Positions 1 through 49,829 of a stretch of 49,829 nt of DNA are shown one piece after another (the stretch's first letter is position 1; each line of letters opens with the position of its first letter). Under the pieces are notes generated by a model. The model saw nothing but the letters and a program-made list of their open reading frames with translations. It had not been told where the DNA came from and did not search any database. The DNA lies in IMG/VR virus record IMGVR_UViG_3300014911_000010, positions 1 to 49,829 of that record. The stretch is one strand, 5' to 3'. The DNA is from a virus. The position numbers were made by a program, and so were the translations under genes.

Positions 1-170
1 CCAAGGAGTATTTTGATAAAAACCTTGTTTTTAATCCGTGGACGCTGATTGATATGCCGAATGAATACTATCCTACGGTTCTAAAAACCGTTGGCGTTCT
101 TAAAAGACTGATAGTAGCAATAAGAGTGCTATTGGAAAAACTTACCAAAAGGTCGTTAATCAAAACATAA
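1..170 (+). CDS. 3' end of an unidentified late gene (partial, 55 residues)
   Basis: An open frame enters from the left edge and stops at TAA 168-170. The 55 residues have a hydrophobic/basic end (VLKRLIVAIRVLLEKL, then KRSLIKT) that looks like an amphipathic or membrane-seeking helix. I do not recognise the family. Its place just before two small membrane proteins and a terminator suggests a late gene of the lysis or tail region. An AAAGGTCG box (149-155) lies inside its last codons and precedes the next gene. Confidence 0.6.
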   Translation, partial: KEYFDKNLVFNPWTLIDMPNEYYPTVLKTVGVLKRLIVAIRVLLEKLTKRSLIKT

Positions 171-174
171 TTAA
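151..174 (+). promoter_or_regulatory. GGTCG leader box with short hairpin
   Basis: GGTCG at 151-155 is followed by a stem TTAAT (156-160) / ATTAA (170-174) around a 9-base A-rich loop. The box begins 34 bases before the ATG of the 58-residue membrane protein at 185. It belongs to the recurring GGTCG leader family described in the findings. Function unknown; the stem is weak (all A-T). Confidence 0.4.
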
Positions 175-184
175 GTTTATAGCA

Positions 185-361
185 ATGGAAGCGACAACGA
201 AGGATAAGATAATCTACACAATCATCATAATAACCGCTATAATAGTCATATACGCAGGGCTGTTTTTAGCCTTAAACTGGCTTGACAGCAACAATGGCTG
301 TTATTGCGGATACGATATTTACCTGCCCCCTGAAAGGTGCTGGGGGGTTTGCAATGAATAA
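185..361 (+). CDS. small single-span membrane protein (58 residues)
   Basis: ATG at 185, TAA at 359-361. After a short charged start (MEATTKDK) comes one strongly hydrophobic segment, about residues 9-31 (IIYTIIIITAIIVIYAGLFL), then a short outside/inside tail rich in cysteine (four Cys in the last 20 residues, including CYCGY and a final C-x-x-x-C). That layout fits a bitopic membrane protein. It lies directly before a holin-like gene and a terminator, so a role in lysis (spanin-like or holin accessory) is possible, but no family motif proves it. Confidence 0.6.
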   Translation: MEATTKDKIIYTIIIITAIIVIYAGLFLALNWLDSNNGCYCGYDIYLPPERCWGVCNE

Positions 362-362
362 A

Positions 363-391
363 GGTCGTAAACTAAAACATAATTAAAAACC
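363..391 (+). promoter_or_regulatory. GGTCG leader box of the holin-like gene
   Basis: GGTCG at 363-367 starts 30 bases before the ATG at 393. ACC at 389-391 can pair with GGT, as in the hairpin-bearing copies, but the inner stem here is weak. This is the compact version of the element, with A-rich sequence between box and start codon. Confidence 0.4.
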
Positions 392-392
392 T

Positions 393-656
393 ATGGTAGA
401 AGAATTTTTTGTCGGAACAATAATTTCCCTGTTAGTTCAAGTAATCAAGAAACTCTACAAGGAGTATATTGACGAGAAATGGCAGGACATAGCGGTATTG
501 GGAACGCTGGTTTTGTTTTCTTTTGGAGGAGCGTTAATTTATCAAGTATTAGTTAATCAAGGATTGTGGGAGTCGTTTTACCAAGTTGTTATTAACGCTG
601 CAGGGATTTGGGCTTTGTTCGTTAAAAGAACAGAAAAAAAGAAGGTGCAACAATAG
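393..656 (+). CDS. holin-like membrane protein (87 residues)
   Basis: The 87-residue protein has an N-terminal hydrophobic stretch (about 5-18), a central membrane segment (about 34-54, LGTLVLFSFGGALIYQVL) and a third hydrophobic helix (about 62-77), and ends in a charged tail (KRTEKKKVQQ). Small size, two or three spans and a basic end are the usual look of phage holins, which form holes in the inner membrane at lysis. It is the last gene before a strong terminator. Start: ATG 393, with no Shine-Dalgarno sequence but with a GGTCG box 30 bases upstream. The family assignment is by layout only. Confidence 0.6.
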   Translation: MVEEFFVGTIISLLVQVIKKLYKEYIDEKWQDIAVLGTLVLFSFGGALIYQVLVNQGLWESFYQVVINAAGIWALFVKRTEKKKVQQ

Positions 657-698
657 ACCTGGTTTTTCGTCATAATTGTAAGCAGGAGTGTGCCTGTA

Positions 699-739
699 AA
701 AACCTTGAGGTTTTACCGCCTTTACGGGCGGTTTTTTTA
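699..739 (+). terminator. intrinsic terminator at end of the late/lysis unit
   Basis: ACCGCC (715-720) and GGCGGT (727-732) form a 6-bp GC-rich stem with loop TTTACG, followed at once by a T run to 738. A second small hairpin, AAAACC/GGTTTT (about 699-714), sits just before it. Stem plus T-tract is the classic rho-independent terminator. It closes the transcript that enters from the left and separates it from the zinc-ribbon gene and the early promoters. Confidence 0.85.
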
Positions 740-766
740 TTGACAAAAGAGGTATAATGAAAAGAA

Positions 767-1084
767 ATGCCAAGAAGAAAGGTTATTGTTAAAGGTGGGG
801 ATAAGTATATTGTTTGCCCAAAATGTGGAGCAATCTACAATTCCGCAGAAGCAGAATATTGTCCAGGTTGTTTGTATGGTTTGAAATTTGATTATTCCCC
901 CAAGAAAAAGAAACTAACTCCAGAACAGATAGAGAAAAAAAGAAAATACAACAGGGAGTATTATCACAGACATAAAAAGAAACGAAAAACAAGCAAGGTT
1001 TGTGGAACGCTTGAAGAAATAGATTACGATGAACAATTTTACGATGAGCAGTTTGATGAAATTTTAGAAGGATTTGAGAAATAG
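767..1084 (+). CDS. small zinc-ribbon protein, basic centre and acidic tail (105 residues)
   Basis: A four-cysteine zinc ribbon is plain at about residues 18-35: CPKC, then CPGC 15 residues after the second Cys. It is followed by a strongly basic segment (about 46-76, with KKKKL and HRHKKKRK) and an acidic C-terminus (EEIDYDEQFYDEQFDE). The design suggests a nucleic-acid-binding protein, perhaps regulatory. It stands alone between the late terminator and the tandem early promoters. TATAAT at 753-758 lies just upstream, but its TTGACA is only 7 bases away, so I do not call a promoter there. Confidence 0.75.
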   Translation: MPRRKVIVKGGDKYIVCPKCGAIYNSAEAEYCPGCLYGLKFDYSPKKKKLTPEQIEKKRKYNREYYHRHKKKRKTSKVCGTLEEIDYDEQFYDEQFDEILEGFEK

Positions 1085-1119
1085 ACAAATTTGTAAATGT
1101 AGGTAGGGCTGTCTTACTC

Positions 1120-1148
1120 TTGACAACCCTTTTTTATTTTGCTATTCT
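1120..1148 (+). promoter_or_regulatory. tandem early promoter P1 (sigma-70 type)
   Basis: TTGACA (1120-1125), 17-base spacer, TATTCT (1143-1148). The surroundings (CTTACTC before, ACCCTTTTTT after the -35) match the other three copies. It has the weakest -10 of the four. Confidence 0.65.
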
Positions 1149-1176
1149 ATAAACAGAAAAAGAAATATCTTTACCC

Positions 1177-1205
1177 TTGACAACTCTTTTTAACTATGCT
1201 ACAAT
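1177..1205 (+). promoter_or_regulatory. tandem early promoter P2 (sigma-70 type)
   Basis: TTGACA (1177-1182), 17-base spacer ending in TATGC, TACAAT (1200-1205). The TG one base before the -10 gives an extended -10. The spacer is the same as in P3. Confidence 0.75.
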
Positions 1206-1265
1206 TCAATATGAGTAAAACAAAATCAACAGAACCTTTCCATTTTTTACTTCTTTTTCTTACCC

Positions 1266-1294
1266 TTGACAACTCTTTTTAACTATGCTATAAT
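1266..1294 (+). promoter_or_regulatory. tandem early promoter P3 (sigma-70 type, consensus)
   Basis: TTGACA (1266-1271), 17-base spacer, TATAAT (1289-1294) with extended -10 TG. Both hexamers are perfect consensus. The spacer is identical to P2 and nearly identical to the promoter at 11374. Confidence 0.85.
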
Positions 1295-1321
1295 AAAGGT
1301 AGAAAAAGAAAATCCAAACCC

Positions 1322-1349
1322 TTGACAACTCTTTTAAATCTGCTATAAT
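1322..1349 (+). promoter_or_regulatory. tandem early promoter P4 (sigma-70 type, consensus)
   Basis: TTGACA (1322-1327), 16-base spacer, TATAAT (1344-1349) with extended -10 TG. It is nearest to the first early gene; a transcript would begin near 1356 and carry the GGTCG hairpin leader at 1368. Confidence 0.8.
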
Positions 1350-1367
1350 ATAATAAGAATTAAAAAA

Positions 1368-1396
1368 GGTCGCAACAAGGGAAAGTTGTAAAAACC
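1368..1396 (+). promoter_or_regulatory. GGTCG hairpin leader, copy with stem CAAC/GTTG
   Basis: GGTCG (1368-1372), stem CAAC (1373-1376), loop AAGGGAAA, stem GTTG (1385-1388), then TAAAAACC, whose ACC can pair with the initial GGT. It starts about 12 bases after the likely transcription start of P4 and 61 bases before ATG 1429. The same plan recurs at 1665, 1972, 2415 and 11427 with different but still paired stems. Confidence 0.6.
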
Positions 1397-1428
1397 ATTA
1401 GAGAAAAAAAAACAATCATTAAAAAATT

Positions 1429-1599
1429 ATGACTAAAGAAGAATTGTTAAAAATAGTTGATTGGTTGCAGGAAAATACAGATTTGGCAGAGAGGCTACAG
1501 GATATTCCTAACTCTGCTACTGAAAATAATCCACGAGGCGATTACGCAAGGATTGAGAGATGGTTGCTTAATAGTAGCGAGTTGGGATTTCGGGAGTAG
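1429..1599 (+). CDS. first early gene, small unknown protein (56 residues)
   Basis: ATG 1429, TAG 1597-1599. The 56-residue product begins MTKEELLKIVDWLQEN and looks like a small helical soluble protein (two amphipathic helices with an NNPRGDYARIERWLL segment). I do not recognise it. It is the first gene behind the four promoters and the hairpin leader, which argues that it is real and highly expressed early. A longer frame in another phase (1457-1708) overlaps it but has an implausible basic composition and no leader, so I reject that one. Confidence 0.6.
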   Translation: MTKEELLKIVDWLQENTDLAERLQDIPNSATENNPRGDYARIERWLLNSSELGFRE

Positions 1600-1610
1600 T
1601 TGGCTTCTGG

Positions 1611-1658
1611 CTCTCCTTCCTCGCAGGAGCAGGAGGGAGAGACGAGGGGCTAACCCTC
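1611..1658 (+). other. two stem-loops between early genes, no T-tract
   Basis: CTCTCCTTCCT (1611-1621) pairs with AGGAGGGAGAG (1631-1641): 11 bp with one G-U. Directly after it GAGGG (1644-1648) pairs with CCCTC (1654-1658). No T run follows, so this is unlikely to be a simple terminator. It could be an RNA-processing or stability element, just before the next GGTCG leader at 1665. Confidence 0.5.
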
Positions 1659-1664
1659 AAAAAA

Positions 1665-1690
1665 GGTCGCTTCAGAGAAGAAGTAAAAAC
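1665..1690 (+). promoter_or_regulatory. GGTCG hairpin leader, copy with stem CTTC/GAAG
   Basis: GGTCG (1665-1669), CTTC (1670-1673), loop AGAGAA, GAAG (1680-1683), then TAAAAACT. It starts 48 bases before ATG 1713. The loop is shorter than in the other hairpin copies, but order and tail are the same. Confidence 0.55.
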
Positions 1691-1712
1691 TCAAACAAAA
1701 ACAAATAAAGTT

Positions 1713-1964
1713 ATGAAAAAGAAAATCTACGCATTTATCTCGGATATAGTACCAGTTCTATCAAAAATTTACGGAAGCGGATATTATTATTCCCTTAACG
1801 GAGAAAGAATAAAAGATGAACACGACGATGAAGAAGTAAGATGTATTTTAGATAAGTATTTAGAAAAAGGAGACAGGGACGAGAAAAATGCAGAATGGGA
1901 GGGGAAATTAGAAGACAAGGAAATACAAAAGATGTTTTCAGAATTAGATGAGATTTTTGAATAA
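1713..1964 (+). CDS. small acidic early protein (83 residues)
   Basis: An 83-residue product, acidic especially after residue 30 (DEHDDEEV, LEKGDRDEKNAEWEG, ELDEIFE at the end). The N-terminus is hydrophobic/aromatic (IYAFISDIVPVLSKIYGSGYYYSL). Small, very acidic early phage proteins often act by binding host enzymes, but no motif here shows that. The start ATG 1713 has no Shine-Dalgarno sequence and is preceded by the GGTCG hairpin leader at 1665. Confidence 0.65.
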   Translation: MKKKIYAFISDIVPVLSKIYGSGYYYSLNGERIKDEHDDEEVRCILDKYLEKGDRDEKNAEWEGKLEDKEIQKMFSELDEIFE

Positions 1965-1971
1965 AACAAAA

Positions 1972-2000
1972 GGTCGGCTCAAGGAAAAGAGCATAAAACC
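1972..2000 (+). promoter_or_regulatory. GGTCG hairpin leader, copy with stem GCTC/GAGC
   Basis: GGTCG (1972-1976), GCTC (1977-1980), loop AAGGAAAA, GAGC (1989-1992), then ATAAAACC, whose ACC can pair with GGT. It starts 53 bases before ATG 2025. This is one of three copies with exactly the AAGGAAAA loop. Confidence 0.6.
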
Positions 2001-2024
2001 AAAAAGAACAAATAAAATAAAAAT

Positions 2025-2402
2025 ATGAAGTTTAAATACATACTTTTAGGAGAAGGAGTGGCGAAAACTGAAAATGGCTTCTCTGGGAAAGGAAATTGGG
2101 ATTTGTATAAGTGTTTTGTGAAGAATGAAAATGGATATGGAGAATTTTTCATTAACCTTAACAGGAAGACAGGGGAAGGGGAAATAAAAATGAAAGATAC
2201 AGATTATTCTGATTTTCTTAGTAGAGAATTTGCGAATGAGATGGCTGGAATTACAGACGAAATTGAAAGAATGGAGAGAGAAGAAAGGAAATATGATGTC
2301 CCTGCTTGTATCAGAAAAGGAATTAAACTAGATGAGGATGTTAATGATTGGGCTGAGATGCACGGAGCAATTCAGAATGAAGATGGAGAATGGGAGGTGT
2401 AG
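2025..2402 (+). CDS. unknown early protein (125 residues)
   Basis: The first half (MKFKYILLGEGVAKTENGFS to about residue 60) looks like a small beta-rich domain; the second half is helical and charged (EIERMEREERKYD). I do not recognise the family. It has the same leader arrangement as the genes before it, with no Shine-Dalgarno sequence at ATG 2025, and is followed by another hairpin leader. Confidence 0.65.
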   Translation: MKFKYILLGEGVAKTENGFSGKGNWDLYKCFVKNENGYGEFFINLNRKTGEGEIKMKDTDYSDFLSREFANEMAGITDEIERMEREERKYDVPACIRKGIKLDEDVNDWAEMHGAIQNEDGEWEV

Positions 2403-2414
2403 TTCTTAAAAAAC

Positions 2415-2449
2415 ACAAGAAGGAAAACTTGTAAAAACCAAAAAGGTCG
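2415..2449 (+). promoter_or_regulatory. hairpin leader ACAAG/CTTGT followed by GGTCG box
   Basis: ACAAG (2415-2419), loop AAGGAAAA (2420-2427), CTTGT (2428-2432), then AAAAACC, and only then GGTCG (2445-2449). In the other hairpin copies the box precedes the stem, so this copy has the parts in another order, or the box belongs to the next unit. Confidence 0.55.
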
Positions 2450-2457
2450 GATTAAAA

Positions 2458-2513
2458 ATGAGATGCAGTGATAGGGCTATCAGTTTGGGGCATCTCATTC
2501 TGGTAGCTCTATC
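2458..2513 (+). other. structured segment, two competing helices at a gene start
   Basis: ATGAGATGC (2458-2466) pairs perfectly with GCATCTCAT (2490-2498). Within its loop TGATAG/CTATCA (2469-2482) form a small hairpin. The same GATAGGGCTATC (2470-2481) can instead pair with GGTAGCTCTATC (2502-2513) over 12 bp with two G-U pairs. The two long helices cross, so they form a pseudoknot or exclude each other. The first candidate ATG (2458) is the 5' arm of the first helix. Confidence 0.45.
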
Positions 2514-2937
2514 ATTTGCCAAAGTTATGGCTTATTTTCAAGTAAAATATAAAAACAGGAAAAAATGGCAGCAGATTGACAGGTATAAATTATCGGAAGA
2601 TTTGTTTCAGTGGTATAAAAATATGGAAGATACGGAAGAGGCAATCAGGGATATTGAAAAAGGAGAAATCGCAGAAACAGCAAGAGGTATTTATAGAAGA
2701 GACCCCACAGAATCAAAGATTAATCACACATTGACAATTATTCAAGAAAGATTGAAATCAAGAGAAAAAGATTGGAAGGAATATGTTGAAAGATACAACA
2801 AAGGTAAGCTGGATTTGAGGTGGATGAAAAAAGAATTCCCAGAAATTGTAGAGATGCTTGGAAGATTAAAACGAAAGGATGTCTGGAGATATGGTTATAT
2901 CCCAGCTGCCATTATATTTGGAAGGTTTATGAAATAG
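2458..2937 (+). CDS. unknown early protein (159 residues, or 136 from ATG 2527)
   Basis: The frame opens at ATG 2458, but the first 23 codons coincide with the structured segment above. ATG 2527 (MAYFQVKYKNRKKWQQ) is an equally good or better start. From there the protein is mostly helical and charged, with a long probable coiled segment (ERLKSREKDWKEYVERY) and an aromatic, weakly hydrophobic C-terminus. I do not recognise it. The GGTCG box at 2445 is 13 bases from the first ATG and 82 from the second; neither is the usual spacing. Confidence 0.65.
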   Translation: MRCSDRAISLGHLILVALSFAKVMAYFQVKYKNRKKWQQIDRYKLSEDLFQWYKNMEDTEEAIRDIEKGEIAETARGIYRRDPTESKINHTLTIIQERLKSREKDWKEYVERYNKGKLDLRWMKKEFPEIVEMLGRLKRKDVWRYGYIPAAIIFGRFMK

Positions 2938-2998
2938 CGTAAGGCTCCTGCTCTTTCGTCCTTTCTCACAGGTTAATGTAGTAAAGGGCAAAATCAAA

Positions 2999-3003
2999 GG
3001 TCG
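2999..3003 (+). promoter_or_regulatory. GGTCG leader box, compact form
   Basis: AAAGGTCG with GGTCG at 2999-3003, starting 29 bases before ATG 3028. Only A-rich sequence lies between; there is no hairpin and no Shine-Dalgarno sequence. Confidence 0.45.
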
Positions 3004-3027
3004 CAAAAATAATAGAAATAAAGAATT

Positions 3028-3342
3028 ATGACATTAAGACAAGCATTAGAAGCAGTTATCAAGGAAAGCAATAACGAATATGCCAAAACCTATGCTGACG
3101 CTGCTTTAAGAATGGGAAATGCTACAGAAGGGGAAATAGTATCTGGACAAACCTATAGCAAGGTATTAAATAAAGTTATTCCTGTAATAGGAATTAAACA
3201 TAAGCCAACTGGAAAGATGATGGTAGGAGAAGAAATGAGAGTTCAGTTGTTATATGTTTTGTCTAATCTTAATCACTGGCGAGGAGAAAGAGCAAGAGAA
3301 GTAAAAAAGGTATTGAAAGAATATATTAAAAGGTCGGATTAA
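3028..3342 (+). CDS. conserved-looking phage protein of unknown function (104 residues)
   Basis: A helical 104-residue protein with a tryptophan/arginine segment near the end (GEEMRVQLLYVLSNLNHWRG, then EREVKKVLKEY-like residues). I recall similar short proteins in other phages' early regions, but no function. It follows a compact GGTCG box and is followed by another at 3332, which lies within its last codons and serves the next gene. Confidence 0.65.
   Translation: MTLRQALEAVIKESNNEYAKTYADAALRMGNATEGEIVSGQTYSKVLNKVIPVIGIKHKPTGKMMVGEEMRVQLLYVLSNLNHWRGERAREVKKVLKEYIKRSD
3332..3336 (+). promoter_or_regulatory. GGTCG leader box, compact form
   Basis: GGTCG at 3332-3336 overlaps the end of the previous gene and starts 29 bases before ATG 3361, the same spacing as the box at 2999. 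Confidence 0.45.
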
Positions 3343-3360
3343 AATGTTGAAATAAAAATT

Positions 3361-3822
3361 ATGACAAGAGGAACATTTTATTTATTCCTAAACGATAAGG
3401 TGATTGAAAGTTGCGAGTTTAATGGCGATATGTATGGAAGCCCAAAAGATAGCCAAACATTACAAAGAGTAGGGAATTATAGATTAGCAGTGAGTAAACT
3501 AAAGGAAGTTAAGGACAGAATGAGTTTTGAAGAAAAGATTAGAGAATTTGATAGGGTAGCAGAGTTTAATTATCAGGATGAGGAAGGAAATTATTTCAGA
3601 TTTTACGAGCATCCATTGAAAAGGTTTTTGATGAACAGAAGCAATGAGGTTGATATGACTAGGAAGCATTACTTTGAGTTGTTTTTCAGCGATTATATCT
3701 ACATCAAGAACTTAAGTGGGAAAGATTTAAGGGTGAGAGAATACAATAATAAAAACATAGCAGTAATCCCAAATGGAAAAATCGCAACTTTTTACTTCGG
3801 AGAATTGATTGAAACTATATAA
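3361..3822 (+). CDS. unknown early protein (153 residues)
   Basis: A soluble mixed alpha/beta protein beginning MTRGTFYLFLNDKVIESCEF, with an aromatic centre (YFELFFSDYIYIKNL) and a beta-rich end. No motif I know. ATG 3361 has no Shine-Dalgarno sequence. The next gene begins three bases after its stop. Confidence 0.65.
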   Translation: MTRGTFYLFLNDKVIESCEFNGDMYGSPKDSQTLQRVGNYRLAVSKLKEVKDRMSFEEKIREFDRVAEFNYQDEEGNYFRFYEHPLKRFLMNRSNEVDMTRKHYFELFFSDYIYIKNLSGKDLRVREYNNKNIAVIPNGKIATFYFGELIETI

Positions 3823-3824
3823 AT

Positions 3825-4046
3825 ATGCTGAGTGAACGAGAAATTCAATCAATAAGAGCAATTCAGAGCGAGATTAAAAAATACGGAGGCGTTAAACAGG
3901 GAAAGATAGTTGAGATTATTAAAGCGAACTCGTTGAGTAAGGTTGAGGCGGATAGGGTTCTGAACCAGGTTGGGCTCACCTGTCCGCCTCTAAAAAGCTA
4001 TGTATTTGCTCATATCAGCCCGACGACATATAAAACATCACCTTGA
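3825..4046 (+). CDS. small possible helix-turn-helix protein with odd C-terminus (73 residues)
   Basis: Residues 1-50 (MLSEREIQSIRAIQSEIKKY, then GKIVEIIKANSLSKVEADRVL) have the helix pattern of a small winged-helix or helix-turn-helix protein. The last 23 residues (CPPLKSYVFAHISPTTYKTS) do not look like a continuation of that fold. They begin exactly where the DNA carries a strong inverted repeat (3945-3990), so the gene may have been interrupted or extended by an inserted structured element. Confidence 0.5.
   Translation: MLSEREIQSIRAIQSEIKKYGGVKQGKIVEIIKANSLSKVEADRVLNQVGLTCPPLKSYVFAHISPTTYKTSP
3945..3990 (+). other. 46-base three-way-junction-like inverted repeat
   Basis: GAGGCGGA (3945-3952) pairs perfectly with TCCGCCTC (3983-3990). 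Inside are GGTT/AACC (3956-3966) and CAGGT/ACCTG (3966-3970 with 3978-3982, 7-base loop), the latter stacked directly on the outer stem. It is followed by TAAAAAG, not a T-tract, so it is not a typical terminator. It lies within the 3' part of the 73-residue frame. Confidence 0.5.
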
Positions 4047-4086
4047 CCCAGAAAAGTTCAACACGGGCAAATATAGAAGCATAAAA

Positions 4087-4113
4087 GGTCATTTCAAACT
4101 AATGTCTATAACC
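4087..4113 (+). promoter_or_regulatory. GGTCA leader, hairpin CATT/AATG
   Basis: GGT (4087-4089), CATT (4090-4093), loop TCAAACT, AATG (4101-4104), TCTATA, ACC (4111-4113). It starts 31 bases before ATG 4118. A divergent member of the GGTCG family in which the outer GGT/ACC pairing is kept. Confidence 0.4.
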
Positions 4114-4117
4114 AAAT

Positions 4118-4735
4118 ATGTCTTATACAATAGAATATAACCGAAAAGTGTATATTGATAAAGAGAATGATAGCTTTGAACCAGATTATCTTTTACTTAT
4201 TAAACAGGGAGATAGTAATGTGTATGACCCTAAAACTGGACTAAGAGATAGAAGCTGGGATTTAGTAGCCTATGGCTGGGAGTATCAGTTATGGTATGTT
4301 ATTGGAGAAAGGGGAGGAGCAACAGAGGGTGGTGGTTTACAGCGGGGAGTTGGCTGGCATGGAACAGAATACTGGAAAATAGAGGATTATATTGCTCTTT
4401 ACAGAAAAGCAATTAAAAATGCTAAACCGATTGAGAAGGTTTTAGATGATTTTGAAATTCACGCTGTTATTAGAATAGTAGATAAAAACAAGCCAAAGAC
4501 TGAGGATGATGAAGGGGAGTATAAATATGATAATTATGATATGAAGAGGGTTCAGGAAATTCTAAAGAAATACCAGTTTTTTGAAGATGGATACGAGTAT
4601 TATTACCCCCAGATTAAAAGATGGAAAAGAAAGGTAGAAACGTTAGAGGAGTTTAAGGACTATCTGGAGCACTTGCCAAAGGGAAAGTATGGAAGCGGAT
4701 TATGGACAAACCTCTGGTTCTATCCTAAAAAATAA
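4118..4735 (+). CDS. unknown early protein (205 residues)
   Basis: A 205-residue soluble protein rich in Trp, Tyr and Gly in the first half (SWDLVAYGWEYQLWYVIGE, then GGATEGGGLQRG) and with a charged second half (KPKTEDDEGEYKYDNYD). It is probably a globular alpha/beta protein. I do not recognise it. It is one of the larger genes of the early block, preceded by the GGTCA leader at 4087 and followed by a small hairpin at 4753. Confidence 0.7.
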   Translation: MSYTIEYNRKVYIDKENDSFEPDYLLLIKQGDSNVYDPKTGLRDRSWDLVAYGWEYQLWYVIGERGGATEGGGLQRGVGWHGTEYWKIEDYIALYRKAIKNAKPIEKVLDDFEIHAVIRIVDKNKPKTEDDEGEYKYDNYDMKRVQEILKKYQFFEDGYEYYYPQIKRWKRKVETLEEFKDYLEHLPKGKYGSGLWTNLWFYPKK

Positions 4736-4752
4736 AATAGAGAAATCTTATG

Positions 4753-4772
4753 ATTAAACGGCTTCGGTTAAT
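4753..4772 (+). other. small hairpin after an early gene
   Basis: ATTAA (4753-4757) pairs with TTAAT (4768-4772) around ACGGCTTCGG, which can close further on a C(UUCG)G-like tetraloop. No T-tract follows. It may be an mRNA 3' stability hairpin; weak evidence. Confidence 0.35.
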
Positions 4773-4831
4773 ATAATTTATCAACCTTACCCTCAAAAGA
4801 CGCTCACAAGGGCAATAACGCTATAAAAAAA

Positions 4832-4836
4832 GGTCG
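4832..4836 (+). promoter_or_regulatory. GGTCG leader box, compact form
   Basis: AAAAAGGTCG with GGTCG at 4832-4836, starting 28 bases before ATG 4860. The bases between are A/T-rich; no Shine-Dalgarno sequence is present. Confidence 0.45.
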
Positions 4837-4859
4837 GGTATAAATAAAAATAAAGTAAT

Positions 4860-5174
4860 ATGTCAGTAAGAGCATACCCAATTAAAAAAATAGAGCACGG
4901 TGGCGAGATATTTAATCTCTGGCACGATGAATACTTTAGGGATTTGCTTGATAGGGAAGGATTGCTGGAACAATTAAATATGGACGGATACGGAATTTTA
5001 GGAATATGCGAAAGTCATTTAGAGGCGATTGAAAATCAGATAGCAATGGATGTTAAGGGAAGCACGGGAGATATTAACTGGGAAGAGGTTAAAAGAGCAA
5101 GGGAGATAATTGAGGACATTAGAGAGGAAATGAAAAGACAAAAAACCGATTGTATTGATTTTTACTGCTTTTAG
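4860..5174 (+). CDS. unknown early protein (104 residues)
   Basis: Begins MSVRAYPIKKIEHGGEIFNL and ends with three aromatic/cysteine residues (DCIDFYCF). The second half is helical and charged (EEVKRAREIIEDIREEM). Not recognised. It is the last gene before the internal promoter at 5190. Confidence 0.65.
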   Translation: MSVRAYPIKKIEHGGEIFNLWHDEYFRDLLDREGLLEQLNMDGYGILGICESHLEAIENQIAMDVKGSTGDINWEEVKRAREIIEDIREEMKRQKTDCIDFYCF

Positions 5175-5189
5175 TGATTTTTTCAACTC

Positions 5190-5218
5190 TTGACAAGTAT
5201 TTCCTAATCGTGTATACT
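5190..5218 (+). promoter_or_regulatory. sigma-70 type promoter with near-leaderless transcript
   Basis: TTGACA (5190-5195), 17-base spacer, TATACT (5213-5218). A start about 7 bases after the -10 would fall near 5225, only about 3 bases before ATG 5228. It decides the start of the next gene, because the longer frame from 5174 would begin upstream of the promoter. Confidence 0.7.
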
Positions 5219-5227
5219 ATAGGAAGT

Positions 5228-5461
5228 ATGAACAAAATAATAGAGGAAATAAATCCTGAAAGGTGGTATAGACCAAGAGAAATTGCTCAGAATAACTGGA
5301 TTTGTAATTCAAAAGGCAAAGGAGATTATTATCTGGTTCTAAAATTAATCAGAAAAAACAGGTTGAGAGCAAGAGATTTTGGATTAGGGAAAACTCCGTA
5401 TTATCTTGTCTGTGGGAGCGAGATAATAAGGTATATTGAATCTTTTTATCCCACAAACTAA
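5228..5461 (+). CDS. small probable DNA-binding protein, helix-turn-helix/excisionase-like (77 residues)
   Basis: From ATG 5228 the product is 77 residues. RWYRPREIAQNNWI followed by a charged helix and GKTPYYLVCGSEIIRYIES has the layout of MerR/Xis-type winged-helix proteins: an N-terminal 'choose your helix' segment, then a basic wing. That would suit a regulator or excisionase, but the match is by pattern only. I chose this start over 5174 because a good promoter lies between them. GGAAG 2 bases before the ATG is a weak Shine-Dalgarno sequence that would sit at the very 5' end of the RNA. Confidence 0.6.
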   Translation: MNKIIEEINPERWYRPREIAQNNWICNSKGKGDYYLVLKLIRKNRLRARDFGLGKTPYYLVCGSEIIRYIESFYPTN

Positions 5462-5462
5462 A

Positions 5463-5486
5463 GGTCGCAAAATAATTGTTAGGTCG
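5463..5486 (+). promoter_or_regulatory. double GGTCG box
   Basis: Two copies of AGGTCGCAAAA, with GGTCG at 5463-5467 and 5482-5486, start 34 and 15 bases before ATG 5497. A similar doubled box occurs at 39445-39462 before the tail tube gene. Confidence 0.45.
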
Positions 5487-5496
5487 CAAAAAAAAT

Positions 5497-6300
5497 ATGG
5501 ATAAACAAGTTGCTCGTAAGGCTACTGTTCAAAGTGTTATTCAGAGAATAAATGAGATTAGGGATGAAATGGAATTGGCTTATGACAAGGAACGGTATGT
5601 TAAAGTTATTAAGGAACTTCAACGCTTTTTGGAAATTAAAGAACTGTCTGATGCAAAAATAGCAGAAATCAAAGAATTACGCTCTGTTTACAAGACAGCA
5701 TTAAGTTTGCAGATTCCAGTTAGTGGAATAACTGTTCTGGGTGGAAAATTGTATATTAACACTATTGGATTACTTAATAAAACCTTTCAGGTTGCCAAAA
5801 ATCACAATGGTGTTAAAAGGATTGAAGCATATCCACTGGAACAAAAAGGCGAAAAATTTGTGTCTCTGGAGGTAGAAGCCCCTGCATTTTTTGTAGGTAT
5901 TGTTGAGTTCGGCGACGGAAGTATCTTTAAGGATATAGGAGAAGCAAGTGCAACCAATATTAGGATGTCAAGTATCAGACCGTTCCTTAACAGCATGGCT
6001 GCTAGAAGAGCCACTAATCGGGCAATGAGGTTGGCTACTGGTATAGGATTAACCTCTGTTGAGGAAATAGAAAATGGAGGAGAGGTAATACCTGAAGAGG
6101 TGAAAATGGACGTGCTTACCACAAAGGAGATGCAGCAAATTGCAGAGTTGTTGCAAGAGATTGGACAAGCAAAAGACCTGAAAGAGTTAAACAAAATTAA
6201 ACAGAAAATATCTGGACTGAAGGATAAACTTAATGAGCAGCAGCTAAGATTTTTAGGCAAGGCGTTTAGGAATAAAGAAATAGAGTATGGAGTATTTTAG
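5497..6300 (+). CDS. probable phage recombination protein (single-strand annealing type), 267 residues
   Basis: The central part, about residues 75-200, has the pattern GKLYINTIGLLNKTF, a beta-rich stretch with VEFGDGSIFKDIGEAS, then RPFLNSMAARRATNRAMRLA. The order 'G-D/E-A-S ... x-R-A-x-x-R-A-x-R-x-A-x-G' recalls proteins that many phages carry next to a RecB-like exonuclease and that are thought to act in single-strand annealing or binding. Its overlap with the nuclease gene at 6287 supports that role. The C-terminus (about 200-267) is helical. I start at ATG 5497, not the upstream TTG at 5476, because the TTG falls between the doubled GGTCG boxes. The function is inferred, not proven. Confidence 0.5.
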   Translation: MDKQVARKATVQSVIQRINEIRDEMELAYDKERYVKVIKELQRFLEIKELSDAKIAEIKELRSVYKTALSLQIPVSGITVLGGKLYINTIGLLNKTFQVAKNHNGVKRIEAYPLEQKGEKFVSLEVEAPAFFVGIVEFGDGSIFKDIGEASATNIRMSSIRPFLNSMAARRATNRAMRLATGIGLTSVEEIENGGEVIPEEVKMDVLTTKEMQQIAELLQEIGQAKDLKELNKIKQKISGLKDKLNEQQLRFLGKAFRNKEIEYGVF

Positions 6301-7021
6301 TTTTTCACGGTTGAAGTTGTACGAAGAATGCCCGATGAAGTATTACTACCAGTATGTTTTGAAAATAAAGGGACCGAAATCGCTTGCAATGGCTTTTGGT
6401 GGAGCTATTCACTCAGCATTAGAAGTATTTTATAGAGAGGATAATCCAGATAAAGCAGAGAAGGTGTTTATTGAAGAGTTAACTTCAGCAGATGTTAGGC
6501 TAAAGAACAAAGAATCAATAGAAAAAGAAGGTAAAGTTGGGTTGAATATGCTCCACCATTATTTTAATGGTCCTGACAGACCTTATCTAAATGTTGATAG
6601 AAAAAAGGTGGAATATAAATTCAATGTAAACCTTGATTGCCCTCTCGGTGGTAAAAAAATAGACATCCCCGTATCTGGAATAATGGATTTAATAACTACA
6701 GATGGATTTATAGTTGACCACAAAGTTACGACTAGTATTTGGAGAGAAGAAGACATTGATTCTGATATGCAGGCTACTGTCTATTGGATGGCTTATGAAA
6801 AACTATTTGGTAAAGAACCGAAAGGATTTATCTATAATTTTCTTGTTAAACGAGTTAAGAAACCGCTGTTTGATGCTCAACCTACAATAAGGGATATGGG
6901 ACAGAAGATGTATCTTGTTGAGTATGCTCAGGCTATTATCCAGAAGATTAGAAAAGGAGAATTTCCTAAAAAGATAGGTAAGCATTGTAGGTATTGTCCT
7001 TATAGGTTTATGTGCGAGTAG
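6287..7021 (+). CDS. RecB/Cas4-like PD-(D/E)XK exonuclease with iron-sulfur cysteines (244 residues)
   Basis: The protein shows the standard order of the family: FSFSRLKLYEECP near the start, GGAIHSALE (His42), GIMDL (catalytic Asp), then VDHKV (D-x-K of the PD-(D/E)XK core) and a following Q-A-T-V-Y helix. One cysteine at residue 15 and three at 234, 237 and 243 (HCRYCPYRFMC) form the four-cysteine Fe-S cluster seen in AddB/Cas4-type nucleases. It would resect DNA 5' to 3' for recombination. It overlaps the probable annealing protein by 14 bases, a common exonuclease/annealase pair. Length is normal for the family. Confidence 0.85.
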   Translation: MEYFSFSRLKLYEECPMKYYYQYVLKIKGPKSLAMAFGGAIHSALEVFYREDNPDKAEKVFIEELTSADVRLKNKESIEKEGKVGLNMLHHYFNGPDRPYLNVDRKKVEYKFNVNLDCPLGGKKIDIPVSGIMDLITTDGFIVDHKVTTSIWREEDIDSDMQATVYWMAYEKLFGKEPKGFIYNFLVKRVKKPLFDAQPTIRDMGQKMYLVEYAQAIIQKIRKGEFPKKIGKHCRYCPYRFMCE

Positions 7022-7030
7022 TTTCTTCGT

Positions 7031-7147
7031 ATTAGTAGTAATATATTATATATATTTATATTATATTATATAAATTAAGTGGCGAAAAGGTCCAAAATTA
7101 ACACATTATCCACTACTTATCCACTACTTATCCACCACTTATCCACA
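7031..7147 (+). other. candidate replication origin: AT-rich tract plus four 11-bp DnaA-box-like iterons
   Basis: A tract of almost pure A/T (about 7041-7078) is followed by four direct repeats TTATCCACN at 7106-7114, 7117-7125, 7128-7136 and 7139-7147, exactly 11 bp apart. The last is the consensus DnaA box TTATCCACA. An AT-rich unwinding tract beside boxes phased on one helical turn is the usual layout of a bacterial-type origin. TAG repeats (TAGTAGTAA, 7033-7041) lie on the far side of the tract. Confidence 0.65.
7106..7147 (+). repeat. four tandem 11-bp iterons (TTATCCACtAC)
   Basis: The repeat unit is TTATCCAC plus three bases (TAC, TAC, CAC, then A-TA). The exact 11-bp period places all boxes on one face of the helix. 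See the origin entry for interpretation. Confidence 0.9.
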
Positions 7148-7152
7148 TAACT

Positions 7153-7608
7153 ATGAGAAACGAGATTAAAGTTATATTTCTTCTTGTTCTTTTAGGCGGA
7201 TTAACTGGTTATGCTATGTATATTGCTATTAATTCTTTTCTGGCTTTAGTAGATAGTCCAGCACCAATTGTCAAATTAGAACCCAAGCACGAAACAACGG
7301 CAGAAATTATAGCAAGGGTAGCAAAAGAACAAGGTCTGAACCCTACTATTACTTTGATGATTGCCGATATGGGTAGCAAACTAAACAGATATGCAATCCA
7401 TATCAACAAAGATGGAACTTACGATAGAGGAGTATTTATGTATAATTCTTATCATTACAGGCATATTCCAGATGAATGTGCTTTTGATCCCGAGTGTGCG
7501 ACAAAAGAGTTCGCCACGGAGGTCAAGAAAGGTCATTTGAAAAACTGGGTAGAGGTGAGAGGCTTTAGGTTGGAAGTTTTAGAGAAATATTTGATAGAGG
7601 AGAAATGA
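7153..7608 (+). CDS. membrane-anchored lysozyme-like (SLT-type) protein, 151 residues
   Basis: An N-terminal membrane segment (about residues 7-32, VIFLLVLLGGLTGYAMYIAI) is followed by a domain with the lysozyme-like order of soluble lytic transglycosylases: IIARVAKEQGLNPTITLMIA, then IHINKDGTYDRGVFMYNSYH and an AFDPECATKEFA segment. The motif that normally carries the catalytic Glu (E-S-x) reads DMGS here, so the usual Glu appears to be Asp. It could cut peptidoglycan from a membrane anchor, or be a catalytically altered relative. It starts right after the iterons and overlaps the next gene by ATGA. Confidence 0.6.
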   Translation: MRNEIKVIFLLVLLGGLTGYAMYIAINSFLALVDSPAPIVKLEPKHETTAEIIARVAKEQGLNPTITLMIADMGSKLNRYAIHINKDGTYDRGVFMYNSYHYRHIPDECAFDPECATKEFATEVKKGHLKNWVEVRGFRLEVLEKYLIEEK

Positions 7609-7772
7609 AAAGATTACTCCTTTACCTCTTGAGATGGCAATTATCAACCCCAACATTATGGTTAGTAATTCACTTATTAGGAGCAGGATTATGGCAAACG
7701 GTTATAGCAAACTTGGTAGGAGGATTGATATTTTACTGGGTGGATAGGTGGATTTTTACCTCACCGAGTTAA
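7605..7772 (+). CDS. small membrane protein (55 residues)
   Basis: ATG 7605 overlaps the stop of the previous gene (ATGA). The 55 residues hold two hydrophobic helices (about 15-31 and 33-48, VIANLVGGLIFYWVDRWIF). The pattern of Trp-flanked helices with WVDRWIF resembles short GtrA-like membrane proteins found in phages, but it is too short to be a full GtrA. Translational coupling to the SLT-like gene suggests that they work together at the membrane. Confidence 0.6.
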   Translation: MKRLLLYLLRWQLSTPTLWLVIHLLGAGLWQTVIANLVGGLIFYWVDRWIFTSPS

Positions 7773-7833
7773 TATAGAAAAGGTCATTTGTATATTAACG
7801 GAGAAACATAGGAATTGGAAAAAAGATAAAATT

Positions 7834-7989
7834 ATGTCCTTCAATTTTCATCTTGACTCAGTAAGTATAGCGTTGATTATATTTTATGCCCTTGTAATTG
7901 GTTTTAATATCGGTTATCAGATTGGTTATTTTAGAGCCCATCGGGAGATAAAAGAACTTGTAGCCAAACAATATGACAAAAAAAATTGA
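7834..7989 (+). CDS. small single-span membrane protein (51 residues)
   Basis: ATG 7834, TGA 7987-7989. One hydrophobic helix (about residues 10-32, VSIALIIFYALVIGFNIGYQ) and a charged tail (RAHREIKELVAKQYDKKN). A GGTCA box at 7782 lies 52 bases upstream. Its last codons overlap the start of the next gene in another frame. Confidence 0.5.
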   Translation: MSFNFHLDSVSIALIIFYALVIGFNIGYQIGYFRAHREIKELVAKQYDKKN

Positions 7990-8137
7990 ATTCCTTTGCT
8001 ATTTTATCGCTTCTTGGAATAGTTTAATAATGGCTAATTTAAGAAATGACCCAGTTTGGTTTTGGACTTGGATTGTTCTAACGGTAGCGAATTTAATAGC
8101 AGCATCCTATATTCTTTTATCAAGTCAAGATTTATGA
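7973..8137 (+). CDS. small membrane protein (54 residues)
   Basis: ATG 7973, TGA 8135-8137. Begins MTKKIEFLCYF and has a Trp-rich hydrophobic C-terminal helix (about 29-50, WFWTWIVLTVANLIAASYI). The first 20 bases of the gene are repeated exactly at the start of the next gene (8134-8153), so the two share the opening MTKKIE. Function unknown. Confidence 0.5.
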   Translation: MTKKIEFLCYFIASWNSLIMANLRNDPVWFWTWIVLTVANLIAASYILLSSQDL

Positions 8138-8153
8138 CAAAAAAAATTGAATT
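7973..8153 (+). repeat. 20-bp direct repeat at two consecutive start codons
   Basis: ATGACAAAAAAAATTGAATT occurs at 7973-7992 and 8134-8153. In both places it is the start of a gene and overlaps the end of the gene before. This suggests that a gene start was copied, perhaps by recombination at a favoured junction. Confidence 0.85.
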
Positions 8154-8568
8154 ACCAAAAAGAGAGATTAAGTTTAGGATTTGGGATAAAGATAATAAGA
8201 AAATGTTTTACAAGGGAGTAAGTCCTGATAGGATTTATATGGGATTAGATGGAAAACTTTACAATGGATTGAATGGACAAGATTTTTCTGATAATTTTAT
8301 TTTAATGCAATACACTGGCTTACACGATAGAAACGGAAAAGAAGTGTACGAAGGCGATATAGTGAGAATAACTGGTGAGTATGTTAATCCGATAACTAAT
8401 TCCTCTTATCCAATTCATAGAGTACAAATGGTTTGTTGGGAAAGTAAGAAAAAAGTAAGGGGAAATTTATTTGCAGGTTTTATAGGTTTGAATTTTGGTA
8501 TTGCTCACACTATTAAAATTGAGGTTATAGGCAATATTTTTGAAAATCCTGAGTTATTAGAGAAATAA
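8134..8568 (+). CDS. YopX-family phage protein (144 residues)
   Basis: REIKFRIWDKDNKKMFY near the N-terminus and LMQYTGLHDRNGKEVYEGDI in the middle are the hallmark blocks of the YopX family, which is widespread in phages. Its molecular role is not known. I start at ATG 8134 (MTKKIELPKREIKF) and not at the in-frame ATG 8056, because this start matches the family's usual N-terminus and overlaps the previous stop as ATGA. Confidence 0.85.
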   Translation: MTKKIELPKREIKFRIWDKDNKKMFYKGVSPDRIYMGLDGKLYNGLNGQDFSDNFILMQYTGLHDRNGKEVYEGDIVRITGEYVNPITNSSYPIHRVQMVCWESKKKVRGNLFAGFIGLNFGIAHTIKIEVIGNIFENPELLEK

Positions 8569-8574
8569 ACAATC

Positions 8575-8684
8575 CCCGCTCGGCAGATTTCTGTCGGGAG
8601 AAAGTGCTGGAGGTATCTTCCAGACCGCCTACCAGAACAAAAACTTCAGTGAGGGCGCAACTGGAGTATACAATGGCTGGTAGG
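8575..8684 (+). other. multi-stem structured segment before a gene start
   Basis: CGGCAG/CTGTCG (8581-8586 with 8591-8596), CTGGAGG/CTTCCAG (8607-8613 with 8617-8623, 3-base loop), and an outer helix CCTACCAG/CTGGTAGG (8628-8635 with 8677-8684) enclosing ACTTCAGT/ACTGGAGT (8643-8650 with 8660-8667, one G-U). The outer helix begins 1 base after the ATG at 8673, so folding would hide the gene start. No T-tract follows. Confidence 0.5.
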
Positions 8685-8852
8685 GGATTAAAAAATATGG
8701 AAAAAGAAAAGAAAATTAAATTACCAAAGGATTATTTCAAATCCTTGAATTTTGAAATAAACTGGGATTGGGACTTATTTTTCAAAATAAACAGATTAGC
8801 GATTTTACAGGGATTGAAAAAAACCTATGACCAAAAAAGAAAAGAAAATTAA
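8673..8852 (+). CDS. small basic protein of the MAxR junction series (59 residues)
   Basis: From ATG 8673 the product begins MAGRGLKNMEKEKKIKLPKD, matching in style the N-termini of later genes in this block (MAKRQPLK, MAERKPMR, MAKKQPLK, MAGRKSMK). An internal ATG at 8697 is another possible start. The remainder is a short alpha-helical protein (FEINWDWDLFFKINRLAIL). The longer frame from GTG 8604 runs through the structured segment and is less likely. Overlaps the next gene by 26 bases. Function unknown. Confidence 0.5.
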   Translation: MAGRGLKNMEKEKKIKLPKDYFKSLNFEINWDWDLFFKINRLAILQGLKKTYDQKRKEN

Positions 8853-9147
8853 GAATTGGGAAAAAGAGTTTGAGAAAGAGTTTATTTGGCCAAACAAGAA
8901 AGGTGAAATTTGCCAACTTTATAAAGACAATCCAAGAGAATTTGTAAAGAAACTTAAATCTTTTATTCGTCAACTTTTAAATCAAGCCTACCAAGAAGGT
9001 TTTGAGGCAGGACAACACGAAGCAACTTCCCAATACAAGAGAGATATGGAAGACGCTTATGAGAAAGGAAGAAGAGATGTGAAGGAAGAGATGAAAGAAA
9101 AATTTAAGAAATATAATAGATTACTGAAAGAAATAGATAAATTATAA
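8827..9147 (+). CDS. charged coiled-coil protein (106 residues)
   Basis: Highly charged and helical (NWEKEFEKEFIWPNKKGE, then YEKGRRDVKEEMKEKFKKY). About residues 25-106 look like one long helix or coiled coil. The segment LLNQAYQEGFEAGQHEA resembles short phage and host helical adaptor proteins, but I cannot assign a function. It begins inside the previous gene. Confidence 0.6.
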   Translation: MTKKEKKIKNWEKEFEKEFIWPNKKGEICQLYKDNPREFVKKLKSFIRQLLNQAYQEGFEAGQHEATSQYKRDMEDAYEKGRRDVKEEMKEKFKKYNRLLKEIDKL

Positions 9148-9169
9148 TCTATCTGAACTAAATAAATCT

Positions 9170-9454
9170 ATGCCAAATCAGAACATCAAAAAAGAAATAA
9201 AAAAGCACCTCTATATGATACTAAACCTTGCAGGCGTTAAAAAAAGCATCGCTGATAAAGTTGTCCCAGTAGGAACAGAAAGAATAATAGACGATGTGGT
9301 AAGAGAGGCGTTTGAGCGGTTTATAGAGGGAACGAAACCCTATAAAGCAGGCGAAGTTGTTCCTGTAGACGATGTAAGAGAAGGGGATGGTATTAAGAAG
9401 TGTCTTAAAAAACTTGACCAAAAACAACAACAATGGCTAAAAGACAACCTCTAA
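9170..9454 (+). CDS. paralogue 1 of a small helical family (94 residues)
   Basis: The order 'basic helix, ERIIDDVVREAFERFIEGTK, linker, C-terminal QQQWLKDNL' is shared with the 143-residue protein at 9781 (IDKIVELFKNSIQRFIEETT and AKWLEENL), so the two look like diverged copies. Its last codons (CAATGGCTAAAAGACAACCT) are also the start of the next gene in another frame. Function unknown. Confidence 0.6.
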   Translation: MPNQNIKKEIKKHLYMILNLAGVKKSIADKVVPVGTERIIDDVVREAFERFIEGTKPYKAGEVVPVDDVREGDGIKKCLKKLDQKQQQWLKDNL

Positions 9455-9621
9455 AAAAAGTTGAAACAGGAAGAATATGTTGGGGATGTGGAGAACCAAT
9501 TTATTACAATCCTGAGACGGATAAGTATATAGAGCCTGTTGACTATGAGATTATAAGAGATGTATATTATCATTCTCGGTGCAGGAAGAAAGCGTTGAAG
9601 AAAATTTTGAAGATTAAGTAA
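9433..9621 (+). CDS. small zinc-binding protein (62 residues)
   Basis: Begins MAKRQPLKK, overlapping the previous gene by 22 bases. C-W-G-C (ICWGCGEPIYY) and, about 30 residues later, H-S-R-C (YYHSRCRKKALKK) can form a CCHC-type zinc site, followed by a basic tail. This suggests nucleic-acid or protein binding. Confidence 0.65.
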   Translation: MAKRQPLKKVETGRICWGCGEPIYYNPETDKYIEPVDYEIIRDVYYHSRCRKKALKKILKIK

Positions 9622-9622
9622 A

Positions 9623-9802
9623 ATGGCTGAAAGGAAACCTATGAGAAACAAAATAGATTGGGAAAAATGGAAAAGATTTCTTAATTGGGTTAATCAATTA
9701 AGCCCTTGGAATTTATGGACACCCCAAACTTGGCATAAGGAAGATATTAGAAAAAGAAAATTGAATTTAAAAGTAAGACAATGGCTAAAAAACAACCTCT
9801 AA
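9623..9802 (+). CDS. small Trp-rich basic protein (59 residues)
   Basis: ATG 9623, TAA 9800-9802; too short to be seen by length filters. It begins MAERKPMRNKIDWEKWKRFL and ends VRQWLKNNL. Both ends match the repeated junction of this block: its start codes KWLKGNL-stop in another frame, and its end codes MAKKQPLK of the next gene. Rich in Trp and Lys/Arg. Function unknown. Confidence 0.6.
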   Translation: MAERKPMRNKIDWEKWKRFLNWVNQLSPWNLWTPQTWHKEDIRKRKLNLKVRQWLKNNL

Positions 9803-10212
9803 AAAACAAAATAAGAACAGAAATAATAAAAATAGTCAGCGTCCCGCCAAAAAGAAAAGGAGATACAGGTTATCTGAAGTTGACGGATGAAGAGATTGAT
9901 AAGATAGTGGAGTTATTTAAAAATAGTATTCAACGCTTTATAGAGGAAACAACCAAAGAATTAAGAGAAGAATTAGCAGAATTAGAACATAAACAATTAG
10001 AAAGTTGGACAAGATGTATTTTGGAAGAGTGGGTTAGGTGTGAAGGTTTTGCGGATGGTTTTCTTTCTCGGTTGGAAAGGAAGTGGACTGAAAACTGGAA
10101 ACCTTATTCAGAATTACCTGAAGAAGATAAAGATAAAAGTAGAGTGTGGGCGAATAAAGTATTAGGAAAACTTAAACAAAACCAAGCAAAATGGCTGGAA
10201 GAAAATCTATGA
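9781..10212 (+). CDS. paralogue 2 of the small helical family (143 residues)
   Basis: Begins MAKKQPLKNKIRTEIIKIV and carries IDKIVELFKNSIQRFIEETT, like the 94-residue protein at 9170, plus an extra acidic/aromatic middle section (LESWTRCILEEWVRCEGFAD). It ends AKWLEENL, and that end is the start of the next gene in another frame (MAGRKSMK). Mostly helical; function unknown. Confidence 0.65.
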   Translation: MAKKQPLKNKIRTEIIKIVSVPPKRKGDTGYLKLTDEEIDKIVELFKNSIQRFIEETTKELREELAELEHKQLESWTRCILEEWVRCEGFADGFLSRLERKWTENWKPYSELPEEDKDKSRVWANKVLGKLKQNQAKWLEENL

Positions 10213-10583
10213 AAAAAGAAAAGAAAAAGAAGAGTATATTATCGTGGGAAGAGGTACAGGCTTTAAAAAGAGAGATTGGTTTATTGATGAAAAATGGAAT
10301 TATTCCAGGAGATAGCCGAAGTTTTGGTAAGAAATTTGTGTCTATGGAATTTTTATTGAGTTACAAAAAACAAAAAGAGATGTGGATAAAGATTATTGAT
10401 TTTTTAAAAAGATATGCCAAAATGCCTAAAAAACAACCTATAACCAAACAAAAAATAATAAATCAAATAAAAAAGAAAATCAGAAAAAGGTTAAAGGAAT
10501 TAGCTTTTGAAGACGGAAATGTTGACGAGAATTGGCAGGTGTTGTATAAAAAATTAGTAGAGGATATAGACAGTGGATTATGA
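10191..10583 (+). CDS. basic protein, apparent in-frame fusion of two junction-series units (130 residues)
   Basis: The first unit starts MAGRKSMKKEKKKKSILSWE. At residue 78 a second start-like motif, MPKKQPITKQKIINQIKKK, appears in the same frame (ATG 10422), so two units that elsewhere overlap out of frame are here fused or could also be started internally. The second half resembles the N-terminal basic helix of the paralogues at 9170 and 9781. Function unknown. Confidence 0.55.
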   Translation: MAGRKSMKKEKKKKSILSWEEVQALKREIGLLMKNGIIPGDSRSFGKKFVSMEFLLSYKKQKEMWIKIIDFLKRYAKMPKKQPITKQKIINQIKKKIRKRLKELAFEDGNVDENWQVLYKKLVEDIDSGL

Positions 10584-10930
10584 GGAAGGGGCAACAAGGC
10601 AATAATATAAACATTTTTCTCTCTAAAATTGAAAGAAACATTAAGTGTTTACTGGAGGAAAAACCAGAGTTAAGAAGTGTAAAGAAACGCAAGGAGTTGA
10701 TTTGGGAGTATTGGAAAAGGTACGATGGATTGTCTCAGGTGGTTACTAAAGAGATGTGGCTTTATCGTCTAACTGGTGTAGAAAACATAACAAGGTCTGC
10801 TCGCAAAGTCCAGGCTAAATTTAAAAAATTGGATGACCAGGATAGATATTTGCGAGCAAGGGATATGGGGGAGTATTACAAAAGCAAAGAACAGAAACTA
10901 AAAGAATTCAGCGAAACCTATCTACGGTAA
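10580..10930 (+). CDS. unknown phage protein (116 residues)
   Basis: ATG 10580 overlaps the previous stop as ATGA. The helical sequence includes KRKELIWEYWKRYDGL and ENITRSARKVQAKFKKL. The 'ENITR-x-x-R' block is one I associate with phage proteins encoded next to HNH or packaging genes, but I cannot give a function. It is followed 10 bases later by the HNH gene. Confidence 0.6.
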   Translation: MRKGQQGNNINIFLSKIERNIKCLLEEKPELRSVKKRKELIWEYWKRYDGLSQVVTKEMWLYRLTGVENITRSARKVQAKFKKLDDQDRYLRARDMGEYYKSKEQKLKEFSETYLR

Positions 10931-10939
10931 TTTAATTAG

Positions 10940-11245
10940 ATGGTAAATGAAAGGACAAAAATAGATGTCTATTTTAGAGATAAGGAGCGTTGTGTTATTT
11001 GTGGCAATGGTTCCAGGCTTGAGCCCGTTCCTCATCACTGCTTTTTTAGGAGTGAGTATTTTGATAGGGACAGGGATGGAGGTTGGAACTTGGTAACGAT
11101 TTGTATAGATTGCCACAGAAAAATTCATAGAGGAGATAGAAACCTAAACTGCTTTTGTAAAAGGCTTGCCCTTAGTAGATACAGTGGAGATAAAAAAGAG
11201 AAATTATTGGAAATAGCAAGAAGAAGGAAGTGCTTTGAGAGCTGA
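10940..11245 (+). CDS. HNH endonuclease (101 residues)
   Basis: RCVICGNGSRLEPVPHHCFF gives the first zinc pair (Cys18, Cys21) and the HH of the HNH core (His32-His33). GGWNLVTICIDCHRKIH gives the Asn (50), second zinc pair (Cys55, Cys58) and final His (59/63). This is a complete, minimal HNH nuclease. Free-standing phage HNH proteins often help terminase cut DNA or act as homing enzymes. Its last codons lie in the left arm of the long helix at 11227. Confidence 0.85.
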   Translation: MVNERTKIDVYFRDKERCVICGNGSRLEPVPHHCFFRSEYFDRDRDGGWNLVTICIDCHRKIHRGDRNLNCFCKRLALSRYSGDKKEKLLEIARRRKCFES

Positions 11246-11357
11246 GAGAATAGGCAGAAGTAAAAAAAGGTGTCCACAGCACCGTGCGACCGCTTCTGAA
11301 AAAACTGCTTCTGTGGATAAAGGCAGTGTTCCTTTCTCTCAGCTTTCAGGGCACTTC
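11227..11357 (+). ncRNA. candidate structured RNA with a 24-bp closing helix
   Basis: Bases 11227-11250 pair with 11334-11357 over 24 bp without a bulge, three of the pairs being G-U. Inside, CAGAAG (11255-11260) pairs with CTTCTG (11293-11298) around GGTG/CACC (11269-11272 with 11280-11283), and ACTGC (11304-11308) pairs with GCAGT (11323-11327). That gives a three-way junction of about 131 bases. A second CTTCTG (11308-11313) and CTGTGG (11311-11316, complementary to CCACAG 11274-11279) allow another fold. It covers the end of the HNH gene and ends just before the promoter at 11374. No known RNA family fits, and there is no T-tract. Confidence 0.5.
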
Positions 11358-11373
11358 TGTATTTTTCTTACTC

Positions 11374-11402
11374 TTGACAACCCTTTTTAACTATGCTATA
11401 AT
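11374..11402 (+). promoter_or_regulatory. sigma-70 type promoter, fifth copy of the tandem-promoter repeat
   Basis: TTGACA (11374-11379), 17-base spacer, TATAAT (11397-11402) with extended -10 TG. About 36 bases match the promoters at 1120-1294, including the spacer ACCCTTTTTAACTATGC. It probably drives the long gene string from 11491. Confidence 0.88.
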
Positions 11403-11426
11403 CTCAAAAACTAAAAAAATCAAAAA

Positions 11427-11466
11427 GGTTGGGAGAAGGAAAACTCCTTAAAACCAAAAAAGGTCG
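11427..11466 (+). promoter_or_regulatory. GGTTG hairpin leader GGAG/CTCC plus GGTCG box
   Basis: GGTTG (11427-11431), GGAG (11432-11435), loop AAGGAAAA, CTCC (11444-11447), TTAAAACC, then a separate GGTCG box at 11462-11466 starting 29 bases before ATG 11491. It holds both forms of the element in one leader behind a consensus promoter. Confidence 0.6.
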
Positions 11467-11490
11467 CAAAAAAATAAAGGTTGCAAAACT

Positions 11491-12399
11491 ATGAGGTTCT
11501 CAATTTCTTTATTAAAATCAGCCCTCCAGAAAGCAGTAAGAAGAAATAAAACAGAAAAAGCAGTAAGAGTTGCAAAATCTCTACTGGAAGAGGATGAAAT
11601 GCAATTTTTGAGAAGATGGATGGTAATAATTTTAGAGGACGGATTGCTTCATTACAATTATGATAGATTGAAGGAGATGGTAAAAAAGATTTCTAAAAAA
11701 GGAAACAGGTTGACGATAGAAGAGAAAAATTTAATTATCAATCAGGTGGCTGAAGTGGCGAAAAGCGAATGGAGGGATAATTGGGTGGATGAGAATGAGG
11801 GAGAATGGAACAATCAGGAAGAAAAGGAGGCTGCAGAGTATGTCAAAGAGCATTTTCAGGATATTTTTAAACTTCCCAAAAAAGAGCAGGAACTGGTATT
11901 GGCAGTAAAATTCAGAGCATCAATAGGTGGGATGAAGGGAGATATAGTGATGCTGAACCATTATTTTAATATCTGGGCAAAGAGATTTCTCAAAAAAGAG
12001 TGGAATGCTGAAAGATTAAGAAAGTATTTTCCAACCTTTCAATTAGAATACGAAAGAATTGAAAGAGCAACTGTAAGAGACATTTTAATAGAGGCGGTTG
12101 ATTTCCATTGCTCTCCTCTCCTTCCAATTTTAATGAGAAAGCCAGAGGTGAAGAAAATTTGTAGGCAGGAATATCCAAAAGAAGATGTAGAAGAAACGCT
12201 AAAATGGGTAATCTGGGCACAAAGAAGTAGTGTAGATGTGAAAAAAGAAATAGGAACAGGGAAAGTAAGAGAATGGTATGGTAGAGGATGGGGAAAGGAT
12301 AGAGAAGAGGAAAAGGATAAAAGAATTTTTAATTACCTAAAAAGCGAAATTGATAGTATAGGGCAATGGTTCCTCAGAAAACAGCTGGAAAAATCGTAA
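11491..12399 (+). CDS. conserved helical protein, RarA/clamp-loader-like motif (302 residues)
   Basis: The N-terminus, SLLKSALQKAVRRNKTEKAV followed by LRRWMVIILED, resembles the helical C-terminal segment of RarA/MgsA-type ATPases and some clamp-loader subunits (LQKxIRRG...LLRRLxIIAxED). No ATP-binding P-loop is visible, so it is not an ATPase itself. The rest is charged and helical. It is the first gene behind the strong promoter and hairpin leader at 11374. Homologues in other phages are likely, but I cannot give a function. Confidence 0.55.
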   Translation: MRFSISLLKSALQKAVRRNKTEKAVRVAKSLLEEDEMQFLRRWMVIILEDGLLHYNYDRLKEMVKKISKKGNRLTIEEKNLIINQVAEVAKSEWRDNWVDENEGEWNNQEEKEAAEYVKEHFQDIFKLPKKEQELVLAVKFRASIGGMKGDIVMLNHYFNIWAKRFLKKEWNAERLRKYFPTFQLEYERIERATVRDILIEAVDFHCSPLLPILMRKPEVKKICRQEYPKEDVEETLKWVIWAQRSSVDVKKEIGTGKVREWYGRGWGKDREEEKDKRIFNYLKSEIDSIGQWFLRKQLEKS

Positions 12400-12977
12400 T
12401 TGTTGAGCCACATTCAGACGACGCTTGGTTGGGAATGGGAGGGTTTATTCTGCTAAATCCTGATAAGGAGTTCCTGATTATTACCGTTTCTATTACTCCC
12501 AAGAATTATAACAAAAGTTTTTTACTGGCTAAATTTGGGAATATAAAGAATATCTGCTATGGTTATAAAAATCTTGAAAAGTGGGACTTTGAAAAGGAGA
12601 GCGATATGGAAAAGATTTGGGAGAGGAAGAATAGAATCAGTTTTCAGCAATTAGTTGAAAGGATAAGAAAAGATTCTGTTGGGGCATCTCTGTATTTACC
12701 GCAAGGATACAGAGATGCCCTGCATAATCTTATTTCCAGAATAGATGGAGATGGATATTATAGAGAAATCCCTTATTACTGGGCACGAAAGGAATGGAAA
12801 GGAGCGAAGTATATCTACAGGAAGTATTCGAAATCTACAAGAATTCTACTGAGCGATGATGTTGTTTATAAAAAGTGGAAGATATTTGATACAATCTATC
12901 GGGACCAGTTGGGAATGTTTCAATTCTTTAGACCGTATTATAAAACAATTAAAGATGAGGTGATTTTTTATGAATAG
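12366..12977 (+). CDS. PIG-L/LmbE-family deacetylase (203 residues)
   Basis: IVIVEPHSDDAWLGMGGFIL is the zinc-binding signature of the PIG-L family (usual A/P-H-P/A-D-D-E; His16, Asp18, Asp19), though Ala replaces the usual Glu. These enzymes deacetylate N-acetylglucosaminyl or related groups on sugars. It overlaps the gene before by 34 bases and the CapK-like gene after by 8, the start of a glycan gene string. The changed Glu could affect activity. Confidence 0.75.
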   Translation: MVPQKTAGKIVIVEPHSDDAWLGMGGFILLNPDKEFLIITVSITPKNYNKSFLLAKFGNIKNICYGYKNLEKWDFEKESDMEKIWERKNRISFQQLVERIRKDSVGASLYLPQGYRDALHNLISRIDGDGYYREIPYYWARKEWKGAKYIYRKYSKSTRILLSDDVVYKKWKIFDTIYRDQLGMFQFFRPYYKTIKDEVIFYE

Positions 12978-14169
12978 GTTTGTTTTTAATCTCACGCATT
13001 GGTGCTTTGATTATGATGAGTATTTAGATGAGTATAAATTTTTAGACAGCGGTAGTTTTGTTAATAGGTTAGAAAAATTCAACGAGTATGTTCGCAAGAA
13101 TTATCCTGGTATTGTAGAGAGAGGATATACAGACAGAGAGACCTTAAAGGGTTTCTTTTTTTCATTTCCAAAAAGTAAAAAGGTTCAGGAGGTTAGAACA
13201 AGCGGTTCTTCTGGTAAGCCTTTTCATTTCTGGGTTGATAGTAGAGCAATGGCTTCAAGATTTGCCCTGGTTGATTACAGATTTCGCCAGATAGGTTATA
13301 AAAAGGGAGATAGCTTTGTAAGGTTTTGGTATCCGACCACTGGACATACAAAAATTCAATTGCTAAAAGAAAAGTTGTGGAGAATTGTCAATCGTGAGCA
13401 TTTTATTTCCTATTTTGATATGGTCTCTGGCAAGAAAAAAATGATTGATTATGTTAGGTTTATTCAGAAGCATAAGCCAAAATTAATTGAAGGATATGCT
13501 GGAGGATTAATAGCAATGGCTGAGTTTATTCTGGAACACGGGATTAAAATGCCAAAAGTTGAATGGATAGTAACTGGAGCAGGAATGGTAAACCAAAAGC
13601 ACAAGAAAATGATTGAAGAAGCGTTTAATTGTTCTGTATATGATAGATATGGCTGCTCTGAATTTGGCGAGATTGCTCACCAGTTACCAGGTATAGATTA
13701 TTATGAGTCCAATCCTTACTTGGAAATCTTTGTTGCTACTGACAAAAAAATGTATAAATTACACGAAGCCCCTGATGGCGAATATGGAATTTTTGTAACG
13801 GACCCGAGAAATTATGCTACGCCGTTTTGGAGATACCGAATGGGGGATATAGTAAAAGTAGAAAACGGAAAGATAATTGCAATAAAGGGAAGGGCAGAAG
13901 AAACTATGAGACTGCCTAATGGTGATTACCTGCCCACTGGATTTTTCTATCAGTTTTTTAAGGATAGTGCTTGGGTTGACCGATGGCAGATAATTTATGA
14001 CCCAGCGGAGAAAGAATTGATTGTGAAAACCAGTCCTTATTATTTAGAGGAAAACCTAAGAAATGTTCTTGAAAGGCAGTATTTTAGAGGCATAAAGGTC
14101 AAGTATCAGATTGGCAATTTTGAAACGACAGGAAGAAGAAAGAAGATACAGGAAATTATTATAAGATGA
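12970..14169 (+). CDS. CapK/PaaK-like adenylate-forming enzyme (399 residues)
   Basis: RTSGSSGKPFHFWVDSRA is the ATP/phosphate loop of the PaaK/CapK branch of adenylate-forming enzymes. IEGYAGGLIAMAEFI, VTGAGMV and DRYGCSEFGEIAHQ are further family blocks, and PFWRYRMGDIV carries the conserved motif with Arg and Asp. CapK-type proteins occur in capsule and cell-wall glycan clusters and probably activate an acyl group for transfer to a sugar. It lies between a deacetylase and a glycosyltransferase, which fits an N-acyl exchange. GAGGTGAT before the ATG is one of the few Shine-Dalgarno-like sites. Confidence 0.75.
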   Translation: MNRFVFNLTHWCFDYDEYLDEYKFLDSGSFVNRLEKFNEYVRKNYPGIVERGYTDRETLKGFFFSFPKSKKVQEVRTSGSSGKPFHFWVDSRAMASRFALVDYRFRQIGYKKGDSFVRFWYPTTGHTKIQLLKEKLWRIVNREHFISYFDMVSGKKKMIDYVRFIQKHKPKLIEGYAGGLIAMAEFILEHGIKMPKVEWIVTGAGMVNQKHKKMIEEAFNCSVYDRYGCSEFGEIAHQLPGIDYYESNPYLEIFVATDKKMYKLHEAPDGEYGIFVTDPRNYATPFWRYRMGDIVKVENGKIIAIKGRAEETMRLPNGDYLPTGFFYQFFKDSAWVDRWQIIYDPAEKELIVKTSPYYLEENLRNVLERQYFRGIKVKYQIGNFETTGRRKKIQEIIIR

Positions 14170-15593
14170 GGATATTGTATATTCCATTTTTTAGCAACAG
14201 TGGGAATCACAATGGTTGCAGTATTTATAATGTGATGAAGGTTATTTTGAGACATTGGGTTGATATTGACCCGAACATTTATGTTTATTTTTTATTGCCG
14301 AGAAACTTTCCGTATAAAGAAGAAGAAATCATAAATCACCCCAGAATTGAGAAAATTTATGTGGAAGCGTTTCGCGAACAGCACGATGAAAAAATCTTGA
14401 TTCCGAGAGAGATATTTAACTTGTTTAATGTTGATTGGGGGGAAAAGTATTATGATGTTGTCTTATCAGACAAAACACAAGTGACTGCTTGGATTAAGAT
14501 GATTTTGGAAAGTAAGAAGAAAGAAAAAGCAAGGGTGCCTTATATCAATTTTGCCCAGTTTATTGCTAAAAAAGAGGGAAGGTTTAAGACAATTCTGGAC
14601 GAGTATGAATTTACCTGCACGTTAGGTTGGCTGTCTGGGTATAATGTTTTTCAGAATAAAAGGCACGCTCAGAGATGTTTTGAAATCGCCCAGAAATACC
14701 TGAAACCGTTTTGGGTTAAAGAAATAATGGAGAAAAGCCATGCTGTTAATCTGTTTGGGGTTGATATTAAGAGGTTAAAAAATTTTGCCGCAGGAAATAA
14801 TTACAAAGCTGGAGATACGTTTATAGTAAATTATGCTCATAGAATGGCGACGCATTATAATCCGATGTTTGTATTAGATGTGGTTGATAAAGTGTTTAGC
14901 TCTGGAGAAAAGATAAAACTCGTTATCACAACGCCAAGTAGTGGAACAGGAACAGCGGTAATGAGAAAATTAAAAGAAATGATGAAAAGGGGGATGCCAG
15001 TGGAAATCCATCATGCATTGCCCCAAGATGAATTTTACAAAGTAGCAAGTCGGTGTCATTTATTTATTTCTGCGATTGATGAGACCGAAACCGCTAATAG
15101 TATTTTTGAACAAGTATATTTAGGACAGGTTGGAATTTTGCCAAAAGAAAATTGGGTGCAAGAATTCTTTCCAGAATATCCCTATCGATATCAAGGATTG
15201 AATGAAGCATACTTGCTTGTCAAAGAATTTATTAGAAATCCCCAAGAAATGAAAAATAAGGTAGAAAAATACCGCAAGATGATAGAAAATGAGTGGGATA
15301 TTGACAAGAATAGTGAGGATGTATTACAATGGGTTAAGAAGATATTGAGAAACTATAAACCAGAAAGAAGATTGGTAGAAATCGCACAGGAAGTCTTGGA
15401 AAAAGCAGGAAAGCCAAAAGAATTTACCTTTCAAGAATTAAGAGAGATGTTCAAGAAATACAGCGTCTATGGAATTGATATTAAAAGATTGGGCTATAAA
15501 GGATTTAATAAATTTGATTGGATTAAAGCTGTAAAAGAAATTGGTTATCAAGATACCTTAGAAAAAGAGTTGAGATTCAAAAGAAAGCCTTAG
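14166..15593 (+). CDS. GT-B glycosyltransferase with extra C-terminal domain (475 residues)
   Basis: MRILYIPFFSNSGNHNGCSI is a typical GT-B opening. The second half has the donor-site features: MATHYNPMFVLDVVDKVF (retaining GT4-like start of the second Rossmann domain), HHALPQDEFYKVASRCHLFI and DETETANSIFEQVYLGQVGI (the E-x7-E-like block). After about residue 395 comes a separate helical segment (FTFQELREMFKKYSVYG) that looks like a small winged-helix-type appendage. ATGA overlap with the CapK-like gene. Confidence 0.7.
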   Translation: MRILYIPFFSNSGNHNGCSIYNVMKVILRHWVDIDPNIYVYFLLPRNFPYKEEEIINHPRIEKIYVEAFREQHDEKILIPREIFNLFNVDWGEKYYDVVLSDKTQVTAWIKMILESKKKEKARVPYINFAQFIAKKEGRFKTILDEYEFTCTLGWLSGYNVFQNKRHAQRCFEIAQKYLKPFWVKEIMEKSHAVNLFGVDIKRLKNFAAGNNYKAGDTFIVNYAHRMATHYNPMFVLDVVDKVFSSGEKIKLVITTPSSGTGTAVMRKLKEMMKRGMPVEIHHALPQDEFYKVASRCHLFISAIDETETANSIFEQVYLGQVGILPKENWVQEFFPEYPYRYQGLNEAYLLVKEFIRNPQEMKNKVEKYRKMIENEWDIDKNSEDVLQWVKKILRNYKPERRLVEIAQEVLEKAGKPKEFTFQELREMFKKYSVYGIDIKRLGYKGFNKFDWIKAVKEIGYQDTLEKELRFKRKP

Positions 15594-15619
15594 TTGTCAA
15601 GATTTGTTGCAGATTTGCA

Positions 15620-15928
15620 ATGGTGGAGAAGGAAATGAAAGAAGGACTTATTAGAAAAAAATGTCTAACATTGTTGAAGGCTGGAAACTGGGTGGCTTGG
15701 TATCCTTACAGGGTAAAGTATAGAAAGGAAATAGATATTTTTGGAGTGTTTGATATAGTTGCTGTCAAAAAAGATAAAACAAGATTTATTCAGCTGACCA
15801 CATTAAACAATATAAGTGCTAGAAGGAGAAAGGTTAATAAATTTTTGAGAAAAAACAAATTAAAAATATCGGCTGAGGTTTGGGGCTGGGATAGAAAGAA
15901 AAAATTATTTAAGATAATAGAGCTATGA
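15620..15928 (+). CDS. small Holliday-junction-resolvase-like nuclease (102 residues)
   Basis: YRVKYRKEIDIFGVFDIVAV followed by TRFIQLTTLNNISARRRKV matches the core of small PD-(D/E)XK proteins in which an acidic Asp (FD) is followed by a beta strand with (E/Q)-x-(K/T). Here the E-x-K reads Q-L-T, as in some phage resolvase-like proteins. It would cut branched DNA before packaging. It sits just ahead of the ParB-like and terminase genes and overlaps the RmlB-like gene by 4 bases. Confidence 0.55.
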   Translation: MVEKEMKEGLIRKKCLTLLKAGNWVAWYPYRVKYRKEIDIFGVFDIVAVKKDKTRFIQLTTLNNISARRRKVNKFLRKNKLKISAEVWGWDRKKKLFKIIEL

Positions 15929-16938
15929 AACTTTTAATAACAGGTGGGGCAGGATTTGTAGGACATCACTTGGTTGAGCATTTTTTAAAGAATACAGATT
16001 GGGAAATTGTTGTTTGGGATAAGTTAACTTATGCTTCTAATGGTTTTGATAGATTAAGAGATATACAGGCATTTGATGAGGAAAGGGTAAAGGTTTTGAC
16101 AGTTGATTTGAATTTACCTATAAGTGAAGGAATAGATAAGGAAACTGGAGAGATAGATTATGTAGTAAATTTAGCCAGCGAATCGCACGTTGATAATTCA
16201 ATCGTTAATCCTGTGTCTTTTATTCAGAATAATGTCAATTTGGTTCTAAATATGTTAGAATGGTTAAGGAGACACAAGGAGGTTAAGAAGTTTGTTCAAT
16301 TCTCAACGGATGAATCTGTAGGAGTTGCTCCAGAAGGTATAAATCATAAAGAAGATGCTCCTCACAATCCCTCAAATCCTTATTCAGCCTCAAAAGCTGC
16401 TCAAGAAGATATTTGCAGGGCTTATGCTAATACTTACCAATTGCCTATTGTTATTTCAAAAACGATGAACGTTTTTGGTGAGAGGCAACATCCAGAAAAG
16501 TTCATTCCTCTTTGTATTAAAAAGATTTTGAAAGGAGAAAAAATTTATATCCATGCTGATAAAACAAAAACAAAGCCAGGTTCAAGGTTTTGGATACACG
16601 CCAGAAATGTAGCACAAACAATGTGTTTTATTTTGGAAAAGACAGATGAGTTCTTAAATAAAAATGACATTCAAAGCGGAGTATTCAACATTGTTGGAGA
16701 AAAAGAAATAGACAACCTAACACTTGCCAAGTTTATTGCTGATGTTGTTGGCAAACCGCTTAAATATGAATTGATTTCTTGGCATGAAAGTCGTCCAGGA
16801 CATGACCTTCGGTATGCACTTTCTGGTGAGAAATTAAAAAAACTTGGTTGGAAACTTCCTAAAACATTTGAAGAGAGTTTAGAGAAAACAGTTAAATGGA
16901 TGATTAAACCTGAAAATAGAAAGTGGTTGAATCTATAA
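15925..16938 (+). CDS. dTDP-glucose 4,6-dehydratase-like enzyme (337 residues)
   Basis: TGGAGFVG (residues 6-13) is the NAD-binding loop of extended short-chain dehydrogenases. SESHVD (85-90), the catalytic T-D-E (128-130, FSTDES) and YSASK (Tyr153, Lys157) are the RmlB signature. RPGHDLRYA near the end is typical too. The enzyme makes a 4-keto-6-deoxy nucleotide sugar. No RmlA, C or D homologue is visible here, so it may use a host-made nucleotide sugar. Length is normal. Confidence 0.82.
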   Translation: MKLLITGGAGFVGHHLVEHFLKNTDWEIVVWDKLTYASNGFDRLRDIQAFDEERVKVLTVDLNLPISEGIDKETGEIDYVVNLASESHVDNSIVNPVSFIQNNVNLVLNMLEWLRRHKEVKKFVQFSTDESVGVAPEGINHKEDAPHNPSNPYSASKAAQEDICRAYANTYQLPIVISKTMNVFGERQHPEKFIPLCIKKILKGEKIYIHADKTKTKPGSRFWIHARNVAQTMCFILEKTDEFLNKNDIQSGVFNIVGEKEIDNLTLAKFIADVVGKPLKYELISWHESRPGHDLRYALSGEKLKKLGWKLPKTFEESLEKTVKWMIKPENRKWLNL

Positions 16939-16961
16939 AAGAAGAGAATAGAAAAATAGAT

Positions 16962-17699
16962 ATGCCGATTAAATCACCCAGAATTGTTAAAATTAAATTT
17001 GGAGATTTGTTGCCAACGGAAGAAAATCCCAATAGGATGAAAGAGGGAAAATTTAATGCGTTGGTAAAAGCGATAGAAGAACTGGGATATGACCAGATGA
17101 TTAAGTGCTGGTATAACGAAGAAAAAAAGAAGTATGAAATCGTTAAAGGAAATCACAGATACTGGGCGTTAAAGGTATTGGGAACAAAACCTGAAGATTT
17201 AGTTGATTGCGTTGTCGGGGATTATGAGAACAGAGACGAGATGTTAAGAGATATGGTGCGGGATAATACTGTCAAGGGACAGATTGACCCAATCAAGTTT
17301 ACAGAACTCTGGAATAAACTGGCTAAGAAATATGGTAGGGAGATGGTAATAGAAATGTTTGATTTTCTGAGTGAAAATGAGATTAAAAGATTGGTTAAAG
17401 AAGCGAGAAAGGGACTGCCGACCGAAGAGATGAAGAGAAAACTTGATGAAGCCAGAAAAGACATTAAAACGATAGATGATTTATCAGTTGTATTGAATAA
17501 GATTTTTACCGAATATGGAGATACATTGAAATATAATTTTATGATATTTGATTATCTTAAGGGTGGAAAGGTCGTGTATATTAGGTGTTCAAAAGAGAAC
17601 TGGCAGAAGATAGAGGAGATGGCTTCCTACTGCAAAGAACACCAGATAGATATTAACGAAGTAATAAAAATTGATTATGAGCAAAGAGATAATGGATAA
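16962..17699 (+). CDS. ParB/Srx-like nuclease-domain protein (245 residues)
   Basis: IVKIKFGDLLPTEENPNRMK, ALVKAIEELGYDQMIKCWYN and EIVKGNHRYWALKVLG are the ParB N-terminal domain blocks (the last being the G-x-H/E-R-x-x-A motif). The remainder is helical with no obvious centromere-binding part. Phages often have such proteins next to terminase genes, probably as nucleases or regulators in packaging. I prefer ATG 16962 (MPIKSPRI) to GTG 16923, which lies within the previous gene's end. Confidence 0.75.
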   Translation: MPIKSPRIVKIKFGDLLPTEENPNRMKEGKFNALVKAIEELGYDQMIKCWYNEEKKKYEIVKGNHRYWALKVLGTKPEDLVDCVVGDYENRDEMLRDMVRDNTVKGQIDPIKFTELWNKLAKKYGREMVIEMFDFLSENEIKRLVKEARKGLPTEEMKRKLDEARKDIKTIDDLSVVLNKIFTEYGDTLKYNFMIFDYLKGGKVVYIRCSKENWQKIEEMASYCKEHQIDINEVIKIDYEQRDNG

Positions 17700-18402
17700 A
17701 AAAAACCTACAGGAGGCAATGCGAGTTAAGAAATCAGGTTATCCTACGAAGGTTCATTTTAGCCCGCATAAGGATGAGATAGATGAAATGATAATAGAAA
17801 AGAGATGGTCAAGCAAGACTATCGTGAATGAACTGAAGAGGAGGTATCCTGGGGAGTATCATCCCTCCGATAGAACAATTGATAATTACAGAAAAAAATA
17901 CTTGCCTAATGAACTTCTTAAGACCTGCCAGTATAGCCATTTAACAGACGAACTGAAGGAAAATCTGAAAAAACAGTTCGAGCCAGCATTAGAAGGGATA
18001 GAACTGTGGAATTTCGTCAAGAAAATGATTAATAATTCTTCTGAACTTATTGAGCAGACAAAAGCAATTCCTTCTTTTGCCATCAACTTAGTTAGGGTTG
18101 CCTCAGATGCGTATAGAACATTGTGTGATGAGTGGGCAAGGCTTGGTTTAAGCAAAACTGTTCCTACTGAGATAAATCTTACTGAAAAGCGAGCCTATGA
18201 TGAAAAAGAACTTAACCAAAAAATTGGAAGAATTATCGCACTTAAACGAAGAATTGACGAGCTTGAAAGAAGAAGTAAGGAGATTGATGACAGAACTGAT
18301 GGAGATGGACTTGGAGAAAGCACTGAAGAGAAAGATGTATCTGAAAAGCACGGCGTTGATGACAGAGGAAGTACTGAAATTCAAGAATCCCCCGCACATT
18401 AA
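17677..18402 (+). CDS. probable terminase small subunit (241 residues)
   Basis: The N-terminal third is helix-turn-helix-like (IDEMIIEKRWSSKTIVNELK and RTIDNYRKKYLP), then a helical middle and a charged, low-complexity end (DDRTDGDGLGESTEEKDVSE). DNA-binding N-terminus plus position before the large subunit points to the small terminase subunit, which recognises phage DNA for packaging. It overlaps the ParB-like gene and shares 206 bases with the large-terminase frame. I start at ATG 17677 rather than the TTG at 17671. Confidence 0.6.
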   Translation: MSKEIMDKKNLQEAMRVKKSGYPTKVHFSPHKDEIDEMIIEKRWSSKTIVNELKRRYPGEYHPSDRTIDNYRKKYLPNELLKTCQYSHLTDELKENLKKQFEPALEGIELWNFVKKMINNSSELIEQTKAIPSFAINLVRVASDAYRTLCDEWARLGLSKTVPTEINLTEKRAYDEKELNQKIGRIIALKRRIDELERRSKEIDDRTDGDGLGESTEEKDVSEKHGVDDRGSTEIQESPAH

Positions 18403-19771
18403 AGAGTGGTATGATATTCTTGATAATAAGCGGCATAAAAAGATAGTTATTGCTGCTCCCAGAAATCATGCTAAAAGTACTGCTGTTTCTGTAAACTATC
18501 CCCTGAATGAAATTGTTAGAGATTGTAATATAAGAATTTTAATTGTTTCCAACACACTTGACCAAGCAGAATTATTTTTGAGAGAGATTAAGGGAAGAAT
18601 TGAAAGAGATAATAATTATAGAGAGTATGCTGGAGATTTGGTGCCAAAATATCCAGAAAAATGGACAGATAGAGAAATAATAATTGCTAGGACAAATTTA
18701 GAGTTAAAAGACGCAACGATTTCTACTGTAGGAATGGGAGGGTCTGTATTAACAAGGAGAGCAGATTTAATTATTTGCGATGATATTCTAAGCCCAGAAA
18801 ACACAAGAACAGCTGAGCAGAGGAAAAAAGTCAAAGATTGGTTTTATCAGGTATTGATGCCAGTTCTGGACCCACACGGAAGGCTAATTTTTATAGGAAC
18901 AATCTGGCATTCAGATGATTTACTGGCAGAATTGCTGAAAGACCCGTCGTATGATTTTAGGAGAAGATACCAGGCAATTATTTCTGACTCGGACAGACTG
19001 GATTTGTGGGAAGATTGGGTTGAGAAATTATACAAGGATAAAGACGAGGCAGATTTGTTCTTTAAAAAACATAGAGACGAGATGTATAAGGGAGTAAAAG
19101 TTCTTTGGAAGGAGAGATTTCCTTATGAAAAACTGTTTTTATTGAGAAGAGAGAATAGAATTGCTTTTGAGAAGATGTATCAGAATCGTGTTCTGTCGGA
19201 AGAGACACAAGAGGTCAGACAAGAGTGGATAAGATATTATGATGAGATGCCGACAGAAGTGGAAATTTTTGATAAAGGAACTGGTGTTGATTTGGCTATA
19301 AGCAAAAAGGAAACTGCAGATTACACCGCTATGGTATCTGGGAAGTTGATGATAATGAATGGAAAACCAAAGATATTTGTTTTACCCTATCCTGTGAATG
19401 AGCGGCTTACCTTTCATGAAACTATTGAGAAGGCAAGAAGTATTAGTAAAGCAGTAGGAGATGGTGATTTGACAACATTATGGGTGGAAGATATTGCTTA
19501 CCAAAAAGCAGCAGTTCAGGAGATGGTAAGAGCTGGATTACCTGCTAAGAGTATTAAGGTTGGAACAGATAAGAGAGCAAGATTGAGGACTGTTGCTATT
19601 TATATACAGAATGGAACAGTTGTTTTTCCAAGAAGGGGGTGCGAGGATTTAATTTTTCAACTTGTGGGCTTTGGGTCGGAAGCTCACGATGATTTGGTAG
19701 ACGCTTTTGTCTATATGGTTCAGGGGTTAATGAATTCGTTTGTTTCTGAACCAAAAGTCACAATTATATGA
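18197..19771 (+). CDS. terminase large subunit (524 residues)
   Basis: IVIAAPRNHAKST (about 84-95) is the Walker A-like loop of large terminases, ADLIICDDI (189-197) the Walker B with catalytic acid, and FIGTIWHSDDLL the coupling motif. The nuclease domain begins at GTGVDLAISKKETADYTAMV (Asp365), with DDLVDAF near the end. It packages DNA into the prohead using ATP and cuts it. The first about 68 residues are coded by DNA that also codes the end of the small subunit. If translation starts at a later Met (about 55) the ATPase domain is still whole. Confidence 0.9.
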   Translation: MMKKNLTKKLEELSHLNEELTSLKEEVRRLMTELMEMDLEKALKRKMYLKSTALMTEEVLKFKNPPHIKEWYDILDNKRHKKIVIAAPRNHAKSTAVSVNYPLNEIVRDCNIRILIVSNTLDQAELFLREIKGRIERDNNYREYAGDLVPKYPEKWTDREIIIARTNLELKDATISTVGMGGSVLTRRADLIICDDILSPENTRTAEQRKKVKDWFYQVLMPVLDPHGRLIFIGTIWHSDDLLAELLKDPSYDFRRRYQAIISDSDRLDLWEDWVEKLYKDKDEADLFFKKHRDEMYKGVKVLWKERFPYEKLFLLRRENRIAFEKMYQNRVLSEETQEVRQEWIRYYDEMPTEVEIFDKGTGVDLAISKKETADYTAMVSGKLMIMNGKPKIFVLPYPVNERLTFHETIEKARSISKAVGDGDLTTLWVEDIAYQKAAVQEMVRAGLPAKSIKVGTDKRARLRTVAIYIQNGTVVFPRRGCEDLIFQLVGFGSEAHDDLVDAFVYMVQGLMNSFVSEPKVTII

Positions 19772-20631
19772 TAAGAAGAAAAGTAGGTATTATAGGAATA
19801 GGGATGGTAGGCGGTGCTGTTAGGAGATATTTTGAAAAAAAACCGAATTATGAATTATTTCTGTACGATAAGAATAAAAAGATGGGCTCAGTAGAGGAAG
19901 TCAATAAGGCAGATTTTATTTATATTTGCGTTCCTACTCCATATAAGGAAAAATGTGATACCAGCATAGTAGAGGAGGTTATATCAGGGATTAAGGGAGA
20001 AAAGGTAATAATTATTAAATCTACGGTAATTCCAGGCACTACGGAGCGATTACAGAAGCAATACGAACAACATAAGATATTATTTAATCCTGAGTTTTTG
20101 ACAGAGGCAACCGCAGACCAAGATTTTTCTTTTCCTGATAGGCAGATAGTTGGCTATACAGAGAGGAGTTATAATGTAGCGAAGGATGTTTTACAACAAC
20201 TTCCCCTTGCTCCTTTTGAAAGGATTGTTCCTGCCACAGTTGCGGAAATGATTAAATACTTTAGTAATGCTTGGTTTACTGTTAAGGTAGTTTTTGCTAA
20301 CCAGATGTATGATTTATGCCAAAAATTAGGAATAGATTATGATTTAGTAAGAGATGGTGCGTCTGCTGATAGGAGAATTGGGAGAACCCACTTGAAAATA
20401 TGGCATAATGGATTTAGAGGAGCAGGTGGGAAATGCCTTCCCAAGGACCTAAAGGCATTGCTAAAACTTGCTGAAGAGTTAGAAGTTGATATGCCCTTAT
20501 TGAAGTCTACTGATTTGTATAATGACAAACTTATTAAGAGCCAGGGGCTTGACCCATTAAATACTGATAAGGACAAACCTAAAAAAGATAATGACCCTCA
20601 ATGGATAAGTGGGGAAGAAATTAAAAAATGA
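19768..20631 (+). CDS. UDP-glucose/GDP-mannose dehydrogenase-like enzyme, short form (287 residues)
   Basis: VGIIGIGMVGG (6-16) binds NAD. VPTP (55-58), KSTVIPGTT, FNPEFLTEATA, EMIKYFSN (Glu160, Lys163, Asn167) and GGKCLPKD with the catalytic Cys223 are all family blocks. The usual third (UDP-binding) domain, about 100-130 residues, is missing; the chain instead ends in a charged tail (DKDKPKKDNDP). It may oxidise a UDP-sugar to the uronic acid and feed the epimerase next to it, but substrate binding without that domain is uncertain. ATGA overlaps on both sides. Confidence 0.75.
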   Translation: MIRRKVGIIGIGMVGGAVRRYFEKKPNYELFLYDKNKKMGSVEEVNKADFIYICVPTPYKEKCDTSIVEEVISGIKGEKVIIIKSTVIPGTTERLQKQYEQHKILFNPEFLTEATADQDFSFPDRQIVGYTERSYNVAKDVLQQLPLAPFERIVPATVAEMIKYFSNAWFTVKVVFANQMYDLCQKLGIDYDLVRDGASADRRIGRTHLKIWHNGFRGAGGKCLPKDLKALLKLAEELEVDMPLLKSTDLYNDKLIKSQGLDPLNTDKDKPKKDNDPQWISGEEIKK

Positions 20632-21494
20632 GAATTCTAATTACTGGAGACAAAGGATTTATTGGAAGCCATCTTAGAAGAAAATTAGAAGAACTGAAAT
20701 ATGAGGTTTCTGGTTTTGATATTAGAAGGCATCCGACAGAAGATATGAGAAATAGGATGGCGGTTAATCAGGCATTCGCAAATTTTAGTCCAGATATAGT
20801 CATTCATCTTGCTGCTCTTGCTGGAGTGAGACAATCAGAACTCTATCCTGAATTGTATTTGGAAACAAATATAATTGGAACTTTTAATTTGTTGCTTGCT
20901 GCAAGAAGGTATAAGGTTAAAAAGTTTCTTTTTGCTTCCTCGTCAAGTGTTTATGGAGATAGAAGCGAAGCATTAAGAGAGGATATGATTTGTGATAATC
21001 CTTTATCTTTGTATGCCTATACAAAAATAGCAGGAGAGTTATTGTGTAAGTATTTTTATGATGTGCCGACAATAGTTTTTAGACCATTTACCGTGTACGG
21101 TGAAAATGGAAGAAAAGATATGGTTGTTTATAAATTGATTGAGGCTGGTTTAACTGGAAAAACCTTTTTCAAATATGGAGATGGTAGTTCTACACGAGGA
21201 TATACTAATGTTCACGATTTAGTAGATGGAATTGTAAGGTTAATGGATTATAAAGTGGATAGTAATTTTGAGGTTTTTAATCTTGGAGGACAGGAAGTAG
21301 TAAGATTAAATGATTTGATTAAGATTGTTAAGGAGCAATTTCCGAAATTAAAGGTTGTTCAAGTTCCCAGAAATAGGGTTGATGTAAAGCATAGTTTTGC
21401 TGACATTTCAAAAGCAAAATCAAAGGTCGGCTTCAATCCAAAAAGAAGATTTGAAAAAGAAATAAGGAAATTATGCAAGACGCTAATAGAATAA
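20628..21494 (+). CDS. NAD-dependent nucleotide-sugar epimerase, UDP-glucuronate epimerase-like (288 residues)
   Basis: LITGDKGFIGSHL (4-16), LAALAGVRQS (61-70), the SSSSVYG strand (104-110) and YAYTK (Tyr129, Lys133) place it among extended short-chain epimerases. LAALAGVRQS is close to the block of UDP-glucuronate 4-epimerases. RPFTVYGENGRKDM and GSSTRGYTNVHDLV are further family parts. Paired with the preceding dehydrogenase it would turn UDP-glucose into UDP-galacturonate or a similar sugar (inference from the pair). Confidence 0.8.
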   Translation: MRILITGDKGFIGSHLRRKLEELKYEVSGFDIRRHPTEDMRNRMAVNQAFANFSPDIVIHLAALAGVRQSELYPELYLETNIIGTFNLLLAARRYKVKKFLFASSSSVYGDRSEALREDMICDNPLSLYAYTKIAGELLCKYFYDVPTIVFRPFTVYGENGRKDMVVYKLIEAGLTGKTFFKYGDGSSTRGYTNVHDLVDGIVRLMDYKVDSNFEVFNLGGQEVVRLNDLIKIVKEQFPKLKVVQVPRNRVDVKHSFADISKAKSKVGFNPKRRFEKEIRKLCKTLIE

Positions 21495-21853
21495 AGAAGG
21501 TTTTAGCAGAAGTTCTTAGAGATAAAGAAGATAACTTGATTAAGTTGTATTTTGATTGGCATTTTAGGTACACGGGACACCCAAACCTGGAAGAAGAGAT
21601 AAAAAGGTTACAGAGTGAGTTAGATGTAGCCAGGATACCAAAAGAAAAATCCACTCAAGATAAAGAAAGAATCCTGGTTTTAGAAAAAAGATTGGAAGAA
21701 TTAAAAAAGGTGTCAAATGAGATTGCTTTTATTGGAGAGACAATTGAAAATGCGAAGAAATTAATAGAGGAATTGAAAAATTGTATTAATCATCCTGAAA
21801 AAGTTTTGGAGTATGAGGAATATAAAAAGAAAATTTCTCGTAAGCGTGGATGA
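21473..21853 (+). CDS. coiled-coil protein of unknown role (126 residues)
   Basis: It begins inside the epimerase gene and has a long predicted coiled coil (about residues 35-120: LEEEIKRLQSELDVARI, KERILVLEKRLEELKKVSNE). No catalytic motif. Overlaps the polysaccharide deacetylase by 41 bases. Its place inside the glycan string suggests a scaffold or accessory role, but that is a guess. Confidence 0.6.
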   Translation: MQDANRIKKVLAEVLRDKEDNLIKLYFDWHFRYTGHPNLEEEIKRLQSELDVARIPKEKSTQDKERILVLEKRLEELKKVSNEIAFIGETIENAKKLIEELKNCINHPEKVLEYEEYKKKISRKRG

Positions 21854-22493
21854 TGGAAGTTTAGATGATTTAGAAATAGCAGATTTATTACTGAAATACG
21901 AGATACCAGCGGTTTTCTATATTCCTGGAAATTGTGATTTGACAGAAGACCAGATTAAAAAACTGGCAGGATTAGGAAGTTGCAAGCTTAGGGACAAGAT
22001 AAGAAAATTATTTGACATAGGAGCTCATACATTAACACATCCTCAAGATTTGAAAAGATTAAATGATGAAGAATTAATGAAAGAGATTGCTGGTTCAAAG
22101 GCTTGGTTAGAAAGAATAATAAAAAGACCAGTTACAAAATTTGCTTATCCAAGAGGGAGATTCGATGAAAGAGTAAAAGAAAAAGTTAGATTGGCAGGAT
22201 TTAAAGAAGCAAGGACAACAAGGATATTGAATACAGATTTTCCAGATGACCCGTTTGAGACAGATGCTACAATTCATCTTCATCCAGATAGAAAGGAGTA
22301 TAAAGAAAAAACTTGGAATGAGGTAGGGTTTGAATTATTTGACAAAGTAGTTAAGGAAGGAGGGCGGTTTGAGTTATTTATGCATAGTTGGGAGGTGGCG
22401 AAGTATAATATGGAGGAATTTCTTGAAGATTTTCTGGCTTATATGCACGATGAATTAAAAAGAATAAAGTATGAAGATATTTATTCCAAATAG
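21813..22493 (+). CDS. NodB-type polysaccharide deacetylase (226 residues)
   Basis: LVSVDDGSLDD (Asp13-Asp14) is motif 1, IGAHTLTHP (His72, His76) motif 2 with the zinc-binding HxxxH, and FAYPRGRFDE motif 3 of carbohydrate esterase family 4. It removes acetyl groups from N-acetylated sugars in glycans. It is the second sugar deacetylase in this string, with the PIG-L one at 12366. No signal peptide, so it would act in the cytoplasm. Confidence 0.82.
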   Translation: MRNIKRKFLVSVDDGSLDDLEIADLLLKYEIPAVFYIPGNCDLTEDQIKKLAGLGSCKLRDKIRKLFDIGAHTLTHPQDLKRLNDEELMKEIAGSKAWLERIIKRPVTKFAYPRGRFDERVKEKVRLAGFKEARTTRILNTDFPDDPFETDATIHLHPDRKEYKEKTWNEVGFELFDKVVKEGGRFELFMHSWEVAKYNMEEFLEDFLAYMHDELKRIKYEDIYSK

Positions 22494-23325
22494 AGCAAGG
22501 CAAGGAATTGGTGGGGGTTGGCGGTTTACTGAAAATATCCAAAAAGCATTGAGAGGCAAGGTTAATTTTATCAATCGGTGGCAGGATTGTGATATTTATT
22601 TTATCCCTGGTGCAACATTAGCAGAGAGAAATGAAGTAGAGCAGGCAAAACAGGCAGGAAAAAAGATTGTTTTGAGAATTGATAACTTGCCTCGCAATTC
22701 AAGGAATAGAAACACTGGAACTTCAAGATTATATGATTTTGCCCAAATGGCGGATGAGGTAGTGTATCAATCACAGTGGAGCAGAGAATTCATTATGCCT
22801 TTCATTAGAAAAGATGGGGAAGTTATCTTGAATGGAGTTGATACTTCTATTTTTAGACCAAACGGAGAATTTATAGACACACAAGGAAAACCTCAGTATC
22901 TCTATATCAGATATAATAGAGATGAAACAAAAAGGTGGGAATTGGCTTGGTATTGGTTTCAGAAAGAGTATTTCAAAAACTCAGATGCTCATTTATGGAT
23001 AGCGGGTAGATTTAGCGAGGAACAGAGAAGATATAATTTTGATTTATTTGGTGGAGCGGAAAAAAGATATAGATACTTTGGAGTAGTAGAAAATCCTCTT
23101 GAATTAGCAAAAATCTATAGGTCAGCAGATGTCTTGTTATGTCCTTATTCAAATGAAGCTTGTTCAAATGTTGTAGCAGAAGCACTTGCTTGCGGGCTAA
23201 AGATAAAATACCAACCCAACGATTCAGGTGGTATACCTGAACAAGTAGAGGTTGGTCCCATTTCTTTAGAGAAAATGGGAGAAAAATACTTAAAAATCTT
23301 TAAAAAAGTGTATGAAAAAAGATAA
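22471..23325 (+). CDS. GT4-like glycosyltransferase (284 residues)
   Basis: GIGGGWRFTENIQKAL is the N-terminal nucleotide/acceptor loop, VILNGVDTSIF the link between the two Rossmann domains, and LCPYSNEACSNVVAEALACG the donor-binding E-x7-E block of GT4-type enzymes. It is shorter than usual (284), with few residues after the donor site. Overlaps the deacetylase by 23 bases. Confidence 0.78.
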   Translation: MKIFIPNRARQGIGGGWRFTENIQKALRGKVNFINRWQDCDIYFIPGATLAERNEVEQAKQAGKKIVLRIDNLPRNSRNRNTGTSRLYDFAQMADEVVYQSQWSREFIMPFIRKDGEVILNGVDTSIFRPNGEFIDTQGKPQYLYIRYNRDETKRWELAWYWFQKEYFKNSDAHLWIAGRFSEEQRRYNFDLFGGAEKRYRYFGVVENPLELAKIYRSADVLLCPYSNEACSNVVAEALACGLKIKYQPNDSGGIPEQVEVGPISLEKMGEKYLKIFKKVYEKR

Positions 23326-23512
23326 AACATTAGCAGGTATTCTTTCATTTTTAGTTCCTGGATTAGGACAGGTCTACGCTGGAAAAATAGCAAGGGGAAT
23401 TGTATTCTTTGTAGCAGCAGCAATAGGATATGTTGCCTTTGTTCTACCTGGGGTAATTGTCTGGATAATTAATATCTTTGATGCTGTTAAGCAGGCTGAG
23501 AGACAAGAATAA
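23312..23512 (+). CDS. TM2-like small membrane protein (66 residues)
   Basis: LAGILSFLVPGLGQVYAGKI matches the first block of TM2-type domains (S-F-x-P-G-x-G-Q-x-Y-x-G), followed by a second membrane helix (VFFVAAAIGYVAFVLPGVIV) and a short cytoplasmic end. Such two-span proteins are common next to glycan and envelope genes; the function is not known. Overlaps the glycosyltransferase by 14 bases. Confidence 0.7.
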   Translation: MKKDKTLAGILSFLVPGLGQVYAGKIARGIVFFVAAAIGYVAFVLPGVIVWIINIFDAVKQAERQE

Positions 23513-23516
23513 CCTT

Positions 23517-23741
23517 ATGAGTACGGTAAGAATACAATTAGAAAACTGGTTAAAAACAATTGATGTAAAAGCAGATAGAGTTTTAGATGCGGGTGGGAGT
23601 GAGAAAAGTATTAAAGGAAGAACTAAGTCTTTTGATGTGAAAGAATTATTGATTCTTGATTTAAAAGAGCCACATCAAGGGGTTAAACCAGATATTGTTT
23701 GTGATTTAAATTATCCTATTAAATTTATTAAGAAATCTTGA
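23517..23741 (+). CDS. N-terminal part of a split SAM methyltransferase (74 residues)
   Basis: RVLDAGGSEKSIKG (about residues 21-34) is SAM-binding motif I and the strand LLILDLKEPHQGVKPDIVCD holds motif II. The frame then stops after FIKKS. The missing rest of a class I methyltransferase is present at 24397, after an HNH endonuclease gene. I start at ATG 23517; the frame from 23478 lies in the previous gene. Confidence 0.65.
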   Translation: MSTVRIQLENWLKTIDVKADRVLDAGGSEKSIKGRTKSFDVKELLILDLKEPHQGVKPDIVCDLNYPIKFIKKS

Positions 23742-23766
23742 TTTTACTGGATTGGCATACTATAAT
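23738..23766 (+). promoter_or_regulatory. sigma-70 type promoter of the homing endonuclease
   Basis: TTGATT (23738-23743), 17-base spacer, TATAAT (23761-23766), then the ATG of the HNH gene only 9 bases later, so the transcript would be almost leaderless. Inserted endonuclease genes often carry their own promoter. Confidence 0.6.
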
Positions 23767-23774
23767 AAAATAAT

Positions 23775-24407
23775 ATGCCAACAGGAGTTTATAAACGAAC
23801 AAAAGAACACAGAGAGAAGTTATCTAAGATTTTTAGTGGTAAAGGAAATCCTTTTTACGGGAGGAAGCATACTGAAGAAGCTAAGAAAAAAATGAGTGAG
23901 GTTCATAAAGGAAAGATTCCTTGGAATAAAGGATTGAAAGGTATTCATTTTTCTCCCAGAACTGAAATTAAAAAAGGACAACATTTATCTCTAAAAACTG
24001 AGATTAAAAAAAGACAGCATTTATCTCCAGAAACTGAATTTAAGAAAGGACATACTCCTTGGATTAAAGGAAAAAAGATGTCGTTGGAGTTTAGAAGATA
24101 TTTGAGTAAAGTTCATAAAGGAATTCAAGCAAAAGAAAAACATCCTAATTGGAAAGGAGGATTAGATAAGTATAATAAAGATAGGCTTAAAGGATTAGAA
24201 TGGAGAATAGTAAGAGAAAAAGTATTAATAAGAGATAAATATAGCTGTCAGAAATGTGGTAGAAGAGATAATTTAGTAGTTCATCATAAAAAAGACCCAG
24301 AGGATAATAGTCTGAATAATCTTATTACCCTATGTGTTAGTTGTCATACGAAATTGCATTGGGAATTGTTCAAAAAATACAAAAAACAATACAAAAATGT
24401 TAAATAG
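23775..24407 (+). CDS. NUMOD3/HNH homing endonuclease (210 residues)
   Basis: The first half has DNA-binding modules of the NUMOD3 type (ERHREKLSK-like start, GRKHTEEAKKKMSEVHKG) and three tandem copies of about 12 residues around TEIKKGQHLS (about 57-95). The second half is an HNH core: SCQKCGRRDNLVVHHKKDPE with CxxC and HH, then NLITLCVSCHTKLH. This is the build of GIY-YIG/HNH-associated homing endonucleases. It lies exactly between the two halves of a methyltransferase gene. No group I intron sequence fits in the short flanks. Confidence 0.82.
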   Translation: MPTGVYKRTKEHREKLSKIFSGKGNPFYGRKHTEEAKKKMSEVHKGKIPWNKGLKGIHFSPRTEIKKGQHLSLKTEIKKRQHLSPETEFKKGHTPWIKGKKMSLEFRRYLSKVHKGIQAKEKHPNWKGGLDKYNKDRLKGLEWRIVREKVLIRDKYSCQKCGRRDNLVVHHKKDPEDNSLNNLITLCVSCHTKLHWELFKKYKKQYKNVK

Positions 24408-24834
24408 TATTGATGAGAAATATAAGGAGTATTTTGACCAGATTTTTTGTCTTGAAACTTTCGAATATATTTTTGACCCAATTACTGCTTTAAGAAATTT
24501 GAATAAATTACTGAAACCTAATGGATTGCTTTTTATTAGTTTCCTTTTTGTATATCCGCATCATAATCCAGAAGGGCACGACTACTTGAGATATACAAGA
24601 TGGGGAGTAGAAAGATTATTAGAAGAAACTGGATTTAAGATACTGGAATTAAAGCCAAGAATAGAACAAGGGGGAATAAGAGGGGCAGGAAGTATAAAAA
24701 TAAAACCAGAATTTTCTTTGATTGAAAGGTTTTATCAACAGGAAGGAATGCATCCTGTTAGAGATTTTAATCACCAAGAAATTGGATATCTTTGTAAGGC
24801 TCAAAAATATGAGAACTCTAATTGTAGTAGATAA
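24397..24834 (+). CDS. C-terminal part of the split SAM methyltransferase (145 residues)
   Basis: After MLNSIDEKYKEYFD come IFCLETFEYIFDPITALRNL (motif IV/post-II helix) and LLKPNGLLFISFLFVYPHHN (motif V-VI), then a region ending in IGYLCKAQKYENSNCSR. This is the second half of a class I methyltransferase (WcaA/FkbM-neighbourhood type). ATG 24397 overlaps the HNH stop, so the half can be translated on its own. The frame upstream of this ATG (from 24334) is HNH DNA in another phase. Confidence 0.7.
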   Translation: MLNSIDEKYKEYFDQIFCLETFEYIFDPITALRNLNKLLKPNGLLFISFLFVYPHHNPEGHDYLRYTRWGVERLLEETGFKILELKPRIEQGGIRGAGSIKIKPEFSLIERFYQQEGMHPVRDFNHQEIGYLCKAQKYENSNCSR

Positions 24835-26374
24835 AATAAAAAGTGCTATTTGGAGATTATCAGAAATGATTCAGAGATATAACGAGCACCTCTTTATTGA
24901 TATCTTGCCTTTTCATCCGAAAAGGTATAGTCAGGATGATTTGAGATTGTTTGAAGAAAAAGCAAAAGATGCTGATTTAATCCATTTTATGTATTGGAAA
25001 AATGCTTTGATTTTATTGAAACGTTTTCCTTCTTTAAGGGATAAACCTAAAATTTTAACTCACCATAACCCTTATGACTTGCATCAGGATAATTGGAAAG
25101 ATTTCAACGCTGTTGTAGTCCATAATAAAACTCAATTAAAAGAACTTCCTGGCTCTTTTATGATACCTCACGCAGTTGATTTGAATTTCTTTAAATATAA
25201 TTCCAATTATACAGAAAATAAAGTAGTGGGAATGGTTGCTTTTAGAATAGAAGGACATAAAGGGATAAAAGAAGTTGCTCAGGCGTGTAAAGAATTAGGA
25301 TATAAGTTTTTGTTAGTTGGACGAATTTCAAAGCCAAATTATTTTAAAGAAATAATAGAAGTTAATCCTGAAACTGATTTTAGAGAAGATGTGTCGGACG
25401 AAGAACTAAGAGGGGCATATAAAGAAATGGCGGTTTTGGTTTGTAATTCAGTTGATAATTTTGAATCTGGACCTTTAGTTGTTTTAGAAGCAATGGCTAC
25501 TGGCGTTCCTGTTTTAACAAGAAATATAGGATTAGTGCCTGATGTTTACAATGAAAAGAATATGGTAGTAAGAAGCGGTCAGTATAATGATTTGGAAGAT
25601 TTAAAGAATGAGTTGAAGGTTCTAATGGAAAATAGAGAAATAAGGTTGAGAATAAGAGAAAATGCCTGGCAAACTGTTAAGAATATGTCAGCAGAACATT
25701 ATGCCAGAAGATATGCTGAACTTTACAATATGGTGTTGTTTGAAGAACCTCTTGTTTCTGTGATTATTCCTACCTACAACAGAAAAGAGCAGGTGGCAGA
25801 GATTTTAAAGTCATTAGATAGTCAAACCTATCAGAATATAGAGGCTGTAGTAGTAGATGACAATTCAATTGACGGAACAGAGTCGGTAGTAAAACAAATG
25901 AGAGAAAGGGTTAGGTATCCTATTAAGTTCTTGGAGACAGGTAGAGAAGGATATAATTTAGCAATGGCAAGGAATATGGGAGCAATAGAGGCAGAAGGAA
26001 AAATATTATTGTTTTGTGATGATAGATTAAAACCTCATTCTGATGCTGTTTATCAATTTGCTAAACAGGTCTTGAAAGATAAAGAAAAGATATGGTATTT
26101 TGGAGATAAAGGGAGTGGAAAACAAAGTTTTGTTGAGAACTTTAGTGCCATTAGAAGAAGTCATTTTATTAACGCTGGAATGCTCTCGGAAAGAATGGAT
26201 AGATATGGTGGAATAACCCAAGAGGTTAGTTTGAGATTTAGAAGTCAGGGATTTAAATTCAGATATGTTCCTTTTGCAAAAGCGAAGGAAATCAAATCAT
26301 CAAGAGCAAAGAAAACCAGAAAAGATGATATTTACAAGATGAAATTAAAACTCTTTAAGATGTATGGAAAATGA
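24809..26374 (+). CDS. two-domain glycosyltransferase, GT-B (GT4-like) fused to GT-A (GT2) (521 residues)
   Basis: Residues about 1-310 are GT4-like: HHNPYDLHQDNWKDFNAVVV, MIPHAVDLNFF, FRIEGHKGIKEVAQA and NFESGPLVVLEAMATGVPV (donor E-x7-E). From about residue 314 a GT2 domain begins, PLVSVIIPTYNRKEQVAEIL, with VVVDDNSIDGTESV and FCDDRLKPH (DxD-like metal site). Such fusions build two successive glycan linkages. The start ATG 24809 is chosen over 24722 because the latter lies in the methyltransferase half. Confidence 0.8.
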   Translation: MRTLIVVDKIKSAIWRLSEMIQRYNEHLFIDILPFHPKRYSQDDLRLFEEKAKDADLIHFMYWKNALILLKRFPSLRDKPKILTHHNPYDLHQDNWKDFNAVVVHNKTQLKELPGSFMIPHAVDLNFFKYNSNYTENKVVGMVAFRIEGHKGIKEVAQACKELGYKFLLVGRISKPNYFKEIIEVNPETDFREDVSDEELRGAYKEMAVLVCNSVDNFESGPLVVLEAMATGVPVLTRNIGLVPDVYNEKNMVVRSGQYNDLEDLKNELKVLMENREIRLRIRENAWQTVKNMSAEHYARRYAELYNMVLFEEPLVSVIIPTYNRKEQVAEILKSLDSQTYQNIEAVVVDDNSIDGTESVVKQMRERVRYPIKFLETGREGYNLAMARNMGAIEAEGKILLFCDDRLKPHSDAVYQFAKQVLKDKEKIWYFGDKGSGKQSFVENFSAIRRSHFINAGMLSERMDRYGGITQEVSLRFRSQGFKFRYVPFAKAKEIKSSRAKKTRKDDIYKMKLKLFKMYGK

Positions 26375-26645
26375 AGTTTCAAAAGATATTCTTGACAATA
26401 TAGCAAAATATGCAGATAAGAGAAGAACCATTTGTGAAGTTTTGAGAGAAATTTATGATTTAACTTTTGCTATTGGAAATGAAACTATTAGAGAAGAAAT
26501 AAGGGTTAGGTTAAGAACCACTTACGGAATGGCAAAGAAAATGGATAGAAAGCTTCACGAATATAAGTTTGATTGGGATAAAGATTTTTGGGAGGTTAAC
26601 AAAGATTATGCTCGTGATTTAGAAAGAAGAAGTAAAAGAAAATAG
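26364..26645 (+). CDS. unknown helical protein (93 residues)
   Basis: A helical protein (RRTICEVLREIYDLTFAIGN, then YGMAKKMDRKLHEYKFDWDK). It overlaps the glycosyltransferase by 11 bases. I recall short proteins of this kind between methyltransferase and glycosyltransferase genes in phages, but not a function. Confidence 0.6.
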   Translation: MENEVSKDILDNIAKYADKRRTICEVLREIYDLTFAIGNETIREEIRVRLRTTYGMAKKMDRKLHEYKFDWDKDFWEVNKDYARDLERRSKRK

Positions 26646-26669
26646 TTTCTGTAATGCATTATAGAATTT

Positions 26670-27140
26670 ATGAAAAACAAGGTTGAATTAAAGAAAATTG
26701 ATAACTTAAGAGTTGATTTAGGATGTGGGCGAGCAAAAGACCCAGATAAGATTGGTATTGATTGGGAGGATTATGGGCAAGAAATAGTTTGGGATATTAC
26801 AAAAGGTATTCCTTTGCCTGATAATTCCTGCATAGAAATCAAAGCACATAGTATCTTGGAGCATTTATATCCTGATGATGTGATTTTTGTTATGAAAGAA
26901 TGTCATAGAGTTCTGAAGAAAGGCGGAGTATTTAACATTGTTGTTCCTTATGCTGGTAGCGAAGGTTCTTTTAGAGACCCCACGCATAAAAGTTTTTGGA
27001 CTGAAAGCACGTTTGATTACTTTTGTGGTCCAAGAAAATATCATGACTTAGACCCAAAAAATGAATTCAGATTCAAAAAAATAAAGGTTGAGGAAAAAGA
27101 TGGAGGAGCAATCTATGCTCAATTAACTCCAGTTAAATAG
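26670..27140 (+). CDS. SAM-dependent methyltransferase (156 residues)
   Basis: LRVDLGCGRAKDPDKIGIDW is SAM motif I-II, IKAHSILEHLYPDDVIFVMK the motif with the ExHLxP-like helix, and RVLKKGGVFNIVVPYAGSEG motif V. Small class I methyltransferases like this occur in phage glycan clusters and methylate sugars or other small groups. No domain insertion. ATG 26670 has no Shine-Dalgarno sequence. Confidence 0.75.
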   Translation: MKNKVELKKIDNLRVDLGCGRAKDPDKIGIDWEDYGQEIVWDITKGIPLPDNSCIEIKAHSILEHLYPDDVIFVMKECHRVLKKGGVFNIVVPYAGSEGSFRDPTHKSFWTESTFDYFCGPRKYHDLDPKNEFRFKKIKVEEKDGGAIYAQLTPVK

Positions 27141-27141
27141 T

Positions 27142-28225
27142 ATGAGTAAAAATAATAAACCACGTGTCAGGGTATTCTCGTTACCTTGGCACGTGGCTTG
27201 ACCCCCGCAAGGGGGATTGGGCACATCAATACGAATTATTAAAAATACCTTTTGAGTGGACTTATTTGGTTCAGTATGCCAGAAATTGGGGAGAACAGGC
27301 TCGCCCTATGCCCAAACATTTAAAATGGACGCCTTATTATGAACCTGGGAAATATGACTTAGCAATTCTGCACGTTGACCAGCAATGTTTATCTCCAAGA
27401 TTAAGTAGAGGAAAAGCAGGAGTATTTAAACAGGTTAGAAGTCAGATAAAGGATATACCGATAATAGTAATAAATCACGGAACGCCAGTTTACCCAGAAA
27501 CATTTATTCAATTAGCAGCAGAAGAAGGGTATCCGCCTACAGAAGCATCAGCAGAAGAATGGGCAAGGAGAAAAATGAAAGAATTATTAAAAGGAGTAGC
27601 AGAGATGGTAGTTAATTCTTATCAGGCAAGAGAAATGTGGGGATGGGGAAAAACAATAATACACGGCTTTGACTCAGAAGAATGGTGGGATTTACCTAAA
27701 GAACCAAGAGTTGTAACTTTTATTAGCCCAGCAGGTATAGGTCAAAAGTATTATGGAAGGAGATTGTTTAGTGATACAAGAGAAATTTTAAGAAGTAAAT
27801 ACGGGATAGAGTTGGTTTGGATAGGACAGGATAAATGGTGTCAAAATTGGGATGATTATCGTGATTTTTTAGGAAGGTCTTTGATTTATTTTAATCCTAC
27901 AATTGGAAGTCCGATGCCCAGGACGAGAAGTGAGGCGATGCTGAGCTCGTGCTGTGTAGTAACTACAAAACATCAAGATGCTGATAGATTTATTAAGCAC
28001 GGAGTTAATGGATTTTTGGTTAATGATAATCCAGAAGATTGTGCTAAGCAAATTGCCGAGTTAATGTTTGATTATAAAAGAGCAGTGAGAGTAGGAAAAG
28101 AAGGGAGAAAAACTGCTGTAAAATTATTCAGTGGGAAAAGATTTCGCAGAGAGTGGTTAGAATTAGTTTCAAAGGTTCTAGGTCGGGATTTGAGCTATTT
28201 AGAAAATAAAGTAAATGAGCCATAA
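27142..28225 (+). CDS. glycosyltransferase with a 25-base gap near the start
   Basis: From ATG 27142 the frame reads to PRVRVFSLPWHVA and then TGA (27199). From 27224 another frame continues HQYELLKIPFEWTYLV without stop to 28225. If bases 27199-27223 are skipped, the chain reads W-H-V-A-H-Q-Y-E-L, a block I associate with this family's N-terminus. The downstream frame also has a GTG start at 27164 giving 353 residues. The rest is a GT-B enzyme: VNSYQAREMWGWGKTIIHGF, FSDTREILRSKYGIELVWIG and GSPMPRTRSEAMLSSCCVVT with the donor-site Glu. Whether the gap is bypassed, frameshifted or simply a disruption is open. Confidence 0.7.
27199..27223 (+). other. 25-base hairpin insertion/coding gap in the glycosyltransferase
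   Basis: GCT at 27196-27198 is followed by the stop TGA, then CCCCC (27202-27206), GCAA tetraloop, GGGGG (27211-27215), ATTGG and GCA (27221-27223), after which CAT resumes the downstream frame. A 7-bp inverted repeat CCACGTG/CACGTGG (27160-27166 with 27190-27196) lies immediately upstream. The layout, matching Ala codons at both edges, stop after the first, stable hairpin, purine-rich stretch before the second, parallels the T4 gene 60 bypass region. Confidence 0.55.
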
Positions 28226-29073
28226 TGTCGGTGTATAATAATAAACCAATCGGGATACTTCTTTTTGAACAATTTCACGGACGTTCGCCTAATAGTATTG
28301 GCAGTTCTCGGATTAGAGGTCATTGGCTTGTTAAGTATTGGGATAAGGCTGAGATATTTCAACAAGGAGCAAAGTATGATGTGGTAATTTTTCAAAAGGT
28401 TTATTGGTTGGATTATGTTAAGATATTTAAAGGGATAAAGATTCTTGATATTTGCGACCCCGACTACTTGGATACAGTTCCAGTAAAAGAGATAATAGAT
28501 AATTGTGATGCCGTTACTACTTCTACTGAAGCATTGGCAGAGGCAGTGAGACAATTTACAGATAAACCAGTTAGATGTATTCCTGATAGGGTAGATTTGG
28601 AAACTCACAATGTTCAGAAAAAGCATCAAGGAAGAGCAAAGAAAGTGGTTTGGTTTGGTTATTCTCACAATGCTGAAACGCTTGATGCTACAATTTCAAC
28701 ATTAAAAAGATTTGGGTTAAAATTAAAAGTAATCTCTGATTTTCGCCCCCCTTATTCAAAAGCAGATGAGAATGTAAAATTTGAGAATGAAACATTTAAT
28801 AAAGAAGTTTTAGATTGTGATATTGTCCTACTCCCAAAAGATACCAGACCAAGAGGAAGATTTAAGAGCAATAATAAAACATTGATTGCTTGGGCTTTAG
28901 GAATGCCAGTTGCTACTAATTTTGACGAATTAAAAAGATTTTTAGACCCTTTAGAAAGGCAAAAGGAAGTAGAAAAAAGATTAAAAGAAATAAGAAAGAA
29001 GTGGGATGTTAAGAAATCAGTTGAAGAATTTAAAAATCTGATTCAAGAAATAAAAAATGGAAAAAGATTATGA
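28225..29073 (+). CDS. GT-B type glycosyltransferase (282 residues)
   Basis: SPNSIGSSRIRGHWLVKYW is an N-terminal loop, CDPDYLDTVPVKEIIDNCDA and TTSTEALAEAVRQFTDKPV the middle of the first domain, then KKVVWFGYSHNAETLDATIS begins the second Rossmann domain. LLPKDTRPRGRFKSNNKTLI AWALG-type sequence is the donor site (K-x-N-K block, with no classical E-x7-E). It starts at ATG 28225, overlapping the previous stop by one base. Confidence 0.7.
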   Translation: MSVYNNKPIGILLFEQFHGRSPNSIGSSRIRGHWLVKYWDKAEIFQQGAKYDVVIFQKVYWLDYVKIFKGIKILDICDPDYLDTVPVKEIIDNCDAVTTSTEALAEAVRQFTDKPVRCIPDRVDLETHNVQKKHQGRAKKVVWFGYSHNAETLDATISTLKRFGLKLKVISDFRPPYSKADENVKFENETFNKEVLDCDIVLLPKDTRPRGRFKSNNKTLIAWALGMPVATNFDELKRFLDPLERQKEVEKRLKEIRKKWDVKKSVEEFKNLIQEIKNGKRL

Positions 29074-29251
29074 AAAAATAGTAATCTATCGGGAAACTGA
29101 CCCAGAACTCTACAGGCTGGTTGATAAGATAAGTATTACTCCATTTGGGGTAATCAAGTTTGAAGAAAGACCAGTAAAGGAGATAAGGATGAAAGAAAAC
29201 AAACCTTATTTAATAGTGACAATTGAAAAAACTGATTTATTAAAGGAATGA
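29057..29251 (+). CDS. small beta-rich unknown protein (64 residues)
   Basis: Sixty-four residues, beta-strand rich (KIVIYRETDPELYRLVDKIS, KENKPYLIVTIEKTD). Overlaps the glycosyltransferase by 17 bases and is the last gene before the portal promoter. Not recognised. Confidence 0.6.
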   Translation: MEKDYEKIVIYRETDPELYRLVDKISITPFGVIKFEERPVKEIRMKENKPYLIVTIEKTDLLKE

Positions 29252-29257
29252 GAGGTA

Positions 29258-29285
29258 TTGACAAAAGTTATTGTTTTGTTATATT
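29258..29285 (+). promoter_or_regulatory. sigma-70 type promoter of the head gene block
   Basis: TTGACA (29258-29263), 16-base spacer, TATATT (29280-29285). It is followed by a GGCGG/CCGCC hairpin (29304-29320). It lies within a longer open frame that starts at TTG 29271, which therefore cannot be the real portal start. Confidence 0.6.
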
Positions 29286-29303
29286 AAAGTTAACAGAAGA
29301 ACT

Positions 29304-29327
29304 GGCGGTGGATTGCCGCCTTTGTTT
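29304..29327 (+). other. terminator-like hairpin in the portal leader
   Basis: GGCGG (29304-29308) pairs with CCGCC (29316-29320), followed by TTTGTTT and then the ATG at 29331. A GC stem plus T-rich run between promoter and start codon may attenuate the head operon. Confidence 0.5.
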
Positions 29328-29330
29328 ATT

Positions 29331-31541
29331 ATGGACTTTCTTGGAAAAATACTAAACAGGTTTGGATTTTATAGAAAACCAAAAGAAATTCCTAAACAAT
29401 CCAAAGGAACGGAGATTTTACCCTGGAGTGAAATTCCAGATGATGTTGATATTGTATTTCCTTCAAGACCTGACAGGATAAAAAAAGAAAATTACCTAAC
29501 AGAAGTAAAAAGTTGGGTTCAGGCTTGTGTTAATGCTATTGCGGATGAGGTGGCTACTATAGAATTTCATCTTTACAGAAAAAAAGGGAAAGAGTTAGAA
29601 GAAGTAAATGACCATCCTTTGCTTGATTTGCTTTATAGGGTAAATGATTTTACTACCAAGTTTGACCATGTCTGGCTTACTCAGGCTTATTTGGAATTAA
29701 CTGGAGAAGCCCCTTGGCTTTTAGATAGAGAAGGAGGAAAACTACCTGTTTCTATCTATTTATTAAGACCTGATAAATTGTCTATTGTTTTTGACAAAGA
29801 GAATGTAATCGGAGGATGGACTTACGAACCAAGTCCAGGAAATAAGTTAACCTTTGGTAAAGACGATGTTATTCTTATTAGGTATCCAAGTTTTGTAAAG
29901 CCGTTTAGAGGAAGAGGAACGTTGGAAGGAGTAAGAGAGACAATAGAATTAGATAAATATGCAGAGGAATGGAATGTAAACTTTTTCTTTAATGCTGCAA
30001 GACCAGATGCAATTCTTTCTACTGATCAGAAACTTACAGAAGAGCAAATAAAAAGAATCGCTGTTCAATGGGATAAGAAGTTTAAAGGAATAGGTAAGAG
30101 AGGAAAATTAGCAATTCTTGAGGCAGGTTTAAAATATCAGCCAATGCAGTTAAGCCAGAAAGATATGGATTTTATTGAACAGCAGAGATTTAGTAGAGAT
30201 AAGATTCTTTCTATCTTTAGGGTGCCGAAGCCTGTTGTTGCTATTACGGAAGATGTTAATCGTGCCAATTCAGAGGCTGCTCAGTATGCTTTTGCAAGGT
30301 GGACGATTAGACCAAAAATGAAAAGGATTGTAGAGCAGTTGAATGAGTTTTTGGTTCCAATGTTTGGGGATGATTTATACTTAGACTTTGAAGACCCTGT
30401 TCCTGAAAATGTAGAATTAAAGGTAAAAAAATATAAAGAAGCACTTGGACCAAGTGGTTGGATGACAATAAATGAGGTAAGAAAAAGAGAAGGATTGCCT
30501 CCGATTGAGAATGGAGATTCAGTAATGAGACCAATGAGCGTTATTGGACAAGGAGAAACAACAAAGATGATTTCATTTCCTGTTAAGAAAAAAGAAAAAG
30601 ATTATCCACAGAAATTTGTTTATCCAAGAAAAGAATTTAAAAAACGAGGATTGGAGGATGTGAATAAAGCTATAAAGGAGGTTATAAAACAGCATCTTAA
30701 AATAAAAAAGAACCGAGTAAAAAAAAACGAAATAATTAAGGATGTAAAGAGGTTCTGGTATAAACAGATAGAAATTCAAGAAAAGCATGAAAATATATTT
30801 ATTACAAAGTTAAGGGATTTGTTTGATTCACAAGAAAAAGAGGTTATTTCAAAGTTAAAGAAAAAGAGTATAGAAATTCTGGCAGAGTTAAGGCAAAAGC
30901 AATTGCCTGATATTTACAAGGACTACTGGCATAAGATGAAGTCAAGTATCCCTGCTCTTTTATTAGATGTGAGAAAAGAAAATAAGAAATTTGTTGTCAA
31001 ACTAACTCCTACCTTGGGAAATACTATAAATGATATAGGGGAGTATACTTTGGATGAGATGAATATTGAGCAGGAATTTGAAAACAATAAAAGAGTAGAA
31101 GAATATCTTGATAAATACCCAATTAAGTTTTCTGACTCAGTTAATAAAAGAACAAATAGAATGATAAGAAAAACATTAAAGGAAGGAATGGCAGAAGGAG
31201 AGAGTATTTACAAATTAACAAAAAGAGTAGAAGAGGTTTTCAAGATTGCCAAAACAAGCAGAGCACAAATGATAGCCAGAACGGAAACATCAAGAGCAGC
31301 AAATTTTGCTACTGTTGAGGCGTATAAACAATCAGGAGTAGTTAAAGCAAAAAAATGGCTTACCGCTTTTGATGAAAGAACCTGTGGGGCATGTAAGGCA
31401 ATGGATGGGAAGATTGTTAGTTTAAATAAGAACTTCTTTAATAAAGGAGATAGTTATATGGGAATAGAATTCGATTATGATGCTGTATCTCATCCTCCCT
31501 TGCACTGTTCCTGCCGTTGTACTGTTATTCCAGTAATATGA
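29331..31541 (+). CDS. portal protein fused to MuF head-morphogenesis domain (736 residues)
   Basis: The N-terminal about 430 residues are an HK97-type portal: VKSWVQACVNAIADEVATIE, a long LRPDKLSIVFDKENVIGGW section and FSRDKILSIFRVPKPVVAIT. The portal forms the ring through which DNA enters. The last about 180 residues (ARTETSRAANFATVEAYKQS, DERTCGACKAMDG, HPPLHCSCRCTVIPV) are a MuF/minor-head domain with its Cys pair and terminal CRC. In many phages these are two genes. ATG 29331 (MDFLGKILNRFGF) is chosen because the promoter lies between 29271 and it. Confidence 0.88.
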   Translation: MDFLGKILNRFGFYRKPKEIPKQSKGTEILPWSEIPDDVDIVFPSRPDRIKKENYLTEVKSWVQACVNAIADEVATIEFHLYRKKGKELEEVNDHPLLDLLYRVNDFTTKFDHVWLTQAYLELTGEAPWLLDREGGKLPVSIYLLRPDKLSIVFDKENVIGGWTYEPSPGNKLTFGKDDVILIRYPSFVKPFRGRGTLEGVRETIELDKYAEEWNVNFFFNAARPDAILSTDQKLTEEQIKRIAVQWDKKFKGIGKRGKLAILEAGLKYQPMQLSQKDMDFIEQQRFSRDKILSIFRVPKPVVAITEDVNRANSEAAQYAFARWTIRPKMKRIVEQLNEFLVPMFGDDLYLDFEDPVPENVELKVKKYKEALGPSGWMTINEVRKREGLPPIENGDSVMRPMSVIGQGETTKMISFPVKKKEKDYPQKFVYPRKEFKKRGLEDVNKAIKEVIKQHLKIKKNRVKKNEIIKDVKRFWYKQIEIQEKHENIFITKLRDLFDSQEKEVISKLKKKSIEILAELRQKQLPDIYKDYWHKMKSSIPALLLDVRKENKKFVVKLTPTLGNTINDIGEYTLDEMNIEQEFENNKRVEEYLDKYPIKFSDSVNKRTNRMIRKTLKEGMAEGESIYKLTKRVEEVFKIAKTSRAQMIARTETSRAANFATVEAYKQSGVVKAKKWLTAFDERTCGACKAMDGKIVSLNKNFFNKGDSYMGIEFDYDAVSHPPLHCSCRCTVIPVI

Positions 31542-31545
31542 CCTA

Positions 31546-31575
31546 TTGACAAATAAAATAGAGTTGTAGTAAAAT
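31546..31575 (+). promoter_or_regulatory. probable promoter of the protease/capsid genes
   Basis: TTGACA (31546-31551), 18-base spacer, TAAAAT (31570-31575). The -10 is weaker. It is followed by a GGTCG box (31583-31587) and the hairpin below. It would give extra transcription for the abundant capsid protein. Confidence 0.5.
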
Positions 31576-31591
31576 AACTAAAGGTCGGCAA

Positions 31592-31635
31592 AAGTCTGAC
31601 AGAAAAACTGAGGACTTAGCAATAAGTCCTCTTTT
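31592..31635 (+). promoter_or_regulatory. attenuator-like hairpin before the prohead protease
   Basis: GAGGACTTA (31610-31618) pairs with TAAGTCCTC (31623-31631) around a GCAA tetraloop: 9 bp followed by TTTT. Upstream AAGTC (31592-31596) can pair with GACTT (31613-31617) of the left arm, with CAG/CTG (31600-31602 with 31608-31610) inside, which would break the main hairpin. This is the layout of an attenuator, 9-12 bases before ATG 31644. Confidence 0.5.
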
Positions 31636-31643
31636 AATAAAAT

Positions 31644-33185
31644 ATGGAAAAAAAATCAATAGAAGCGTTAGTTGAGAAAAAAGGTGGTAAGTTAGTTGCT
31701 ATTGCCTCTACTGAGACAAAAGACAGAATGGGGGATGTTATTAAAGCAGAAGGTTGGGATTTAAAGAATTTTAAGAAAAATCCTGTTATTCAATTTGCTC
31801 ATAAATATGACCAGCCTCCTATTGGTATTGCAGAAAATATAAGAGTGCAAGATAAAAAACTTATTTTTGAACCAGTTTTTCACGAGATAACTCAACTTGC
31901 GAGAGATGTTAAAAGAATGTTTGAAGAAGGAATAATGAGGGCATTTTCCGTTGGATTTATTCCTAAAAAATTTATTAACGAAAAAGGCGAGGAGGTTGAG
32001 CCAAAAATGAGGGATAATATAATTGCTGAAGCCGAATTGTTAGAAATATCTGCTGTTCCTATTCCAGCAAATGCTGAGGCATTAACGCTACCGAAAGAAT
32101 ATACAGAAAAGGAGAGCAAAGAGGTTTGTAATTGGATAAAGGGCAAACTGAAATGTAGTAACCAAAAATCATTAGAAAATGAAGCGGATGAAATTAGTGA
32201 TGCAGAAATGAAACCCTATCCAAATGAGCATACCTGCGTTCTGACTGATGTGAAGAAATATGATAAGTTTGCCAGAAAGAATTGTGCTGTCAAGCATGAT
32301 GGAAAGTGTATTGATTATATCTTTGGAATTAAGAATGGTAAGTCGGAGCTTCACTCTATGAGGTATAAAATTGATGTCTGGACTGAGTCTGCGGCAAGAG
32401 CACATTGCAAAGAACATAAAGGGATTAAGTTTGAACCAGCTGCTCCCAAAAAGACAGAGGAAGAGATTGAGTTAAAGGGAGTTATTCCCTATAAGAATAC
32501 AGGAAAGGCTCCTGAAAATGAACCCTGGGATGCTGGGGCAGAATTAAAGAAAGCGACAGGTGACGCTAAAAAGTTAAGAACAATGCACGCCTGGGTTGAT
32601 ACGAGTGATGATAATTTTGACCCTTCTGAAAGGAAATGGTATAAACTGCCCCATCACAAAGGAGATGGCACACAACCAGCGGTTTGGAGGGGGGTAGCTG
32701 CAGCAATGGGTGCTTTATTTGGAGCGAGAGGAGGAGTAGATATTCCTTCAAGTGATAGAAGGGGAGTTTACAATCATTTAGCAAAGCATTATAAAGAATT
32801 TGATAAAACTCCTCCTGAATTTAGAGAGTATACTGAGTCCGAGTTAAAATCTATGAGCGAAGCTGGTGATATTTATATAGAACCAACTGAAACGGAAGTT
32901 CAAGAAAAAGAAGGAAGAGTTTTGTCTGGTAAAAACAGAAAACAGATTGAAGAGGCAGTTTCAATTTTGAAACAAGCAGTTTCCACTTTGCAGAAGTTGC
33001 TCAAAGCAACTGAGCCTGCTAAAAGTGGGGAAGGCAAACTGAAAAAAGGTCGCTCAGAGGAGGCACAGGAACCACTGAGGAACAGGGTTGTAGTGCGGGC
33101 TCTGCAAAAAATGTCTGGTGATTTAAGCCAGATATTGAACCAAATTAAAAGAACTAAAAAAAATGGAAAGAAAACAAGCTCCTGA
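31644..33185 (+). CDS. HK97-type prohead protease with long C-terminal extension (513 residues)
   Basis: Residues 1-155 are a peptidase of family S78: KNPVIQFAHKYDQPPIG holds the catalytic His53 and IMRAFSVGFIPKKF the Ser102, then EISAVPIPANAEAL. It cleaves the scaffold part of the capsid protein. Residues about 185-255 (HTCVLTDVKKYDKFARKNC, then WTESAARAHCKEHKG) and about 275-390 (PWDAGAELKKATGDAKKL, KWYKLPHHKGDGT, SSDRRGVYNHLAKHYKEF) are extra domains seen in some phage proteases of this group. The last 23 bases overlap the capsid gene. Confidence 0.85.
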   Translation: MEKKSIEALVEKKGGKLVAIASTETKDRMGDVIKAEGWDLKNFKKNPVIQFAHKYDQPPIGIAENIRVQDKKLIFEPVFHEITQLARDVKRMFEEGIMRAFSVGFIPKKFINEKGEEVEPKMRDNIIAEAELLEISAVPIPANAEALTLPKEYTEKESKEVCNWIKGKLKCSNQKSLENEADEISDAEMKPYPNEHTCVLTDVKKYDKFARKNCAVKHDGKCIDYIFGIKNGKSELHSMRYKIDVWTESAARAHCKEHKGIKFEPAAPKKTEEEIELKGVIPYKNTGKAPENEPWDAGAELKKATGDAKKLRTMHAWVDTSDDNFDPSERKWYKLPHHKGDGTQPAVWRGVAAAMGALFGARGGVDIPSSDRRGVYNHLAKHYKEFDKTPPEFREYTESELKSMSEAGDIYIEPTETEVQEKEGRVLSGKNRKQIEEAVSILKQAVSTLQKLLKATEPAKSGEGKLKKGRSEEAQEPLRNRVVVRALQKMSGDLSQILNQIKRTKKNGKKTSS

Positions 33186-34296
33186 AGAACCTACTAAAGA
33201 AGAAAATGAAAAGGCTGGAGAAGAAGAGATTGAAGAAGAGGCAGAAAAGGCTGCTCAAAAAATCTCTGCTTATCTGAATCTGGACGAATTAAAAGAAAAG
33301 GTTGATAGACTAATTAAGAAAGAATCTGTAGCCAGTAAGATTTATAGCGAAGCAGATACACAGAAGGATTTGAACGAATTAAGTAAAGATGAAAAGATTG
33401 TTGCTTTTTTCCGTGCTTTGATAAGACCAGAAGGACCAGACCACGTAGTTCTTAAGGCGTTGAGTGAAGGAACTGCTGCTGACGGAGGCTATCTTTTTCC
33501 TGATGAATTCAGAGCAGAAATTATTAGAGAGTTGGAAGAACCTCACAGAATGAGAAGTTTGGTAAGGGTTGTTCCCATGAAGAGGGATGTTTTGAAAGTT
33601 CCTAAACTTGGGAGCAAACCTAAGGTTACCTGGACCGCAGAAAATGCATCAAAGAGTACTACTACTGCTGATTTCTCCCAGAAAACTCTTACTGCTTACA
33701 AGCTGACTGCGATTTTGTATGCCTCTGAAGAATTGATTGAAGATTCAACTGAGATTGATGTTGTTAAATTGATAGTTAGTTTGTTTGCTGAAGCGATTGC
33801 TGATAAAGAAGACCAGGCAATTACTGCTGGTACTGGTTCAGGACAGCCTACTGGGTTAACTAATTGTTCTATTAGTTCTGTTAGTTGCTCTGGAAATCTT
33901 GATTTTGACGATATTATCAATCTGATTTATGCGTTGCCTTCAAGGTATCGGGTGAATGCGAAGTTCCTTGTTCATAACACTAACATTAGGGAGATGAGAA
34001 AGATTAAGGATAATAATGGTAGATATCTTTGGCAAGAAGCTGTGGCTCCTGGACAGCCAGCAACCTTTCATGGTTATCCTGTGATAGAGAACAATTACTT
34101 GCCTGAGAGCGAAATTTACTTTGGAGACTTTAAGAGAGGTTATTGGCTCGGTGATAGAAAGAGAATGAGCGTGACTGTTAGTAATGTAGCTGGAACTGCT
34201 TGGGAGAAGGACCAGGTTGGTATCAGGGTTGTAGAGAGGATTGCAGGTAACTGTGTGTTGGAGAATGCAATCAGGAAACTGACTGGAATACCATAA
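33163..34296 (+). CDS. major capsid protein, HK97 fold (377 residues)
   Basis: The first about 105 residues are a charged helical delta/scaffold domain (EEEIEEEAEKAAQKISAYLN, coiled coil). The fold then starts at EGTAADGGYLFPDEFRAEII, with HRMRSLVRVVPM, WTAENASKSTTTADFSQKTL and SEELIEDSTEIDVV, all typical of HK97-type capsid proteins. DKEDQAITAGTGSGQPTGL is the E-loop/P-domain section and FGDFKRGYWLGDRKRMSVTV the A-domain. It forms the icosahedral shell. The protease probably removes the delta domain. Confidence 0.9.
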   Translation: MERKQAPEEPTKEENEKAGEEEIEEEAEKAAQKISAYLNLDELKEKVDRLIKKESVASKIYSEADTQKDLNELSKDEKIVAFFRALIRPEGPDHVVLKALSEGTAADGGYLFPDEFRAEIIRELEEPHRMRSLVRVVPMKRDVLKVPKLGSKPKVTWTAENASKSTTTADFSQKTLTAYKLTAILYASEELIEDSTEIDVVKLIVSLFAEAIADKEDQAITAGTGSGQPTGLTNCSISSVSCSGNLDFDDIINLIYALPSRYRVNAKFLVHNTNIREMRKIKDNNGRYLWQEAVAPGQPATFHGYPVIENNYLPESEIYFGDFKRGYWLGDRKRMSVTVSNVAGTAWEKDQVGIRVVERIAGNCVLENAIRKLTGIP

Positions 34297-34308
34297 TGTT
34301 AGAACTAT

Positions 34309-34351
34309 AAGAGAAAGGGTATGTTCCGCCTTCCAACTTACTCTTTCTCTT
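34309..34351 (+). other. hairpin between the capsid gene and the next head gene
   Basis: AAGAGAAAG (34309-34317) pairs with CTTTCTCTT (34343-34351), extended by GTA/TAC after one mismatch. No T-tract follows, so it is more likely a processing or stability hairpin that protects the capsid message than a terminator. Confidence 0.5.
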
Positions 34352-34361
34352 TACCTATACT

Positions 34362-34568
34362 ATGCAAAAAATTATTTATCTCAAAGATTATCAAAATCAT
34401 AAAAAAGGAGAGGTTGAGATTGTGAGTAATAATGTTGCTCACGGATTGATTGAGCAAGGAGTGGCAAACCTTTTTGGTTATCAGGCTGAAGCATTATTTA
34501 AGCCACCTGTAGATAAGATGATGCGGACGACAAGAAGAAAAACTAAAGGTCGTTATTCTACAAAGTAA
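34362..34568 (+). CDS. small conserved head-region protein (68 residues)
   Basis: IIYLKDYQNHKKGEVEIVSN followed by NVAHGLIEQGVANL matches a short family often found just after phage capsid genes (K-x-x-x-LKDYxxHKKGDxxEVxNNxAHGLIE), with unknown role, perhaps a head accessory or head-fibre part. The basic tail (TTRRKTKGRYSTK) overlaps an AAAGGTCG at 34545 that is in-gene. Confidence 0.65.
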   Translation: MQKIIYLKDYQNHKKGEVEIVSNNVAHGLIEQGVANLFGYQAEALFKPPVDKMMRTTRRKTKGRYSTK

Positions 34569-34577
34569 TCTCACAAT

Positions 34578-34886
34578 ATGGAAAAGAAAATTAGAGTACC
34601 ATCTCCTACAATTTTAACAGGCAAGGAGATGATAGACGAGGCTTCCCGTGTATTAAGGGCAGAAGTGGAAAGACAACGGGGTATTGTTCGCAACAGAGAA
34701 GGAAAGATTATCAGGAATAAAGAGTGGCTGGAGGAAAGAATAGAATACCTGAAGGAGAAAAGAAAGATTATCAAAGAAAGAGTTAAATTATTGAAAGACA
34801 AAACCAAAAAGAAGGATTTAGAGAATAGGTTAACCTTAATTGCAGAAGAAATAAAGCAAAGGTCAGAAGAATTAAAAAATAAATAA
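34578..34886 (+). CDS. coiled-coil head-region protein (102 residues)
   Basis: Nearly all helical and very charged (EASRVLRAEVERQRGIVRNR, LEERIEYLKEKRKIIKERVK). No family recognised. It lies between two head genes, so an accessory structural or assembly role is possible. Confidence 0.55.
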   Translation: MEKKIRVPSPTILTGKEMIDEASRVLRAEVERQRGIVRNREGKIIRNKEWLEERIEYLKEKRKIIKERVKLLKDKTKKKDLENRLTLIAEEIKQRSEELKNK

Positions 34887-34896
34887 ATAAACTAAA

Positions 34897-35319
34897 ATGG
34901 CAAATGTAGTTTACAACGCTTTCAAAAAGAACATAATGAACGGCTCAATTGACTTGGACTCTGACACTATCAAGGTAATGCTTGTTACTTCCAGTTATAC
35001 CCCAGACCAGGACAATCACGATTATAAGGATGATGTGACCAACGAGGTTTCTGGCACTGGTTATACTGCTGGGGGAGAAGCGTTGGCTAATAAATCGGTA
35101 ACTCAGGACAATACCAACGACAAGGGAGTTTTTGACGCAGACGATGTGACTTGGTCAAACTCAACGATTACAGCGAGAGGAGCGGTGTTGTATAAGGACA
35201 CAGGAGATGCTTCTACTTCTCCATTGATTTGTTATTTTGACTTTGGAGAAGACAAGAGTTCAAATAATGGAAACTTTAAGATTCAGTGGAATGCTGATGG
35301 GATTATCAACCTTTCTTAA
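34897..35319 (+). CDS. virion structural protein family, head decoration or head-tail (140 residues)
   Basis: MANVVYNAFKKNIMNGSIDL, DTIKVMLVTSSYTPDQDNHD, GVFDADDVTWSNSTITARGA and LICYFDFGEDKSSNNGNFKI follow, in order, a widespread phage family (ANxxYNxxKxxFLxGxIDLxxDTIKVxLV ... GxFDADDVTF) found near capsid genes. The beta-rich fold suggests decoration or head-tail joining, but the exact role is not known. Confidence 0.7.
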   Translation: MANVVYNAFKKNIMNGSIDLDSDTIKVMLVTSSYTPDQDNHDYKDDVTNEVSGTGYTAGGEALANKSVTQDNTNDKGVFDADDVTWSNSTITARGAVLYKDTGDASTSPLICYFDFGEDKSSNNGNFKIQWNADGIINLS

Positions 35320-35325
35320 TGATGA

Positions 35326-37731
35326 ATGGAGCAACTAAATTCCACAACTTGGAAGCACATCCAGAAGGACGACTGGAGAGAGCGTCTTGAGGTTGTTATT
35401 GGCGATGATAAACAGCCAGATTTTAAGCCACAGATAAAAATCCAGAAATGGGATAACGAGGTAAATGCCTCTTTCAGATTAGTTGACGATGAAAAAGGAA
35501 CGCCGATTATCAAGCAAGTTGGCGAAAAGATAAGTTATATCAAACCCAAAAAAGACCTGTTCTTTTACAACTTAAAAAGGAGTGAAGAACTGAAAGAAGG
35601 CGGTTATGAGTTTGAAGTTGTCCTAAAAGAAAAGCCAAGCACGAATAAACTGCAATTCACGATTAGAACGAAAGGATTGAAGTTTTACTATCAGCCACCG
35701 CTTGATGAAGAGGAAAAGAATAATCCAGAAGTTGACCACTGCACTCCAACAGATTGCTATGATAAAGATGGAAATGTAATTATCCACAGACCCGAAAATG
35801 TAGTTGGTTCTTATGCGGTTTACCACGAAAGCAAAGCAGGTGATTATTCCAAGATGGGAAAGAAGAATTACCGAGCAGGCAAGGCATTTCACATCTACCG
35901 ACCAAAAATAACAGACGCTAACGGAAACTGGACTTGGGGAAAACTAAACATAGATGAGAAAAAAGGAATTTTAACAATAGAAATTGACCAGAATTTCTTG
36001 GATAAGGCGGTTTATCCTGTGAAGATTGACCCGACTTTTGGGTATACGACAATTGGAGGTAGTACTTATTCTGAAGTTTATGAAATAGATGGTTCTAAAT
36101 TTTTAGGAGCGTCTGGAAACGGAACAAGTATTACTGTTTATGAGGATTCACCATTTCCTTTTAAGTTTGCTCTTTATGATACAAGTGGTAATTTAATATC
36201 AAATGGATATACCAGTGAAGGAAGTCCGTCTACATATCCAGGATGGTTTACATTATCATTTGTTACAGCACCAGTATTATCTGCACAAGATTATGTTATT
36301 TGTTGGTGGCAAAAATATACAGTTTCTTATGGGAGCGTTTATTATGATACTGGAGATACTAATCAGGGATATTATGTATCAGCAGATAATTCCTTAGATT
36401 ATACTGCTTATGACCCAGTAAGTTGGAATAACAATAATAAAAAATACTCCATCTACTGCACCTATACAGCAGCAGGACAAGATGTAACAGTAACCCTAGC
36501 AGTCCAGACAATAACAAGTAGTCAGCCATCCCCGACAGTAACAGCCCAAAAGAATGTAACCATATCAACAGCAACCCAGACATTAGCATCAGCCCTATTA
36601 GCAATTACCCTATCATTAGGAGCAGGGATTGGAGTAAACGCACAGACAGGGACGGTTAGTCAATTAAGCCCGACAGTATCTACCCAAAAGCAGGTAACAG
36701 TTACTCCGAATACTCAGACAGCCAGTTTCGCCCAGCAAAGTCCCACAATAACAGCCCAAGAGAGCGTCAGCGTTTCAGTATCGGTTCAGACGATTAGTTC
36801 TAATCAGTTAAGCCCGACAATAGCAACCCAAAAGAGCGTTAGTATATCGGCGAATACCCAGACAATTACAGGCAGTCAGTTAAGCCCGACAGTATCAGCA
36901 CAGAAGCAAACAACGATTACTCCCAGTGTCCAATCAATCAGTTCTTCACAACCTGCAATTTCCGTCAATTATGGCTATCAGGTCTCAGTATCAGCAGAGA
37001 CGGCTGCTTTCAGTCAGTTAAGCCCGACAATAACTACCCAGAAGAATGTCAGTATTTCGGCAGGCGTTCAGACAATAACGGCTAATTTATTAAGCCCTAC
37101 TCTGTTGATACAGGGACAGATAACGATTACCCCGAATGTCCAGACAATCAGTTCTTCTCAGCCAGCAATCTCTGTTAATTACGATTACCAGATTTCAGTA
37201 TCAACGGAAACGATTAGTTTAAGTCAATTAAGTCCAACGGTATCAACTGAAGGAGGTGTTAGTATTTCAGTAGGAGTTCAAACGATAACCAGTTCTTTGC
37301 CAAGTATAAGTGTAGTAGTTGCTGGAAACATTACTATAACGTCTGAAGTTCAAGTTTTAACTACTTCTCAACTTTCTTTTTCAATTATTACTGACCAGGT
37401 TATTGGAGTAGGAATTCAGGAGTTAACATTTAGTATTTTTACTTCTGACATTTCAGGTGGAGCGGTAATAGATGCTTCGGTTCAGGTATTGACTTTTTCA
37501 GTTCAATTGCCTACGATTTCGACTCAAGGAGAAGCTGCAATTTCAGCGGGAGTTCAGGAACTTACTTTTAGCATCCCAGATTATACAATATCAACAGAAC
37601 TTTTTAATCCTTACAAACTAAAAAGAGGTATTTATTCAAAAAGAACTTCACCTTATATTTCTAAAAAGGGTATTTACTCAAAAGGAGATTCACCTTATAA
37701 AATAAAAAGAGATATTTATTCAAAAGTATAA
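35326..37731 (+). CDS. large repeat-rich virion surface protein (801 residues)
   Basis: About residues 1-230 are a globular beta-rich domain found in some tail or head proteins (WKHIQKDDWRERLEVVIGDD, GKLNIDEKKGILTIEIDQNF). About 390-755 consist of some 15 short repeats of about 20-25 residues with the pattern SVQTISSxQLSPTVxxQKxVTIS, beta-strand forming. The end has three copies of a basic 12-13-residue unit, PYxxKKGIYSK (about 759-800). This looks like a fibrous or Ig-like surface protein of the head or neck. Low sequence complexity suggests quick change by repeat number. Confidence 0.7.
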   Translation: MEQLNSTTWKHIQKDDWRERLEVVIGDDKQPDFKPQIKIQKWDNEVNASFRLVDDEKGTPIIKQVGEKISYIKPKKDLFFYNLKRSEELKEGGYEFEVVLKEKPSTNKLQFTIRTKGLKFYYQPPLDEEEKNNPEVDHCTPTDCYDKDGNVIIHRPENVVGSYAVYHESKAGDYSKMGKKNYRAGKAFHIYRPKITDANGNWTWGKLNIDEKKGILTIEIDQNFLDKAVYPVKIDPTFGYTTIGGSTYSEVYEIDGSKFLGASGNGTSITVYEDSPFPFKFALYDTSGNLISNGYTSEGSPSTYPGWFTLSFVTAPVLSAQDYVICWWQKYTVSYGSVYYDTGDTNQGYYVSADNSLDYTAYDPVSWNNNNKKYSIYCTYTAAGQDVTVTLAVQTITSSQPSPTVTAQKNVTISTATQTLASALLAITLSLGAGIGVNAQTGTVSQLSPTVSTQKQVTVTPNTQTASFAQQSPTITAQESVSVSVSVQTISSNQLSPTIATQKSVSISANTQTITGSQLSPTVSAQKQTTITPSVQSISSSQPAISVNYGYQVSVSAETAAFSQLSPTITTQKNVSISAGVQTITANLLSPTLLIQGQITITPNVQTISSSQPAISVNYDYQISVSTETISLSQLSPTVSTEGGVSISVGVQTITSSLPSISVVVAGNITITSEVQVLTTSQLSFSIITDQVIGVGIQELTFSIFTSDISGGAVIDASVQVLTFSVQLPTISTQGEAAISAGVQELTFSIPDYTISTELFNPYKLKRGIYSKRTSPYISKKGIYSKGDSPYKIKRDIYSKV
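36480..37731 (+). repeat. repeat tract coding beta repeats and a basic C-terminal triplet
   Basis: The codons for the SVQTISS...SPTVxxQK repeats and, from about 37600, for three PYxxK(K/R)xIYSK units. Copies differ at the DNA level, so they have aged or been selected. No stop interrupts them. Confidence 0.75.
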
Positions 37732-37734
37732 AAT

Positions 37735-38334
37735 ATGCCATATACAACCAAATCAAAAATTCAAAATTACTTACTAATAGATATTGACTCTTCCTTTGAT
37801 TCACAAATAAGTGATTGGATTTCAGCTGTGGAAAAGTGGATTGAAACCTATACTGGCAGAAAGTTTGAAGAAGAATCAGCAACCTATAAATTGTATGACG
37901 GAGATGGAACAAAAGAACTTCTGATTGATGATTTGATAAGTTTGACAAAGATTGAGATTCTGGATGAAGATGGTGATGTTGATTATACAATTGACGATAG
38001 CAATGAGTATTATCTGTATCCTGCAAATGAAACTCCTAAAACAAGGATTGTTTTGAATTCCTCAAATGCTCCAGTTGCAGTATTCCCAAAAGGTCATCAG
38101 AATATCAAGGTGACTGGAAGTTTTGGTTATGCATCAAGTGTGCCAAAAGATATAGAACTTGTGGCTACAAAATTAGTAGCAGGTATTATAGAAGAAAAAC
38201 AAATTGATATAGCAGGAGAAATAAAATCAGAAAAGTTGGGAGAATATTCTGTTACCGCCCAAGATATTGAAAAGATGGCAAATCATTTAGGAGTCCTTGA
38301 AATTTTGGATAAATACAGAAAAATTCCAATATGA
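37735..38334 (+). CDS. head-tail connector, gp6-like (199 residues)
   Basis: DSQISDWISAVEKWIETYTG, KFEEESATYKLYDGDGTKEL, VYYLYPANETPKTRIVL-like beta core and VTGSFGYASSVPKDIELVAT follow the order of the HK97 gp6-type connector proteins that form the ring under the portal. ATG 37735 comes three bases after the previous stop. Its stop overlaps the next gene by ATGA. Confidence 0.75.
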   Translation: MPYTTKSKIQNYLLIDIDSSFDSQISDWISAVEKWIETYTGRKFEEESATYKLYDGDGTKELLIDDLISLTKIEILDEDGDVDYTIDDSNEYYLYPANETPKTRIVLNSSNAPVAVFPKGHQNIKVTGSFGYASSVPKDIELVATKLVAGIIEEKQIDIAGEIKSEKLGEYSVTAQDIEKMANHLGVLEILDKYRKIPI

Positions 38335-38648
38335 CTGCACTTCTTAATCTTTTTACAAATAAAATAGTTATTTCAAGATTGAGCGAGGTTTCAGGAAATA
38401 AGACTGCTTATTCTACTGTAACCTCAGAATATGTTAATATTCAAAGAATGAGTGATGAAAAAGTAGTAAATATAGGAGGAGCGATAGGTAAGACGTTTAG
38501 ATTATATTGTGAAGAAGATACAGATATCCAGAAAGGAGATAAATTGGTAGATGAAGATGGGAATGAGTATAAGGTAATAGCAGTCGCTACTCCTGCAGAA
38601 TTAGGAAATTTTATTCACAAAGAATGTATTATTAATTTGGTAAAATGA
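38331..38648 (+). CDS. head-closure/adaptor protein (105 residues)
   Basis: A small beta-barrel pattern, VISRLSEVSGNKTAYSTVTS, DTDIQKGDKLVDEDGNEYKV, fits the head-closure (SPP1 gp16/lambda FII-like) family. It lies between the gp6-like and gp10-like genes, the normal place. Overlaps at both ends (ATGA). Confidence 0.6.
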   Translation: MTALLNLFTNKIVISRLSEVSGNKTAYSTVTSEYVNIQRMSDEKVVNIGGAIGKTFRLYCEEDTDIQKGDKLVDEDGNEYKVIAVATPAELGNFIHKECIINLVK

Positions 38649-39013
38649 TAAAAATAGAAATAAAAGGAATTGACAAATTAAATAGGAAGTTTAGAATATT
38701 ACCAAGGAGGCTAAAGGGGGGAATTGAGAACGCTATCAGAAAATCTGCTTTTTTGGTGGAGGCAACAAGTAAAGAAACGGTATCAAGAGGTCCTTTAAGA
38801 GCAGTAGATACTGGAAGAATGATGAGAAGTATTGCTCCTGATTACGTGAGGGCGTTTGAAACAGCGATTGCTCCCCATACTGAGTATGCAATTTATGTGC
38901 ACGAAGGAACTCGTTATATGAGGGCAAGACCATTTATGAAAGTAGGAGCAGAAAAAGCAGAACCTGGAATACGAAGATTTTTTGAAGAAGCAGTAAAAGA
39001 GGCTATTAGATAA
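38645..39013 (+). CDS. HK97 gp10-like tail/neck protein (122 residues)
   Basis: IEIKGIDKLNRKFRILPRRL, AIRKSAFLVEATSKETVSRG, APHTEYAIYVHEGTRYMRARPF is the clear signature (Y-A-x-Y-V-H-E-G-T-x-x-M-x-A-R-P-F) of the HK97 gp10 family, which joins head and tail. Normal length. Confidence 0.85.
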   Translation: MIKIEIKGIDKLNRKFRILPRRLKGGIENAIRKSAFLVEATSKETVSRGPLRAVDTGRMMRSIAPDYVRAFETAIAPHTEYAIYVHEGTRYMRARPFMKVGAEKAEPGIRRFFEEAVKEAIR

Positions 39014-39014
39014 T

Positions 39015-39443
39015 ATGGCTTGGGCAAATATCAAATCAAAAGTTAAAAGTAAATTGGAGTCAATTGATTCTATTCAAGAGGTTCAGGATTATCCGACAGA
39101 GGAGTTTAATGGTTTTCCTGCGGCAGTTATTGAGACAGTAAGAAACGAATCAGATTTTGAGACAACTAATGAAAACAGAAGAAGTTATGTTTTTAACATT
39201 TATCTTTTACAAGAAATAGAGAGTAAAGGGGTAAAAAAGGCAAGAGAGATAATAGAAGAAGTGGTTGATGATGTGATGGAGGCGTTTGATGAAGACCAGC
39301 AATTATCAGGAATAAGTTTACCGAGTAATGAGGTAATGGTCATAAGTTTACCAGCACTTTCAAGAATTTATACAAGCGAAAAAGGAAAGTATATGGTAGG
39401 AGAGGTAGAATTGAAAATAATCACGAGTTTTTCAATTTCGTAA
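39015..39443 (+). CDS. tail terminator-like protein (142 residues)
   Basis: KVKSKLESIDSIQEVQDYPT, NGFPAAVIETVRNESDFETT and NENRRSYVFNIYLLQEI fit the tail-terminator fold (beta-alpha with a charged loop). It comes after gp10 and before the tail tube, the usual place for the ring that caps the finished tail. Sequence match is moderate. Confidence 0.65.
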   Translation: MAWANIKSKVKSKLESIDSIQEVQDYPTEEFNGFPAAVIETVRNESDFETTNENRRSYVFNIYLLQEIESKGVKKAREIIEEVVDDVMEAFDEDQQLSGISLPSNEVMVISLPALSRIYTSEKGKYMVGEVELKIITSFSIS

Positions 39444-39444
39444 A

Positions 39445-39462
39445 GGTCGTTATTAAAGGTCG
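39445..39462 (+). promoter_or_regulatory. double GGTCG box before the tail tube gene
   Basis: GGTCG at 39445-39449 and 39458-39462, with TTATT/AATAA flanking the second. They start 40 and 27 bases before ATG 39485. They may raise expression of the abundant tail tube protein. Confidence 0.45.
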
Positions 39463-39484
39463 TTAATAAAAACAGATAAAAAAT

Positions 39485-40459
39485 ATGAGCTTATTTACAG
39501 GAAGATTAGTAGAAATAGGTATCGGTAAAGAAACCAGCAGAGGAGTTGGAGTTGCTGCGGATTACTGGATACCTAAAACAACCTTATCGTTTGATGATAA
39601 GGTTACAAAGGCATTAGTTGCTGGGAGTTATGGACATATTACTGATGCAGCAATGACTGCTCAGGTAGTGAGTAAATGGGCAGAAGGAAATATTGAAGGA
39701 GAATTGAATGCTAATTCTTTTGGATTGTTATTATTAGCATTGGTTGGTTCAGAAAGTTATAGTTCTCCAGAGACAGGAGTAGGTAAGCATGACTATAGTT
39801 TGTCAAACAGCGTTCAGCATCAGAGTTTGACTATTCATGTTAATGACCCGATAGGAGCAATGAGATTTAGAATGGCAATGATTAACTCGTTAGAGATTTC
39901 AGTGGCGTTGGGAGAGTATGTAAGGTATAGAGCGAATTTTATTTCCAAGGTGCATCAGGACGAAGGAAGTCAGAGCCCTTCTTATTCAGTTGACCATCGG
40001 TTTACCCATCCGAATCTGACTTTTAAGGTTGCTGATTCAGTTGGAGATTTAAGCTCTGCTTCAAAGATTAGCGTTAAAGATTTGACCCTAACTATTGAAA
40101 AAGAAGTTGAAAAGATAGAGGTATTAGGAACTCTTGAACCAGAAGATATTGTAAATAAAACGATAAGAATTAAGGGAAGCTTGGAACTTAACTACGAAGA
40201 CAGAACGTGGAGAGATTATATGCTGAATGGGAATATTAAGGCGATGCAGATTAAATTAGTAGGTAAAAAGATAGGTGCTACCCAGTATGCTACTTTGGAT
40301 TTCCAGTTTCCGAAGGTTCACTTCTTTGAATGGGAGCCTACCAGAGAGTTAGGAGATATTGCTACCCAGAGTATCAATTTTGAGGTAATGTTTGACCTTT
40401 CTAACGAAAGGTTGTGGAGCACTCTCCAACTGATTAACACGGTCACCTCAGCATATTAG
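39485..40459 (+). CDS. major tail tube protein (324 residues)
   Basis: Begins SLFTGRLVEIGIGKETSRGV and has the beta-sandwich pattern of long tail-tube proteins: GNIEGELNANSFGLLLLALV, KISVKDLTLTIEKEVEKIEV, IRIKGSLELNYEDRTWRDY. Directly followed, 1 base after its stop, by the tail-assembly chaperone with its frameshift, which fits. At 324 residues it is on the large side, possibly with an extra Ig-like part. Confidence 0.78.
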   Translation: MSLFTGRLVEIGIGKETSRGVGVAADYWIPKTTLSFDDKVTKALVAGSYGHITDAAMTAQVVSKWAEGNIEGELNANSFGLLLLALVGSESYSSPETGVGKHDYSLSNSVQHQSLTIHVNDPIGAMRFRMAMINSLEISVALGEYVRYRANFISKVHQDEGSQSPSYSVDHRFTHPNLTFKVADSVGDLSSASKISVKDLTLTIEKEVEKIEVLGTLEPEDIVNKTIRIKGSLELNYEDRTWRDYMLNGNIKAMQIKLVGKKIGATQYATLDFQFPKVHFFEWEPTRELGDIATQSINFEVMFDLSNERLWSTLQLINTVTSAY

Positions 40460-40460
40460 T

Positions 40461-40787
40461 ATGCCTGAGTTAAAGGATACAAGAGAGACGATTGAGGTCT
40501 CCTTGAAGTCAATCAAGGGGAGTAAGGTAGTGTTAAAGAACGGGCTTTTGGCTGGTGATATGGCTTTTGTTTATGGCGATGAAATGACTAATGATGTTGA
40601 AAGAACGTTAAGGGCTTTAAGTAGAATGATAGTTGATTGGAATTTGACCGATGAGAAAGGGAATAAACTGCCTGTAAATCTGGAGAATATAAAAAAACTG
40701 CCATTGACGGATGTTACAGAGTTGATTAGCAGGACTTCTTTTGGTGAGGCAGGTATAGGTAAAAAAAAAGAGACCTTGAAAGAATAA
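40461..40787 (+). CDS. tail assembly chaperone G (108 residues)
   Basis: A small helical protein, VVLKNGLLAGDMAFVYGDEM, VERTLRALSRMIVDWNLTDE, standing between tail tube and tape measure. Its end is GIGKKKETLKE, whose KKK is coded by a run of nine A (40761-40769), the site of a -1 frameshift that makes the longer GT form. The G:GT ratio sets tail assembly in this class of phages. Confidence 0.72.
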   Translation: MPELKDTRETIEVSLKSIKGSKVVLKNGLLAGDMAFVYGDEMTNDVERTLRALSRMIVDWNLTDEKGNKLPVNLENIKKLPLTDVTELISRTSFGEAGIGKKKETLKE

Positions 40788-40930
40788 AGGCAACTATTTG
40801 TTTAGAAATGGGATGGACAGAGCAGGAGTATAACTCCCAAAGGTGGATTTTTATCCAGAACTTGATTTCGGCTATTCAGAAAAAGTATGGTGACAGAAAA
40901 CATACAAGTAGTAGTATCGGCAATAGATAA
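40461..40930 (+). CDS. tail assembly chaperone GT, -1 frameshift product
   Basis: At A9 (40761-40769; A AAA AAA in frame) a -1 slip continues as RDLERIKATICLEMGWTEQE for 53 codons to TAA 40928-40930, across the stop of G and into the tape measure start. The extension is helical (NSQRWIFIQNLISAIQKKYG) and has the place and length of lambda T-like domains. The frame has no start codon needed for separate translation, which favours the frameshift. Confidence 0.75.
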
Positions 40931-42623
40931 AGCCTCAAGGACTATAGCAAAAGTAGGAGGTAGGTTTGAGGACTTGGGCAAAAAGATGAGTTCCATAGGT
41001 AAGAAGATGACAATGGGACTATCTTTGCCTTTGGCAGGGGTAGGGACTTTGGCTGTAAAAACAGGGGCTCAGTTTGAACAATCATTAGCAAATGCGGCTT
41101 CGGTTTCAGGAGCTACTGGGGAGGAGTTTAAGAAAATGGAGCAAATTGCTCGGGAAATGGGTAAGACAACCGTTTTTTCTGCTTCAGAAGCAGCAGATGC
41201 TATGTATTATATGGCTTCGGCTGGTTGGAAGATTAACCAGATGGGCAAAGCAATAAAACCGACTTTGGATTTAGCGGCAGCTACTCAATCCGATTTGGCA
41301 GAAACTACAGATGTGGTTGTTTCTGCATTAAACCAATTTGGACTGGAAGCAAAGGATGCAGATAGGGTAGCAAATGTTTTTGCGGCAACAATTGGAAATT
41401 CACAAGCCACGCTTGAAAAACTGGCTTATTCAATGCGTTATATTGGACCAGTAGCCAAAAGTTTAGGTTATTCTATTGAGGAGACTTCTGCTGCATTAGG
41501 AATTCTTTATGATGCTGGTTTTAAAGGAGAACAGGCAGGAACCATTTTAAGAGGGGCATTAGCAAGATTAGCATCTGGAAGTAAACCAGTAGTTGATGCC
41601 TTAAATGAATTGGGAATATCTTTTGAACAGGTAAATCCTGCTACGCATTCATTAAGCGATATTATCAAGGTCTTGGGAGAAAAAGGTATTACCACTGCCC
41701 AAGCACTGCAATTATTTGGACAGGAAGCAGGTCCTGGAATGATGGCAATGATTTCAAAAGGAGCTGGTGCGTTGGATGAATTGACAAAGAAGGTTACAGG
41801 GACAAATGCGGCGGCAGAGATGGCTGAAAGACAAACTAAAACCTTGTCAGGTTCAATCAAGTTATTGAAGTCAGCATTAGAAGAAGCATTTATAATGATT
41901 GCAGAAGTAGTGAACCCTATTCTTAAAGATTTTATTGATAATCATTTAAGACCCTGGATACAAAAATTTCAGCAATTATCACCTGAAACTAAAAAACTGA
42001 TTCTTGTTATAGCAGCGTTTGCCACCGCTATTGGTCCTGTAATTATGGTATTAGGAACGTTGATAAGTAACCTCAGAAATGTTGCTTTGGCTATTAAAGG
42101 AGTAGGGTTAGCAATAAGTTTCTTTTCAGCTCATCCTTTGATTTTGGCAATTATGGCGGTGGTAGCAGCAGCAATTTATTTCTATAAGCATTGGAATGAA
42201 ATATGCGAAGGAGCGAAATATCTTTGGGAACTTTTTGGAGAAGGAGTAAAAACAATCGCTGATTCTATAAAGAGGGTTTGGGAGGGATTGATTGGTTGGA
42301 TTGAAGATAAAATTAATTGGGTTAAGAATAAGATTGACTGGGTGAAAAATGCAGGGAAAGGAGTCGGAGAGAAAGTTGGGGGAACATTCTCAAGGGTTGG
42401 AGGATGGATTGGAAGCCATATCCCACATTTTCAATATGGAGGAGTAGTGCCTGGAGTTGGTCCGAAATTAGCAGTAGTTCACGGAGGAGAAACTATTTTG
42501 CCTCGTAGAGCAGGAGTGATAAACATAAGCATTACTGGAAATACCTTTCTAGGTGGAGAAGAAATTGCTGATACGATAACTGAATTGATTGTCAAAAATT
42601 TAAGAACACAGATAAGAATCTAA
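40887..42623 (+). CDS. tape measure protein (578 residues)
   Basis: A TP901-type phage tail tape-measure protein: FEQSLANAASVSGATGEEF, GKTTVFSASEAADAMYYMAS, AATQSDLAETTDVVVSALN, GYSIEETSAALGILYDAGF and AEMAERQTKTLSGSIKLLK appear in the usual order. About residues 365-440 have hydrophobic helices (LVIAAFATAIGPVIMVLG, FFSAHPLILAIMAVVAAAI), the C-terminal half gives the channel/injection parts. Tail length goes with this protein (about 0.15 nm per residue), so the tail should be about 85-90 nm. It overlaps GT by 44 bases. Confidence 0.88.
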   Translation: MVTENIQVVVSAIDKASRTIAKVGGRFEDLGKKMSSIGKKMTMGLSLPLAGVGTLAVKTGAQFEQSLANAASVSGATGEEFKKMEQIAREMGKTTVFSASEAADAMYYMASAGWKINQMGKAIKPTLDLAAATQSDLAETTDVVVSALNQFGLEAKDADRVANVFAATIGNSQATLEKLAYSMRYIGPVAKSLGYSIEETSAALGILYDAGFKGEQAGTILRGALARLASGSKPVVDALNELGISFEQVNPATHSLSDIIKVLGEKGITTAQALQLFGQEAGPGMMAMISKGAGALDELTKKVTGTNAAAEMAERQTKTLSGSIKLLKSALEEAFIMIAEVVNPILKDFIDNHLRPWIQKFQQLSPETKKLILVIAAFATAIGPVIMVLGTLISNLRNVALAIKGVGLAISFFSAHPLILAIMAVVAAAIYFYKHWNEICEGAKYLWELFGEGVKTIADSIKRVWEGLIGWIEDKINWVKNKIDWVKNAGKGVGEKVGGTFSRVGGWIGSHIPHFQYGGVVPGVGPKLAVVHGGETILPRRAGVINISITGNTFLGGEEIADTITELIVKNLRTQIRI

Positions 42624-42624
42624 T

Positions 42625-43173
42625 ATGGCTTTTGATAATAAGAAAAACTTTGCTAAAGGGACTTTGAATGGAGCAATAGATGATACCCAGACTAACCTTA
42701 ATCTGAATGCTGGAGATGGAGCCAATTTTCCTGACCCGCCTTTCAATGTAGTTATTTGGAACAAAGGAGTGTATGAAGACCCGTCTGATGACCCAAATGT
42801 AGAGATAGTTAGAGTTACGAACAAAGGAAGTGGAGATGATTGGACTATTACCCGAGCACAAGAAGATACAAATGCACATTCACATCCTGATGGTTCAAGA
42901 GTAGATTTAGTGCCTACTGCTAAAACCTTTACAGATATTGAATCAGCAGTGCCTGGGAATTATGCTGACAACGAAACTCCTTCTGGGACGATAGATGGAA
43001 GTAATAAGACTTTTACTTTGGCTAATTCTCCTTCTCCTGCTGATAGTTTGATGTTATTTGTTAATGGTGTTTTTCAAACAAGCGGAGAGGATTATAGTTT
43101 GTCGGGAGACACTATAACCTTTACGGTCGCTCCGCCTTCAGGAAGTATAATAAGAGCATTTTACAGATATTAA
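42625..43173 (+). CDS. tail protein, small beta-rich (182 residues)
   Basis: NGAIDDTQTNLNLNAGDGAN, PNVEIVRVTNKGSGDDWTI (an intermediate loop) and TIDGSNKTFTLANSPSPADS, then LMLFVNGVFQTSGEDYSLSG, are blocks found in phage tail tip or fibre-base proteins. The last section (TFTVAPPSGSIIRAFYRY) is a common C-terminal beta-module. A tail tip or baseplate role is likely. Confidence 0.65.
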   Translation: MAFDNKKNFAKGTLNGAIDDTQTNLNLNAGDGANFPDPPFNVVIWNKGVYEDPSDDPNVEIVRVTNKGSGDDWTITRAQEDTNAHSHPDGSRVDLVPTAKTFTDIESAVPGNYADNETPSGTIDGSNKTFTLANSPSPADSLMLFVNGVFQTSGEDYSLSGDTITFTVAPPSGSIIRAFYRY

Positions 43174-43174
43174 T

Positions 43175-44680
43175 ATGAAGAAATACCTTTTACCAATTAT
43201 TGTTTCTTTGCTGATTGTAGCCAGTAGTGTAGTGGCAGTAACCAAGATTATGCCCTATCAAGGTGGAACAGGACAAGATAGTTCTGGTTGGACAGGGTTC
43301 GTCAAGGTAACTGGAGGAACTTGGGGAACTGCTACGGTGGATATTTCAGATGACACAAATTTAGGAGTTAGCGGAACTTTACTCCAATTAAGCGGAGACA
43401 CCTTGTCAATAAAAGAGGGAACGCTTACCAGCGGAAAACTTTGCAAATACGATTCTACAAGCGGGTTAGTGTGTAATTATGACGACCAAGACACCACCTA
43501 TTCAGCAGGCACAGGACTTGATTTAACGGGAACAACCTTTAGTTTATCCCATCTGGGATTAGAGAGCCTAACAGACCCCAACGCCAACAGATTATACTAC
43601 TGGAACGACACCAACAATACTACCGAGTGGCTGGACTACTCCAACTGGGATACCGATAAAACAGACGACCTAACCACCGCCACGACTTTCTCGGGAGATG
43701 TTTCAGGGGCTTACAATAATTTGACAATAGGAGATGACAAGGTAACCGAGGCAGACCTAAAGATAGATAATTCCCCAGCAGATGAGTATTGTTTAACTTA
43801 TGAGGCAAGCACTGGTAACTTTGAATGGCAGTCTTGTGCTGAGGGTAGTGGCTCAGGCGATGTAACAGATGTAGGAGATTGCACAGGAGGTGCTTGTTTT
43901 ACCGCAGATGGAGGAGGGAATAATCTTTATTTTGAAGGAACAACTGCTGACGCTTACGAGGTTAAACTAACGGCAGAAGACCCTGGAACAGATTATACTT
44001 TAACTTTGCCTGCCTTTACAGGTTATATTGTAGCAGATGCGACGAAAGTTACTGATTTAGAAGGAACAGGATTATCAATTTCGAGCGGAGTTCTTAACTG
44101 GTCTTCATCTGGTTTAACCTGGCAAGGAAACCCTATTGATATTTCAGATTATACTAACCTTGCTGTTGGTGGAACTTTACTTAACTTAACGGACGACACC
44201 TTAAGCGTGAATGAAGGAACGCTGACTGACGGGAAGTTATGTAAATATGTGGCAGGGACAGGTTTGGATTGTAATTATGATGACCAGGATACCACCTACA
44301 CCGCTGGCAGGAGTTTAACCTTAACAGGAACGCAGTTTGATGCTGACGCTGAACTTTATACCGATACAAAATGTATTTACATAGAAGACCCAACCGCTGA
44401 TGATGACCTAAAGAGTATTTGGAGAAGCACAATCCCGATTACCTTTACAAAGGTTTGGGCAGAATCAGACCAGACGGTAACATTTAATTTACAGGAAGAT
44501 GACGGCTCGCCAGCGAATATATTAAGTTCCGATTTAACAGTTAATGCGGGAGAAAATTCAACAGCCGATTTCGCTGACGCAAATTTTGCCGCAGAGAGTG
44601 AATTAGATTTAGTAATAAGTTCAGTAAGTAACACGCCTACTTGGGTATCAATTTGTTTCACTTACACCAAAAATGATTGA
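43175..44680 (+). CDS. tail fibre-like protein with a signal peptide-like N-terminus (501 residues)
   Basis: The start MKKYLLPIIVSLLIVASSVV has the basic-hydrophobic build of a signal peptide. Then comes a GGTG-type fibre block (MPYQGGTGQDSSGWTGFVKV) and beta-rich repeats. About residues 57-123 (DISDDTNLGVSGTLLQLSGD ... NYDDQDTTYS) recur at about 322-391 (DISDYTNLAVGGTLLNLTDD ... NYDDQDTTYT), an internal duplication that keeps a Cys pair. Signal peptides are rare on tail proteins of tailed phages, because these are assembled in the cytoplasm. Confidence 0.65.
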   Translation: MKKYLLPIIVSLLIVASSVVAVTKIMPYQGGTGQDSSGWTGFVKVTGGTWGTATVDISDDTNLGVSGTLLQLSGDTLSIKEGTLTSGKLCKYDSTSGLVCNYDDQDTTYSAGTGLDLTGTTFSLSHLGLESLTDPNANRLYYWNDTNNTTEWLDYSNWDTDKTDDLTTATTFSGDVSGAYNNLTIGDDKVTEADLKIDNSPADEYCLTYEASTGNFEWQSCAEGSGSGDVTDVGDCTGGACFTADGGGNNLYFEGTTADAYEVKLTAEDPGTDYTLTLPAFTGYIVADATKVTDLEGTGLSISSGVLNWSSSGLTWQGNPIDISDYTNLAVGGTLLNLTDDTLSVNEGTLTDGKLCKYVAGTGLDCNYDDQDTTYTAGRSLTLTGTQFDADAELYTDTKCIYIEDPTADDDLKSIWRSTIPITFTKVWAESDQTVTFNLQEDDGSPANILSSDLTVNAGENSTADFADANFAAESELDLVISSVSNTPTWVSICFTYTKND

Positions 44681-46415
44681 GGCAATAATTGAAACAATCA
44701 AAAGAAAGATAAAAAAGATTCTGGTTGCTTTAGGTATTATCGGTGTGGCTTTAGCGGCAGGGGGTTTGCCTTCTCAAGATAACCTCCCGCCTTGTATTAA
44801 GGTAGATAACAAAAATATCTGCTTCTCTTACACAGATAATAATTCAGGAGAAAACCTGTTAATCTACACTGATAGACAGGATTATGTAAACGGGGATTAT
44901 GTTTACTTTGCTATTAACAACAAAAGTATAGCTCAAACTGCTCACATCGCTGGATTTTTCGCAAAGGATAGTCAATATATTTCAGATATAGAGGTTTTAA
45001 TAAAAGATGTTCCTTATCAAGTGAATGTTCCAGAATACACAACTATAACCTATGACTGCAGTTATATTTCTACCACTACAGGTGAGACAATAAAGAAAAC
45101 TTGTGAAAAACGAGAGATTACAGGTTATCATCAGGAAATACGATATAAAGATAAATGGATACCGCTAAAGATGGCAAAGTATGACCTTCAAGCAATCAAT
45201 AACCTTGTTTCAGAAAATAAAATTGCTGTTAAAAGCAAAAACGGATACAAAGCCAAAAAAGAATTACAGCACTACTTGCCAAAAGGATTTACCTATTTCA
45301 GAGCCAAGATTCACGCTCCGATGATGATGAAAGAGAAGACCGAGTTCTTTATAGAGGCAATAGGAGAAAAAGGCTACGGACATATTGATCCCTTCCTTTC
45401 AGGCTACACAACCCGCAGAAAACTGACAATAGACCATACCAAGATAGATTCGGATTTAACCGATTTCCCAGTTCTTGTAAAACTGACAAGTTCCAATTTT
45501 GACTTTTCAAAATCAAATTCAGACGGCTATGATATCAGATTTACTTCCAGCGACGGCACAACCTTGTTGAAATACGAAAGAGAAAGGCACGACTCCGCCA
45601 ATCAAGTAGCAGAATACTGGGTAAAAATCCCTTCGGTTTCAAGTTCAGCGGACACGGAGTTTTATATTTACTACCGAACCGATGACACGGCTGACGGAGC
45701 AGACCCGACCAATGTGTGGGACAGCAACTTTAAGATGGTCTATCACCTGAAAGATTTAACTACTTCTTCTGTAGAAGACAGCACTGCTAATGGGTATGAT
45801 GCAACTAAAAAAGCGACCAATGAACCAGTAGAGGCAGATGGTAAAATAGCCAAAGGACAAGATTTTGATGGGAGTAATGATTATATTCATATTGGGAATA
45901 ATACTCTCAGTAATACAGATGTATCCAGTGGAACTGTAGAGGCTTGGGTAAATCCAGAATCTTTGGTTAATGGTAATGACCATATAGTTTTTGATGATGA
46001 GGGGACATTGAGATTGGATGTAAACAGAAATGATGATGGGAAGTGTCGTTTTACAACTTGGGATGGTTCTAATCAAGTTGATACCTTTTGCACATCAATA
46101 ATACAGACTGGAACTTGGACATATTTGGCAGGGACTTGGGACGGCTCTACCCAGCGGATTTACTTCAACGGAAGTCAGGAAGATTATGATTCTGCTAATT
46201 CTCCGAGTCCAGATTCTCTTGATAGGGCAGTAAGAATAGGCACTTCTTATGCTCCAGATAATTATTTCAACGGAATCATAGATGAACTTCGGATATCAAC
46301 AATAAATAGAAGTGCCGCTTGGATAAAAGCCACCTACCATACAGGAAACGACACCTTATTAACCTACGGGAGCGAGGAGACATCGGGAGCAAGGAGAATA
46401 ATAATAACGGAATAA
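44673..46415 (+). CDS. DUF2341 plus LamG-like protein, probable tail fibre or surface adhesin (580 residues)
   Basis: The start KRKIKKILVALGIIGVALAA is hydrophobic like a signal anchor. About residues 243-350 are a DUF2341-type domain (YTTRRKLTIDHTKIDSDLTD, YWVKIPSVSSSADTEFYIYY). About 354-570 look like a LamG/concanavalin-type lectin domain (MVYHLKDLTTSSVEDSTANG, GTVEAWVNPESLVNGNDHIV, IDELRISTINRSAAWIKA). Such a build binds glycans. It overlaps the previous gene by 8 bases. Whether it is in the virion or on the host surface is open. Confidence 0.68.
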   Translation: MIEAIIETIKRKIKKILVALGIIGVALAAGGLPSQDNLPPCIKVDNKNICFSYTDNNSGENLLIYTDRQDYVNGDYVYFAINNKSIAQTAHIAGFFAKDSQYISDIEVLIKDVPYQVNVPEYTTITYDCSYISTTTGETIKKTCEKREITGYHQEIRYKDKWIPLKMAKYDLQAINNLVSENKIAVKSKNGYKAKKELQHYLPKGFTYFRAKIHAPMMMKEKTEFFIEAIGEKGYGHIDPFLSGYTTRRKLTIDHTKIDSDLTDFPVLVKLTSSNFDFSKSNSDGYDIRFTSSDGTTLLKYERERHDSANQVAEYWVKIPSVSSSADTEFYIYYRTDDTADGADPTNVWDSNFKMVYHLKDLTTSSVEDSTANGYDATKKATNEPVEADGKIAKGQDFDGSNDYIHIGNNTLSNTDVSSGTVEAWVNPESLVNGNDHIVFDDEGTLRLDVNRNDDGKCRFTTWDGSNQVDTFCTSIIQTGTWTYLAGTWDGSTQRIYFNGSQEDYDSANSPSPDSLDRAVRIGTSYAPDNYFNGIIDELRISTINRSAAWIKATYHTGNDTLLTYGSEETSGARRIIITE

Positions 46416-46419
46416 TCCT

Positions 46420-46710
46420 ATGGAAAACGAAATCTTTCAAATCATCACTAACATATCTTGGGCAGGAGTGGGCGGATTGTTTGTATATTATGTCCTTAAA
46501 CCGCTTGTAGGGATAATTTCCGTAAGAATAAACGGCAAAGACAACGGGAATTTAAGAAAGAAGGTAGAGGAATTAGAAAACAACCACTACAAGAGTTTGA
46601 AAGAAGAAGTTGAAAGGTTAAGAGGCAATATAGAAGGTTTAGGAGGCAGAATGAGGAATTTAGAAATAAAGGTCGCTAAATTAGAGGTAAAAGTAAATAA
46701 CAAAAAATGA
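46420..46710 (+). CDS. membrane plus coiled-coil protein, XhlA-like layout reversed (96 residues)
   Basis: One membrane span at about residues 12-32 (ISWAGVGGLFVYYVLKPLVG) is followed by a coiled coil (about 44-94, LRKKVEELENNHYKSLKEEV). Haemolysin XhlA-like proteins have the same two parts in the other order. A lysis accessory or tail-base function is possible. Overlaps the next gene by ATGA. Confidence 0.55.
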   Translation: MENEIFQIITNISWAGVGGLFVYYVLKPLVGIISVRINGKDNGNLRKKVEELENNHYKSLKEEVERLRGNIEGLGGRMRNLEIKVAKLEVKVNNKK

Positions 46711-47126
46711 ACCCCAACCGAAAAATACTTTCTCTACGAGGGGAGGAAATTCCTAAATCCTTCCCAAGTCAAACAGAATTAGAAAAAGTAAAGGATAAGA
46801 ACGGACAACCAGATTTGAGTAAGCTGGAAAAAGAGACGGTAGGAAACGTCATTCTCAACTGCTTGGCAAATTATGTGGTTAAAGATAGAAAAGAAGGTTT
46901 CTACATAAATTTGATTGCTCAATCAATTTTATCAGGAAATAAAAAAATAGAATTCAAAGAAAAGATAAAGAAATTTCTGATTGAAGTTTTAGACGAAATG
47001 ACTTTGAGGAGAGAAAAAGATAAAGACGGAAAAGAGCATCAAAAGGGCTTGTATGCAGGATGGGCTATTTGGCAAGTAAAGGAAGAAATTTTAAGCAAAA
47101 AAGAACTTCAAAAAGAATTAAAATAA
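46707..47126 (+). CDS. unknown conserved phage tail-region protein (139 residues)
   Basis: LEKETVGNVILNCLANYVVK followed by YINLIAQSILSGNKKIEFKE resembles a small family (T-x-G-D/N-V-x-x-N-x-L ... K) that occurs in tail modules of several siphoviruses, with unknown role. No other motif. The next gene starts 1 base after its stop. Confidence 0.6.
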   Translation: MNPNRKILSLRGEEIPKSFPSQTELEKVKDKNGQPDLSKLEKETVGNVILNCLANYVVKDRKEGFYINLIAQSILSGNKKIEFKEKIKKFLIEVLDEMTLRREKDKDGKEHQKGLYAGWAIWQVKEEILSKKELQKELK

Positions 47127-47127
47127 A

Positions 47128-49829
47128 ATGCCAATTGGAGGGAGACCATCTGAATATGGAGCGACAAGGGTATACAAAGCTCGTCCTTCTAAAGGGATAG
47201 TTGTTGAGATTGACGGAGTTAATGTGACAAACATTGTTGAGAAGAATAGTTTAAGAATAGTTTGTGCTGCTACAAGAAGAATTAGCACCTGCACTTTTAG
47301 AACAATTAGTATTAAAGGAAGTGTTTTTACTCCTCAGATAGGAAAGGAAATCAAAATTTATCAGGACGGAGAGAAGGTTTTTGCTGGCATTGTTGATAGA
47401 GTAAATCAAAAAGTAAAAACAGCAAAGTATCTCTACTACGAGATAACCTGTGGGGATTATTCTTTGGTTGCCAACCAGAGGTTAGTAAATGAAAGTTATG
47501 AAAATGAAACTGTTAATGATATTATTTCTGACATTGTTTCAAAATATCTCAAAGGATTTACTACTAATAATGTTGGTTGTTCTCTTACAATTTCGTCTAT
47601 TAAGTTTAACTACTTACCAGTTGTGGAGTGTCTTAAAAAGTTGGCAGAGCAGGTAAACTACGAATGGTATATTGATTTTGACAAGGACATTCATTTCTTC
47701 AAGAAAGGTGACGAAACAGCAAGTTGGGGATTAACTGATACTGGTGGTAGGTATGTTTTCAAAAGTTTAGAGATTGAGAAAAGTTATAATGACATCAGAA
47801 ATTATATTTATCTCCAAGGAAGAAAACCAGACCAAGCATATTCTTTTACTACCTTGGTTAAGGATGATGATTCTATTGAACAATATGGAAGACACGATTA
47901 TAGAGTAGCAAGTTTAGAGGTAGCCACTACAGGAGAAGCAATTCAAATTGGAAACTCTTATTTGGAGGCGTATAAAGACCCTTCTCAAGAAGGAGTTTTT
48001 GTAACAAGGAAATCAGGATTGAGACCAGGACAAAAGATAACCATTCAATCCGCTATCAGAGATATAAACGAGGACTACATCATAGACGAGGTTATAGCAA
48101 CTCCAAGAGGAACAGATAGTTTTTGGTATAGGGTTAAGTTCAAAAAACAAAGAAAAGTTGATTTGCCTCATATCCTTAATCGGCAGGGAGTGACAGAAGA
48201 AGACCTAAAATCGGCTCTGTTTTCTCACATAACCAAAGACCCGTTGGACCATCCTAATGATTCAATAACTTCGGCTAAAGCAAAGGTTGCTTTAAGAGGA
48301 TGGTCTCACGATATAGAGTTTAGTGCTACTGACCATAATACTGTTTCTTGGAGTTCTGGAACTATTACTCTTTCTGATGGAACCGCCTACTCAATAAATG
48401 CTGGGAATACTGGGAATATGACTGGTTTGACCTTTATTTATCTTGATGTAGCGGTTTCAACGACGGATTTACAAACAACTACTACCGCTTCAGAATCTGT
48501 AGGAGATGGAAAGATTCTAATAGCAGTTGCCCAACCTAATTCTGATACTTCGTCTAAAGCCCAGTTTCAGGTTTTTGGAGGGAGAGGAGGAATTTCTTTA
48601 ATGGTTGATAATATCGTAGCAAATAGTAGTTATACCAACGAAATTATTACCAATACCGCCCAAATAGCAGATGCAATTATTACCAATGCTAAAATCAGCG
48701 ATTTAAGTGCTGACAAGATAACATCAGGAACAATTACTTCTCAATCAATTCTTTTAGCAATTACAGATGGTCAAGGGGATGCCTATATTGCTGGTGGGAA
48801 TAATTTAGATTTAGCAAACTGGAGAGGAGGAGACGCAAATGGAGGAGCATTTATTCTTGGTTTAGACGATAGTGCAACTAATAACCCAGCCAAACTTTTT
48901 ATAGGGAACTACAGCACTTCAAAATACTTTCAGTATGATGGAACAGATGTAAAACTGGTAGGAGGAACTATTACCGCTGGCACGATTACAGGAGCAACTA
49001 TTCAAACAGCGACTTCAGGTTCAAGGGTTCTTTTGGATACCAGTAAGTTAGTTGCTTATGATGATTCAGGCAACGAAGTATTCAAGGTTCTTATTTCAGG
49101 AACGGATGTAGGAAATGTGATACTTGGAGATTACGCTAATAACAAAGGATTGAAATACGATAAATCAGCAAATGCCTTTTATGTCAAAGGAAACATCACA
49201 ATTACGGGCGGTTCGGGGATTTCTAATTTAAGCGATGCTGGAAGTTTAGCAACAAAAGATAAAATAGGAAAAACTGATTGTGATACTACGATAATTTCAG
49301 GAGGGAAAATTGTTACGGATTTACTAACTGCTTCTAATATCCAAACTGGGACTTTAGACGCTTCGGTTGTTAATGTTACCAATTTGAATGCTGATAATAT
49401 CACTGCAGGGACTTTAACAGGAAGAAGAATTAGGACAGCGTCTTCAGGACAAAGAATAGAGATAGACAAGGATAATCACTGGATAAGATTTTATGATTCT
49501 AACAATAAGGAAGAAGGGAGAATTAACCCAACAACTTCTGCATTTGAGATTAAGAGTGGAGTTGCTGGTAGTAGTATTTCATTTCGGCTTTCTTCAAGTG
49601 ATGGAAATTTTGATTTGATACCAATGGAATTGCGTCAATCAGGAGTTGCAACTGGTCTTATTTATCCAATGTCATCAGGTGCTTACGATTTAGGAAAGAG
49701 TGATAAAAAATGGCGAAACCTTTACCTTTCAGGAAATATCTATGTGGACGGAAATGTAGATGGAGTGGATATTTCTGCTCACGCCAGCAATGCTTCAGCA
49801 CATCATACAAAAACCCAGTATTTATCAGA
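47128..49829 (+). CDS. tail hub/host-specificity protein, 3' end beyond window (900 residues seen)
   Basis: From ATG 47128 the frame is open to the window end. Residues about 1-370 resemble a tail hub (gpD/Tal-like) domain: VEIDGVNVTNIVEKNSLRIV, EKEIKIYQDGEKVFAGIVDR-like and YENETVNDIISDIVSKYLKG. Then follow repeats of fibre type, IADAIITNAKISDLSADKIT, GGTITAGTITGATIQTATSG, and an attachment-type end, AYDLGKSDKKWRNLYLSG, as in many long tail fibres. It probably joins the tail tip to the receptor-binding fibre. Parts of the fibre and the lysin genes would lie beyond 49829. Confidence 0.75.
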   Translation, partial: MPIGGRPSEYGATRVYKARPSKGIVVEIDGVNVTNIVEKNSLRIVCAATRRISTCTFRTISIKGSVFTPQIGKEIKIYQDGEKVFAGIVDRVNQKVKTAKYLYYEITCGDYSLVANQRLVNESYENETVNDIISDIVSKYLKGFTTNNVGCSLTISSIKFNYLPVVECLKKLAEQVNYEWYIDFDKDIHFFKKGDETASWGLTDTGGRYVFKSLEIEKSYNDIRNYIYLQGRKPDQAYSFTTLVKDDDSIEQYGRHDYRVASLEVATTGEAIQIGNSYLEAYKDPSQEGVFVTRKSGLRPGQKITIQSAIRDINEDYIIDEVIATPRGTDSFWYRVKFKKQRKVDLPHILNRQGVTEEDLKSALFSHITKDPLDHPNDSITSAKAKVALRGWSHDIEFSATDHNTVSWSSGTITLSDGTAYSINAGNTGNMTGLTFIYLDVAVSTTDLQTTTTASESVGDGKILIAVAQPNSDTSSKAQFQVFGGRGGISLMVDNIVANSSYTNEIITNTAQIADAIITNAKISDLSADKITSGTITSQSILLAITDGQGDAYIAGGNNLDLANWRGGDANGGAFILGLDDSATNNPAKLFIGNYSTSKYFQYDGTDVKLVGGTITAGTITGATIQTATSGSRVLLDTSKLVAYDDSGNEVFKVLISGTDVGNVILGDYANNKGLKYDKSANAFYVKGNITITGGSGISNLSDAGSLATKDKIGKTDCDTTIISGGKIVTDLLTASNIQTGTLDASVVNVTNLNADNITAGTLTGRRIRTASSGQRIEIDKDNHWIRFYDSNNKEEGRINPTTSAFEIKSGVAGSSISFRLSSSDGNFDLIPMELRQSGVATGLIYPMSSGAYDLGKSDKKWRNLYLSGNIYVDGNVDGVDISAHASNASAHHTKTQYLS

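Follow-up and report, generated by a model that had tools for sequence, protein, structure and literature searches.

The intergenic gaps of the viral record IMGVR_UViG_3300014911_000010 (positions 1 to 49,829; the whole 49,829-nucleotide stretch analysed here, hereafter the window) repeatedly carry the octamer AAAGGTCG (the box; written as an RNA word, AAAGGUCG). A preliminary description had noticed its core, GGTCG or the close variants GGTCA and GGTTG, about 29 bases before start codons without a Shine-Dalgarno (SD) sequence, and had pointed to a role in translation start or RNA handling. Is this word read on DNA or on RNA, and could it tell ribosomes where genes begin?

Occurrence, placement and spacing of the box

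Unbiased 8-mer counts ranked AAAGGTCG first among the intergenic octamers of the window by over-representation. All 19 copies lie on the coding strand and none on the other. Thirteen fall in gaps (0.14 in gap shuffles), and seven gap boxes lie 24–42 nt from an ATG, compared with 0.03 in gap shuffles. The pattern AAAGGTCGN{20,26}ATG was matched seven times versus 0.12 expected from whole-sequence dinucleotide shuffles, a count that none of 100 shuffles reached. Boxes are not equally common inside genes: their density is 2.76 per kb in gaps and 0.133 per kb elsewhere, a difference of about 20-fold. The copy at 33045..33052 (+), in the capsid-protease/scaffold gene, encodes Lys-Gly-Arg and is conserved with the protein; such coding copies were not counted as leader boxes.

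The positions listed in the preliminary description do carry GGTCG, GGTCA or GGTTG; its coordinates mark the first G of GGTCG, and the octamer begins 3 nt before. Upon re-checking, the distances that it gave for compact sites (30, 29, 29, 31, 28, 29 and 27) proved exact. These sites, all on the (+) strand, are the boxes at 360..367 (ATG 393), which a short upstream reading frame overlaps with its end (TAA-AGG); 2996..3003 (ATG 3028); 3329..3336 (ATG 3361), within the final codons of the gene upstream; 4084..4091 (ATG 4118), a variant with the sequence AAAGGTCA; 4829..4836 (ATG 4860); 11459..11466 (ATG 11491); and 39455..39462 (ATG 39485), the second box before a minor tail gene. One compact site had been missed, AAAGGTCG at 34545..34552 (+) with its ATG at 34578, a distance of 30 on the same scale.

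The remaining (+) strand sites include boxes at 148..155 (ATG 185), at 5460..5467 (ATG 5497), which overlaps the stop codon of the upstream gene and is accompanied by a partial second box, AGGTCG, at 5481..5486, and at 39442..39449 (ATG 39485), which overlaps an upstream stop codon. The variant AAAGGTTG occupies 11424..11431. For the box at 2442..2449 the closest ATG is 2458 and the gene start is uncertain; a second AAAGGTCA at 7779..7786 (ATG 7834), 55 nt start to start, is a weak case.

Measured from the octamer start to the A of the ATG, the distance is mostly 24–42 nt in phages, with a median of 33. Given the gaps, clustering of the spacing is modest in the window alone (P = 0.024, placement null); the same null gives P < 0.001 in the relative G001 and P = 0.18 in G014, which has only four gap boxes. 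Behind the box the leader is A-rich and ends in a Kozak-like context, with T at −1 and A at −3 and −6. Among phage box genes, at sites chosen for low spacer GC, A occupies −3 in 82% and −6 in 79%. When four compact leaders were folded, two had no structure and two folded weakly.

The absence of an SD sequence, which the preliminary description had attached to the boxed genes, turned out not to be special to them. SD-like motifs precede 1 of 26 box genes and 24 of 197 other genes in these phages (P = 0.32); all of their genes are SD-poor, and we rejected SD absence as a mark of box genes.

Promoters, operons and folded elements around the box

Promoters of the sigma70 type lie upstream of several boxes on the same (+) strand. 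TTGACA-17-TATAAT at 1266..1294 and TTGACA-16-TATAAT at 1322..1349 both precede the box at 1365..1372, which starts 15 nt past the −10 element of the latter. TTGACA-17-TATAAT at 11374..11402 has boxes 15 and 50 nt past its assumed transcription start. TTGACA-18-TAAAAT at 31546..31575 precedes the capsid protease operon, and the box at 31580..31587 (ATG 31644) lies near the assumed transcription start. Some boxes begin at variable distances, 0–20 nt, past −10 elements; others directly follow stop codons within operons. Such placement, past a −10 element in some cases and between cistrons in others, favours action at the RNA level.

The same geometry bears on whether the box could be a DNA element, either an operator for a transcription factor or part of a promoter that an alternative or phage sigma factor recognises. 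Its position close to −10 elements and in the gaps that precede genes would suit such an element, and stoperators and promoters of phages likewise work in one direction. Sigma70 and phage promoters comprise two elements at a fixed mutual spacing, whereas the box has normal TTGACA/TATAAT promoters upstream at variable distance, and no second element at a fixed distance from it was found, downstream included. It also occurs within operons and overlaps stop codons, and in one case a terminator-like hairpin separates it from the ATG (GAGGACTTAGCAATAAGTCCTC then TTTT, 31610..31631 (+)). With promoters upstream and no fixed second element, a promoter element was rejected as the best reading, and we regard a DNA element of either kind as very unlikely. 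The reading of the box as an element of the mRNA leader has good support.

The preliminary description had also set apart a second class of sites with a distance of 48–61 nt, and their spacers do hold a hairpin or a hairpin plus tail. Such elements lie in the spacers of the boxes at 1365..1372 (ATG 1429; CAAC-AAGGGAAA-GTTG with the tail TAAAAACC, 1373..1396), 1662..1669 (ATG 1713; CTTC-AGAGAA-GAAG with the tail TAAAAACTC, 1670..1692) and 1969..1976 (ATG 2025; GCTC-AAGGAAAA-GAGC with the tail ATAAAACC, 1977..2000), all on the (+) strand. The first is a candidate H-type pseudoknot in which the loop GG would pair with CC of the tail; in the second the loop GAG is complementary to CTC of the tail. 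Two further (+) strand hairpins are CAAG-AAGGAAAA-CTTG with the tail TAAAAACC (2416..2439), which precedes the box at 2442, and GGAG-AAGGAAAA-CTCC with the tail TTAAAACC (11432..11455). The hairpin near several phage boxes covaries. When the folded element is subtracted, 28–42 nt remain from octamer start to ATG, which is the compact range.

In size and layout, the hairpin with its A-rich tail presumably resembles the small H-type pseudoknots of the preQ1-I type; its sequence differs from theirs, and the phage element adjoins the box. The window contains no Rfam match at gathering score. A strict pattern for the AAGGAAAA hairpin plus box recovered only one further contig, and we rejected this combination as a general viral element.

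The box in related phages and in Patescibacteria

The one-sided orientation recurs in the relatives, with forward and reverse counts for AAAGGTCG of 17 and 0 in G001 and 10 and 0 in G014. The box-to-start spacing, which the preliminary description had proposed to check in relatives, is the same there as in the window and recurs in bacterial genomes. Orthologous genes keep the box while their spacers differ: the G001 orthologues of the genes starting at 4860, 5497 and 39485 are boxed, and a box precedes the homologue in L010 of the gene starting at 34578. A viral scan yielded many further phage contigs, which carry series of 3–15 boxes per locus, in many cases all of them on a single strand. 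The observation is thus confirmed as real and is larger than first described.

The box is also strict. Exact octamers number 57 in phage leaders against 0.24 expected and 23 in bacterial leaders against 0.28 expected. Almost no substitution in the octamer is tolerated, a final A being the only variant that is clear in both phages and bacteria.

Genes of Patescibacteria are likewise preceded by this box, there with an AT-only spacer and at a median of 36 nt from octamer start to ATG. With such patterns, which select for AT-rich leaders, a sample of the phylum gave 48 sites versus 16 in the control, the order of G375 gave 201, in 96 of 147 genomes, versus 15 with the pattern reversed, and Firmicutes-rich control genomes gave 6 versus 4. 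Unbiased counts of upstream 5-mers placed GGTCG at or near the top in G300, G375, G069 and G200; it was not among the top upstream 5-mers of the control genomes G343 and G190. With a free spacer no excess over the reversed control was visible, and we dropped the idea of phylum-wide use: the box, as it shows with the AT-spacer pattern, is lineage-limited in Patescibacteria.

The bacterial genes behind the box are typical high-output genes and include rpsG, infC, HU, Hsp20, MscL, KhpA, pilins and surface proteins. Only about 3–12% of sampled host genes carry it, so these cells cannot rely on it as a general start signal. Three features would suit a regulon joined by the phages, in which a small RNA or a regulatory RNA-binding protein binds the box: only a minority of host genes is boxed, the sequence is strict, and several phage boxes have a covarying hairpin nearby. 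Against this, the host set is functionally mixed, the phage places the box before early-region and structural genes alike, and repression would not favour a fixed spacing so far upstream. Nor is there a phage-encoded perfect antisense, as the full complement CGACCTTT is absent from the window, G001 and G014. We consider such a regulon quite unlikely.

In the hosts, many −10 elements have the box starting 0–20 nt past them, which puts it at the mRNA 5′ end or close by. This position near the host transcription start also fits a role in RNA stability or a promoter-proximal role. The box might then block 5′ decay or mark a cut, which in the processing version would leave a short A-rich leader; the apparently high expression of the host genes agrees with this, and an octamer so strict could be cut by a nuclease or could protect the 5′ end. 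The distance to the start codon, however, also holds far from promoters, right after operon stop codons, and where a folded insert is present the remaining length to the ATG keeps the same range. A stability or processing element is, in our estimation, unlikely.

Anti-Shine-Dalgarno loss and reading of the box

In the G375 order the 16S 3′ end is readable in 60 genomes, and in 59 of them it lacks the anti-SD core CCUCC. The anti-SD sequence is lost in each of the five box-rich genomes that have 16S data, while none of 35 canonical genomes is box-rich (P = 2e-4). Loss does not always bring the box with it: the anti-SD-less Patescibacteria G291, G249, G211, G366 and G115 have no box series. The loss of the anti-SD sequence in the box-using bacteria strengthens the link to translation, and the occurrence of the box in an order of tiny bacteria without the usual ribosomal start-finding sequence suggests that it may belong to a substitute mechanism for locating protein starts. 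The role in translation start or RNA handling put forward in the preliminary description is in part supported.

Like an SD sequence, the box lies upstream of the ATG, marks starts and contains AAAGG, and the hosts have changed 16S ends, features that would agree with a variant SD sequence pairing with rRNA elsewhere or with the altered end. An SD sequence sits about 5–13 nt before the start codon, whereas the medians here are 33 and 36 nt, too distant for such pairing; the octamer is also much stricter. In box-rich genomes the altered 16S ends show no complementarity to the box, and a search of 16S rRNA genes gave no complement of at least 7 pairs that is conserved. Pairing with 16S rRNA was accordingly rejected, and a variant SD sequence seems to us scarcely credible.

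Candidate protein readers were compared by their distribution. S1-domain proteins are present alike in box and non-box genomes and bS21 is patchy; as the two sets do not differ, the presence of neither was retained as an explanation. We infer both action in translation start and reading by a protein, and hold with moderate confidence that the box helps ribosomes find starts without SD pairing. It would be a cis-acting leader element, read on the RNA in one orientation and belonging to the anti-SD-less Patescibacteria lineage and its phages. Recognition would most likely be sequence-specific, through a component of the initiating 30S subunit or something attached to it, with a protein such as bS1, or a further factor, as candidate. 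The ribosome would be loaded onto the unstructured A-rich leader and would then find the nearby ATG. A fuller account is tentative, and we give it slightly less than an even chance: an order that lost its anti-SD sequence would use a new kind of translation start signal at a set of highly expressed genes, a strict octamer some 33 nt before the ATG that a ribosome-associated protein recognises, and its phages would have adopted this signal for early-region and structural genes.

Known systems share parts of this arrangement. According to the accessible part of PMC6847099, Flavobacterium johnsoniae (Bacteroidota) starts translation without SD sequences, with A at −3 and an A-rich, little-structured leader, while its ribosomes retain the anti-SD sequence; the context there consists of single positions near the ATG with no octamer. 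The box leaders have the same Kozak-like features, to which the box is an addition. The SAS/ESAS elements of Cluster K mycobacteriophages (PMC3203893) consist of a start-associated word that recurs in phage gaps in one direction, sometimes over the upstream stop codon and in some cases with a second structured element. Described in phages, SAS contains AGGAG, sits where a ribosome-binding site would and is able to pair with 16S rRNA. The box, in contrast, is another word with no AGGAG at that position, is distant, lacks 16S complementarity and is common to bacterial genes.

A table in PMC10783764 lists Absconditabacteria, Campbellbacteria and Wolfebacteria among candidate phyla without CCUCC. 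It was the only source found that ties Patescibacteria by name to anti-SD loss, in a search mostly outside subscription papers and preprints, and its accessible part describes no replacement leader motif, whereas the present analysis connects such a lineage with a box. The octamer had no match in the literature searched, most subscription papers and preprints lying outside it. We found no known element with the same word, distance and host range.

How start codons are chosen in bacteria without SD pairing is an open question, which the box makes directly testable in Patescibacteria, a huge and hardly cultured part of life. It would improve start-codon prediction and provide a sequence mark for assigning phages to anti-SD-less hosts. 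For this phage, the best genome match fell in a Pacearchaeota bin (L111); an archaeal host was set aside because the window has bacterial −35/−10 promoters and the bin is possibly mixed. Its host probably belongs to the box-using lineage of Patescibacteria.

A strict, oriented octamer in phage leaders

The window, 49.8 kb of viral sequence, encodes terminase, portal, HK97-type capsid and tail proteins. Nearly all of its genes lie on the plus strand, which carries 19 copies of the octamer box AAAGGTCG, against none on the minus strand. When all 8-mers were counted and no motif was chosen, AAAGGTCG ranked first among the intergenic 8-mers of the window: 10 copies lay entirely between genes, where 0.16 would be expected, and TTGACA promoter words ranked below it. 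Thirteen copies occupied pre-gene gaps, compared with 0.14 in dinucleotide shuffles of those gaps. The box was denser in gaps (2.76 per kb) than elsewhere (0.133 per kb), as expected of the mRNA-level role proposed in the preliminary description; the copy at 33045 forms Lys-Gly-Arg codons of a capsid-operon gene and is kept with the protein in relatives. The pattern AAAGGTCGN{20,26}ATG matched seven times in the window versus 0.12 expected. Throughout, gene starts were taken as the first ATG of open frames rather than as annotated starts.

A search with the window capsid protein recovered related contigs. G001 (51.5 kb, 79% capsid identity) has 17 boxes, exclusively on the coding strand, nine of them 24–42 nt from a start codon, so the proposed spacing recurs in relatives; all 10 boxes of G014, another relative, are also on the coding strand. 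The box is kept and the spacer changed between window genes at 4860, 5497 and 39485 and their G001 counterparts; similarly, the window gene at 34578 and its counterpart in the relative L010 are both boxed, with different spacers. Scanning viral contigs for the box plus an AT-only spacer yielded 37 stretches, several with box series, including L207 (15 boxes), L197 (9), L220 (9 of 9 well placed) and L209 (7 of 7). The octamer was strict in phage leaders (57 exact copies versus 0.24 expected) and in bacterial leaders (23 versus 0.28), the final A being the sole substitution clearly tolerated in both. These counts establish computationally the existence, strictness, orientation and spacing of the box. 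The spacer is A-rich and G/C-poor in sites selected for that very property, and likewise in most unfiltered window sites. The leader end adjoining ATG is Kozak-like, comparable to that described in PMC6847099.

Probable reading of the box on RNA

Sigma70 promoters precede the boxes at window 1365 and 11459, in L197 and L208 and in host loci L252 and L256, at a variable -10-to-box distance, often 0 to about 20 nt. Other boxes come after a stop codon within an operon, and many of these share bases with the stop, giving TAAAGGTCG. What promoter-proximal and intra-operon boxes have in common is the distance to ATG; a search 3' of the box for a second positioned element found none. As the preliminary description had suggested, the longer distances in the window (1365, 1662, 1969 and 31580) include a spacer hairpin, as does the one at G014 18666. 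Subtracting the hairpin leaves 28–42 nt. The variable promoter distance, intra-operon use, shared ATG distance and hairpin-free length argue for reading on RNA rather than DNA. Four tandem near-consensus sigma70 promoters (CTTGACAACTCTTTT...TATAAT) lie at 1112-1350, ahead of the boxed gene at 1429.

Proposed host bacteria and the anti-Shine-Dalgarno core

A Magasanikbacteria bin, G018, holds a related capsid gene; its phylum, Patescibacteria, was scanned with box, AT spacer and ATG. In 380 genomes this pattern matched 48 times and the reversed control 16 times, and the sites clustered in a handful of small genomes. There, GGTCG or AGGTC ranked first or nearly first in unbiased upstream k-mer counts; neither ranked so high in G343, G190, G291 or G249. 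The order to which G375 belongs gave 201 sites versus 15 reversed, in 96 of 147 genomes, and forty-six mostly Firmicutes control genomes (about 145 Mb) gave 6 versus 4; the host counts depend on the AT-spacer filter, which the reversed pattern balances. Genes following host boxes include rpsG, infC, HU, Hsp20, MscL, KhpA, TatA, type IV pilin and surface proteins, and only about 3–12% of sampled host genes are boxed. Since the box is shared, we infer that the window phage infects this order.

The anti-Shine-Dalgarno core CCUCC is gone from the 16S 3' ends of box-rich G069 (GGAACACTTAAAC), G144 (GGAACAATTAAAC), G300 (GGATCACTACATTT), G375 (GGATCATTTCTTTT) and G200 (GAAACTTTTCTTTT). None of 35 genomes with CCUCC was box-rich, versus 5 of 10 without it (P = 2e-4, with a two-site threshold set after the data were seen and with related genomes that are not independent). 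In the G375 order, where the 3' end could be read in 60 genomes, 59 lacked CCUCC, which links the box computationally to an order without the core. The lone exception, G480, differs in the sequence before CCUCC and may be a contaminant; two other genomes of the order retain CCUC-A. On the 16S tree, as few as two changes explain the loss, and one is also compatible. G291, G249, G211 and G366 have neither CCUCC nor boxes, and loss therefore does not imply the box; this Patescibacteria clade (L291-L293, L303, L312) has 16S ends GGAACATATCCAATT and similar, and no AAAGGTCG series. PMC10783764 already reports CCUCC loss in some candidate phyla; no description of the box was found among the papers searched. 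The G375 16S gene (L264/L277) has a protein-coding-like, intron-like insertion of roughly 900 bases near its 3' end.

A search for a conserved octamer complement in 16S rRNA found none, S1-domain proteins occur in all genomes compared, and bS21 is patchy; recognition by a protein is therefore favoured. The preliminary description had proposed a role in translation start or RNA handling. Its mRNA-level part is favoured by operon use and the variable -10 distance, and we infer translation start from the ATG distance, intra-operon use, missing anti-Shine-Dalgarno and the gene set. An mRNA stability element and a site for regulation by a binding protein are both live alternatives to a role in translation start.

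Structured leaders and other window features

A 24-nt element adjoins boxes at window 1373-1396, 1670-1692, 1977-2000, 2416-2439 and 11432-11455 and in G014 (L031, minus strand, 1828). It comprises a 4-bp hairpin, a AAGGAAAA-type loop and the tail TAAAACC. Among the six copies both sides vary at all four stem pairs, and the loop GG can pair with the tail CC (in one copy, GAG with CTC), making the element a candidate H-type pseudoknot. The leader before the capsid protease gene (window 31580-31643; G001 reversed record about 28834-28905) has a strong hairpin and a T-run just 5' of ATG, and in both phages an upstream AGTC could pair alternatively with GGACT; this leader could be attenuator-like. 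Post-sigma70 leaders at G001 reversed 26474 and G014 reversed 3791 and 52618 carry a small hairpin (CC..CGGA..ACCG..AGG), then a terminator-like hairpin, then ATG, an arrangement that looks like antitermination or attenuation control.

Three near-identical, iteron-like direct repeats with 11-base spacing (TTATCCACTAC) lie at 7106-7146, ahead of the gene at 7153. Successive small genes at 9432-10473 have near-identical DNA around their starts (AATGGCTAAAAAACAACCTCTAAAAAA) and are perhaps a duplicated short-gene family. A sugar-nucleotide and glycosyltransferase cluster (14166-26374), with a nucleotide-sugar epimerase, UDP-glucose dehydrogenase and glycosyltransferases, surrounds the terminase gene.

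Follow-up and report, generated by a model that had tools for sequence, protein, structure and literature searches.

A phage leader hairpin with a covarying stem and a motif shared with Patescibacteria lacking an anti-Shine-Dalgarno sequence: a candidate translation-initiation signal

RESULTS

A hairpin with a covarying stem recurs in phage leaders

Five leaders in the window (the whole stretch of phage DNA analysed here, 49,829 nt, positions 1 to 49,829 of IMG/VR virus record IMGVR_UViG_3300014911_000010) repeat a loop and a tail around a stem that differs from copy to copy. This raises the question of whether the hairpin is a selected RNA structure and, if so, what it does upstream of genes. 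All five hairpins of the original prediction, with covarying stems of 4 to 5 bp, were found. They are listed here with the neighboring promoters and copies of AAAGGTCG.

1322..1349 (+), perfect sigma-70-type promoter upstream of copy 1
1366..1396 (+), leader copy 1: AAGGTCG, stem CAAC/GTTG (arms 1373-1376/1385-1388), loop AAGGGAAA, tail TAAAAACC; hairpin CAAC-AAGGGAAA-GTTG spans 1373-1388; start codon 1429
1663..1691 (+), leader copy 2: AAGGTCG, stem CTTC/GAAG (arms 1670-1673/1680-1683), loop AGAGAA, tail TAAAAACTC; hairpin CTTC-AGAGAA-GAAG spans 1670-1683; start codon 1713
1970..2000 (+), leader copy 3: AAGGTCG, stem GCTC/GAGC (arms 1977-1980/1989-1992), loop AAGGAAAA, tail ATAAAACC; hairpin GCTC-AAGGAAAA-GAGC spans 1977-1992; start codon 2025
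2409..2439 (+), leader copy 4: stem ACAAG/CTTGT (arms 2415-2419/2428-2432), loop AAGGAAAA, tail AAAAACC, without a preceding GGTCG; hairpin ACAAG-AAGGAAAA-CTTGT spans 2415-2432
2442..2449 (+), AAAGGTCG, 3' of copy 4 and 5' of a pseudoknot-like leader and ATG 2527
11374..11402 (+), perfect sigma-70-type promoter upstream of copy 5
11425..11455 (+), leader copy 5: AAGGTTG, stem GGAG/CTCC (arms 11432-11435/11444-11447), loop AAGGAAAA, tail TTAAAACC; hairpin GGAG-AAGGAAAA-CTCC spans 11432-11447
11459..11466 (+), AAAGGTCG, between copy 5 and start codon 11491

The loop bears a GGA in four copies (AAGGAAAA in three and AAGGGAAA in one) and lacks it in the AGAGAA copy. Copy 4 differs in order, its hairpin lying upstream of its AAAGGTCG. 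The outer GGT...ACC pairing that had been proposed for three copies appears as GGU:ACC in the minimum-energy folds of the copies at 1366, 1970, and 11425. Folded singly, the copies were only modestly more stable than their shuffled counterparts (z from -0.4 to -4.4, the latter for copy 3), and the case for a selected structure therefore rests on covariation. When the 3' arms were swapped among the five copies, the real arrangement was the only one of 120 to pair at all 20 of 20 positions. Six other phages also carry copies, and the window and its relatives together display seven distinct stems, in which 28 of 28 positions were paired (P = 0.0005). MAFFT misplaced the arms when all 11 hairpins were aligned, and pairs were counted instead on eight ungapped rows. 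In this alignment the inner helix was 100% paired, all four pairs changed on both sides, and the whole-structure covariation score was 0.81, compared to 0.20 after shuffling; the outer GGU:ACC helix, with pairing in 76% of cells, lends weaker support than the inner one.

We also scanned IMG/VR with a pattern that fixed the motif, loop, and tail and left both arms free, so that it was blind to pairing. Matches with a stem of at least 4 bp made up 7 of 7 places in motif-rich phages versus 1 of 20 elsewhere (Fisher P = 9 × 10−6). A covariance-model search of related phages, which the original prediction had suggested, recovered copies outside the training set in phages G009 and G011. Copy 1, itself in the training set, scored an E value of 7 × 10−8, and the match to copy 2 was weak (E = 0.11); over 0.8 Mb of host-clade DNA, the model found nothing convincing (best E = 0.04). 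A 3-bp version of the hairpin occupies a leader position in phage G010. A near search of the phage collection gave no match, and Rfam covariance models gave no match at gathering score in the window and, at a relaxed threshold, only a chance-level one at 1300-2600. The predicted selection for RNA structure is strongly supported, since the stems differ in related phages and still pair.

The genes behind the hairpin are unrelated to one another. Judging from their sequences, in the window they are small early genes, in G008 and G011 they encode acidic products that look like scaffold proteins, and in G007 the product resembles an ATPase. The GGA loop had also been proposed as a CsrA-type site. 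Two CsrA queries against ten phage records and ∼0.8 Mb from five partly covered host-clade genomes returned no convincing homologue, which makes a CsrA operator unlikely; another loop-binding protein is possible. The structural half of the original interpretation is thus upheld and the CsrA half is not.

A constant motif precedes phage genes with or without the hairpin

The constant part of these leaders is AAAGGTC(G), which occurs with or without a hairpin, typically 30 to 40 nt upstream of start codons. The window has 19 copies of AAAGGTCG, every one on the + strand, where 0.8 would be expected, and the motif often lies directly 3' of a stop codon within gene arrays. The original prediction had described the hairpin correctly; the larger constant AAAGGTCG, the leaders without a hairpin, and the copies in host-like bacteria had gone unseen. 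Further copies in the window are as follows.

148..155 (+), AAAGGTCG without hairpin, gene at 185
360..367 (+), AAAGGTCG without hairpin, gene at 393
2996..3003 (+), AAAGGTCG without hairpin, gene at 3028
3329..3336 (+), AAAGGTCG without hairpin, gene at 3361
4829..4836 (+), AAAGGTCG without hairpin, gene at 4860
5460..5467 (+), AAAGGTCG without hairpin, gene at 5497
31580..31587 (+), AAAGGTCG, head gene at 31644, with a different hairpin (GAGGACTT/AAGTCCTC) between
34545..34552 (+), AAAGGTCG, gene at 34578
39442..39462 (+), two copies of AAAGGTCG, gene at 39485

A AAAGGTCG stretch near 33045 that resembles G001 and G007 was set aside as a leader because it is coding. Phage G001, whose terminase is 68% identical to that of the window, carries AAGGTCG 18:0 by strand, mostly before ATG and without this hairpin. 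The motif also stands before ATGs, on the gene strand, in G016 and other phages whose proteins resemble those of the window little or not at all; a search for relatives of the gene at 7153 yielded no new phages. Across 519 phage genes, the 8-mer was found at -22 to -50 in 58, compared to 1 for the reversed word, and among its variants only the last base changes appreciably (G, then A, then T). The motif precedes 27 of 63 genes that follow a gap of 25 to 60 nt versus 16 of 248 overlapping or abutting genes. At the gene at 39485, the product of which is probably the major tail protein, the motif is kept in the leaders of G001 and L259; many orthologues are without it, some of them with Shine-Dalgarno-like leaders.

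Leaders with a hairpin have a longer spacing from motif to start codon

Measured to predicted gene starts, the spacing from the motif had a median of about 34 to 38 nt. Leaders with a hairpin directly 3' of the motif were longer (median of 51 versus 34 nt; P = 5 × 10−5), and subtracting the hairpin brought them to ∼34 nt. Exceptions were several hairpin leaders that stayed at 45 to 48 nt and one long hairpin whose subtraction would leave ∼11. In L245 and L246, two other relatives, the variant AAAGGTCA lies ∼73 nt from AUG with a 41-nt hairpin, identified by eye, in between, leaving ∼32 nt. A comparable arrangement is known from T4 genes 38 and 25, where structure between the Shine-Dalgarno sequence and AUG shortens the spacing (PMC3014915). 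The start context is alike in phage and host, with A at -6 to -3 and T at -1. The set distance to AUG, this common context, and the preference for nonoverlapping genes together point to translation initiation.

The motif recurs in one order of Patescibacteria

Scanning genome contigs turned up 24 motif matches, and the leader-like ones were all in Patescibacteria. We refer to the order of Candidatus Pacebacteria bin S1_Bin_METABAT__198_1 (G019) and Parcubacteria bacterium DG_74_1 (G021) as the focal order. The AT-tailed pattern matched 167 times in 60 genomes of this order versus 49 for the reversed control; in 279 other Patescibacteria, a sum that omits five focal-order genomes, G197, and G141, it matched 64 times versus 124 for the control. 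At 40 focal-order sites taken by the pattern alone, an ORF start followed in 35 (median distance of 36 nt), and at 32 it lay within 24 to 46 nt. The sampled host sites were required to have an AT-rich stretch 3' of the motif. Behind them are pilins and many proteins with signal-peptide-like starts. The motif was present at -22 to -50 in 20 of 871 host genes, compared to 1 for the reversed word, and since only a few per cent of genes in the sampled host genomes have it, it is no general start signal.

Homologues of the gene at 39485 were found in 2 of 247 focal-order genomes and in 4 of 379 across the phylum. The leader of the homologue in G531, a focal-order genome, has the motif, and that of the homologue in G413 is Shine-Dalgarno-like. 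We infer that the phage of the window infects the motif-bearing clade of Patescibacteria.

Readable 16S rRNA ends of the focal order lack the anti-Shine-Dalgarno sequence

The anti-Shine-Dalgarno sequence was absent from 26 of 26 readable 16S rRNA 3' ends (24 from the focal order and two from G197 and G141, motif-rich genomes outside the order sample) and was kept in ten motif-poor relatives. One lineage, G208, has lost it, yet the motif pattern was not seen there, which counts against the translational reading proposed below. Loss of CCUCC in some candidate-phyla bacteria has already been published (PMC10783764). The 16S genes without the anti-Shine-Dalgarno sequence run on into a conserved stretch composed of UCGACU, a hairpin, a pseudoknot-like element, GGGACAACUCUAAGAAACU, and a terminator-like hairpin; in the pseudoknot-like element, the second stem changes with pairing kept, as judged by eye. 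AGGUCGA has a match in a conserved UCGACCUCA that lies ∼200 nt from the 3' end of 16S. We judged the match coincidental, as this sequence resembles one strand of a 16S helix, presumably h42.

DISCUSSION

A translation-initiation leader and its rivals

We propose that AAAGGUCG is a translation-initiation leader of hosts without an anti-Shine-Dalgarno sequence and of their phages, with the hairpin as a looped-out phage module, and we put the probability of this reading at roughly 0.55. AAAGGUC(G) would recruit or position the 30S subunit ∼30 to 40 nt upstream of AUG, in those Patescibacteria that no longer have an anti-Shine-Dalgarno sequence in 16S rRNA as well as in their phages. Its reader could be a ribosomal protein, an rRNA, or another factor. 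The hairpin, replaced elsewhere by a pseudoknot or a longer hairpin, would usually sit between signal and AUG and, when looped out, would keep the effective spacing near 34 nt, and pairing of GGU with the downstream ACC may mask the signal and tune the gene. The more far-reaching form is tentative, and we hold it at somewhat less than even odds: in such Patescibacteria a new start signal of defined sequence would have arisen, AAAGGUCG at about -35, with a reader other than the classical 16S tail, and phages would copy it, tuning single genes with hairpins and pseudoknots placed in between.

A special form of the proposed reading gives the signal a moved anti-Shine-Dalgarno sequence, in which UCGACU in an extended 16S 3' end pairs with GGUCG of the mRNA. 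A UCGACU-like sequence does follow a variable stretch past helix 45 in most 16S genes that lack the anti-Shine-Dalgarno sequence; relatives that retain the anti-Shine-Dalgarno sequence showed none in this position. However, AAAAGUCG shows no enrichment although its pairing should be at least equally good, nothing is available to pair with the leading AAA, and the predicted extension would have to persist in mature 16S rRNA; we regard this form, though attractive, as improbable. Alternatively, AAAGGUCG may be a processing or stability signal, cut or protected by an RNase or an RNA-binding protein, that sets mRNA 5' ends, with the hairpin as a 5' stabilizer. The many copies directly after stop codons within gene arrays agree with this, and in hosts, -10-like hexamers cluster 8 to 28 nt upstream of the motif, which would therefore lie near some 5' ends. 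A cleavage site, however, needs neither a fixed distance to AUG nor absence from overlapping genes, and we think such a role unlikely.

Conservation of the loop over a variable stem, the finding of the hairpin only in phages, and a GGU:ACC pairing that could mask the motif would suit a protein operator, in which a phage or host regulator (CsrA-like, a ribosomal protein, or a phage repressor) binds the AAGGAAAA loop across a set of phage genes. Such an operator accounts for the loop but not for AAAGGUCG in leaders without a hairpin, the unrelated genes behind the hairpin belong to phages with little protein similarity, and the search described above found no CsrA homologue. As the explanation of these leaders it is quite unlikely, and it can coexist with a translational role. 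Least plausible to us, at long odds, is a DNA-level promoter in which AAAGGTCG would act as the -35-like element and transcripts, being leaderless, would begin at AUG. The spacing of 30 to 40 bp to AUG is about right; nevertheless, this promoter is disfavored because no -10-like element keeps a constant distance from the motif in the stretch up to AUG and because the two perfect sigma-70-type promoters (1322 and 11374) are located 5' of the motif. Hairpins that covary and stand between motif and AUG, moreover, make sense only as part of a transcript.

How start codons are chosen without an anti-Shine-Dalgarno sequence is an open question, for which a motif common to hosts and phages gives a testable candidate. 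Patescibacteria make up a very large, mostly uncultured share of bacterial diversity. The motif may aid start prediction in these genomes and the linking of phages to hosts, and the phage hairpins would serve as natural spacing variants of the signal. A full-text search of the open-licence literature found no paper on a AAAGGUCG-type motif or on a substitute start motif.

Comparison with known systems

Like the hairpins bound by CsrA/RsmA, the phage hairpins hold a GGA inside a loop in an mRNA leader; here, however, the loop context is AAGGAAAA, the start site is not overlapped, and a CsrA homologue was not found. The Kozak-like, A-rich initiation of Bacteroidetes likewise proceeds without a Shine-Dalgarno sequence, with A-rich sequence before AUG and A at -3, whereas Bacteroidetes ribosomes keep the anti-Shine-Dalgarno sequence and the available portion of that report mentions no AAAGGUCG-type motif (PMC6847099). 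In organisms in which Shine-Dalgarno sequences are scarce and CCUCC is lacking, the anti-Shine-Dalgarno sequence has, as here, been lost in several Patescibacteria-type lineages; the part consulted of that study contains no description of a substitute leader motif such as the candidate described here (PMC10783764).

Shine-Dalgarno pairing itself likewise relies on a short, purine-rich motif that host and phage share and that keeps a set distance to the start codon. The motif described here differs in lying ∼30 to 40 nt upstream, compared to roughly 5 to 10 nt, and in that its presumed hosts are without CCUCC at the 16S 3' end; any rRNA partner is putative. The spacing model has a precedent in the leaders of T4 genes 38 and 25, in which structure between an upstream signal and AUG shortens the distance (PMC3014915), as the hairpins here may do. 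In the phages studied here the signal is another one, with no anti-Shine-Dalgarno sequence, and its role is read from sequence; unlike in T4, a hairpin with a constant loop and a covarying stem is repeated before several genes.

Leader elements and 16S 3' extensions

A pseudoknot-like leader lies between the larger constant leader motif, AAAGGTCG (2442), and the ATG at 2527, with stems GAGATGC/GCATCTC and TGATAGGGC/GCTCTATCA. In comparable leaders from two other phages, the stems differ but the skeleton is the same (TGCAG.GA and TTGCC in common); both of these leaders stand before exonuclease-like genes. A search of Rfam with the pseudoknot-like leader gave no match.

Leaders, promoters, and motif variants (window unless stated)
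2460-2514, pseudoknot-like leader
L087:2653-2741 and L094:6723-6809, comparable leaders
1120-1349, cluster of four promoters upstream of the first hairpin leader
11374-11402, single promoter upstream of the fifth hairpin leader
4108, variant AAAGGTCA upstream of the gene at 4118, read from sequence
7782, variant AAAGGTCA upstream of the gene at 7834, read from sequence
31580-31644 and G001 (related phage) 28835-28909, head-gene leader

The promoters are of the form TTGACA...TGCTATAAT and nearly identical to one another.

Patescibacterial 16S genes without an anti-Shine-Dalgarno (loci L163-L171, L184, and L220-L238) continue into a conserved 3' extension. In it UCGACU is followed by a hairpin carrying GAGAAUUCUC; next come a pseudoknot-like element, one stem of which covaries, then GGGACAACUCUAAGAAACU, and after that a terminator-like hairpin.

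By appearance, putative sugar-nucleotide epimerase- or dehydrogenase-like and glycosyltransferase-like genes, in the stretch 12366-23325, flank the terminase. The head-gene leader combines AAAGGTCG or AAGGTCG with a hairpin, GAGGACT/AGTCCTC, that is kept in the window and in G001 and differs from the covarying-stem hairpin.
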